Notes under the pieces: generated by a model | The model's database searches: none | Told to the model about the DNA's origin: nothing | What the model saw: only the letters and a program-made list of their open reading frames with translations | From: Corynebacterium sp. | Lineage (GTDB): Bacteria; Actinomycetota; Actinomycetes; Mycobacteriales; Mycobacteriaceae | Direction of reading: 5' to 3' | NCBI RefSeq assembly: GCF_030538285.1 | Contig: NZ_JAUNUG010000031.1 | Location: forward strand, 1 to 36,148 | DNA length: 36,148 bases | In this document: in pieces, positions 1-36,148 of the stretch | Position numbering within the stretch: the first letter of the stretch is position 1 | Layout of the letters: every line of letters begins with the position of its first letter | Position numbers and translations under genes: made by a program

Positions 1-254
1 GTCTTCTTCGTGGTCTTCTTGGTGGCCTTGCGGGTGCGCTTGGCCGGGGCCGGCTCCGGCTCCTCCAGCTCGGCGGCGACCTTGGAGTAGATCAGGCCCT
101 TCGGCTCGACGCCGAGCATGCACATCAGGGTCACTCCGTCCAGGAAATCCTGCGCGTAGGTGGCGACGATCCGGCGCGCGGACGCGGCGGTCTCCTCCTC
201 GACGGCGTGCAGGGCCTCGGGGGTGGGGCGGGTGTCAGTGACCTTGGGCGGCAC
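1..254 (-). CDS. Hypothetical small protein with Lys/Thr-rich C-terminal tail (3' end cut by window)
   Basis: A GTG start at 254-252 is preceded by a strong AGGAGG about 5 nt upstream. The visible 84 residues begin VPPKVTDTRPTPEAL. They form an acidic, probably helical segment, then a tail with repeated Lys/Thr/Arg (AKRTRKATKKTTKK) that runs off the window edge. I see no signal peptide or membrane segment. The basic tail recalls histone H1-like or heparin-binding tails of actinobacterial proteins and could bind nucleic acid or polyanions, but that is inference and I do not recognise the family. It lies 52 bp downstream of thrE on the same strand. A TAGAAT hexamer (minus strand, 304-299) could be its own -10 element. 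Confidence 0.7.
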   Translation of the reverse strand, partial: MPPKVTDTRPTPEALHAVEEETAASARRIVATYAQDFLDGVTLMCMLGVEPKGLIYSKVAAELEEPEPAPAKRTRKATKKTTKK

Positions 255-306
255 GGATCCTCCTGTAAAAGTGGTGGTCAGGGCACAGTAGATTAGCCAT
301 TCTACG

Positions 307-1770
307 CTACTGGCGCGGGTTTTTCCGCACTCGCCTGGTGGGGCGCTCTGCCAGCTGCTGGAAGGTGACGCGACGGGCGCGTCGGAAAGCTCGGTAGGGG
401 CGCAGGGTCGGCGGACGACGCAGGCGGGCGGCGATCCACTCGCCGAGGACCACACCCGCCGCCAGGCCGGAGGCGATGGCCAGGGCGAGGGCGATGTTGG
501 TGAACCCGGCCAGGGTCTGCTCGTGGAGGGAGGCGTACATGCCCCGGTAGACGGCCAGCCCGGGCAGGAAGGGGGTGATGCCGGCGACGGCGGTGATGAG
601 CGGCGGGATGAGGAAGCGACGGGCGAGCAGGCCACCGGCCAGGCCGACGACGACGGCCGCCATCGACGACGCGATGACCGGGCCGGTACCCGCCGGAATG
701 AGCACCAGGTAGTAGAACGCCGATCCGGCGGTGCCGGTGACACCGGAGAGCAGCACCGAGGACCACTCGGCGTAACAGGCGATGGCGAAGGCTGCGGCCG
801 CCAACCCGCCGCACATCACGCGCACACCAATCGACGTGAAGTTCGGTGGGGCATAGGTCTGCAGGGGCGGCAGGGCGATGCCCAGCATGGACACCAGCTG
901 GATACCGATACCCACGCCCGCGACGATCGCGCCGGTGAACAGCATCGTCTCAAAAAAGCGTGCCGACGCCGTCACCGGGGCCCCGGTGATCCCGTCCTGC
1001 AGTGACTGCACCAGCGTCAGCCCGGCCAGCAGGACGATGATGCCGGAGGCGATGACCTGGCTGGGGGAGTTCTGCACCCCGCGCTCCGCGGCCAGTGCGT
1101 AGATCACCGCCGCGGGCACGGTGGCGATGATCCCGCCGAAGACATTCTGGAAGAAATAGGGCAGCCGGTGGCGCTCCAGGAAGGTGTTCACCGACATGAT
1201 GAGCACGGCGGTGAGGAAGGCGGTGCCCACCACGATCGGCCCACCGCCGAGCAGACCGGCGACCGCCCCGCCGAGCAGCCCCCAGCCCAGGATCGACGTG
1301 AACACGCCGTAGGAGGCGGGCCGGCGAGTGATCTCGTCGAGAATCTTCTCCGCCACCTCCGGCGGAGTGGCACCGGCCTGGATGGAACGGATGAGGCGGT
1401 CCACCTCGGAGAGGCGGGAGAAATCCAGGGTCATCTTCCGCACGACGCGGAACACCGACACCGGGGTTTTGCGGGTGGTGCCGATCTGGGTGAACGCCGT
1501 GATGGTGTTCATTGTGATGTCGATATGGCAGTAGTGCAGGCCGTAGGCGCCGGCGACGGCGTGGATCTGCGCCTTGGTATCCGAGTTCGAGGTCCCCGAG
1601 GACAACAGAATGTCACCGATTCGGACGGCCAGGTCCATGACGGCGGCGACCTGCGCCTGGTCAGTGAGGTCAATGGGCGCCAGAGGTGAGGGCGGCGGGG
1701 CGGCCTTGGCGGCATCAATGGTGGCGATGCGGCCCGATCCGGACAGCAGGCGGTCAAACAAGGAGGGCAC
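307..1770 (-). CDS. thrE: Threonine/serine exporter ThrE
   Basis: Inner-membrane exporter of L-threonine and L-serine (ThrE family, founder member from C. glutamicum). The 487-aa length is close to the 489 aa I recall for that protein. The cytoplasmic N-terminal part carries the family blocks IDAAKAAPPPSPLAPIDLTD, IGDILLSSGTSNSDTK and EVDRLIRSIQAGATPPEVAEK. About ten hydrophobic segments follow, with LVQSLQDGITGAPVTASARF and GEWIAARLRRPP near the end. The frame stays open upstream through the tRNA gene, so the start was placed at GTG 1770-1768 (MPSLFDRLLSGSG), just before the first conserved block. There is no Shine-Dalgarno. TAGAAA lies 7 nt before the GTG, suggesting a leaderless mRNA. Confidence 0.93.
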   Translation of the reverse strand: MPSLFDRLLSGSGRIATIDAAKAAPPPSPLAPIDLTDQAQVAAVMDLAVRIGDILLSSGTSNSDTKAQIHAVAGAYGLHYCHIDITMNTITAFTQIGTTRKTPVSVFRVVRKMTLDFSRLSEVDRLIRSIQAGATPPEVAEKILDEITRRPASYGVFTSILGWGLLGGAVAGLLGGGPIVVGTAFLTAVLIMSVNTFLERHRLPYFFQNVFGGIIATVPAAVIYALAAERGVQNSPSQVIASGIIVLLAGLTLVQSLQDGITGAPVTASARFFETMLFTGAIVAGVGIGIQLVSMLGIALPPLQTYAPPNFTSIGVRVMCGGLAAAAFAIACYAEWSSVLLSGVTGTAGSAFYYLVLIPAGTGPVIASSMAAVVVGLAGGLLARRFLIPPLITAVAGITPFLPGLAVYRGMYASLHEQTLAGFTNIALALAIASGLAAGVVLGEWIAARLRRPPTLRPYRAFRRARRVTFQQLAERPTRRVRKNPRQ

Positions 1771-1838
1771 GGCGCCATTTCTATCACGTATGGGGGCTGC
1801 GGTAGCATTTCGGGCAGGCGGGGTAGTTTTCCGCCGGT

Positions 1839-1911
1839 GCTGGAGTGGCGCAATCGGTAGCGCAACGGTCTTGTAAACCGTAGGTTGCGAGTTCAAGTCT
1901 CGTCTCCAGCT
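1839..1911 (+). tRNA. tRNA-Thr (anticodon UGU)
   Basis: A complete cloverleaf of 73 nt. The acceptor stem GCTGGAG (1839-1845) pairs with CTCCAGC (1904-1910), with discriminator T. The anticodon stem ACGGT/ACCGT (1865-1869 / 1877-1881) encloses loop CTTGTAA, giving anticodon TGT at 1872-1874. The T-arm has the GTTCAAGTC box. CCA is not encoded. It is divergent from thrE. Confidence 0.97.
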
Positions 1912-1988
1912 CGGATCGCATCGTGGTTGCTGGGCGTTTCCTTGTTTTGCAGGGGTGTTCCCGATTGAACTGGTGCGGACCATGGCAC

Positions 1989-2028
1989 GGCAACTCGCGT
2001 TGCCCGGGGTTCGAGTCCCCTCCTCCTT
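1989..2028 (+). other. tRNA-like 3' half (variable-arm and T-arm hairpins), no cloverleaf found
   Basis: Two adjacent hairpins are visible. The first is GGCAAC-TCGC-GTTGCC (1989-2004), perfect, like a long class II variable arm. The second is GGGG-TTCGAGT-CCCC (2006-2020), whose core GGTTCGAGTCC matches the T-arm/B-box consensus exactly. CCTCCTCC follows and could be the 3' acceptor strand. No matching 5' acceptor strand, D-arm or anticodon arm can be built upstream, so this looks like the 3' half of a lost Leu/Ser/Tyr-type tRNA or a mimic of one. Confidence 0.4.
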
Positions 2029-2117
2029 TTAACACAGGGTGGCTGCCGCCCGGAATCTCCTGGCGTTGGCCTGCAGCCCGGCCCGAGCCCGCACCAGGTG
2101 CGGGGGACGCCCCGACC

Positions 2118-2234
2118 ACCCGGGCTCGCCTGGCCAGCGCCAAGGTGTTGGAGCAGAACTCCGTGTTGGCGCAGATCCGCATGCTCGAGGCACTGCCGCC
2201 GGGGTCGACCGTAGAATGGTCGGCGACCACCTGA
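2118..2234 (+). pseudogene. Possible remnant of the C-terminus of an SPFH/stomatin-like protein
   Basis: An open frame translates to RARLASAKVLEQNSVLAQIR followed by MLEALPPGSTVEW and a stop at 2232-2234. The pattern of a helix ending in AQIRMLEAL followed by a short GST-V-W strand resembles the end of SPFH-domain proteins. The frame upstream shows no protein-like sequence and has no good start, so any gene would be reduced to its last 35-40 codons. This is family recall only; a chance match is possible. Confidence 0.25.
2212..2217 (+). promoter_or_regulatory. Probable -10 element of ddh
   Basis: TAGAAT fits the corynebacterial TANAAT consensus. A transcript starting about 7 nt downstream would have a leader of roughly 40 nt that includes the AGGAG at 2246-2250. 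No convincing -35 is visible. Confidence 0.45.
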
Positions 2235-2261
2235 TCCCGCACAACAGGAGAACTAAAGCGC

Positions 2262-3221
2262 ATGGCCCCCATCAGGATCGCGATCGTCGGTTACGGCAAC
2301 CTCGGCAAGTCCGTGGAGAAGCTCATCGGACAGCAGCCCGACATGGAGCTGGCGGGTATCTTCTCCCGCCGCGACAGCCTCGACACCGAGGCCGCGGTGT
2401 GGCCGGTCGCCGAGTTCGGCTCTTACACGCAGCGTTTCGACGTCGCCGTCCTCTGCCTCGGTTCCGCAACGGACATCCCGGAGCAGGCACCGGAGTTCAT
2501 CCGGCACGCGAACACCGTCGACACCTACGACAACCACCGTGATGTCCCCCGCCACCGCGCGGAGATGGACCAGGCAGCGCGTGAGAACGGCACCGTCGCG
2601 ATCGTGTCCACCGGCTGGGACCCGGGCATGTTCTCCCTCAACCGCACCATCGCCCAGGCGCTCCTGCCGGGCGGGCAGCAGCAGACCTTCTGGGGTCCGG
2701 GCCTGTCCCAGGGCCACTCGGATGCGGTGCGCCGTGTCGCAGGTGTGAAAAAGGGCGTGCAGTACACCATCCCCTCCCCGGAGGCTCTCGACGCCGCGCG
2801 TAAGGGCGAGGAAGGCCTGACCGGCAAGCAGGCCCACCTGCGCCGCTGCTTCATCGTCGCGGATGAGGCGGATCAGGAGCGCATCGAGAACGAGATCCGC
2901 ACCATGCCCGATTACTTCGTCGGCTACGAGGTGGAGGTGAACTTCATTGACGAGGCCACCTTCGACTCCGAGCACACCGGCATGCCGCACGGCGGTCATG
3001 TCATCACCGCGGGTGACACCGGCGGCTATGTGCAGTCCATCGAGTACAACCTCGAGCTGGAGCGCAACCCCGATTTCACCGGTGCCTGCGCCCTCGCCTA
3101 CGCCCGCGCGGCCCACCGCCTGCGCGAGGCCGGCCAGTCCGGCGCCTACACCGTGCTCGAGGTCGCCCCGTACCTCATTTCGCCCACCCCGCTGGACGAG
3201 CTCATCGCACGCGACGTGTAG
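2262..3221 (+). CDS. ddh: meso-Diaminopimelate D-dehydrogenase
   Basis: NADPH-dependent enzyme that makes meso-diaminopimelate from tetrahydrodipicolinate and ammonia in one step. It feeds lysine and peptidoglycan synthesis and is a hallmark of C. glutamicum. The 319-aa protein starts with a Rossmann dinucleotide motif (IAIVGYGNLGKSVEKLI, residues 5-21). Family blocks follow: GSATDIPEQAP, TVDTYDNHRD, STGWDPGMFS, FWGPGLSQGHSDA, MPDYFVGYEVEVNFIDEATF and HTGMPHGGHVIT. It ends in LDELIARDV, nearly as in C. glutamicum. The ATG at 2262 has AGGAG at 2246-2250 (somewhat distant). Its last 20 bp overlap, tail to tail, the end of the exporter gene at 3202-4494. Confidence 0.97.
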   Translation: MAPIRIAIVGYGNLGKSVEKLIGQQPDMELAGIFSRRDSLDTEAAVWPVAEFGSYTQRFDVAVLCLGSATDIPEQAPEFIRHANTVDTYDNHRDVPRHRAEMDQAARENGTVAIVSTGWDPGMFSLNRTIAQALLPGGQQQTFWGPGLSQGHSDAVRRVAGVKKGVQYTIPSPEALDAARKGEEGLTGKQAHLRRCFIVADEADQERIENEIRTMPDYFVGYEVEVNFIDEATFDSEHTGMPHGGHVITAGDTGGYVQSIEYNLELERNPDFTGACALAYARAAHRLREAGQSGAYTVLEVAPYLISPTPLDELIARDV

Positions 3222-4494
3222 TCGGATCCTGCACCGGGATGAGTAGCAGGGCGCCGACCAGTAGCACCAGGCCGATGCCGAGGATGCCGAAACGGTCGGC
3301 GCCGCCCAGGGTGACAAAGAGGCCGAAGGCGATGGGGGACAGCCACGACACGGCTCGCCCGGTGGTGACATACAGCCCGAAGAGCTGCCCCTCCGTGCCC
3401 TCCGGCGCCACGCGCGAGAGGAAGGAGCGGGCGGCGGACTGGGCGGGGCCGACGAACAGGCACAGCACCAGGCCGAAGATCCAGAACATGGCGGGGCCCT
3501 CCACGAAGTAGAGCACGCCGGCCGCGCCGATCATCAGCACCAATGAGGCGATGATGATGGGCTTAGGGCCGAGGCGATCGTCGAGAAGCCCGCCCAGCAT
3601 GGCGCCCGCCGCGGCGGCGACATTGGCGGCGACGCCGAAGATGAGGACATCACCCGGGCTGAGCCCATAGACGGTGACGGCGAGGATCGCGCCGAATGTG
3701 AACACGCCGGCCAGGCCGTCGCGGAACACGGCGGAGGAGACGAGGAAGTAGACGGCGTTGCGGTCACGGTGCCAGAGCTCGCGGATGGTGCCGATGAGAC
3801 GTCGATAAGCATCCACGACGCCCTCCGTGGCGGCCGCACCGCTGGGTGCGATCTCGGGCACCCGGAACAGCACCGGCAGGGCGAAAACGCCGAACCACAC
3901 GGCCGCGAACACGGCCACCAGGCGGATGTTTAGCCCGCCCTCGGTGGGCAAAGAGAAAATGCCGCCCTCGCCGGCGACGAAACCGAAGTAGCAGATGAGC
4001 AACAGGATGATGCCGCCCGCGTACCCCATGCCCCAGCCGTAACCGGAGACACGGCCGACATTATCTTCCGTGGAGATCTGGTTGAGCTGCGCGTAGTAGT
4101 TGACCTCCGCGAACTCGAAAAGCACCGAGGCGATCGCCATGATGATGGCGCCGATCCAGAAGTAGACGGGGGCATCATTGCGTACCACGAACAGGGAGAA
4201 CATCAGCGCCACGGTGACAAACGTCCACACCGCCAGGGAGCGGCGGCGCGTTCCGTGCAGATCCGAGCGCTGCCCGATGATCGGCGCCACCACCGCGATG
4301 AGGACACCCGCCACCGCCATCACCCAGCCGTACAACGTGGCCGGCGTGTAGGCGGTGTCCAGCGTCGCGCCCACCGAATCGGTGAGGTAAACGGAGAAGA
4401 TGAAGGTCACCAGCACGGCGTTGAAGGCCGCGGACCCCCAGTCCCACAGGGCCCAGGAGGTGACGGTGACCCGGTCGGTGCGCATGGTGCTCAT
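3202..4494 (-). CDS. MFS transporter, UMF1/Atg22-like family
   Basis: Integral membrane protein of 430 aa with about 12 hydrophobic segments. It begins TVTSWALWDWGSAAFNAV, the typical opening of UMF1/Atg22-like permeases. Other family-like blocks are FEFAEVNYYAQLNQIS and GRVSGYGWGMGYAGGIILLL. The substrate cannot be read from sequence; bacterial relatives are annotated as possible amino-acid or drug exporters. The ATG at 4494 lies 9 nt after the TetR gene stop, so it is the third gene of an exporter-TetR-exporter operon. Its 3' end overlaps the end of ddh by 20 bp, so convergent transcription could form a short antisense region. Confidence 0.85.
   Translation of the reverse strand: MSTMRTDRVTVTSWALWDWGSAAFNAVLVTFIFSVYLTDSVGATLDTAYTPATLYGWVMAVAGVLIAVVAPIIGQRSDLHGTRRRSLAVWTFVTVALMFSLFVVRNDAPVYFWIGAIIMAIASVLFEFAEVNYYAQLNQISTEDNVGRVSGYGWGMGYAGGIILLLICYFGFVAGEGGIFSLPTEGGLNIRLVAVFAAVWFGVFALPVLFRVPEIAPSGAAATEGVVDAYRRLIGTIRELWHRDRNAVYFLVSSAVFRDGLAGVFTFGAILAVTVYGLSPGDVLIFGVAANVAAAAGAMLGGLLDDRLGPKPIIIASLVLMIGAAGVLYFVEGPAMFWIFGLVLCLFVGPAQSAARSFLSRVAPEGTEGQLFGLYVTTGRAVSWLSPIAFGLFVTLGGADRFGILGIGLVLLVGALLLIPVQDPTTRRVR
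3798..3810 (-). repeat. GCTTATCGACG word, copy 1 (with TC)
   Basis: Minus strand GCTTATCGACGTC, inside the UMF1-like transporter and sense to it; read GCT TAT CGA CGT (AYRR). Confidence 0.85.
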
Positions 4495-4503
4495 GTCGCG
4501 AGT

Positions 4504-5019
4504 TTAAGACGGAATTCGCTCCAGCGCAGCAGCAATGAGCTTCTCCCTCGCGCGCGCGTCGAGGGGGACGTGGTGGACGTGGTCGTGCGCCCACAGGCCG
4601 TAGGCGATCAGTTGTACGAGGTAGGCGTCGGTGGATTCGGGTTCCGGCATCCACCGCTTATCGACGTCCGCCCACACCGCCTGGAAGTCGGGGTGCTGGC
4701 GGGCGTCGAGAAGCATGAGCAGTTCGGGGAGATCGGCGTTGCGCCCCATGGACATCAGGACCGCGCGCAGGCGCTGGGCGGGGCTCAGTTCGGCGGCAGG
4801 GGCCTCGGCGAGCTCCTCCAGTTCGGCTTCCCACAGGCTGGCGAGGTGCGTATGCACGCCCAGGAGCAGTTCCTGGCGGGAGGGGAAGTGGTAGATGATG
4901 CCCGATTTAGACAGGCCGGTGGCGGTGGCCAGCGAGTCGTAGCTCAGGCCCGCCAGGCCCTCTGCGCCGACGAGCTCCACCGCGGTGGCCAGGATCTGTT
5001 CGCGTTTACTCCGGCGCAT
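4504..5019 (-). CDS. TetR/AcrR-family transcriptional regulator
   Basis: A 171-aa regulator with an N-terminal helix-turn-helix: KREQILATAVELVGAEGLAG, then SYDSLATATGLSKSGIIYHF, close to the TetR consensus ending in YHF. The C-terminal helical ligand-binding part is less conserved; SKSGIIYHFPSRQELL places it near AcrR-like repressors of efflux pumps. It overlaps the upstream DHA2 exporter gene by 14 nt and is followed 9 nt later by a second exporter. It most likely represses this operon in response to an exported compound. The operator is probably in the exporter/poxB intergenic region, where I could not define a convincing palindrome. Confidence 0.9.
   Translation of the reverse strand: MRRSKREQILATAVELVGAEGLAGLSYDSLATATGLSKSGIIYHFPSRQELLLGVHTHLASLWEAELEELAEAPAAELSPAQRLRAVLMSMGRNADLPELLMLLDARQHPDFQAVWADVDKRWMPEPESTDAYLVQLIAYGLWAHDHVHHVPLDARAREKLIAAALERIPS
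4656..4668 (+). repeat. GCTTATCGACG word, copy 2 (with TC)
   Basis: Antisense to the TetR gene, whose codons here are GAC GTC GAT AAG (DVDK). Confidence 0.85.
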
Positions 5020-6439
5020 GGGCCCCCCTCGGGTTGCCGCGGAAGAACCAAGCGCTGATCAGCGCGCAGGCGGCGGTGAACACGGCGAGGAAGGTGAGAA
5101 TGGAGAAGTAGGCCCCGTCGTAGGCCGCCCCGTCGAGGGCCGCGCCGGGCCGGGCACGCAGCTGGTAGAGCACCGGCAGGAGGGAACCCAGGATGGACAC
5201 CGACAGCAGGGTGCCGAACTCATAGGACACGGATTCCACGCCCGCGGCCATGCCGGCGCGGCGCACCGGGGCGGAACCGATGATCGCCGTCGAGGACACC
5301 GACATGATCGCACCGGCACCCGCGCCCACCATCGCCAGACCGGCGACGAACAGCGGCAGCATATGGTGGGTGCCCGCCCACGTAGCCAGGCCCACGCCCG
5401 CCGCGGCCAGGGCGAAACCGCCCGCGATGAGCGGGATGAACCCCACCCTGTGCAACACCGCCCCGCCCAGCAGGGAGAAGGGGAAGGCCGCCAGGGTCAC
5501 CGCGATGACCAGCAGACCAGCCTCCAGCGGGGAGTAACCGAGCACCAGCTGGAAACGCTGGGTGGTTAAAAGCTCCAGGCCGGAGACTGCGAACATCGCA
5601 CCTGCCGCCGCCAGGACACCGCCGGTGAAGATGGGGGAGGCGAAGACGTCGAAGGTGAGGAGGGGATCATCCAGGCGGCGCTGGCGGCGGGTGAACAACC
5701 ACGCGCCGATGACCGTGAACACGGCCGCCGCCAGCAGCAGCCACCACGTGCGCGCCGGGTTGGCCAGCTCCTTGATTGCCGTGACCAGGGCAGCCAGTGT
5801 GATCAGGGCGTAGAGGGAGCTGGGGAAATCCCAGTGCTTGGCGCGGTTGGGCATGTTTGGCGGGGCGATGGCGATGGTGAGGATGATCGCCGCCACCACC
5901 ACCGGCACGTTGATGAGGAACACCGATCCCCACCAGAAGAACTCCAGCAGCACGCCGCCGACGACGGGGCCGAGAGCCGCCCCGACCACCGCCACCGACG
6001 CCCACACGCCGATCGCCGTGTTGCGCTCCTGCTCATTGGAGAAGGTGATGCGGATGAGCGCCAGGGTGGCCGGCATCATCGTCGCGGCGCCGAGGCCGAG
6101 GAAGCCGCGGGCCGCCACGAGGAACCACGGGCCGGGGGCGAAGGCGGCGGCCAGGGAGGCCACGCCGAAGATGCTCAGGCCGATGAGAAACATCAGGCGA
6201 TGCCCGATGCGGTCGCCGAGGGTGCCGGTGCCCAGCAAAAGCCCGGAGATCACCAGGGCGTAGGCGTTGATGATCCACAGCGCCTGGGTGTCGGTGGCGC
6301 CGAGCTGTTCCCGCAGTTCCGGCAGGGCGGTGTAGAGGATCGAGTTGTCCAGCCCGACCATGAGCAGGCCCAGTGAGATGACCAGCAGGAACGTCCACCG
6401 CTGGGCGGGGGTGGAGTCGATGTTGTCGAGGTGTTTCAC
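5006..6439 (-). CDS. MFS drug exporter, DHA2 family (QacA/SmvA-like, 14 TM)
   Basis: Predicted proton-driven multidrug exporter of 477 aa with about 14 membrane segments. Motif A is visible as LGDRIGHRLMF and the antiporter motif C as VGAALGPVVGG; LALIRITFSNEQERNTAIGV and FFWWGSVFLINVPV are typical of the SmvA/QacA group. The frame continues upstream to overlap poxB. I chose GTG 6439-6437 because TACAGT (minus strand, 6453-6448) lies 8 nt upstream with TTGTAA 17 bp further (6476-6471), a good promoter for a leaderless start; translation begins MKHLDNIDSTPAQRW. Its stop overlaps the TetR start by 14 nt. Confidence 0.88.
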   Translation of the reverse strand: MKHLDNIDSTPAQRWTFLLVISLGLLMVGLDNSILYTALPELREQLGATDTQALWIINAYALVISGLLLGTGTLGDRIGHRLMFLIGLSIFGVASLAAAFAPGPWFLVAARGFLGLGAATMMPATLALIRITFSNEQERNTAIGVWASVAVVGAALGPVVGGVLLEFFWWGSVFLINVPVVVAAIILTIAIAPPNMPNRAKHWDFPSSLYALITLAALVTAIKELANPARTWWLLLAAAVFTVIGAWLFTRRQRRLDDPLLTFDVFASPIFTGGVLAAAGAMFAVSGLELLTTQRFQLVLGYSPLEAGLLVIAVTLAAFPFSLLGGAVLHRVGFIPLIAGGFALAAAGVGLATWAGTHHMLPLFVAGLAMVGAGAGAIMSVSSTAIIGSAPVRRAGMAAGVESVSYEFGTLLSVSILGSLLPVLYQLRARPGAALDGAAYDGAYFSILTFLAVFTAACALISAWFFRGNPRGAHAPE

Positions 6440-6447
6440 GTCGCGTA

Positions 6448-6493
6448 ACTGTACCGACCGTTCATTACACTTACAACTTAGCGCATGTACGCT
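6448..6493. promoter_or_regulatory. Divergent promoters of the exporter operon and poxB
   Basis: Minus strand: -35 TTGTAA (6476-6471), 17-bp spacer, -10 TACAGT (6453-6448), with the exporter GTG 8 nt later. Plus strand: -35-like TTACAC (6465-6470), 17-bp spacer, -10-like TACGCT (6488-6493), with poxB ATG 7 nt later. The two -35 boxes overlap, so a regulator bound here could control both directions. No RBS precedes either start. Confidence 0.55.
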
Positions 6494-6500
6494 CGGGCGC

Positions 6501-8246
6501 ATGGCCCCTAACTTCGCACAGCAGCTCGTCGACACCCTGGAAGCCCACGGTGCGAAACGCATCTACGGCGTCGTCGGCGACAGCCTCAACCCCATCGTCG
6601 ACGCCATCGCCGACTCCTCCATCGAATGGATCCACGTCCGCAACGAGGAGGCCGCCGCCTTCGCCGCCGGCGCCGAATCGCTCATCACCGGCCGCCTCGC
6701 CGTGTGCGCCGGCTCCTGCGGTCCCGGCAACCTCCACCTCCTCCAGGGCCTGTACGACGCCCACCGCAACGGCGCCAAGGTCCTCGCCCTGGCTTCCCAC
6801 ATCCCCAGCACCCAGATCGGCTCCAACTTCTTCCAGGAAACCCACCCCGAGGTGCTGTTCTCCGAGTGCTCCGGCTACTGCGAGATGGTCAACTCCGCCG
6901 ACCACGGCGCGCGCCTCCTCCACCACGCCATCCAATCGACGATGGCCGGGGAGGGGGTCTCCGTGCTGGTGATTCCGGGGGATGTCGCCAAACAGGACGC
7001 CGGGGACCCGATGTTCCTGGAATCGACCATCGCCACGGGCCGTCCCGTGCTCTACCCGGACGCCCGCGAGGCCGCCGAGCTGGTGGAGGCCATCAACGCC
7101 GCCGACAAGGTCACGCTGTTTTGCGGTGAAGGTGTCAAGGATGCCCGCGAACAGGTCCTGGCCCTGGCCGAGAAGATCCATGCGCCCGTCGGCCACGCCT
7201 TCGGCGGCAAGATGCACATCCAGTACGACAACCCCTTCGACGTCGGCATGTCCGGCCTCCTCGGCTACGGCGCCTGCCACGACGCCATGCACGAGGCCGA
7301 CCTCCTCATCCTCCTGGGCACCGACTTCCCCTACACCGAATTCCTGCCTGCGGGCAACGTCGCGCAGGTGGACATCAAGGCCTCAAACATCGGCCGCCGC
7401 ACCACGGTCAAGCACCCGGTGGTCGGCGACGTGGGCGCCACGATCGACAACATCCTCCCGCACATCGAGGCCAAGACCGACCGCTCCTTCCTCGACGCGA
7501 TGCTGAAAAAGCACGCCGACACCCTGGAGAAAGTTGTGGAGGCGTATACGCGGGACGTCGATAAGCAGATCCCCATCCACCCCGAATACCTCGCCCACGT
7601 GCTCGACGAGCTGGCGGACGAGGACGCCGTCTTCACCGTCGACACGGGCATGTGCAACGTGTGGGCCGCCCGCTACCTCACCCCCAACGGCCGCCGCGCC
7701 GAGATCGGTTCCTTCCGCCACGGCACCATGGCCAATGCCCTGCCGCATGCCATCGGCGCCCAGTTCGTCGACCGGAATCGCCAGGTCATCAGCCTCAATG
7801 GCGACGGCGGCCTCGGCATGCTCCTCGGTGAGCTGCTCACCGTCAAACTCCATGACCTGCCGCTGAAGATGGTGGTGTTCAACAACTCCTCCCTCGGCAT
7901 GGTCAAGCTGGAGATGCTCGTCGAGGGCATGCCCGAGCATGGCACCGACCACGAGGAGGTTGATTTCGCGGCCATCGCGGCCGCCGCCGGCATCCATTCC
8001 GTGCTTATCGACGACCCCGCGCGGTTACGCGAGCAACTCGCCGCCGCGTTGGCACATCCCGGACCCGTGCTTATCGACGTCCGCACCGACCCCGACGCCC
8101 TTTCCATCCCACCGTCTATCACGTGGGAGATGCTCATCGGTTTCTCGCGCGCGGCGACCCGCTCCGTCTTCGGCGGCGGCGTCGGTGACATGGTGCACCT
8201 GGCGCGCGCCAACCTGCGCAACATCGGCGCGGCCGGCGCGGTATAG
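6501..8246 (+). CDS. poxB: Pyruvate:quinone oxidoreductase (pyruvate oxidase)
   Basis: ThDP- and FAD-dependent peripheral membrane enzyme that oxidises pyruvate to acetate and CO2 and passes electrons to menaquinone. The 581 aa match the C. glutamicum enzyme (579 aa as I recall) almost throughout: YGVVGDSLNPIVDAI, VRNEEAAAFAAGAESLITG (the ThDP-activating Glu region), SCGPGNLHLLQGLYDAHRNG, FFQETHPEVLF, HAIQSTMAGEGVSVLVIPGD and RHGTMANALPHAIGAQ. The ThDP/Mg motif starts at NGDGGLGML (GDG at residues 434-436) and ends VFNNSSLGM. The C-terminal SFGGG-type end (TRSVFGGGVGDMVHLARANL) is the likely lipid-binding region. The frame is open further upstream, but ATG 6501 matches the family N-terminus. 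Confidence 0.96.
   Translation: MAPNFAQQLVDTLEAHGAKRIYGVVGDSLNPIVDAIADSSIEWIHVRNEEAAAFAAGAESLITGRLAVCAGSCGPGNLHLLQGLYDAHRNGAKVLALASHIPSTQIGSNFFQETHPEVLFSECSGYCEMVNSADHGARLLHHAIQSTMAGEGVSVLVIPGDVAKQDAGDPMFLESTIATGRPVLYPDAREAAELVEAINAADKVTLFCGEGVKDAREQVLALAEKIHAPVGHAFGGKMHIQYDNPFDVGMSGLLGYGACHDAMHEADLLILLGTDFPYTEFLPAGNVAQVDIKASNIGRRTTVKHPVVGDVGATIDNILPHIEAKTDRSFLDAMLKKHADTLEKVVEAYTRDVDKQIPIHPEYLAHVLDELADEDAVFTVDTGMCNVWAARYLTPNGRRAEIGSFRHGTMANALPHAIGAQFVDRNRQVISLNGDGGLGMLLGELLTVKLHDLPLKMVVFNNSSLGMVKLEMLVEGMPEHGTDHEEVDFAAIAAAAGIHSVLIDDPARLREQLAAALAHPGPVLIDVRTDPDALSIPPSITWEMLIGFSRAATRSVFGGGVGDMVHLARANLRNIGAAGAV
7554..7566 (-). repeat. GCTTATCGACG word, copy 3 (with TC)
   Basis: Antisense to poxB, read there as GAC GTC GAT AAG (DVDK). 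Confidence 0.85.
8003..8013 (+). repeat. GCTTATCGACG word, copy 4
   Basis: Sense to poxB, read GTG CTT ATC GAC G (VLID), a frame different from copies 1-3. Confidence 0.85.
8069..8081 (+). repeat. GCTTATCGACG word, copy 5 (with TC)
   Basis: Sense to poxB, GTG CTT ATC GAC GTC (VLIDV), only 66 bp after copy 4. A truncated match, GCTTATCGA, also occurs at 8683-8691. Confidence 0.85.
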
Positions 8247-8257
8247 GCCCCCTCGGT

Positions 8258-8334
8258 GTTCCCACGTGGATTTGTGGGTGCCCAAGCGTTTCCCCAGGTC
8301 GCGGTAAAGGGCCCGCCCTTATGTGCGTGGGAAC
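8258..8334. repeat. Long-spaced inverted repeat in the poxB/PLP-enzyme gap
   Basis: GTTCCCACG (8258-8266) and CGTGGGAAC (8326-8334) form 9-bp perfect arms separated by 59 bp. The interval also holds AAGGGC/GCCCTT (8307-8320). No T-run follows, so it is not a clear intrinsic terminator. The rest of the 119-bp gap shows only a TACCCT hexamer (8354-8359), 6 nt before the next start. Confidence 0.4.
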
Positions 8335-8365
8335 CCGGAGGAGGGTGCGGGACTACCCTGGCACC

Positions 8366-9367
8366 ATGACCCCGACCGTCCGGATCGACCTCGCCCGCCT
8401 CGACGCGAACATCACCGCCCAACCCGGCCCGCTGCGCCCGCACGTGAAAACCCACAAGATCCCCGAAATCGCCCGGCGCCAGCTCGCGGCGGGAGCGCAC
8501 GGCCTGACAGTGGCCACAGTGGGGGAGGCGGAGGTGTTCGCCACCGTGGCCGAGGACCTTTTCATCGCCTACCCCGTGTGGGCGGACGAACGGCTGCGCG
8601 CATTGGCCGAGCGGGTTCGGTTATCCGTGGGCTGCGATTCGCTGGCAGCGGCGCGGCGGCTGCGCGGAGCACAGGTCGGGGTGCTTATCGAACTCGACTC
8701 CGGTCACCACCGCTCCGGGATCCCCGTCACCGAACTGGAGGAACTGGCCCGCGGGGTGCTCGACCTGGGCCTTGACCTACGCGGCGCCTTCACCTTCCCC
8801 GGACACTCCTATGCCCCAGGTGCGCAGGAGCAGGCGGCGCGCGACGAGGATGAGGCACTGTCGGCGGCCGGGGAGATCCTCCGCGCCCTCGGGGTGGCGG
8901 AGCCGGTGCTCTCCGGCGGCTCCACGCCCTCGGCCCGCTACTCGCAGGTGGCCACGGAACGCCGCCCAGGCGTCTACGTGTTCAACGACGCGCAGCAGCT
9001 GGAGCTGGGGGCCTGCGGCTGGGCGGGTATCGCCCTGACGATCGCGGCGCGGGTGACCTCGCGCCGGGCGGACCTGCACCAGGTCATCGTCGACGCCGGT
9101 TCCAAGATCCTCGGCTCCGACCGCCCCGCCTGGACCACCGGCTACGGGCGCATCATGGGCACCCCGGACGCCCGGATCACTGCGCTCTCCGAACATCACG
9201 GCACCATCGCGTGGCCGGCCGGGGAACCGCTCCCGGCGATCGGGGAAGAACTGTCCGTGGTGCCCAACCACGTGTGCCTGGTGCTCAACCTCGTCGACGA
9301 GGTGGAGGTCATCGAGGGCGGGCACGTGGTGGACCGCTGGGCAGTGGCGGCGCGCGGCATGAATTAG
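8366..9367 (+). CDS. PLP-dependent D-serine dehydratase / D-threonine aldolase-like enzyme
   Basis: Fold-type III (alanine racemase-like barrel) enzyme of 333 aa. The PLP lysine is probably K28 in RPHVKTHK, the family signature. Other blocks are TVATVGEAEVF, IELDSGHHRSGI, LSGGSTPSARY and PGVYVFNDAQQ. Near the C-terminus, VVPNHVCLVLNL gives an H302-x-C304 pair at the metal site. As I recall, eukaryotic D-serine dehydratases use His and Cys for zinc while a characterised D-threonine aldolase uses His and Asp, which favours D-serine/D-amino acid deaminase activity. The start is ATG 8366; the open frame begins 45 nt earlier. Its stop overlaps by 4 nt the convergent ATPase gene. Confidence 0.82.
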   Translation: MTPTVRIDLARLDANITAQPGPLRPHVKTHKIPEIARRQLAAGAHGLTVATVGEAEVFATVAEDLFIAYPVWADERLRALAERVRLSVGCDSLAAARRLRGAQVGVLIELDSGHHRSGIPVTELEELARGVLDLGLDLRGAFTFPGHSYAPGAQEQAARDEDEALSAAGEILRALGVAEPVLSGGSTPSARYSQVATERRPGVYVFNDAQQLELGACGWAGIALTIAARVTSRRADLHQVIVDAGSKILGSDRPAWTTGYGRIMGTPDARITALSEHHGTIAWPAGEPLPAIGEELSVVPNHVCLVLNLVDEVEVIEGGHVVDRWAVAARGMN

Positions 9368-10413
9368 TGGCCGCGGAGATATTCGCCCAGGTAGGGGAGG
9401 GCGAAGTCGACCAGGCCGTGCCCGCTCGGGGTGATCAGCCCGCGTTCGATGAGGCGCCGGCGGTAGGTGCTCTGCTGGTTGGCGGGGATGCCCATGGTGG
9501 TGGCGATATCCCCGGTGGGCGTGGGGGCCCCGCTGGCGGCCATCACGTCGAGGTATTCGCGCTCGCGCTCCGGCAGGCCGCGCAGCGCAGGCTGGTGCAC
9601 CTGCATGCCGATCCTCTCGCGCACCTGCGGCAATGCCCGCTGTACGGCGTCTTCGCTGATGGTCTCACCCTCGGCGAAGACCCAGGGAATCGAGCCGATG
9701 ACCTGGATGAGGTAGGCATAACCCCGGCAGGCCGACACCGCCAGTCGCAGGCCAGCGTCGCTGAAGGTGCGGCCCCCGGTCCGGGCGGTGGCCTGGAGCG
9801 TGTCAGCGACCTGAGAATCCGGGAGGGGACCGTGCTGGATGGGCATGGCGCGGCGCAGAAACGTCGTACCGGGCAGATCAAGGAGCTCTGCGATCTCGAA
9901 GGGCAGTCCCGCCACCGCCATGGCGACAGGGAGTTCATCACGGACGAGGTCCTGCAGGGCGTCGCTAAGTAGGTGAAGATCGTCGGGGGCAGCCGATTGC
10001 AGTTCGTCGAGGGTGAGGAGGAGGCCGGAGCCTGCGGCGGCCAACTCTGTACAAGCCTCGCGAAGGCGGGTGCTCAGAGAACCGATCCCGGCGATGGACC
10101 CGCCGGTGATGGGCCTTCGCTGCGACCCATGTCCGAGTTCCCGGAGCAGGCGGGGGAGTGCTACATCCCGGAGTTCGGTGAGCATGTCCTGGGAGGCCGG
10201 AACCCTGATCACCCGCCAGCCCGCGGAGGTGGCCTCGCTCTCCAGGAGGTTGAGCAGCACGGTTTTGCCGGCGCCGCGGGCACCGCTGATGAGGGTGAAG
10301 CGATAGGGGGAACCGGGGCCTTCGCGCAGGGCCATGCCGACGCTGGCGACCAGGCCATCGCGGCCGGCCACCACTGCGGGGGTGATTCCGAAGCTGGGAC
10401 GAAAAGGGTTCAC
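9364..10413 (-). CDS. AAA-type ATPase with C-terminal winged-helix region
   Basis: A 349-aa P-loop NTPase resembling the archaeal-type/Orc1-Cdc6-like ATPase-plus-winged-helix proteins common in actinobacteria. Walker A is GARGAGKT (residues 44-51) and Walker B is LLLTLDEL, followed by a sensor-like stretch (AMAVAGLPFEI). The last 70 residues (EREYLDVMAASGAPTPTGDI, then QSTYRRRLIERGLI) read as a winged helix. The cellular role is unknown. The start is GTG 10413-10411 with AGGAGGT 3-4 nt upstream, a strong RBS. It is divergent from the MerR/TipA-like gene, with 78 bp between starts holding a tandem repeat and a perfect dyad. Confidence 0.75.
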   Translation of the reverse strand: MNPFRPSFGITPAVVAGRDGLVASVGMALREGPGSPYRFTLISGARGAGKTVLLNLLESEATSAGWRVIRVPASQDMLTELRDVALPRLLRELGHGSQRRPITGGSIAGIGSLSTRLREACTELAAAGSGLLLTLDELQSAAPDDLHLLSDALQDLVRDELPVAMAVAGLPFEIAELLDLPGTTFLRRAMPIQHGPLPDSQVADTLQATARTGGRTFSDAGLRLAVSACRGYAYLIQVIGSIPWVFAEGETISEDAVQRALPQVRERIGMQVHQPALRGLPEREREYLDVMAASGAPTPTGDIATTMGIPANQQSTYRRRLIERGLITPSGHGLVDFALPYLGEYLRGH

Positions 10414-10422
10414 GCTACCTCC

Positions 10423-10440
10423 TGTACGATTTGTACGATT
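10423..10440. repeat. Tandem 9-bp repeat next to the ATPase start
   Basis: TGTACGATT occurs twice in exact tandem (10423-10431, 10432-10440), directly upstream of the ATPase RBS. Each copy contains the palindrome GTAC. Position suggests an operator or part of the minus-strand promoter. Confidence 0.5.
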
Positions 10441-10456
10441 TCAACCCCGCCCCTTG

Positions 10457-10477
10457 CGCTTGACGCTGCGTCAAGCG
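10457..10477. promoter_or_regulatory. Perfect dyad, likely operator of the TipA-like MerR regulator
   Basis: CGCTTGACG-CTG-CGTCAAGCG is a 21-bp perfect dyad with 9-bp arms, 14 bp before the MerR-type GTG start. MerR-family proteins bind dyads of this size inside their own promoters. CACACT (10479-10484) lies 7 nt before the GTG and could be the -10 of a leaderless transcript. Confidence 0.6.
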
Positions 10478-10491
10478 GCACACTGGGAACC

Positions 10492-11253
10492 GTGACCGAG
10501 TACACCATCGGCGAGGCCGCCGACCTCCTCCGCATCACCACCCGCACCCTGCGCCACTGGGACCACATCGGGCTGCTCAGCCCGGGGTGGCGCACCCACG
10601 CGGACCACCGCCTCTACACGGCGGAGGACCTTGACTCCGCCTGGCAGATCCTCATCTACCGGGAGGCCGGGGTGCCGCTGAAAGAGATCGCGGAGATTCT
10701 CGCGGAGCCAGCATCGGCGCGGGAGGCCCTTACGCGGCAGCGCGACGTGCTCACCGAGAGGATCGGTCACCTGCACCGGATGGCCCGGGCAGTGGATGAC
10801 CTGTTAAAGGAGGAACAACCCATGTCCATCGAGGACCGCATGAAGCTTTTCGGCGAGCAGTGGAAGCCGGAGTTCCAGGATGAGGCCGAGCAGCGGTGGG
10901 GGGATACCCCGGAGTGGGAGCAGTCGCAGGCCAAGCAGGCGCAGATGAAGGATGCGGACTGGCAGGATGTCAAGCGCGAGCTCGATGAGTTCGTCGCTCT
11001 GCTTAGCGACGCCGCCGCGCGCGGCGTGGAGCCGGGAAGTGGAGAGGCGAAGGTGATCGTCGATAAGCATCGGGCGAGTATCCGGCAGTTTTACGACGTA
11101 TCCGCCGCGAAGCAGGTGCTGTTGGCGCGGATGTACGTCCACGACGCGCGTTTCGACGCCACCTACCAGGGCCATTCCGCCTACCTGCTCACGCTCATCG
11201 AGGCGCAGGCGCAGCTCGAGGGCGTGGACCTGGAAAACGTCGCCTGGGAATAA
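10492..11253 (+). CDS. TipA-like MerR-family regulator with TipAS ligand-binding domain
   Basis: A 253-aa protein, the same length as I recall for Streptomyces TipAL. Residues 4-70 are a MerR winged helix (YTIGEAADLLRITTRTLRHW, GLLSP). A coiled-coil helix follows (to about 108), then a TipAS-type all-helical domain: MKLFGEQWKPEFQDEAEQRW, DADWQDVKRELDEFVALL and ARMYVHDARFDATY. The family binds thiopeptides or other amphipathic drugs and activates its own promoter. Unlike TipA, there is no cysteine anywhere in this protein; the positions of the two TipA cysteines read YDVSAAKQVLLARMYV, so covalent thiopeptide capture is not possible. The open frame extends upstream, but homology begins at GTG 10492. 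Confidence 0.88.
   Translation: MTEYTIGEAADLLRITTRTLRHWDHIGLLSPGWRTHADHRLYTAEDLDSAWQILIYREAGVPLKEIAEILAEPASAREALTRQRDVLTERIGHLHRMARAVDDLLKEEQPMSIEDRMKLFGEQWKPEFQDEAEQRWGDTPEWEQSQAKQAQMKDADWQDVKRELDEFVALLSDAAARGVEPGSGEAKVIVDKHRASIRQFYDVSAAKQVLLARMYVHDARFDATYQGHSAYLLTLIEAQAQLEGVDLENVAWE
10806..10824 (+). promoter_or_regulatory. Internal RBS and ATG for a separate TipAS-like product
   Basis: AAAGGAGG (10806-10813) sits 8 nt before an in-frame ATG at 10822-10824, residue 111 of the MerR-type protein. Initiation here gives a 143-aa ligand-binding domain alone (10822-11253). The same arrangement is known for Streptomyces tipA, where TipAS is made in excess and sequesters the antibiotic. Confidence 0.7.
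11058..11068 (-). repeat. GCTTATCGACG word, copy 6
   Basis: Antisense to the TipA-like gene, read there as ATC GTC GAT AAG C (IVDK). Confidence 0.85.
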
Positions 11254-11305
11254 GTCTCAAAGGTAGTTCCCAGACTTCGTTCAGCGGCGGGGGCGGGAAG
11301 TGGTG

Positions 11306-11311
11306 GACAAT
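11306..11311 (+). promoter_or_regulatory. -10-like element of phoR, leaderless start
   Basis: GACAAT, then 7 nt, then ATG 11319. The spacing matches the other leaderless starts in this window and decides for ATG 11319 over ATG 11310, which would overlap the hexamer. Confidence 0.45.
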
Positions 11312-11318
11312 GGTGCCC

Positions 11319-12029
11319 ATGACAGACCCTTCCCAGAACCCGGTCAAGGTGCTCGTCGTCGATGACGAGCCCAACATCGTTGAACTGCTCAACGTGAGCC
11401 TGAAGTTCCAGGGCTTCGACGTGCACACCGCGTCCTCCGGAACCGAGGCCCTGCGGATCGCCCGCGAGGTCCACCCGGACGCCTACATCCTGGATGTGAT
11501 GATGCCGGGCATGGACGGCTTCGAGCTGCTGACCAAATTGCGCAGCGAAGGCCTCGACGGCCCCGTCCTCTACCTCACCGCCAAGGATGCGGTGGAAAAC
11601 CGGATCCACGGGCTGACCATCGGCGCCGATGATTATGTGACCAAGCCTTTCTCCCTGGAGGAAGTGATCACGCGGTTGCGGGTCATCCTGCGGCGCGGGC
11701 ACATCAAGGACCAGGAGGACGGGGACGCGACGATCACCTACGCGGACCTTACCCTCAACGACGAAACTCACGAGGTGACCAAGGCGGGCAAGATCGTCGA
11801 GCTCTCGCCGACGGAGTTCAATCTGCTGCGGTACCTCATGCTCAACGCGGAGGTGGTGCTGAGCAAGTCGAAGATCCTCGACAACGTGTGGCACTACGAT
11901 TTCGGCGGCGACGGCAACGTCGTGGAGTCTTATATTTCTTATCTGCGGCGCAAGATCGATACCGGAGATGTGCCGCTCATCCACACCGTCCGCGGCGTCG
12001 GTTATGTCCTGCGGACCCCGCGCCAGTAG
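11319..12029 (+). CDS. phoR: Response regulator, OmpR/PhoB family (PhoR-like)
   Basis: A 236-aa DNA-binding response regulator. The receiver domain (about 8-125) shows the acidic pocket in VLVVDDEPNIVELL, the phosphoacceptor Asp in AYILDVMMPGMDGFELL, Thr in LYLTAKDAVENRI and Lys in DDYVTKPFS. The C-terminal winged helix (about 140-235) has LSPTEFNLLRYLMLN, SKSKILDNVWHYDF, VVESYISYLRRKID and IHTVRGVGYVLR. Its TAG is followed directly by the sensor kinase ATG. The PhoR name rests on overall similarity and on C. glutamicum gene order as I recall it (phoRS near poxB and purD); there it activates phosphate-starvation genes. It could instead be an MtrA- or CgtR-like paralogue. Confidence 0.85.
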   Translation: MTDPSQNPVKVLVVDDEPNIVELLNVSLKFQGFDVHTASSGTEALRIAREVHPDAYILDVMMPGMDGFELLTKLRSEGLDGPVLYLTAKDAVENRIHGLTIGADDYVTKPFSLEEVITRLRVILRRGHIKDQEDGDATITYADLTLNDETHEVTKAGKIVELSPTEFNLLRYLMLNAEVVLSKSKILDNVWHYDFGGDGNVVESYISYLRRKIDTGDVPLIHTVRGVGYVLRTPRQ

Positions 12030-13469
12030 ATGACCCCGTACCCCGCCTACCCGGATTCGCCGGAACCTGCCCCGGAGCCTTTGCACCCGACGCCGGTGCC
12101 GTCGAAAAGCGCCTGGCCGCTGCGGACATGGCTGGTGGTGATCATCGTGCTGCTGTCGGGGCTGGGATTGGCGGCGAGTTCGGTGGCGGTGTCGTCGATC
12201 ATGCGCGAAGTGATGTACTCGCGCGTCGACGAAGACCTGGTCAACTCCCTCGGTGGGTGGGCGCGGAGTTCGGAGATCTTCAACACGGAGGCGTCCTCGC
12301 GGCCGCCGTCGGATTACGTGGTGATCAAGTTGTTTGAGGACGGGTCGTCGGTCGTGTTCAACGATCCGGGCTCGTTGCCCCGCTTATCGACGGTCACCGT
12401 CGGCGGCCCACCCCAAACCGTCGATTCTGCCCCCGGCGCCGACTACACCACCAGCTGGCGGGCCATCGCCCACCGCGAAGCCGGGGTGACCACCGTCGTG
12501 GCGAAGGATCTCACCCGCGAACGCACTCTCCTCTACGGCCTGGCGATGGTGCAGCTGATCATCTCCCTGCTGGTCCTGGCGGTGCTCGCGCTGCTCAGCT
12601 ACTACGTCGTGCGGCAGGCGATGGCCCCGCTGCGCGATGTGGAACGCACCGCCGGAGCCATCGCCGACGGCGACCTCGATCGCCGCGTCCCCGCCTGGCC
12701 ACGGTCGACGGAGGTCGGTCAACTCTCTCACGCGCTCAACTCGATGATCGGGCAGCTGCAGACTTCGGTGGAGTCCGCCCAGAGTAAAGAGGAACAGATG
12801 CGCCGCTTCGTCGGCGACGCCTCCCATGAGCTGCGCACCCCGCTGACCTCGGTCCGCGGGTACACCGAGTTGTACCGCTCCGGCGCCACCGACGACGTCG
12901 ACATGGTGCTCACGCGTATCGACGACGAATCCCGCCGCATGTCCCTCCTCGTCGAGGATCTCCTCGCGCTCACCCGCGCGGAAGGTTCCCGCCTGGAACT
13001 GAAGACCGTTGACCTGCTGGAACTCTCCCTGTCAGTGGCCAGCTCGGCGCGCGCCGCCTTCCCGGGGCGCCAGGTATGCGTGAAAAACGAGACCTCCTCG
13101 GTCCCCGTCGTCCGCGGCGACGCCTCCCGCCTCCACCAGGTGCTGCTCAACCTCATTTCCAACGGGCTCAACCACGGCGGGCCCGGCGCGGAGGTCACCG
13201 TCGAACTGCGTCTCGACGCCGCCGACGTCATCATCGCCGTCAGCGACAACGGCCGCGGCATGCCCAAAGACGTCGCTGCGAAGGTCTTCGAACGCTTCTA
13301 CCGCCAGGACTCGTCCCGCTCCCGCACCTCCGGTGGCTCGGGGCTGGGACTGGCGATCACCAAGTCGCTCGTGGAGAAACACGGCGGCACGATTACCGTG
13401 GACTCTGAGGAAGGCGCCGGCTCGAAATTCACCATCCGGCTGCCGCGCAAGGACGAGCAGGAGGACTAA
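12030..13469 (+). CDS. phoS: Sensor histidine kinase (PhoS-like)
   Basis: Membrane sensor kinase of 479 aa partnering the preceding regulator. A Pro-rich N-terminus (1-30) leads to TM1 (about 33-57), an extracellular sensor loop (about 58-168), TM2 (169-193), HAMP (194-245), a dimerisation domain with phosphoacceptor H266 in DASHELRTPL, and a HATPase domain: N-box NLISNGLNHG, G1 DNGRG, F-box FERFYR, G2 GGSGLGLAI. All key residues are present. The start codon directly abuts the phoR stop and the gene abuts mscS downstream, so the three are probably co-transcribed. A phosphate signal is inferred from C. glutamicum PhoS. Confidence 0.88.
   Translation: MTPYPAYPDSPEPAPEPLHPTPVPSKSAWPLRTWLVVIIVLLSGLGLAASSVAVSSIMREVMYSRVDEDLVNSLGGWARSSEIFNTEASSRPPSDYVVIKLFEDGSSVVFNDPGSLPRLSTVTVGGPPQTVDSAPGADYTTSWRAIAHREAGVTTVVAKDLTRERTLLYGLAMVQLIISLLVLAVLALLSYYVVRQAMAPLRDVERTAGAIADGDLDRRVPAWPRSTEVGQLSHALNSMIGQLQTSVESAQSKEEQMRRFVGDASHELRTPLTSVRGYTELYRSGATDDVDMVLTRIDDESRRMSLLVEDLLALTRAEGSRLELKTVDLLELSLSVASSARAAFPGRQVCVKNETSSVPVVRGDASRLHQVLLNLISNGLNHGGPGAEVTVELRLDAADVIIAVSDNGRGMPKDVAAKVFERFYRQDSSRSRTSGGSGLGLAITKSLVEKHGGTITVDSEEGAGSKFTIRLPRKDEQED
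12382..12392 (+). repeat. GCTTATCGACG word, copy 7
   Basis: Sense to phoS in the third frame, CGC TTA TCG ACG (RLST); it imposes TTA, a rare Leu codon in this GC-rich DNA. Confidence 0.85.
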
Positions 13470-14309
13470 ATGGACTGGCGGGAGTTTGTGCACCGGGTGG
13501 AAGAATCCCCCGTCACCGGGTGGGTCTTCGCACTCCTGCTGGTCATCGCCGGTCTGATCATCGGATCCCGGGTCGCGCGGGCGATCCGCGCGCTGGGCCG
13601 CGAACGGGGGAGCGTGGCCACCGCCGTATCACTGGTGGCGCGGGTGGTGCAGTCAATCATCGTCATCATCGCGATCGCCACCGCCCTCAACATCGTCGGC
13701 ATCGACCTCGGCCCCGTCCTCGCCAGCGCCGGCGTGGTGGGCATCATCGTCGGTTTCGGACTCAAGGACATCGCCGAGAACTACATCGCTGGCGTCATCC
13801 TCGCCTTCCGACGAGTCTTCCTCATCGGCGACGAAATCATGGTCTCCGACAAACTCACCGGCCGCGTCGAGGAACTCTCGCTCCGCTACATCCGGCTGCG
13901 CACCCGTGACGGGCTCCGCGTCTACCTACCCAACGCGGCGATCCTCAAAGAACCCCTGGTCAACCTCACCCGCAACGGCTCCCGCCGTGGTGAGTTCCAC
14001 ATCGCCGTCGTCTACGACACCGACCTCGACCGGGCACGGGGCATCGCGGAGCGGGCCGTTGAGGCCCTCGACGGCTTCGGGCCCGAATCCCGCCCCGCCG
14101 CATACGTCACCGAATTCGGCACGGCGGCCGTCACACTGCTCATCCACTACTGGTACGACCCGGACCAGTCCGCGCCCGGCAAACGCAGCCGCGCCATGAT
14201 CGCCGTGAAGAACGCCTTCGACGCCCACGGCGTGGAGACCCCCTCCTCCGCCGTGGAGGTCAAGCTCGGGCCCGGCCACGAGATGTTCCCGACTGACCCG
14301 GTGGATTAG
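13470..14309 (+). CDS. Small-conductance mechanosensitive channel (MscS family)
   Basis: Homo-oligomeric membrane channel that opens under membrane tension and releases small solutes after osmotic downshock. The 279 aa contain three membrane helices (about 18-35, 55-75, 80-110). The pore helix is Gly/Ala-rich (ASAGVVGIIVGFGLKDIAEN) and is followed by the beta domain signature VFLIGDEIMVSDKLTGRVEE and LYIPN-like VYLPNAAIL. The C-terminal cytoplasmic vestibule domain is present, and the length is typical of minimal MscS (E. coli 286 aa). The ATG abuts the phoS TAA without a gap, suggesting translational coupling. Confidence 0.92.
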   Translation: MDWREFVHRVEESPVTGWVFALLLVIAGLIIGSRVARAIRALGRERGSVATAVSLVARVVQSIIVIIAIATALNIVGIDLGPVLASAGVVGIIVGFGLKDIAENYIAGVILAFRRVFLIGDEIMVSDKLTGRVEELSLRYIRLRTRDGLRVYLPNAAILKEPLVNLTRNGSRRGEFHIAVVYDTDLDRARGIAERAVEALDGFGPESRPAAYVTEFGTAAVTLLIHYWYDPDQSAPGKRSRAMIAVKNAFDAHGVETPSSAVEVKLGPGHEMFPTDPVD

Positions 14310-14326
14310 GGGTGGTGGGGACCCAG

Positions 14327-14486
14327 CCTGATTCTCTTACATCGGGGTTTCGCTGACCTGGGGTTATGCGCGCGGCCAGGCTCGGGGAGGTAAGAGAATC
14401 AGGGCGGGCCTGGGTACCAGCGGTGGCCGCGCCCGCTGACCTGGGGTTATGCAGCCGCCCCGCCCCGGCGCGGTAAGAGAATCAGG
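14327..14486. repeat. Intergenic repeat: two 53-bp direct units plus an inverted end
   Basis: Two units start at 14351 and 14434 (period 83 bp). Each is CGCTGACCTGGGGTTATGC, then 20 bp of different GC-rich sequence, then GTAAGAGAATCAGG. The 14-bp end also occurs inverted at 14327-14340, giving a perfect 14-bp stem with 14390-14403. It fills the gap between the convergent mscS and trpB genes, where a bidirectional terminator is expected. No transposase or T-run is present. Confidence 0.8.
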
Positions 14487-14490
14487 GCGC

Positions 14491-15837
<1,347 letters not shown>

Positions 15838-15874
15838 GCATGTAACTGTAGGCGGCGCCGAGGGCTCCTACCCC

Positions 15875-16150
15875 CTATTCGTAGGAAACCTGGTACGGGC
15901 CTTCACCGTCGCGGATGGTCTGACACGCGAGGGTCTGGTTCTCCTGGGTGATCTCGTAGCGGGAGAGCACCTCGTTGTTGAGCATGTGCGAGGGTCCGCC
16001 CGTCAGTGTGCACTGGCAGGTCCCGCAGTGGCCTTCCATGCAGGAGTACCAGGCGGGGATTGATTCGGCGATCAAGGCATCCAGCAGGGTCTGGTCCGCT
16101 GGCCAGGGGAAGGTGTATTTGGTGCCGTCGATGTCGGCGGTATGTGTCAT
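15875..16150 (-). CDS. 2Fe-2S ferredoxin (plant type)
   Basis: A 91-aa small electron carrier. The cluster ligands are C-x4-C-x2-C in SCMEGHCGTCQC plus a distant Cys in QTLACQT, the chloroplast-type pattern. The start was set at ATG 16150, which overlaps the stop of the upstream hydrolase as ATGA; a GTG 9 nt earlier is also possible. Its redox partner is not encoded in the window. It shares strand and probably transcript with the hydrolase and the orphan trpB. Confidence 0.9.
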   Translation of the reverse strand: MTHTADIDGTKYTFPWPADQTLLDALIAESIPAWYSCMEGHCGTCQCTLTGGPSHMLNNEVLSRYEITQENQTLACQTIRDGEGPYQVSYE

Positions 16151-16752
16151 GGGGTCCACTCCAGGGCGTCGAGGATGGCGTCGGCCTGGGCGGGCAGGTG
16201 TTCATGGCGCACGCCAGAAAGGTGCCGGACCTCCCCGAGTTCCCCCGACCAGGCGGGGACGATGGTGTCGGCGTCGGAGATCAGCGAGACCACCCGCGTA
16301 CCCTCCGGAATTTTCGCGGGGAAAGGCTCGGCGCTCATGAGATCCCCGGCGCCGCGGCCCATGACGAGGGGGATGGCACGTCGCAAAGCGGGGCGCGGCA
16401 GCGGCAGACCGCGGAAGCAGGCACCTACGCCGACGAGGGTGCGTACCTCGAACTCGTGCGCCAACCGCAGGCCCAACAACCCGCCCAGGGAGTGGCCGAC
16501 GATGTCGAAGGGGGTGGGGAGGGTGCGGCAGACGTCGATAAGCTCTTGCAAAGAATCATCAACGGTGACGGTGCCGCGCTGCCCGTATAACGGGGCAACC
16601 ACGGGTGCGCCTGCCGTGACCAGCGCCGCGGCGGTGCGTTCGAAATTGCCGGGCGAGCCCATCAGCCCGTGTAGCAAAAGGACCGGTGTGCCGGGGCGTT
16701 CCGGTAGCGGCGGCAGGGTGCCCCGGTGCGGCACCCAGCGCAGCCAGGACAT
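16147..16752 (-). CDS. Alpha/beta-fold hydrolase (esterase/lipase-like)
   Basis: A 201-aa soluble serine hydrolase. The oxyanion region is VLLLHGLMGSPGNF, the nucleophile is S88 in VGHSLGGLLGLRLA, the acid is probably in SLISDADTIVP and the catalytic His in VRHEHLP near the C-terminus. It is short for the fold, so the cap domain must be minimal, as in triacylglycerol lipase/permease-like esterases. The substrate is unknown. It starts 3 nt after the HIT gene stop, and its stop overlaps the ferredoxin start, so HIT, hydrolase and ferredoxin look like one operon. Confidence 0.85.
   Translation of the reverse strand: MSWLRWVPHRGTLPPLPERPGTPVLLLHGLMGSPGNFERTAAALVTAGAPVVAPLYGQRGTVTVDDSLQELIDVCRTLPTPFDIVGHSLGGLLGLRLAHEFEVRTLVGVGACFRGLPLPRPALRRAIPLVMGRGAGDLMSAEPFPAKIPEGTRVVSLISDADTIVPAWSGELGEVRHLSGVRHEHLPAQADAILDALEWTP
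16531..16543 (-). repeat. GCTTATCGACG word, copy 8 (with TC)
   Basis: Sense to the hydrolase gene, GAG CTT ATC GAC GTC (ELIDV). Confidence 0.85.
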
Positions 16753-16753
16753 T

Positions 16754-16766
16754 GCTTATCGACGTC
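16754..16766 (+). repeat. GCTTATCGACG word, copy 9 (with TC)
   Basis: Covers the last codons and TAA stop of the HIT gene (antisense; CGT CGA TAA) and the 3-bp gap to the hydrolase. Confidence 0.85.
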
Positions 16767-17175
16767 CCGTCGTATCCGTCCCCAGTTCCTTCCGGATCCG
16801 CGTCGCGGCATCGTCCATGAGCTCCGGGTCGGTGGCGTCCATGGCCATGGCACGGTGGAAGTCGTACTCGGCCATCGCATCAGTGGGGAAGACATGGATG
16901 TGGGTGTGGGGGACATCAAAACCGGCGATGATGTAACCGGCGCGGGAGGAATCGAAGGCCGCGCGCACCGCCTGGCCGACCTCCTGGGCGACCTCGTTGA
17001 GGCGGGCCCACAGGGCGGGGTCGAGGTCGGTCCACCGGTCAACCTCCTTGATCGGCACCACGAGCACATGGCCATAACGCAGCGGCTCGATGGTGAGGAA
17101 GGCGACGACCTCATCGTCGCGGTAGACGAAGCGGCCCGGAAGCTCGCCGTTGATGATCTTGGTGAACACGCTCAT
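16756..17175 (-). CDS. HIT-family protein (histidine triad nucleotide hydrolase)
   Basis: A 139-aa nucleotide-binding protein with the histidine triad at residues 90-96 (HTHIHVF), and the N-terminal family start [20 protein letters not shown] with [13 protein letters not shown]. Such proteins hydrolyse AMP-N-linked or dinucleoside compounds. The ATG at 17175 is preceded by TACCCT and 7 nt on the minus strand, fitting a leaderless start divergent from purD. Its TAA stop is supplied by a copy of the GCTTATCGACG word. Confidence 0.92.
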
Positions 17176-17182
17176 GCCGCCC

Positions 17183-17205
17183 AGGGTACCTAGCCCGACT
17201 AGACT
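17183..17205. promoter_or_regulatory. Divergent -10 elements of purD and the HIT gene
   Basis: Plus strand: TAGACT (17200-17205), 8 nt, then purD ATG 17214. Minus strand: TACCCT (17188-17183), 7 nt, then the HIT ATG 17175. Neither start has an RBS, so both mRNAs are probably leaderless. Confidence 0.5.
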
Positions 17206-17213
17206 TGAGTGCC

Positions 17214-18491
17214 ATGCGCATTCTCGTGATCGGTTCGGGCGGCCGCGAACACGCCCTCCTTAAGGGCCTGGCCGCCGACCCCGCCACCACTGACCTCCAC
17301 GTCACCCCCGGCAACGCCGGTATGAGTGGCCTGGCCACCGTCCACCAGGATGCCGGCAAGGTCGACGATCCGGCCGCCATGGTCGCGCTGGCGCAGGAGA
17401 TCGGCGCTGAACTCGTCGTCATCGGCCCGGAGATCCCGCTGGTCGCGGGCGTGGCCGACGCGCTGCGTGAGGCCGGTTTCCGCGTCTTCGGCCCCTCCGG
17501 TGCCGCCGCCCAGATCGAGGGTTCCAAGCAGTTCGCCAAGGACGTCATGGCCGACGCCGGTGTGAAGACGGCCCGCGCCGAGCAGCTCGCCCCCGGTGCT
17601 TCCGATGCGGATATCGACGCCGCCCTTGACCGCTTCGGCCCCACCTGGGTGGTCAAGGACGATGGCCTGGCCGGTGGCAAGGGTGTCGTGGTCACCCCCG
17701 ACCGGGAGGCCGCCCGCGAGCACGTCCGCGCCGTCCACGAGCTGGGCAACCCGGTGCTGCTCGAGTCCTTCCTCAACGGCCCCGAGGTGTCGCTGTTCTG
17801 CCTGGTCGACGGCGAAACCGTCGTCCCGCTCATCCCCGCCCAGGACCACAAGCGCGCCTACGACAACGACGAAGGTCCCAACACCGGCGGCATGGGCGCC
17901 TACACCCCGCTGCCGTGGCTCCCCGCGGATGGCGTGCAGCGCATCGTCGACGAGGTGTGCGTGCCGGTGGCCCGCGAGATGGTGCGCCGCGGCACCCCGT
18001 ACTCCGGCCTGCTCTACGCCGGCCTGGCCTGGGACGCCGACGGCCCATGGGTCGTGGAGTTCAACGCCCGCTTCGGCGACCCGGAGACCCAGCCCATCCT
18101 CGCCCTGCTGAAGACCCCGCTGGCCGGGCTTCTCGACGCCGTCGCCTCCGGCACCCTCGCCTCCCACCCGGAGCTGGAGTGGGAGGACGCCTACGCACTG
18201 ACCGTCGTGCTCGCCGCCGAGAACTACCCGGCCGGTCCTGTCACCGGGGGTGTCATCACCGGTGACGTGGTCGCGGATCCCTCCAAGGTGCTCCACGCCG
18301 GTACCGCGCGAAACGACGCCGGCGAGCTCGTCTCCGCCGGTGGCCGTGTGCTCAACATCGTCGGCGTCGGCTCCACCCTTCAGGCCGCCCGCGATGACGC
18401 CTACGCCACCATCGAGCAGATCCAGCTCGAGGGTTCCTTCTACCGCCGCGACATCGCCCTGCCGGCCGTGGAGGGAAAGATCACCCTGTGA
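17214..18491 (+). CDS. purD: Phosphoribosylamine-glycine ligase (GARS)
   Basis: ATP-dependent step 2 of purine synthesis: phosphoribosylamine + glycine to GAR. The 425 aa show the N-terminal signature [46 protein letters not shown], the ATP-grasp loop [13 protein letters not shown] and the central [12 protein letters not shown]. They also show [20 protein letters not shown] and the metal site [12 protein letters not shown]. The start is ATG 17214; TTG 9 nt earlier lies on the promoter. The stop overlaps the aminotransferase GTG start (GTGA), indicating coupled translation. Confidence 0.97.
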
Positions 18492-19645
18492 AACCCCTGA
18501 TCAGCCAGCGCGGCGAGGTTCAACCCTTCCGCGTCATGCAGATGCTCGACATCGTGCACCGCCGCGCCCGCGAAGGCAAGCACACCATCATGCTGTGCGC
18601 CGGGCAGCCCACCACCGGTGCCCCGGCCCCGGTGCTCGGCGCGGTGGAGGAGGCACTGCACTCCTCCGCCCTCGGCTACACCGAGGTCATCGGCGACCGC
18701 GACCTGCGCGAGACCATCGCCTCCTGGCACTCCGCTACCTACGGGGTGCGGACTTCTGCCGACAACGTCATCATCACCACCGGCTCCTCCGGCGGCTTCG
18801 TCGCCTCCTTCCTGGCGGTGCTCGACCACGGGGACAACGTCGCTCTGTCTTGCCCCGGCTACCCGGCATACCGCAACATCCTGGAATCGCTCGGGGCCCG
18901 CGTGGTCAACCTCGTGTGCGACGAGTCGACCCGCTTCCAGCCGACGGCCGCCATGCTCGAGGCGCTGCCCGAGCGCCCGCGCGCGGTCATCGTCACCTCC
19001 CCGGGTAACCCCTCCGGCACGATCATCGACCCGGAGGAGCTTCAGCGCATCGCCGCCTGGTGCGAGGACAACGACGCCGTGCTCATCTCCGATGAGGACT
19101 ACCACGGCATGAGCTTCGGCCGGCCGCTGGCCACCGCCCGGCAATTCTCCGACCGCGCGATCGTCGTGGGCACCCTGTCGAAGTTCTTCTCCATGACCGG
19201 GTGGCGCGTCGGCTGGCTCATCGTGCCTGATGAATTGGTTACCCCGATCGAGAACCTGCAGGCCTCCCTCGCCCTGTGTGCCCCGGCGGTGTCCCAGGTC
19301 GGTGGCCGGGCAGCCTTTTCCCCGGAGGCCCGCGCGGAGCTTGACGGCCATGTCGAACGATACGCCGCCGCCCGCGCCGTGCTCCTGGAAGAACTGCCCA
19401 AGGCCGGGTTCACCACCATGGCCGAGCCCGACGGTGGCTTGTACCTGTGGCTCAACGTCGCGCATGTCACCGATGATTCCGAGGCCTGGTGCCACGAACT
19501 CATCGAGGAGATCGGTGTGGCGTTTGCGCCGGGCGTCGACTTCGACCCCATCGACGGACATCACTGGGTGCGCCTCACCCTGTGCGCCCCGGAGGAGGAG
19601 ACCCGCGAGGCGATCCGTCGCCTGGGGGAGTACGTGCGGCCCTGA
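18488..19645 (+). CDS. Aminotransferase class I/II (aspartate aminotransferase-like)
   Basis: PLP aminotransferase of 385 aa, fold type I. Visible are the substrate/PLP region [46 protein letters not shown], the PLP-contacting [25 protein letters not shown], the Schiff-base Lys in [16 protein letters not shown] and the C-terminal Arg region [10 protein letters not shown]. glutamicum has a similar gene in this place, beside purD, as I recall. The exact substrate is not fixed by sequence. GTG 18488 overlaps the purD stop; the palindromic repeat element follows 10 bp after its stop. Confidence 0.9.
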
Positions 19646-19655
19646 GGGGGTCGCG

Positions 19656-19772
19656 GATAGGTATATCTCGTCAGGTATATCTTCCCAGGTATCTCTCGAG
19701 TGCCGCGCCCCGCGCGGGCTCGGCCTCCTCGACCTATAGATGCCGAGGTATACCTGACGAGATATACCTATC
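19656..19772. repeat. 117-bp near-palindrome built of six 14-bp iteron-like units
   Basis: The outer arms 19656-19679 and 19749-19772 are perfect 24-bp inverted repeats. The left half is three tandem 14-mers: AGGTATATCTCGTC (19659), AGGTATATCTTCCC (19673) and AGGTATCTCTCGAG (19687). The right half repeats the scheme inverted (19756-19769, 19742-19755, and a diverged 19728-19741). The centre is a GC hairpin, CCGCGC-CCC-GCGCGG (19703-19717), flanked by CGAG/CTCG; GGTATCT (19688-19694) can pair with AGATGCC (19738-19744). The strand would fold into one long interrupted hairpin. The arms are AT-rich and unlike their surroundings. Confidence 0.9.
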
Positions 19773-19780
19773 GGCACCGC

Positions 19781-19824
19781 CCTGTGGATAACTTCACCCC
19801 GTTTTCGGGCGAGTTATCCACAGG
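19781..19824. repeat. Inverted pair of perfect DnaA boxes
   Basis: CCTGTGGATAACT (19781-19793) and AGTTATCCACAGG (19812-19824) are 13-bp perfect inverted arms. Each contains TTATCCACA, the strongest known DnaA-box sequence, in opposite orientation. The 18-bp spacer has a small CCCG-TTTT-CGGG hairpin. This lies 8 bp after the 117-bp repeat and 48 bp before the next start codon. Confidence 0.75.
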
Positions 19825-19872
19825 TGGAAAGTACCCCTGTTGCGTGGCGGCCGGGGCGCTCATACTGGCGGC

Positions 19873-20844
19873 ATGAGCGAGAAACTCCGCGAATTCATCA
19901 AGCCAATGCGCGACTGGAAGACGGCCACGCACCTCATCCATCTCCCTTCGTTAGCGCTCGGCAACCGAGCACTCCGGCAAGCGATCAAAGACGGTAGCTA
20001 TCTGCGTCTCTGCCCAGAGGTGGTCGTGCCGACGCACGTCTGGGAGGGGTTGAAACCCTGGGAGAAGGAGGAGGTGTGCATCCAGGCGGTGGGCATGAGC
20101 GTAGAGAAGGCGGCGTTGGTGGGTAGGTCAGCGGCCCGCGTCCACGGACTCCCGGTCCCCGGCCGGGATGAGTACGTGGAGCTCAATCTCCCGGGGAGGA
20201 ACACTCGACCCCCGAAGCGGCAGTGGCCGCGGACCGTCCATTACTGGTCCTCGCATCTGGCGGAGGAGAATGTCGTGGTGAGGAATGGATTGCGGGTGAC
20301 GGATCTGCCGCGGACGCTTTTTGATCTGGCCCGGCGGCACGGGGTGGAGAAGGCGATCGTCAGTTTCGACGCGGCCTTGTCGCTCGAGGGGGCCACGAAG
20401 GAGATGTTGAGGGAGCGTTTCGACGAATACGGCCCCGCGCCGGGAATCGCGCAGGCGAGGGAGGCGCTGCGGTTGGCGGATCCGCGGGCGGAGAGTCCGT
20501 TGGAGTCCTGGGGTCGGGCACAGATCGTCACGGCAGATCTCCCGGAGTTGATGTCGCTGAAGGTCCAGCATCCGGTGCTGGGTGGGAAATACCGGATTGA
20601 TCACGTGCTCAACGGGACCATCGCCAATGAGTTGCACGGGGATGTGAAGTATGACGGATCCACCGGGGCGGATGCGTTCACGCAGATGAAGAAGGATCGG
20701 GAGCGGGAGCGCATCCTGCAGAATGAGGGGTACACCATGCTTCATGCCGCCTACCGCAACCTGGTGACCATGCAGGGTGGGGAGTCCGAGTTTATCGGCA
20801 TGGTGCGTCAGGCGCTGCGTGCCCAGCAGATAAAGGCGGCTTGA
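19873..20844 (+). CDS. AbiEi/DUF559-like protein with Vsr-type nuclease-fold C-terminus
   Basis: A 323-aa protein of the actinobacterial type IV AbiEi-like/DUF559 group. The N-terminal part (about 20-160) has the ordering HTH-like LRQAIKDGSYLRLCPEVVVP, then SAARVHGLPVPGRDEYVELN and LRVTDLPRTLFDLAR. The C-terminal part (about 215-310) reads AESPLESWGRAQIV, KYRIDHVLNGTIANELHGD and MKKDRERERILQNEGY, a PD-(D/E)XK/Vsr-like arrangement with candidate catalytic Glu, Asp and Glu. Its role is uncertain: antitoxin-like regulator or nuclease. No toxin gene is adjacent. ATG 19873 is preceded by CATACT and 6 nt, a leaderless start. Confidence 0.7.
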   Translation: MSEKLREFIKPMRDWKTATHLIHLPSLALGNRALRQAIKDGSYLRLCPEVVVPTHVWEGLKPWEKEEVCIQAVGMSVEKAALVGRSAARVHGLPVPGRDEYVELNLPGRNTRPPKRQWPRTVHYWSSHLAEENVVVRNGLRVTDLPRTLFDLARRHGVEKAIVSFDAALSLEGATKEMLRERFDEYGPAPGIAQAREALRLADPRAESPLESWGRAQIVTADLPELMSLKVQHPVLGGKYRIDHVLNGTIANELHGDVKYDGSTGADAFTQMKKDRERERILQNEGYTMLHAAYRNLVTMQGGESEFIGMVRQALRAQQIKAA

Positions 20845-20867
20845 GACACCCCCGCGTGAGCTCATGC

Positions 20868-20873
20868 GATAAT
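20868..20873 (+). promoter_or_regulatory. -10 element of purB
   Basis: GATAAT, 7 nt, then GTG 20881. There is no RBS, so a leaderless mRNA is likely and purB can be transcribed apart from the upstream gene. Confidence 0.5.
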
Positions 20874-20880
20874 CAGGGGC

Positions 20881-22311
20881 GTGGCTGATAAGAAGAAGAT
20901 CGCGAATGTCCTGTCCAACCGCTACGCCTCCGCCGAGCTGACGCACCTGTGGAGTCCGGAGTACAAGATTATTCTGGAGCGCCAGCTCTGGATCGCCGTG
21001 ATGCGGGCGCAGCAGGGGCTGGGGGTGGATATCCCGAATGAGGCCGTTGATGCTTATGAGGCGGTGATCGACCGGGTGGATCTGGCGTCGATAGCTGATC
21101 GTGAGCGGGTGACCCGCCATGACGTGAAGGCGCGCATCGAGGAGTTCAACGCCCTCGCCGGCCATGAGCACATTCATAAGGGCATGACCAGCCGCGATCT
21201 GACGGAGAACGTCGAGCAGCTGCAGATCGTCCGTTCGCTGGAGTTCATCCGCGATAAGTCCGTTGCCGTGGTGGCCCGCATCGCGGACCGCGCCGCCCAG
21301 TACAAGTCCCTGGTCATGGCGGGTCGCTCCCATAACGTGGCGGCGCAGGCCACCACGCTGGGCAAGCGTTTCGCCACGGCTGCCGATGAGATGCTGGTGG
21401 CCATCGAGCGCACCGAGAATCTCCTTTCCCGTTACCCGTTGCGCGGCATCAAGGGCCCGATGGGTACCTCGCAGGACATGCTGGATCTGATGGGTGGGGA
21501 TGAGGCGAAGCTCGCCGCCCTGGAGACCAACATCGCTGATCACCTGGGTTTTGCGCGCATCTTCGACTCTGTCGGCCAGGTCTACCCGCGTTCCCTCGAC
21601 TTCGATGCCGTCTCCGCCCTGGTGCAGCTGGGTGCGGGCCCGTCGAGCCTGTCGCACACGATCCGCCTCATGGCCGGCACGGAGACCGTGACGGAGGGCT
21701 TCAAGGAGGGCCAGGTCGGTTCCTCGGCGATGCCGCACAAGATGAATGCCCGCTCGTGTGAGCGCGTCGGTGGCCTGCAGGTGATCCTGCGCGGTTACCT
21801 CACGATGGTCGCTGATCTGTCGGGCCAGCAGTGGAACGAGGGCGATGTGTTCTGTTCCGTCATCCGTCGCGTCGCTCTGCCGGATGCGTTCTTCGCGCTG
21901 GACGGCATGTTCGAGACGTTCCTCACCGTCCTCGATGAGTTCGGGGCTTTCCCGGCGATGATCAACCGCGAGCTGGAGCGCTACCTGCCGTTCCTGGCGA
22001 CCACCCGCATCCTCATGGCCGCGGTCCGCGCGGGCGTCGGCCGGGAGACCGCACACGAGGTCATCAAGGAAAACGCCGTGGCCGTCGCGCTGAACATGCG
22101 TGAGAACGGCGCGGAGCAGGATCTCATCGAGCGCCTGGCCGCGGACGAGCGACTGCCGATGTCCCAGCAGGATCTCGACGCCGCACTCGCCGACAAGCAC
22201 GCCTTCATCGGCGCTGCGGAATCGCAGGTTGAGCACGTGCTGCGCCGCGTTCAGGTGCTTGTCGACGCCCACCCCTCCGCCGCCCAGTACAAGCCCGGAG
22301 AGATTCTGTAA
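20881..22311 (+). CDS. purB: Adenylosuccinate lyase
   Basis: Fumarase-superfamily homotetramer catalysing SAICAR to AICAR + fumarate and adenylosuccinate to AMP + fumarate. The 476 aa contain the N-terminal [40 protein letters not shown], the catalytic His region [17 protein letters not shown] and the signature loop [20 protein letters not shown] with its catalytic Ser. The length is typical. The start is GTG 20881, directly after the -10/leaderless arrangement. purC follows 14 bp after the stop with its own promoter-like element. Confidence 0.97.
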
Positions 22312-22317
22312 TAGACT
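22312..22317 (+). promoter_or_regulatory. -10 element of purC
   Basis: TAGACT starts on the last base pair of the purB stop region and is 8 nt before ATG 22326. Hexamer and spacing are identical to purD (17200-17205), consistent with a leaderless mRNA. Confidence 0.5.
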
Positions 22318-22325
22318 CCCCAGTC

Positions 22326-23219
22326 ATGCGTCCTGAGCTGTCTGATTACAACCACCTCTCCGCCGGCAAGGTCCGGGAGATCTACGAGGTGGATGACACC
22401 ACCCTGCTGATGGTCGTCTCCGACCGCATTTCAGCCTACGACCACATCCTGGATCCGGAGATCCCGGACAAAGGCCGGGTGCTCACGGCGATGAGCGTGT
22501 TCTTCTTCAACGCCATCGACTTCCCGAACCACCTCGCCGGTCCGATTGATGATCCGCGGATCCCGGAGGAGGTGCTGGGCCGGGCGCTCATCGTGAAGAA
22601 GCTGAAGATGCTGCCGTTCGAGTGCGTGGCCCGCGGTTACCTCACCGGTTCGGGGCTCAAGGAGTACCAGGCCGACGGCACCGTCTGCGGCATTGAGCTG
22701 CCGGAAGGTCTGGTCGAGGCGTCGAAGCTGCCGGAGCCGATCTTCACCCCGGCCACCAAGGCGGAGCTCGGTGATCATGATGAGAACGTGAGCTTTGAGG
22801 CGGTCGTCGAGAAGCTCGGGGAAAAGCGCGCCACCGAACTTCGCGACGCCACCCTGCGCATCTACTCCGAGGCCGCCGCCCTGGCCGAAGCCAAGGGCAT
22901 CATCCTGGCGGACACGAAGTTCGAGTTCGGCCTCGACGAGGACGGCACCCTCGTGCTTGCCGACGAAGTCCTCACCCCCGATTCTTCCCGCTACTGGCCC
23001 GCGGACAGCTACGAGGAGGGGAAGGTGCAGCCGAGCTTCGACAAGCAGTATGTACGCAACTGGCTGACCTCCCCTAAGTCCGGCTGGGAGCAGTCCAATG
23101 ACACCCCGCCGCCGGCGCTGCCGGGCTCGGTGGTGGAGGCCACCCGCGAGCGCTACATCGAGGCCTACGAGCGCCTCTCAGGTGAAAAGTTCTGCACCTG
23201 GGTCGGCGAGTGCGTGTAA
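22326..23219 (+). CDS. purC: SAICAR synthetase
   Basis: Phosphoribosylaminoimidazole-succinocarboxamide synthase: CAIR + aspartate + ATP to SAICAR. The 297 aa begin with the family signature [20 protein letters not shown], then [20 protein letters not shown], the nucleotide-site [19 protein letters not shown], and [23 protein letters not shown] with [12 protein letters not shown]. The product is used by PurB, encoded just upstream. The ATG is 14 bp after the purB stop. A strong hairpin follows the stop after 17 bp. Confidence 0.97.
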
Positions 23220-23236
23220 TTCACGCCTGAACTGCT

Positions 23237-23270
23237 AAGGGGGCCCCGAGCGTGTGCTCGGGGCCCCCTT
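23237..23270. terminator. Strong hairpin between convergent purC and secreted-protein genes
   Basis: A perfect 15-bp stem, AAGGGGGCCCCGAGC / GCTCGGGGCCCCCTT, with loop GTGT. It lies between the purC stop (23219) and the stop of the opposite gene (23279), so it probably ends transcription from both sides. The T-run is weak. Confidence 0.85.
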
Positions 23271-23278
23271 GTCATTGG

Positions 23279-23908
23279 TTAGTACAGGATGGCTGTGGTG
23301 TGAATGACTCCGTCAAGCTCGACATGGTCCACATAGATTTGGGTGATGCCGTTGTAGAGGGTGGGCTTTGCCTGCATCCATTCCATCTGACCTGTGGATT
23401 CGGCCAATCCATCGCACATCACGAAGGCGGCTACCGAATCGTTGGATTGCTCCGGTAGCTCGCCAGCGAACTGGAATTCGCTGGCGCACTTATTGTCGTC
23501 AATGGGGGTGGAAAATGCCGTGGAGTTCCTGTCGATCTCGTAGATGCCCACCATCTCGGGATCCCACTCCACCGTCGCGAAGGGGAAGATCCGTTCCAAC
23601 TCGAAGTTAATGGCTTCCGCCCGGGCCAGGAACTCAGGAGATTCACCGGCAGGAACTACCGGGAGCAGTGGGTCGATGAGAGCTTGCTCAAGTATCTCTG
23701 CATCGGTTAATTCGGTGAGTTCAGGCGATTCGGTGGAGTCCGTGGGCTCAGGAAGAAGGTCGTCCGTTGCGGCAGGGAACTCAAGAGCGGGCTCATCAAG
23801 AAGCAGGTCATCGAGAGAATCCTGCTGGGCGGTGCCGGGGCCAGCGAAGGCGATCGCGCACAGTGCCGTTGCGGCGCTGATCGCAGTGACGCGCATGAGA
23901 AGCTTCAT
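23279..23908 (-). CDS. Putative secreted protein of unknown function
   Basis: 209 aa. A Sec signal peptide (MKLLMR, then a hydrophobic core, likely cleavage after GPGTA, about residue 27) is followed by an acidic Asp/Glu/Pro/Ser-rich linker (about 30-85) and a globular domain (about 90-209). That domain has two cysteines (NKCASEF and FVMCDGL) that may form a disulphide. No lipobox precedes the single cysteine of the h-region. It ends YVDHVELDGVIHTTAILY. I do not recognise the family. ATG 23908 is preceded by TATCCT and 7 nt on the minus strand. It is convergent with purC and divergent from ptrB. Confidence 0.75.
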   Translation of the reverse strand: MKLLMRVTAISAATALCAIAFAGPGTAQQDSLDDLLLDEPALEFPAATDDLLPEPTDSTESPELTELTDAEILEQALIDPLLPVVPAGESPEFLARAEAINFELERIFPFATVEWDPEMVGIYEIDRNSTAFSTPIDDNKCASEFQFAGELPEQSNDSVAAFVMCDGLAESTGQMEWMQAKPTLYNGITQIYVDHVELDGVIHTTAILY

Positions 23909-24047
23909 GATCCTGAGGATAGCTCAGTTAAGGCAGAAAAGACACAGGGGGATATCAGTTGTTCGACCTCGCCACTATAAGGCAGGTGATTAGGAACATT
24001 GTTGCAGCCTGTGCAGAACCGAAAGCTGCCCTCCGACCACGCCCTAT

Positions 24048-24053
24048 TAAGAT
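24048..24053 (+). promoter_or_regulatory. -10-like element of ptrB
   Basis: TAAGAT, 8 nt, then ATG 24062, which is the start fitting family homology. The remaining 150 bp between the divergent genes shows no clear operator. Confidence 0.4.
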
Positions 24054-24061
24054 CGGTGGGC

Positions 24062-26176
24062 ATGACTTCCATGCCGCCGACCGCCCCGCGCCACCCCATC
24101 ACCCGTGAGTTCCACGGGCGAACATTCACTGATGATTTTGAGTGGATGCGTGACAAGGAGTCCCCGGAGACCCTCGCTTACCTCGAGGCGGAAAACGAGT
24201 ACACGGCGCAGCAGACCGCTCACCTGGAGGATCTCACCGAGGAGGTCTACACCGAGATCCGCTCGCGCATCAAGGAGACGGATATGTCCGTCCCACAGCG
24301 GGCCGGCGACTGGTGGTACTACGGCCGCACCATCGAGGGCAAGGACTACGGCCTGAGCTGCCGCATCCCGGTGGTTGAAGGCCAGGACCCGTGGGTGCCG
24401 CCGGTCATCCCGGAGGAGGGCCGACCAGTGGGTGAGCAGGTACTGCTCGATCTCAACGAGTTGGCCGAGGGACACGAGTTCTTCTCCATCGGGGCGTCCT
24501 CAGTGACTACCTCGGGCCGTTTCCTGGCGTACTCCGTCGACACCACAGGAGATGAGCGTTTCACCTTACGCATCAAGGATCTGGAGTCTGGCGAGTTACT
24601 GCCGGACGTCCTGGAGAACATCTACTACGGCGCCACCTGGGCGGGGGAGGAGCACCTGTTCTACCAGCGTGTTGATGCTGCCTGGCGCCCCGATTCGGTG
24701 TGGCGCCACCGCATCGGCACCGACCCGTCTGAGGACGTATGCGTCTACCGCGAGGCCGATGAGCAGTTCTTCACGGGCGTGGGCGCCACCCGCTGCGAGC
24801 AGTGGCTGGTCATCGAGGCCGCCTCCAAGATCACTTCCGAGACCCGTGTCCTGGAGCTGGATAACCCGGAAGGTGAGTTCCGGGTGCTGTGGCCGCGCGA
24901 GAAGGGTATCGAATATGCCGTTGACCATGCGGTGATCGGTGGGGAGAGCCGGTGGATCGTCACCCACAACGCCGCCGGTGCGAACTTCGAGGTCGGCGAG
25001 TGTGGGATCGACGAGCTGCCGCACCTGCGGGATCTCAACGTGCTCATCCCGCACCGCGATGACTGGCGCATCGAGGGCGTCGACACGTTCCGCGACTTCA
25101 TTGTCGTTGCTTATCGACGCGGCGCCATCGGCCGCCTGGCCCTCATGGTTCTGCCGGAGACCGGCTACGGGCACTTCTCTGAGCTGGAGTTCGACGAGGA
25201 GCTTTACACGGCCGGCTCGTTGGGCAACCCGGAATGGGACGCCCCGGTCATCCGCATCTCTTATGGCTCCTTCACCACCCCGGCCCGGCTCTATGACTAC
25301 CGCGTGGCCACCGGCGAGTTCACTCTGCTCAAGGAGCAGGAGGTGCGTGGCGGTTACGATCCATCTGAGTACACCGCCTACCGGCTGTGGGTGACCGCAG
25401 AGGACGGCGCGGAGATTCCCGTCTCCATCGTGCACCGCGCGGACCTCGACCGCACGCAGCCGCAGCCGGCGTTGCTCTACGCCTATGGGTCCTATGAGTC
25501 GAGCATTGATCCCGGCTTCTCTGTCTCGCGGTTGTCGCTCATGGACCGTGGCATGATATTCGCCGTCGCCCATGTCCGTGGCGGCGGTGAGATGGGCCGC
25601 AGCTGGTACGACAACGGTAAGCAGTTGAGCAAGAAGAACACCTTCACCGACTACATCGCGGTGGCCGACGCACTTATTGCCAAGGGATTTACTGCCCCCG
25701 ACCGTCTTGTTGCCGAGGGCGGCTCCGCTGGCGGCATGCTGATGGGCGCGATTGCTAACATGGCTCCGGACCGTTTTGCCGGCATTCAGGCGGTGGTTCC
25801 CTTCGTCGACCCGCTGACCTCCATGCTTAAACCTGAGCTTCCTCTCACCGTCACTGAGTGGGATGAATGGGGCAACCCCTATGAGGACGCTGAGGTCTAC
25901 GACTACATGGCTTCGTATGCGCCTTACGAAAACGTGGAGGCGAAAGATTACCCGGACATCATCGCCATTACCTCGCTCAACGACACCCGCGTGCTCTACG
26001 TCGAGCCAGCCAAGTGGATCGCCCGGCTGCGGGCGACGGCCACTGGTGGCGAGTTCCTGCTCAAGACCGAAATGAGTGCTGGTCACGGAGGTGTTTCCGG
26101 GCGCTACGCCCGGTGGCGTCAGACGGCCTTCGAATACGCCTGGACGTTGCACGCTTCTAGGGCTGTGAAGGTCTGA
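24062..26176 (+). CDS. ptrB: Oligopeptidase B (S9A prolyl oligopeptidase family)
   Basis: Serine peptidase of 704 aa that cleaves oligopeptides after basic residues, normally cytosolic. An N-terminal beta-propeller (about 70-400, after DDFEWMRDKESPETLAYLEA) precedes the alpha/beta hydrolase domain. The catalytic triad is S555 in EGGSAGGMLMG, D641 in TSLNDTRV and H675 in AGHGGVSGRY. VVPFVDPLTSML, EWDEWGNP and the propeller start match PtrB rather than prolyl endopeptidase. The frame is open 63 nt upstream, but ATG 24062 fits the family. There is no signal peptide. The same gene follows purC in C. glutamicum as I recall. Confidence 0.94.
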   Translation: MTSMPPTAPRHPITREFHGRTFTDDFEWMRDKESPETLAYLEAENEYTAQQTAHLEDLTEEVYTEIRSRIKETDMSVPQRAGDWWYYGRTIEGKDYGLSCRIPVVEGQDPWVPPVIPEEGRPVGEQVLLDLNELAEGHEFFSIGASSVTTSGRFLAYSVDTTGDERFTLRIKDLESGELLPDVLENIYYGATWAGEEHLFYQRVDAAWRPDSVWRHRIGTDPSEDVCVYREADEQFFTGVGATRCEQWLVIEAASKITSETRVLELDNPEGEFRVLWPREKGIEYAVDHAVIGGESRWIVTHNAAGANFEVGECGIDELPHLRDLNVLIPHRDDWRIEGVDTFRDFIVVAYRRGAIGRLALMVLPETGYGHFSELEFDEELYTAGSLGNPEWDAPVIRISYGSFTTPARLYDYRVATGEFTLLKEQEVRGGYDPSEYTAYRLWVTAEDGAEIPVSIVHRADLDRTQPQPALLYAYGSYESSIDPGFSVSRLSLMDRGMIFAVAHVRGGGEMGRSWYDNGKQLSKKNTFTDYIAVADALIAKGFTAPDRLVAEGGSAGGMLMGAIANMAPDRFAGIQAVVPFVDPLTSMLKPELPLTVTEWDEWGNPYEDAEVYDYMASYAPYENVEAKDYPDIIAITSLNDTRVLYVEPAKWIARLRATATGGEFLLKTEMSAGHGGVSGRYARWRQTAFEYAWTLHASRAVKV
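25109..25119 (+). repeat. GCTTATCGACG word, copy 10
   Basis: Sense to ptrB, GTT GCT TAT CGA CG (VAYR). Confidence 0.85.
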
Positions 26177-26259
26177 GCTTAGATTAAGTGCAGGTTTTTC
26201 GGGGGGAAATCTCGGGGGGCAGGCGGCGTCCGACAGGGTGACCTGGGCCACTAGATTTT

Positions 26260-26275
26260 TGTGATCTACCTCACT
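26260..26275. promoter_or_regulatory. GlxR/CRP-type binding site upstream of the pilus cluster
   Basis: TGTGATCTACCTCACT matches the GlxR consensus TGTGANNTANNTCACA at every fixed position except the last base. It is 330 bp before the first pilin start and 84 bp after ptrB, in the first part of a 428-bp AT-richer leader region. Confidence 0.65.
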
Positions 26276-26291
26276 TTAATGCCTATTTATT

Positions 26292-26323
26292 GCGCACTCC
26301 TGCGGGCCTGTAGAGGGGTGCGC
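26292..26323. terminator. Hairpin after ptrB
   Basis: GCGCACTCC (26292-26300) pairs with GGGGTGCGC (26315-26323), 9 bp with one wobble and a 14-nt loop. It is a possible ptrB terminator, but no T-run follows. Confidence 0.35.
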
Positions 26324-26330
26324 GCCCCGG

Positions 26331-26419
26331 GACCTGCAGGTATAGACATCTAGAAATTGGTTTCCATGGCAAAAGTTGTAGGTACCTGGCCATGGCCTGT
26401 GATTAACCTTTGTCCATGG
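26331..26419. repeat. Cluster of short palindromes in the pilus upstream region
   Basis: CCATGG occurs three times at nearly even spacing (26364, 26390, 26414), once inside the 10-bp palindrome GGCCATGGCC. ACCTGCAGGT (26331-26340) and AGGTACCT (about 26380) lie beside them. They may be regulator sites; no family could be named. TGTAAT at 26429-26434 is one candidate -10. Confidence 0.4.
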
Positions 26420-26485
26420 GGGGGGCGGTGTAATCTCCTCCTTAGCAACGCTCAGAGAGTTGTAAGAAGACCGCGTCGGTAAAGG

Positions 26486-26521
26486 GATTGCCAGCTTTCG
26501 GCAATCTTATTTCCAAGATTG
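26486..26521 (+). promoter_or_regulatory. Possible attenuator: two mutually exclusive hairpins in the pilus leader
   Basis: Hairpin 1 is GATTGCC-agctttc-GGCAATC (26486-26506), followed by TTATTT, like an intrinsic terminator. Hairpin 2 is CAATCTT-atttcc-AAGATTG (26502-26521) and uses the 3' arm of hairpin 1, so only one can form. It lies 84-119 nt before the first pilin start. A third small hairpin, CCTCA-accaac-TGAGG, follows. Confidence 0.5.
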
Positions 26522-26604
26522 GTCGAGCCTTTCGTAACACATCCTCAACCAACTGAGGGTGTAGCTCTGTGAGTGCCGGTTTCTACTGTCGCAGGTGATT
26601 GTTA

Positions 26605-29600
26605 ATGGTTCTCAGACTCGAGCGGGCCTTCTGGCCACTCCGTGTGCTCCTGGGCATGGCTGTCAGCCTCCTCATCGTCATGGTTGTGGCCGTGCCGAGC
26701 CTGGCCTACGTTCCGGCCAGTTTCGAGCCTGCGGCGGAGGATTCTCCGGGCAACGAGGTCACCCTCTCTTACTCTGTCGTGGGCGGCGGGGATCCTGCCC
26801 CAGGCAAGGTCGTTGAGTACACCGGTATCTTCACGATCGAGAAGATGGCCGAGCAGGGCACAAACACCACCACGACTATCACCGTGTCGGCTGATGTCAA
26901 CGCGCCTTTCGCCTCTGCGGTCACCGCCGCTGACTTTACGGGCGCCTCCTCTGCGCCGACCAGTATCTCCTGTGACCCTGACAACATCTCCTGCACGGTG
27001 ATGTTCCAGAACCTTGCTGATGGTGCCATCACCTTCAAGAAGCAGGCAAGGATTAGTCCCGATGCCGCCGCCGGGGCCATGATCTACGCCACGGCATCCA
27101 TCAAAACCGACGTCACCCCGACGTTGGCGCTGGAGCCCGGCGATGTTCGTGTGGTGAACACGGACGACAGGTGCGTTGATATCTATCAGTTTGAAACCAA
27201 GGTGACGGGAGCAGGCGGTTGGCTCTTGGACATCAAGTTCGCAGATGAGTCAAATGGAAAGATCCTCGCAGTCGAGGGAATGCCTGTCAATGCCGCGGAA
27301 AACCCTGACGCGGCGAACACCATCCGCATCACCGACGCCGCAGGCGTCGACATCACCAATGATGTCCTGGGAAAGCACCGTGAATACCGTGCGATCGACC
27401 CGGTTCCGCCGACCTTCCCCCAGACCACGACAGCTCCGGATGCTCGGTGGCGTGACTCTCTGAACTGGAACTGGGATCCGACTACGTGGACTGGTGACAC
27501 CTGGCTTGAGGCCGGTACCACCATCACTGTTCGTCGTCAGGTGAGTCTCCTGGACTGTCTTCCGGGACGATTTGCTGCTGACGGTAACGTCGTCCGCTAT
27601 GGCTATGACATGGCCATCGAGATGGCACGGCCTCTGACCAGCGTTGATGACTTTGCCATGGTGTCTCTCCGTCTACCCGGTGGCAGTACCTCCACGGGGG
27701 CCGTGTGTGAGCAGAACATCTACTGGTCCCAGACAAAGGGGCAGGTGGTTTCCACGAGTGAGATCGGATACTACACCCCATCAACGAACACTTATCAGCG
27801 TTTCCCTGTTCCCGTGATTGATAAGATCAACCCCTTTTCCGACGCTATCGCAGTGACCCAGCACCAGGACGGCAAGATCTTTTACAACACAGCTCTCAGT
27901 CGCACAGGGGGCAATGACCTGTGGGTCTACGACGGTACCCGGCACAGTAGGGTCATGGCTCTGCCGGGAGGTACCAACTCCTTGGGCTTCGACAAGGACG
28001 GCAATCTGTGGACCATCACGGGCACTTCTCTTAACAAGCTCGCCTGGGATGGGCAGAGATTTGCCAGTAGCTGGCAGCAGGTCGCAACTCTCGGTGGGCT
28101 CGACCCAAACAACCCGGAGCGAGACCTTGTCTTTGACGGTGATGGCAACCTTTACGTGCTTACTGGTTCGGGAAGCATTCTTGTCACCTACAGTTCGGCC
28201 GCCATCGCTGCCGGCGGGGTGGCTAGCCCGACGTCCTCGACGCGACTCACCCTTTCCCCATCGGTTACTGGGTCCATTGGCAACTACGGAATCGCGTTCA
28301 ACCAGGACGGCGACCTGATCATTTCCAACAGCTACCAGGCCAATACGAACGACCGCACACGAGCGGGGTATAACAAAATCTATACCGTTGACATGAACAC
28401 TGGTGTTGCGACCGTGTGGATTGACGGCTACTACTCACCCAGGGGCGCTATCGCCGATCTGGCTACCTGCAACTTCCCCAGTACTGCCGTTAAGGACGGT
28501 GTCCAGGTCCAGAAGTCCGTCATCAACGCCGACGGCACCGTCACGGAGCCGGGTACTACGGGTACCAGAATCACCGTCGACAACAACGGCAACGCTACCG
28601 TTCGCTACCTGGTCCAGGTGACCAACGTCGGTGAGCAGCCGGCCACCTTCCCGGCTATCACTGACAGCATCACCGTTCCCGCTGGCTTCACTATCGAAGA
28701 CGTTCTTCTCGACGGCCAGTCCCAGGGCGACTCCGGGAACTTCACCATCCCGGGTGAGAGTCTGAATGGTGGCGCGGTGCGCAGTTACGTGGTCACCCTC
28801 AAGGTGAAGGCTGACTTCAACACGGCTGATTGGGCGAGCGCCGGTGTCTGTGAAACCAGCGGAGGTGGCACCCCGGGTAAGGGGCTGTTCAACAAGGTCA
28901 CCATGGACAATGACCTGGATGGCGATGAGAACAATGACGCCTGTGTGCCCGTCGAGGAACCAAAGCTGGCGAAGCTCACGCTGATCAAGGACATTGACGG
29001 CGGTCCGGCCGGTGACGCCAGGTTCTTCACGCTTACTGCCCTGGGCCCGACCAGCCTTGCTGGCGAGTCCCCGAACTCGGGTGATATTGCTGTGAGCTCC
29101 AACGTCAAGCCGGGTTCCTACCGACTAGCGGAGTCCGCCAACCACGCTGGAGCCGCGAACTACCGCACCGGTACCTGGACCTGTGACTCGGCCAAGGTGC
29201 CGGACACAAATGGGGCCATCAGGCTGGTCGAGGGTGACGACGTCACCTGTCGGATCAACAACATCCCGACCCCGCCGGTGCACGTCGTGAAGACTCCTTC
29301 TGAGCAGGCTCCGGCCGAGCAGAATGATCCGGTCGGTGATAACCCGCACATCGGCACTGCCGTGGAGCCGGACCCTGAGGGGCGCGTGACGATGAAGTAC
29401 ACGATTACCGTCACTAACGACGGCACTGTCGCCGGCGAGACCGGCCCGGTCAACGAGTACTTCCGCGTCCCGGCCGGTCTGATCTGGGAACCGGGCACTT
29501 TCGCCACAGTGACCTTTGATGCGAATGGTACCGGTGCCGTGGCTGAGGGCTTTGATCCGGCCAAGACATACACGGCTGCCGACCTGCAGAACGGCTACAC

Positions 29601-30366
29601 CCTGGCCACCGCGATCAAAAATCTGCAGCCGGGAGACGCCGGACAGGTGACATTCCGCATCGAGATCCCGCTGATGCTGGACAATTCGGAGTCCTCCACC
29701 TTCCCGGGCACCGTGTTCGAGCAGCATGCGGAGATTCTCGGTCAGTGCGTGAACACCTCCACGAGGGGTGCAGCCCACACCAATAGCACCATGGGTGTGC
29801 CGAACGTGACGTCGATCTGGAACGAGAACCAGGACTACAGCGTCATTCCGACCGAGGACAACCTCGCCTGTATCCCCGTGGTCGCGCCAAAGCTTCGCCC
29901 CTTCTCCATCGAGAAGCAGGGTCTGGGGTGTGACGTCAACGTGGATACCTGTCAGATCCCGGGCGCGCAGTTCGTGCTCTATGAAACTGACCCCGCCACC
30001 AACGGCGCGCAGCCCCTGGAGGACAGTGTCCAGGTCGATCCGCAGAACGGCGCGTTGTTCACGACCACTGAAGTCAGGAACGGTCACTACTGGATTGTTG
30101 AGACGCAGGCGCCGGACGGGTTCCAGCTCCTCGCGGCTCCGATCCACGTGGAAATGACTGACGACGGACTCGTCCTCCACTCCGAGGGCCTGGTCGAGAT
30201 TACCGGAGAGGACAAACTGACTCTGGTGGTCAGTGATGTCATCAAGGGTGATCTCCCGGCATCGGGTGGTCCCGGACGATGGGTCTTCCTGGCCGTCGGA
30301 GTAGTACTCCTGGCCGCAGCCGGAATACACCACACACAAACTTCCGTCCGCCGTCGTAGAGAGTAA
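26605..30366 (+). CDS. Large pilus tip/adhesin-like surface protein with beta-propeller (SpaC-like)
   Basis: Cell-surface protein of 1253 aa: signal peptide (1-34), beta-rich N-terminal region, then a propeller-like stretch (about 370-625) with blades such as LGFDKDGNLWTITG, LVFDGDGNLYVLTG and IAFNQDGDLIISNS. DUF11/collar-type beta repeats (about 630-1085) follow, then a SpaA-type fold (about 1096-1190) with E-box YWIVETQAPDGFQLL. The sorting signal is LPASG (1217-1221), with a membrane helix and RRRRE tail; Ser replaces the usual Thr. It has no vWA domain as in many SpaC tips. ATG 26605 has AGGTGA 6 nt upstream; an in-frame TTG precedes it. First gene of the pilus cluster, so tip adhesin is the likely role. 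Confidence 0.82.
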   Translation: MVLRLERAFWPLRVLLGMAVSLLIVMVVAVPSLAYVPASFEPAAEDSPGNEVTLSYSVVGGGDPAPGKVVEYTGIFTIEKMAEQGTNTTTTITVSADVNAPFASAVTAADFTGASSAPTSISCDPDNISCTVMFQNLADGAITFKKQARISPDAAAGAMIYATASIKTDVTPTLALEPGDVRVVNTDDRCVDIYQFETKVTGAGGWLLDIKFADESNGKILAVEGMPVNAAENPDAANTIRITDAAGVDITNDVLGKHREYRAIDPVPPTFPQTTTAPDARWRDSLNWNWDPTTWTGDTWLEAGTTITVRRQVSLLDCLPGRFAADGNVVRYGYDMAIEMARPLTSVDDFAMVSLRLPGGSTSTGAVCEQNIYWSQTKGQVVSTSEIGYYTPSTNTYQRFPVPVIDKINPFSDAIAVTQHQDGKIFYNTALSRTGGNDLWVYDGTRHSRVMALPGGTNSLGFDKDGNLWTITGTSLNKLAWDGQRFASSWQQVATLGGLDPNNPERDLVFDGDGNLYVLTGSGSILVTYSSAAIAAGGVASPTSSTRLTLSPSVTGSIGNYGIAFNQDGDLIISNSYQANTNDRTRAGYNKIYTVDMNTGVATVWIDGYYSPRGAIADLATCNFPSTAVKDGVQVQKSVINADGTVTEPGTTGTRITVDNNGNATVRYLVQVTNVGEQPATFPAITDSITVPAGFTIEDVLLDGQSQGDSGNFTIPGESLNGGAVRSYVVTLKVKADFNTADWASAGVCETSGGGTPGKGLFNKVTMDNDLDGDENNDACVPVEEPKLAKLTLIKDIDGGPAGDARFFTLTALGPTSLAGESPNSGDIAVSSNVKPGSYRLAESANHAGAANYRTGTWTCDSAKVPDTNGAIRLVEGDDVTCRINNIPTPPVHVVKTPSEQAPAEQNDPVGDNPHIGTAVEPDPEGRVTMKYTITVTNDGTVAGETGPVNEYFRVPAGLIWEPGTFATVTFDANGTGAVAEGFDPAKTYTAADLQNGYTLATAIKNLQPGDAGQVTFRIEIPLMLDNSESSTFPGTVFEQHAEILGQCVNTSTRGAAHTNSTMGVPNVTSIWNENQDYSVIPTEDNLACIPVVAPKLRPFSIEKQGLGCDVNVDTCQIPGAQFVLYETDPATNGAQPLEDSVQVDPQNGALFTTTEVRNGHYWIVETQAPDGFQLLAAPIHVEMTDDGLVLHSEGLVEITGEDKLTLVVSDVIKGDLPASGGPGRWVFLAVGVVLLAAAGIHHTQTSVRRRRE

Positions 30367-30463
30367 TTTCTCGGCAGCGGGCGGGGACCGAGGTCTTGCA
30401 GCCGCAGACCCCGCACATAACTGAATATTCCCCTTCCACTCCTTTACTTTCCAGGAGCACACC

Positions 30464-32224
30464 ATGAGCTACACCAAGTCCCGCCGCTTGGCGACGGTCG
30501 CAGCTGCAACCATTGCCATCGCTGGCCTCGGTCTCGGCACCGCCCCCATGGCGATGTCCGCCACGGCGCCGACCAACCTGTCTGCGGTGACCATCACCGA
30601 GGACACCGGTACCCTGACCATCCACAAGTACGAAGGCCCCACCGTCGGTGAGAACCCGGACGGCGAGATGCTGCAGCCTGGCGACGAGAACCTGCCGGCC
30701 GATGCACAGCGCCTCGCGGGTGCCACGTTCACCATCTACCGCGTCACCGACGTCGACCTGAAGACCAACGCTGGCTGGGAGGCCGCCAAGGCCTACTACG
30801 CCCAGGGCACTGTCCCGCCGGCCGATGCCAACATGGAGCAGGTTGCTACCGTTACCTCCTCCGCCACGGGCGGCGTGACCACTCCGGCTCTGCCGGTCGG
30901 CCTCTACTACGTCGTGGAGACCGCTCCGCCGACCACCGAGGACGGCACCACCTACACCGCTGCCGTGCCGTTCTACGTCACCCTGCCGATGACCAATGCC
31001 GAGAACAACGCGTGGAACTACAACGTCCACGTGTACCCGAAGAACGACAAGGTCACCAAGCCGCACAAGGCAGTCCTCGATGGCAACACCGGCGTCGAGA
31101 ACCAGGACGCCCCGGAGGTTGGCGACAACCTCACCTACCGCGTCTCCGCTGACATCCCCAACTACGGCGACGTCGTTGGCACGCCGGACGCCAATGGCTA
31201 CACCGGGCCGGACGGGGTCGTAGACCACAACGACCTCAACATGCTGTGGGTCGGTGACTCCTTCAACGATCACGTCGAGTTCCAGTCCGTCGCTGGAGTG
31301 CGTGTCGGTGTTACGGGTGACCCGACCACCTCCACCGATGGCACCCTGCTCACCGCGGGAGTGGACTACACCGTCACCACCAACGCGGCCGGCATGACCA
31401 TCGTCATGCTGACCGATGCTGGCCTGGACAAGGCTGCCCCGCTGGGCGGCTCCAAGATCGTCGTTGACTTCGTCACCGAGGTCACTTCCGTCCCTGATTC
31501 CGGCGAGATCAAGAACCAGGCTGTTGTCTGGCCGGGTTCGAAGCCGTCCGCCGGTGACAATGTTCCCACCCCGGACCCGGAGAACCCGCCGCCGCCGCCG
31601 GGAGACCCGACCAACGAGGTTGTGTCCAAGTTCGGCAAGATCCGCATCAATAAGGTCGGTGTCACCGGTACCGGCGATGAGACCGAACCGCTCGCAGGTG
31701 CTACCTTCGAGGTCTACCGTGCAGTCGGTCAGACCGAAGGTGCTACCACCGAGTCGGGCTCCTGTGCTCCTGCTGACCTCCAGGGCCAGACCCCGCTGGA
31801 GACCATCGTCTCTGACGCCGATGGCAACGCTGTCACCTCCAAGTTCCTGCGCCTGTCGAGCTGGTACAACGATGGCGTCGAGCAGTCCGCTACCGGTAAC
31901 AACGACGGCTACCTCGATGGTGCCCAGTACGCCAACAAGTACGGCTGGCAGAACTACTGCCTCGTGGAGATCGTCTCCCCGGAGGGCTACCAGCTGCTGG
32001 CTGAGCCGGTGAAGTTCTCCCTCACCGAGGCTGGCACCAGCACCGATAACACTGCCTGGACCTGGACCACCGTGACCAACCAGGCCGACAACATCGAGAA
32101 CGAGCTGCCGCTCACCGGTGGACAGGGCCTGGCCCTGCTCTCCCTGGCCGGCCTCGTGCTCGTCGGCGGCGGTGTCGCCTACTACACCATGTCTTCCCGT
32201 CGTGAGGACAAGGCCACCGCTTAG
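30464..32224 (+). CDS. Major pilin, SpaA type
   Basis: 586-aa shaft subunit of a sortase-assembled pilus. Signal peptide 1-32 (likely cut near MSA-TAP). Pilin motif WNYNVHVYPK (W184 to K193); the lysine K193 is the nucleophile joined to the next subunit's Thr. E-box-like YYVVETAPP (E152) in the N-domain, and YCLVEIVSPEGYQLL in the C-terminal CnaB-type domain, expected to help internal isopeptide bonds. A Pro-rich linker (PENPPPPPGDP) separates domains. Sorting signal LPLTG (549-553), hydrophobic helix and positively charged tail. RBS AGGAG is about 8 nt before the ATG. Codon use is strongly biased to frequent codons, fitting an abundant protein. Confidence 0.92.
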   Translation: MSYTKSRRLATVAAATIAIAGLGLGTAPMAMSATAPTNLSAVTITEDTGTLTIHKYEGPTVGENPDGEMLQPGDENLPADAQRLAGATFTIYRVTDVDLKTNAGWEAAKAYYAQGTVPPADANMEQVATVTSSATGGVTTPALPVGLYYVVETAPPTTEDGTTYTAAVPFYVTLPMTNAENNAWNYNVHVYPKNDKVTKPHKAVLDGNTGVENQDAPEVGDNLTYRVSADIPNYGDVVGTPDANGYTGPDGVVDHNDLNMLWVGDSFNDHVEFQSVAGVRVGVTGDPTTSTDGTLLTAGVDYTVTTNAAGMTIVMLTDAGLDKAAPLGGSKIVVDFVTEVTSVPDSGEIKNQAVVWPGSKPSAGDNVPTPDPENPPPPPGDPTNEVVSKFGKIRINKVGVTGTGDETEPLAGATFEVYRAVGQTEGATTESGSCAPADLQGQTPLETIVSDADGNAVTSKFLRLSSWYNDGVEQSATGNNDGYLDGAQYANKYGWQNYCLVEIVSPEGYQLLAEPVKFSLTEAGTSTDNTAWTWTTVTNQADNIENELPLTGGQGLALLSLAGLVLVGGGVAYYTMSSRREDKATA

Positions 32225-32233
32225 TCGGTGACC

Positions 32234-32258
32234 GGGAGGCCCCGCCCTGGGGCCTCCC
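32234..32258 (+). terminator. GC-rich hairpin between major pilin and sortase genes
   Basis: A perfect 10-bp stem, GGGAGGCCCC / GGGGCCTCCC, with loop GCCCT, 10 bp after the major pilin stop. There is no T-run. It may act as a partial terminator or protect the upstream mRNA 3' end, so that more pilin than sortase is made. Confidence 0.6.
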
Positions 32259-32330
32259 ACCCCCAAACTTGCACAACTAAATAGCACCACCCGGAATATC
32301 ACCCGGATCCTTCACCACCTGGAGTACACA

Positions 32331-33254
32331 GTGACCCATGCCCTGATCACCAAACCTCAGCCATCGGCTGGCGGTGCGGCGAAGCGCCGCAAGCTCATCA
32401 TCACGATGCTGCTCATCCTCGCTGGCGTGGCCATCCTCATCTACCCGGTGGTGGCGACGCAGTACAACAACGTCAAGCAGACGGAGTTTGCGCGTCAGTA
32501 CAACTCGAACTTGAAGACCTTTTCCACGGAGGAACTCGAGGCCAACTTGGCCCAAGCCCGCGAGTACAATGCGACCCTGCCGGGCATCCCGATTCTTGAC
32601 CCGTGGCTGAAGATTGCTGAGGACCTACCTCGCTCCCAGGCCTACGACGAGTATCTGTCTTACCTGGCGCTGACGGATGTCATGGCGCGCGTTCGAGTTC
32701 CTTCCGCCAACATTGACCTGCCTATCCGCCATGGCACAACTGATGAGGTCATTGAGAACGGTGCCGGCCACCTCTACGGCACCGGCCTGCCGGTCGGCGG
32801 CGAGGGCAACCACCCCGTGATCACCAGCCACTCGGGCATGCCCTATGCCACGCTCTTCGATAACTTGACCAAGGTGAAGGAGGGTGACCTCATGTTCATC
32901 GAGGTGAACAATGAGACCCTCGCCTACCAGGTCGATGAGATCAACGTCGTGCTGCCGAACGAGACGGAGAAGCTCAACCGCGAAGAGGGCCGCGACCTTC
33001 TCACTCTTTTCACCTGTACTCCTTATGGCATCAATACCCACCGCCTGCTCGTCCGCGGTGAGCGCGTCGAGTACACCCCGGAAATGGAAAATCAGCTTAA
33101 CGAGAAGATTCCGTTCCGGATCGAGCCGTGGATGTGGATCTTCCTCGGAGCCGCGCTCCTCAGCTTGCTTGCTCTCCTGTGGGTGGTCCGCCGCGAGCGC
33201 AAGCGCCGTATGCAGCGCGCCGCTTTCGACATGGAGGTCGAGAATGAGATCTAA
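32331..33254 (+). CDS. Class C sortase (pilus polymerase)
   Basis: Membrane transpeptidase of 307 aa that cuts LPxTG pilins between Thr and Gly and joins them to the pilin-motif lysine of the next subunit. N-terminal TM (22-42), lid motif DPW (90-92), beta-barrel with H167 (ITSHSGMP), catalytic C229 (TLFTCTPYG) and R238 (NTHRLLVRG), and a C-terminal TM (about 267-288), which is the class C pattern. The start is GTG 32331 with GGAG about 6 nt upstream. Its end overlaps the minor pilin start by 11 nt. It is the only sortase in the window; a housekeeping sortase for wall anchoring must lie elsewhere. Confidence 0.94.
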   Translation: MTHALITKPQPSAGGAAKRRKLIITMLLILAGVAILIYPVVATQYNNVKQTEFARQYNSNLKTFSTEELEANLAQAREYNATLPGIPILDPWLKIAEDLPRSQAYDEYLSYLALTDVMARVRVPSANIDLPIRHGTTDEVIENGAGHLYGTGLPVGGEGNHPVITSHSGMPYATLFDNLTKVKEGDLMFIEVNNETLAYQVDEINVVLPNETEKLNREEGRDLLTLFTCTPYGINTHRLLVRGERVEYTPEMENQLNEKIPFRIEPWMWIFLGAALLSLLALLWVVRRERKRRMQRAAFDMEVENEI

Positions 33255-34053
33255 TATTCGGGCGCGGGCATCCCTCGCCATCGCTGGTACTGCCGGTGCC
33301 CTTATGCTCGGTGTCATTCCGCTTGCCGACGCCATCGTCATCACCGGCAACACCTCAAACGTCAGCATCGAACAGATCGACGTCAACCGCACGGCGACAC
33401 TGATCCTGCACAAGAAGGCCCCGAACCCGTACAACACCACCCCGGTCGCAGACTTGCCGGCGGGTACGATCTCGAATGTCACGTTCACCGTGCAGAGAAT
33501 CGCCGGAGTGGATCTGGGAACCCAGGAAGGCTGGGACTGGGTCGGCAATGCCGACGTGGACGATGTCCTAGACGGTCCCTTCGATCTCGAGTTCAGCGCT
33601 AAAACGGACTACGAAGGCTTCGCGCGCATCAGCGGCGTCCCGGTCGGGGTGTACCTGGTGAAAGAGGTCGGGATTGATAACCCCTCGCATCTCTACCGAA
33701 AGTCCGCGCCTTTCCTGCTCACCGTGCCTAGCGGTTCTGCAGACGGCACGTTCTGGGACTACGAGATCATCGTCAACACCAAGGATGCGCCGACGGTTCC
33801 GCCGACGACGCCGGATACCCCGCCCCCGCCGGTAACTCCTCCTAGCACGCCGCCGGCCACACCACCCGCTACTCCGCCAGCTACCCCCACGACCACTCCG
33901 CAGCAGCCGGATGCTCCTGCGGAGCCGGGCCAGCCCGGCCAGCCGGGGCGCACCGGACTGCCCATGACCGGTGCCAGCGTGCTCGGCGCCGTTGGGCTGG
34001 GTGCCGCGCTCATCGTGGCGGGTGCGTCGATGGCGCGACGGCGACGTCGATAA
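33244..34053 (+). CDS. Minor/basal pilin (SpaB-like)
   Basis: 269-aa secreted subunit. Signal peptide 1-30 (ends LADA), a SpaA-type N-domain with FTVQRIAGVDLGTQEGW, E-box-like GVYLVKEVG (E141), and a pilin-motif-like WDYEIIVNTK (W171 to K180). A Pro/Thr-rich stalk (182-232, repeated TPPA) leads to sorting signal LPMTG (239-243), a TM and a five-Arg tail. The small size and stalk fit a base or minor pilin that links the shaft to the wall. ATG 33244 overlaps the sortase gene by 11 nt. The final codons CGT CGA TAA lie inside a GCTTATCGACG-word copy. Confidence 0.88.
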   Translation: MRSNIRARASLAIAGTAGALMLGVIPLADAIVITGNTSNVSIEQIDVNRTATLILHKKAPNPYNTTPVADLPAGTISNVTFTVQRIAGVDLGTQEGWDWVGNADVDDVLDGPFDLEFSAKTDYEGFARISGVPVGVYLVKEVGIDNPSHLYRKSAPFLLTVPSGSADGTFWDYEIIVNTKDAPTVPPTTPDTPPPPVTPPSTPPATPPATPPATPTTTPQQPDAPAEPGQPGQPGRTGLPMTGASVLGAVGLGAALIVAGASMARRRRR

Positions 34054-34055
34054 GC
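34043..34055 (-). repeat. GCTTATCGACG word, copy 11 (with TC)
   Basis: Covers the end of the minor pilin gene (CGT CGA TAA) and 2 bp beyond; the only copy in the last 11 kb. Confidence 0.85.
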
Positions 34056-34083
34056 ATCGCCACCACTCAACAAGACACCATCA

Positions 34084-34120
34084 GCCGACCGTGCGATAAT
34101 GCCCCTTATGCGCGGTCGGC
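34084..34120. promoter_or_regulatory. Inverted repeat spanning -10 and start codon of the DUF2334 gene
   Basis: GCCGACCG (34084-34091) and CGGTCGGC (34113-34120) are perfect 8-bp arms, extended inward by GC/GC and ATAA/TTAT pairs. Between them lie GATAAT (34095-34100) and, 7 nt later, ATG 34108. The structure could be an operator, a terminator for the pilus transcript, or both. Confidence 0.55.
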
Positions 34121-34788
34121 TTCTGGTATCCATCTCCAGTATTTTCACTGACACCAGGTCAGCGGTGGCGGGGATGGTCAAGAACCTCGACGCCGAGGGG
34201 ATTCCGGTGTCGCTGCTAGTCGCGCCGCATATTGACGGCAACTGGCACCTGGCCAAGGACACCAAGACCCGTGACTGGCTGGCAGCGCAGCAAACCGACG
34301 GTAGGGCACTGATCCTCAATGGTTTTGACCAGGCGGTGCAGGGGCGCCGCTCGGAATTCGCCACCCTCGAGGCGCACGAGGCGCGGCTGCGGGTGGCCGG
34401 CGCGACGCGGCAGATGCGCAAAATCGGCTTTGACACCGACATGTTCGCCCCGCCCCGTTGGCGTATGTCACCCGGCACGCTTGAGGTGCTGCCGGAGTTT
34501 GGGTTCCGCCTCGCGGCGAGTACCCGGGGGCTGCACCTGCTGGACGAGACCGCCTTCATCCAGTGCCGCAACCTGTCCGTGGGTGAGGGGTTCGGTGCGG
34601 CGAAGTGGTGGCGTCGCAACGTGATCAAGGCCGCCCAGCGCGGCGCGGGCCGCGGGAACACCATCCGCTTGTCCGTATCCGGCCGCAACCTAGCGGATAA
34701 GAAGGTGGCGAATGATTTTCTCAAGGCCGCCGTCGCCGCCGTGGAGGCGGGGGCTAATCCGGCGGACTACCGGGCGGTCGTCGCTTAG
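34108..34788 (+). CDS. DUF2334-type protein (polysaccharide deacetylase-like)
   Basis: A 226-aa protein with the layout of actinobacterial DUF2334 proteins: start RLLVSISSIF, VSLLVAPHIDGNWHLAKD, LILNGFDQAVQGRRSEFATL EAHEA-type block, FAPPRWRMSPGTLEVLPEFG and NLSVGEGFGAAKWWRR. The fold is related to NodB-type deacetylases. Relatives I recall have His in LHGYDQ where this protein has Asn (LNGFDQ), so a metal ligand may be missing. ATG 34108 was chosen because GATAAT is 7 nt upstream; ATG 34099 would overlap the hexamer. Its stop overlaps the convergent lamin-tail gene by 4 nt. Confidence 0.75.
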   Translation: MRGRLLVSISSIFTDTRSAVAGMVKNLDAEGIPVSLLVAPHIDGNWHLAKDTKTRDWLAAQQTDGRALILNGFDQAVQGRRSEFATLEAHEARLRVAGATRQMRKIGFDTDMFAPPRWRMSPGTLEVLPEFGFRLAASTRGLHLLDETAFIQCRNLSVGEGFGAAKWWRRNVIKAAQRGAGRGNTIRLSVSGRNLADKKVANDFLKAAVAAVEAGANPADYRAVVA

Positions 34789-35420
34789 CGGGAAGACAGC
34801 TCCGCGGAAAGTTCGCCAGCCTCCGGGGTGTCGGCCACCTCAATGACAGAGTGCTGCGGGCTCGGCACCTGGGAGGTGAAGTCCGCGGCGTTGTCATCGG
34901 TGTCGATGCCGTCGGTACGCGACAGGGACTGGTCGTAGGCGGCTGCGCGGGCGGCGGTGCCCTCATAGCGCTCGGTCACCCCGAAGCCGACCAGATCCAA
35001 GGTGGACTCGTCGAACGCGAGCAACACGGAGGCGTTCTGGGAAGGAACACGCACATCCGCGGTGATGTCGAAGTTCTCCAACTCGACCGCCCCTTCGGAG
35101 GGATATGCAGCAGAGTTGTTGAGCTTCAGCAGGAAGTGATCCCCGGCGGCAAGGGAACCCTGCAGCTCCACGCTGCCATAGCTGTCACCGTTAACGCCGC
35201 CGAAGACGGTGACGGTCATGCCGTCGAGAAGAATCGTGTCATCGCTGGGGTTGTACAGCTCAATGAAATCGTTGAGGTAGGGGCCGGAGAGGCCGGCACC
35301 GTTGGAGTAGACCTCGTTGATGATCACCTGGTCACCGTCCGGTGCGGCGCTTGCCGCCGGGGCGAGACCGACGGCGGCGAGTGTGACAGCGGCAGAAAGG
35401 GCGGCGGGGCGGAAAGACAA
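34785..35420 (-). CDS. Secreted lamin-tail-domain (LTD) protein
   Basis: 211-aa exported protein. Signal peptide 1-26 (hydrophobic run ending PAASAAP), then an LTD beta-sandwich (about 30-150): VIINEVYSNGAGLSGPYLND, FIELYNPSDDTILLDGMTV, then ADFTSQVPSPQHSV. Such domains often sit on secreted nucleases and may bind DNA. The start was set at TTG 35420-35418 because GGAG lies about 6-7 nt upstream and the signal peptide begins there; a longer in-frame ATG (35468) would add 16 non-signal residues. It follows a secreted nuclease gene by 62 bp on the same strand. No LPxTG anchor. Confidence 0.82.
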   Translation of the reverse strand: MSFRPAALSAAVTLAAVGLAPAASAAPDGDQVIINEVYSNGAGLSGPYLNDFIELYNPSDDTILLDGMTVTVFGGVNGDSYGSVELQGSLAAGDHFLLKLNNSAAYPSEGAVELENFDITADVRVPSQNASVLLAFDESTLDLVGFGVTERYEGTAARAAAYDQSLSRTDGIDTDDNAADFTSQVPSPQHSVIEVADTPEAGELSAELSSR

Positions 35421-35482
35421 GGGGGACTCCTTCGGGTTGATGTGTAGACACGACCCTAGGAGCCCCACCTTGGGATTAGCTA

Positions 35483-36148
35483 CTAGCGCGAACTCAGGGA
35501 ACTTCCCGAGCTCAGGGAGCTGCCGCGGTTCGGGCGCCCCGGCTGCACGGGCTGCTCAGGCTCCTGGTGGCCGCCGAAGGAGAAACCGACCTTGACCGGG
35601 TCGTGGTCCGAGGAGCGGAAGTAGTTGTCCTCGTGGAAATCCACGATGTTGTAGTTGCGGCGGGAGTACTCGTAGAGGATCGGCTCATCGGAGTTGATGT
35701 TCCAGATCCGGGCGTCCTGCACCAGCGCCATGGCGGCGGCGTTGCCCAGGGCGTGGTCGAGGGAACCGAGCTTGCCGTCGAACTGGTAGCTGGTGTGCTC
35801 CGGATCGTGGGCGGCGGCGATGTTGGTGTAGCCGGCGGTCTCCAGGACAGTCACCGCGGTCTCGCGGGAGTAGGCGTTGATGTCGCCGAGAATGAAGGTC
35901 GGCAGCTCCGCCCAGTCGGCCTGGTCGCCGAGGTGCTCGATGAGCGCCTGGGACTGATTGGCGCGGACGGTGGCGTTGTTGCCCTGGCCGTCGCCGGTGT
36001 CGGCGTCACCCTGGGCGACGGAACCCTTGGACTTGAAGTGGTTGACCACGGCGACGAAGGTGTCCTCGCCGCCGACGGTGCGGAACTCCTGAGCCAGGGG
36101 CTGGCGGGCGGTGCCGGTGAAGCGGGCGTCGTCGAAGATGCGGGACTC
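35483..36148 (-). CDS. Secreted endonuclease, ExeM/NucH-like (5' end outside window)
   Basis: The last 221 residues of an endonuclease/exonuclease/phosphatase-fold enzyme. Visible motifs are VAVVNHFKSKG, PTFILGDINAYS (catalytic Asp), SLDHALGN and SSDHDPVKVGF (catalytic Asp-His), the standard C-terminal half of this fold. The pattern VNHFKSKG plus ANQSQALIEHL matches the ExeM/NucH family of extracellular nucleases. The tail is Pro/Gln-rich and ends GSSLSSGSSLSSR without an anchor. The frame runs unbroken to the window edge. Probably co-transcribed with the LTD gene downstream. Confidence 0.9.
   Translation of the reverse strand, partial: ESRIFDDARFTGTARQPLAQEFRTVGGEDTFVAVVNHFKSKGSVAQGDADTGDGQGNNATVRANQSQALIEHLGDQADWAELPTFILGDINAYSRETAVTVLETAGYTNIAAAHDPEHTSYQFDGKLGSLDHALGNAAAMALVQDARIWNINSDEPILYEYSRRNYNIVDFHEDNYFRSSDHDPVKVGFSFGGHQEPEQPVQPGRPNRGSSLSSGSSLSSR

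Follow-up and report, generated by a model that had tools for sequence, protein, structure and literature searches.

To our knowledge, uptake self-words have so far been reported from two families of Gram-negative bacteria. The cyanobacterial HIP1 word, which is palindromic, over-represented genome-wide and located inside genes, shares with the word described below its genome-wide enrichment within genes, but the latter is short and non-palindromic, and we know of no switching between dialects in HIP1 like that seen here. Two studies describe the DUS of the Neisseriaceae as a word with clade-wise dialects around a conserved core, present in hundreds to thousands of copies and poorly represented in islands (PMC3630211; PMC7371117). 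The USS of the Pasteurellaceae is characterized as an enriched self-word of ~9 nt that comes in two types and whose receptor is only predicted (PMC12616744). In Micrococcus luteus, another actinobacterium, a further study reports that tad genes are required for transformation, a Flp/Tad-dependent process with a com and tad gene set like that of Corynebacterium; the term 'uptake sequence' is absent from its text (PMC4322843).

Here we analyse a word found in a window of 36,148 nucleotides from Corynebacterium sp. (contig NZ_JAUNUG010000031.1, assembly GCF_030538285.1), the window being the whole stretch of DNA under study. The word resembles the DUS, whose receptor is ComP, in being short, in its many copies, in dialects that share a conserved core and in its scarcity in islands, whereas it is unrelated in sequence, belongs to another phylum (Actinomycetota), accompanies pilus genes of the Flp/Tad type and belongs to a genus in some species of which no word was found. 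It shares with the USS the enrichment of a self-word, the existence of types and a receptor that is so far a prediction, but differs in word, host phylum and pilus type. We interpret the word, on sequence evidence, as a probable DNA uptake sequence, equivalent in function to DUS and USS, that evolved independently in Corynebacterium and has dialects (probability roughly 0.75).

Identification of the word in the window

The original prediction had reported 11 exact copies of GCTTATCGACG in the window, and all were recovered at its coordinates (Table 1), with the same division between the strands (six plus, five minus). Seven of the 11 extend as far as ...GTC, and a T precedes eight of them. The two TAA stops, supplied by the antisense copies at the gene ends at 16754 and 34045, and the TTA codon read through by the copy at 12382 were likewise as described. 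With up to one mismatch allowed, the window holds 19 copies, compared to a mean of 0.44 and a maximum of 3 in shuffled sequences. Other details required correction. The copies lie inside, or over the end of, nine genes as called by a simple gene caller, rather than ten, and the word as first written, TGCTTATCGACGTC, was slightly off, in that the T at its start and the TC at its end are preferred only weakly (the final C reflecting in part a codon effect) and two of its inner positions vary. The site is better described by GCTTNNCGACG than by GCTTATCGACG, and this fuller motif occurs 24 times in the window. The claim that the pilus cluster is free of copies holds for the exact 11-mer but not for GCTTNNCGACG, which is found in the pilin gene (30486) and in the unassigned gene after the sortase (33321).

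Table 1. Copies of the word in the window, with strand and gene context.
Site	Position	Strand	Context
exact GCTTATCGACG	3800..3810	-	sense in gene 3202-4485(-)
exact GCTTATCGACG	4656..4666	+	antisense in gene 4504-5019(-)
exact GCTTATCGACG	7556..7566	-	antisense in TPP-enzyme gene 6501-8246(+)
exact GCTTATCGACG	8003..8013	+	sense, VLIDD frame, TPP-enzyme gene 6501-8246(+)
exact GCTTATCGACG	8069..8079	+	sense, VLIDV frame, TPP-enzyme gene 6501-8246(+)
exact GCTTATCGACG	11058..11068	-	antisense in gene 9997-11253(+)
exact GCTTATCGACG	12382..12392	+	sense, TTA codon, histidine-kinase gene 12030-13469(+)
exact GCTTATCGACG	16533..16543	-	sense, ELIDV frame, gene 16147-16752(-)
exact GCTTATCGACG	16754..16764	+	antisense, TAA stop of gene 16756-17175(-)
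exact GCTTATCGACG	25109..25119	+	sense, prolyl-oligopeptidase gene 24011-26176(+)
exact GCTTATCGACG	34045..34055	-	antisense, TAA stop of gene 33244-34053(+)
GCTTTCCGACG, variant of GCTTNNCGACG	380..390	-	
variant GCTTCTCGACG	3579..3589	-	
variant GCTTCTCGACG	4704..4714	-	
variant GCTTAGCGACG	11001..11011	+	
variant GCTTTTCGACG	12100..12110	-	
variant GCTTCCCGACG	15093..15103	-	
variant GCTTTGCGACG	16379..16389	-	
variant GCTTCTCGACG	18128..18138	+	
variant GCTTGTCGACG (G-form)	22257..22267	+	
variant GCTTCTCGACG	22805..22815	-	
variant GCTTGCCGACG	22955..22965	+	
variant GCTTGGCGACG	30486..30496	+	in pilin gene 30464-32224(+)
variant GCTTGCCGACG	33321..33331	+	in gene 33244-34053(+), after sortase

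Enrichment across the genome and the genus

The word is neither close to its Markov expectation nor confined to the window, the two outcomes that the original prediction had named as refuting it. The genome to which the window belongs (G000) carries 782 copies of GCTTATCGACG (393/389 on the two strands; reversed control, 0/1), and a third-order Markov model predicts 0.4 copies where 113 are present in a sample of 358,666 bases, the window among them. For GCTTNNCGACG, 253 copies were counted where 6.6 were expected. With one GCTTNNCGACG per ~1.6 kb, this genome has a lower density than the one DUS per 400-1100 bp given in PMC7371117. The word is thus strongly enriched genome-wide. A comparison with related species, as had been proposed, revealed at least 20 copies of GCTTATCGACG in 165 of 242 Corynebacterium genomes, the number per species ranging from none to 782, compared to a maximum of 7 copies in 30 other genera of the family (295 genomes).

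The mismatch spectrum is centred on the consensus; the CGACG half hardly varies, and substitutions are tolerated at the inner bases. An interspersed repeat or mobile element was rejected as the source of the copies, since their flanks differ and are biased no more than slightly in the bases adjoining the word; the 3-base periodicity of the flanks reflects the LID reading frame. Neither regular spacing nor a surplus of close pairs was found (13 gaps shorter than 100 bases, 9.8 expected).

Over the chromosome the copies are evenly distributed and strand-neutral. In a 400-kb sample of the complete chromosome of G009, no skew between strands or replichores was detected, the two halves having 19+/21- and 23+/26-, and no origin- or terminus-centred pattern was apparent in its 20 stretches. 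These figures bear on the possibility of a Chi-type hotspot of recombination or a polar word of the FtsK/KOPS type. Chi words are also enriched in the core genome, scarce in mobile DNA and variable between species, but polar words are skewed towards the leading strand, and the missing strand bias, which had already been counted against both types, is evident in this one complete genome (42+/47- in total) as well as in G000; moreover, the enrichment of GCTTATCGACG and GCTTNNCGACG is far above the level familiar for Chi. We therefore consider this explanation improbable.

Scarcity in prophages and inserted elements

Avoidance of prophages had been suggested as a check, and two 40-kb prophage-like regions, a small sample with unannotated edges, contained 0 and 1 copies of GCTTNNCGACG. 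The region in G038 has 1 copy of GCTTNNCGACG in 40 kb compared to 28 over 80 kb of control sequence, while the exact 11-mer is too rare there to discriminate (1 in 40 kb and 2 in 80 kb of control). In the region of G149 no exact word was seen where 3.3 are expected per 40 kb, a comparison that uses only the genome-wide exact count (217 in ~2.6 Mb) because the four intended control stretches turned out to be contigs of ~400 bases. At two other terminase genes, GCTTNNCGACG is missing from gaps of 12.2 and 13.8 kb, and an element inserted in comEC of C. pollutisoli has 1 copy in ~20 kb, compared to 9 in ~21 kb of flank.

Absence from prophages and from the inserted element would also be expected if the word were bound by a protein of the nucleoid or one that organises the chromosome, for example an SMC loader or a nucleoid-occlusion factor, with dialects arising through co-evolution of protein and site, and the even, strand-neutral spread over the chromosome would fit such a site too. 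However, a copy number that extends from none to several hundred within one genus, with word-less lineages adjoining rich ones, is odd for a function in chromosome maintenance, and the stretches of G009 lack a pattern centred on origin or terminus, so that we regard a nucleoid-protein site as unlikely.

The word is selected as DNA

Within genes the word occurs in multiple reading frames and on either gene strand. Where Leu-Ile-Asp is encoded, the codons are CTT-ATC-GAC (CTTATCGAC) in 61 of 93 cases (3.3 expected) and 44 of 74 (3.6 expected), and 130 of the 673 CTT codons in the G000 sample lie inside the motif. We conclude that the copies are selected as DNA and not as protein, in agreement with what had been proposed from the window.

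Dialects and single-base flips

One variable position separates an A-strict genome, G200 (285 A, 1 G), from a G-rich one, G133 (26 A, 272 G). Alternative words occur in some species that are poor in GCTTATCGACG. The GATG dialect, GCTTNNCGATG, is found 490-1337 times per genome in 14 genomes, none of which has more than 45 copies of the A-word, and GCTT..CGA.G is common to this and the other main dialect, GACG. A third word, TGACGYCGCG, has 1106 copies in G012 only and is not clearly derived from the main word.

None of these words was detected in 52 of the 242 genomes at the thresholds used, in a tally for which A-word totals were entered for all genomes, those of the G-form for 35 and those of GATG for 18, the others being judged below threshold by eye. 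De novo searches of 140-158 kb each in the word-less G043, G029 and G011 yielded no comparable word, and the only candidate in G007 was a weak one, GTGGCGTCGA (10 copies, 0.9 expected). On the tree, word-less lineages adjoin word-rich ones and the dialects group by clade, the simplest reading being that a GACG group nested inside the GATG clade (G219, G181 and G239) reverted from GATG.

A first comparison of sites between tuberculostearicum and macginleyi was small and was repeated with four added pairs and controls. G219 has GACG at every one of the seven GATG sites of G001 to which it could be aligned, the figure for CGATG outside the motif being 4 of 80, and in the four other pairs, which are not independent of one another, the flip is less complete (3/10, 3/8, 5/10 and 6/10). 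Such one-base flips at many sites between sister clades require a drive beyond a DNA methyltransferase alone, and genomes usually avoid restriction-modification sites rather than accumulate them. Although some modification motifs likewise consist of a fixed word in which two inner bases are unspecified, and methylation can serve as a mark for DNA uptake in Campylobacter, a methyltransferase or modification site that serves as a self-mark is thus a highly improbable identity for the word.

The leading idea of the original prediction, an uptake-sequence-like word acting as DNA, is supported at the level of sequence by the genome and genus counts, near absence from 30 other genera, strand and replichore balance, codon choice, dialects, flips and prophage scarcity.

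Competence machinery and a model for uptake

We infer uptake, a receptor and a molecular drive as the working parts of a DNA uptake sequence in Corynebacterium. A sequence-specific receptor at the cell surface would prefer DNA that carries GCTTNNCGACG and would most likely belong to, or cooperate with, the Flp/Tad pilus; bound DNA would then pass through ComEA and ComEC and be recombined by DprA and RecA. Because fragments bearing the word would enter the cell and recombine at a higher rate, alleles in which it arose by chance would spread, and this drive would fill the genome with the word and favour the DNA of kin over foreign DNA. After a change in receptor specificity the sites would follow base by base, giving rise to the dialects GACG and GATG and perhaps to the third word.

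We think it fairly probable that self-recognition of DNA by an uptake word evolved independently in Corynebacterium too, the third group of bacteria to have it, in another phylum and with a mycomembrane, and that it comprises at least three words and a dialect return, with natural transformation widespread in the genus and gene flow between species limited by the dialects. If true, such a genus-wide system with dialects in the Actinomycetota would be the third independent case, natural transformation would be predicted in skin, nasal and environmental corynebacteria, and donor DNA in the dialect of the recipient would be a practical key to genetic work. Sister species that differ by one base at their sites would amount to an evolutionary experiment. 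Corynebacteria have a waxy outer mycomembrane, so that such a system would make it testable whether self-words arise where DNA has to cross an outer membrane. In the literature searched, no title or beginning of an abstract reported an uptake word or natural transformation in Corynebacterium, and none of the matches to the exact word string concerned corynebacterial uptake, as judged from the same parts.

ComEC and a TadA-like ATPase are encoded in 50 of 50 genomes and DprA in 32 of 32, and Flp, TadE and TadF are present in 39 of 40 tad loci. The com, dprA and tad genes are equally present in word-less and word-rich genomes and therefore have no power to explain which species carry the word; the presence of com genes as its cause was ruled out, as ComEC, TadA and DprA also occur in word-less genomes. 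The helix-hairpin-helix domain of ComEA, considered as a receptor, does not separate the dialects. Flp, TadE and TadF, even at their best columns (overlap 0.21-0.26), performed less well than the control proteins TopA and a DEAD helicase (0.12). Co-variation with dialect thus gave no signal above control proteins for a receptor in ComEA or the Tad pilins; the single best separating column (overlap 0.06) lies in TadA, the presumed cytoplasmic ATPase. Long ComEC frames (at least 653 amino acids) are found in 19 of 30 low-count genomes and 1 of 20 high-count genomes, a correlation that we put down to phylogeny, as the GATG species among them, five in number, mostly have a short ComEC (G001, G027, G097 and G102), only G107 having a long one.

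Many Corynebacterium genomes are enriched in a short DNA word

The 11 exact copies of the 11-mer GCTTATCGACG (A word) that the original prediction located in the window (six on the plus strand and five on the minus strand) were all recovered; allowing one mismatch raises the count to 19 (0.44 in shuffles). The window corresponds to contig C55 in a draft genome of 2.95 Mb (G000; 94 contigs, completeness 96%, contamination 6.7%). Judged by comEC, C. pollutisoli, C. lemuris and C. hylobatis are among its closest named relatives. Genome-wide, GCTTATCGACG occurs 393 times in forward and 389 times in reverse orientation, compared to 0 and 1 occurrences of the same word read backwards. A sample of 358,666 bases (the window plus 20 stretches) contained 113 copies, 57 plus and 56 minus, where a third-order Markov model predicts 0.4. 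One-base variants were enriched in this sample as well, position 5 being the most tolerant (C 40, T 18, G 11) and position 3 less so (G 17), while the CGACG part was almost invariant. The complete chromosome G009, from another species, revealed the same variant pattern. The fuller motif with tolerant inner bases, GCTTNNCGACG, is a better description of the site than GCTTATCGACG: it was found 24 times in the window, 253 times in 377,096 bases of G000 (6.6 expected) and 231 times in 418,746 bases of G009 (13.1 expected). In the flanks there is a weak preference adjoining the word, with G avoided before it, and downstream C recurs at every third base because of the favoured reading frame.

That frame is sense Leu-Ile-Asp (LID), used by 56 of the 97 copies within genes in G000 and by 42 of 73 in G009; other frames on both strands also carry the word. 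As judged with a simple in-house gene caller, 97 of the 113 G000 copies lie within genes, 3 cross a gene end and the remaining 13 fall between genes (coding density predicts 8.3); G009 has 73 of 89 within genes and 16 between them (9.5 predicted). In the G000 sample, CTT ATC GAC codes 61 of 93 LID tripeptides, and in G009 44 of 74, versus 3.3 and 3.6 expected from codon usage; the same G000 sample has 673 CTT codons, 130 of which fall inside the motif. We conclude that the word is selected as DNA. Its spacing is random-like in 260 kb of G000. Twenty evenly spaced stretches of the G009 chromosome held 19 plus and 21 minus copies in the first half and 23 plus and 26 minus in the second, and therefore show no replichore skew, provided that the origin is close to the start of the contig, as suggested by the GC skew. 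A polar word is disfavoured by this strand balance.

The word is on or off by species and occurs in dialects

GCTTATCGACG reached at least 20 copies in 165 of 242 Corynebacterium genomes, with fewer in 77 and at most 10 in 73. In a family-wide search of 331 genomes (36 Corynebacterium, the window's own included, and 295 from 30 other genera), each of the 295 had at most 7 copies. The inner base of this GACG form varies by species, from almost pure A (A 285, G 1 in G200; A 292, G 5 in G098) to mostly G (A 26, G 272 in G133; A 181, G 486 in G234). An unbiased word search in low-count genomes surfaced a second, GATG dialect, GCTTNNCGATG, whose counts are 490-1337 in 14 genomes, 211-223 in another three and 12-165 in the remaining 225; none of the 14 has more than 45 A-word copies. 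A third word, TGACGYCGCG, numbers 1106 copies in G012, the next highest count among the 242 genomes being 103. Judged from one ~21-kb comEC locus each, named GACG species include C. striatum, C. tuberculostearicum, C. minutissimum, C. propinquum, C. glaucum and C. pilosum, and GATG species C. macginleyi and C. phoceense, with neither word in C. phocae, C. spheniscorum and C. uropygiale. By thresholds on each word (A word below 20, GATG word below 150, G-form below 40, not G012), 52 of the 242 genomes count as word-less. Of four of these, sampled over 140-158 kb each, G043, G029 and G011 yielded no comparable word; the fourth, G007, showed a weak excess of GTGGCGTCGA (10 versus 0.9) and CGACGCCA (38 versus 11) in eight stretches (L150, L233, L234, L261-L265).

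A quick tree built from TopA and DEAD helicase for 39 genomes (from 40 tad loci, one incomplete; SH-aLRT support only) placed the 13 GATG-rich genomes in one starred clade, together with two that have few copies; G028 (few copies) fell outside. Three GACG genomes with a GATG residue, G219, G181 and G239 (77-103 A-form and 125-154 GATG copies), form one starred group nested within that clade, which makes a return from GATG to GACG the simplest reading. Across the tad region, G219 has 9 aligned GACG sites, of which 7 read GATG in G001 and 2 read neither; in the opposite direction, G001 has 7 aligned GATG sites and every one reads GACG in G219. On each side 2 sites were unaligned. Outside the motif, G001 has CGATG at 4 of the 43 CGACG of G219, and G219 has CGACG at 4 of the 80 CGATG of G001 (7/7 versus 4/80, Fisher P 6e-8). 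Four further pairs, which overlap each other in species or regions, point the same way, less completely: 3 of 10, 3 of 8, 5 of 10 and 6 of 10 aligned GACG sites read GATG in the partner species, no site is GACG in both, and three of the pairs have one site that is GATG in both. C. macginleyi (G102) has the fewest copies among the 14 GATG-rich genomes. Several of its sites look decayed to TGATG; in 15 kb (L294) it has four GCTTNNTGATG sites where relatives mostly have GCTTNNCGATG, possibly decay or a further dialect.

Inserted DNA is poor in the word

A terminase search of 80 word-rich genomes gave 5 matches in 4 genomes, and our counts cover the four loci above the family cut-off, whose prophage edges are unannotated. 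The G149 region, for which no control stretch was usable, has no GCTTNNCGACG in 40 kb; G038 near 1.56 Mb has 1 in 40 kb versus 28 in 80 kb of control from the same genome, although the exact 11-mer alone shows no difference (1 versus 2). GCTTNNCGACG-free gaps surround the terminase gene of G044 (12.2 kb; controls 49 in 80 kb) and lie at that of G038 near 2.96 Mb (13.8 kb). An element of ~37.7 kb, apparently inserted into a competence gene, splits comEC of C. pollutisoli; the 20 kb of it that the count covers hold 1 copy, versus 9 in 21 kb of flanks. In these few regions foreign DNA lacks the word. By the look of its sequence the element holds type I restriction-modification genes, a MobC-like gene, a transposase and, adjoining one comEC edge, an apparent large serine recombinase.

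The combined pattern resembles a DNA uptake system

Taken together, the pattern has the look of the DNA uptake words (DUS/USS) of Neisseriaceae and Pasteurellaceae, which a 2025 paper describes as the only families known to have such a system (PMC12616744). For Neisseriaceae, dialects that share a conserved core are reported as transformation barriers (PMC3630211) and low word density as a mark of islands (PMC7371117). The corynebacterial word would spread by biased uptake and recombination, be scarce in recently arrived DNA and drift into dialects when a putative receptor changes. A nucleoid-protein word or a modification site is possible, but either accounts more poorly than predicted uptake for the on/off distribution and the one-base switches. 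An abstract-level literature search, with many subscription papers and all bioRxiv preprints outside its scope, did not turn up a Corynebacterium word of this kind.

Competence and pilus genes

Transformation of the actinobacterium Micrococcus luteus is reported to require Flp/Tad genes, and tad with comEA/comEC to be frequent in actinobacteria (PMC4322843). All 50 genomes searched (20 high-count, 30 low-count) carry ComEC and a TadA-like ATPase, and DprA was found in 32 of 32, Flp, TadE and TadF in 39 of 40 tad loci, and a ComEA-like protein in 75 of 80 named loci. In a set of 30 loci, a ComEA-like protein sits directly upstream of ComEC in most. These genes also occur outside word-rich species; their presence alone is therefore no predictor of the word and is ruled out as its explanation. 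The DprA match is much weaker in word-less G029 (E 1.9e-16) and G113 (1.4e-37), versus 1e-56 or better in the other 30, which fits a loss of competence there; it is normal-looking in word-less G043, G007, G011 and others. No dialect determinant was singled out in the ComEA HhH domain (54 GACG and 6 GATG loci) or in the Tad pilins, whose best columns overlapped by 0.21-0.26 between dialects versus 0.12 for TopA and DEAD helicase; the single best separating column was in TadA (overlap 0.06).

The ComEA C-termini of G029 and G113 also look divergent. Of 20 word-rich genomes, 18 have a ComEC open frame of 464-612 aa, one has a frame of 682 aa and one a split frame; in 19 of 30 low-count genomes the frame measures at least 653 aa, and many genomes with the long frame, not all, also have a weaker TadA match. 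In word-rich G229 (529 copies) comEC matches in two overlapping open frames, a frame break or sequencing error. The window's own pilus cluster is SpaA-type: it comprises a 1253-aa SpaA-domain protein, a pilin whose LPXTG-anchor match is weak, a sortase and one gene without assignment.

Coordinates of competence, pilus and inserted features
Feature	Location	Remark
Weak DprA match	G029:C1:1842183-1842692	
Weak DprA match	G113:C12:221750-222433	
Element in comEC	L228:10001-20618 and L155:1-11014	C. pollutisoli VDS11
comEC matches	G229:C13:122007-122782	two overlapping open frames
SpaA-type pilus cluster	window 26605-34053
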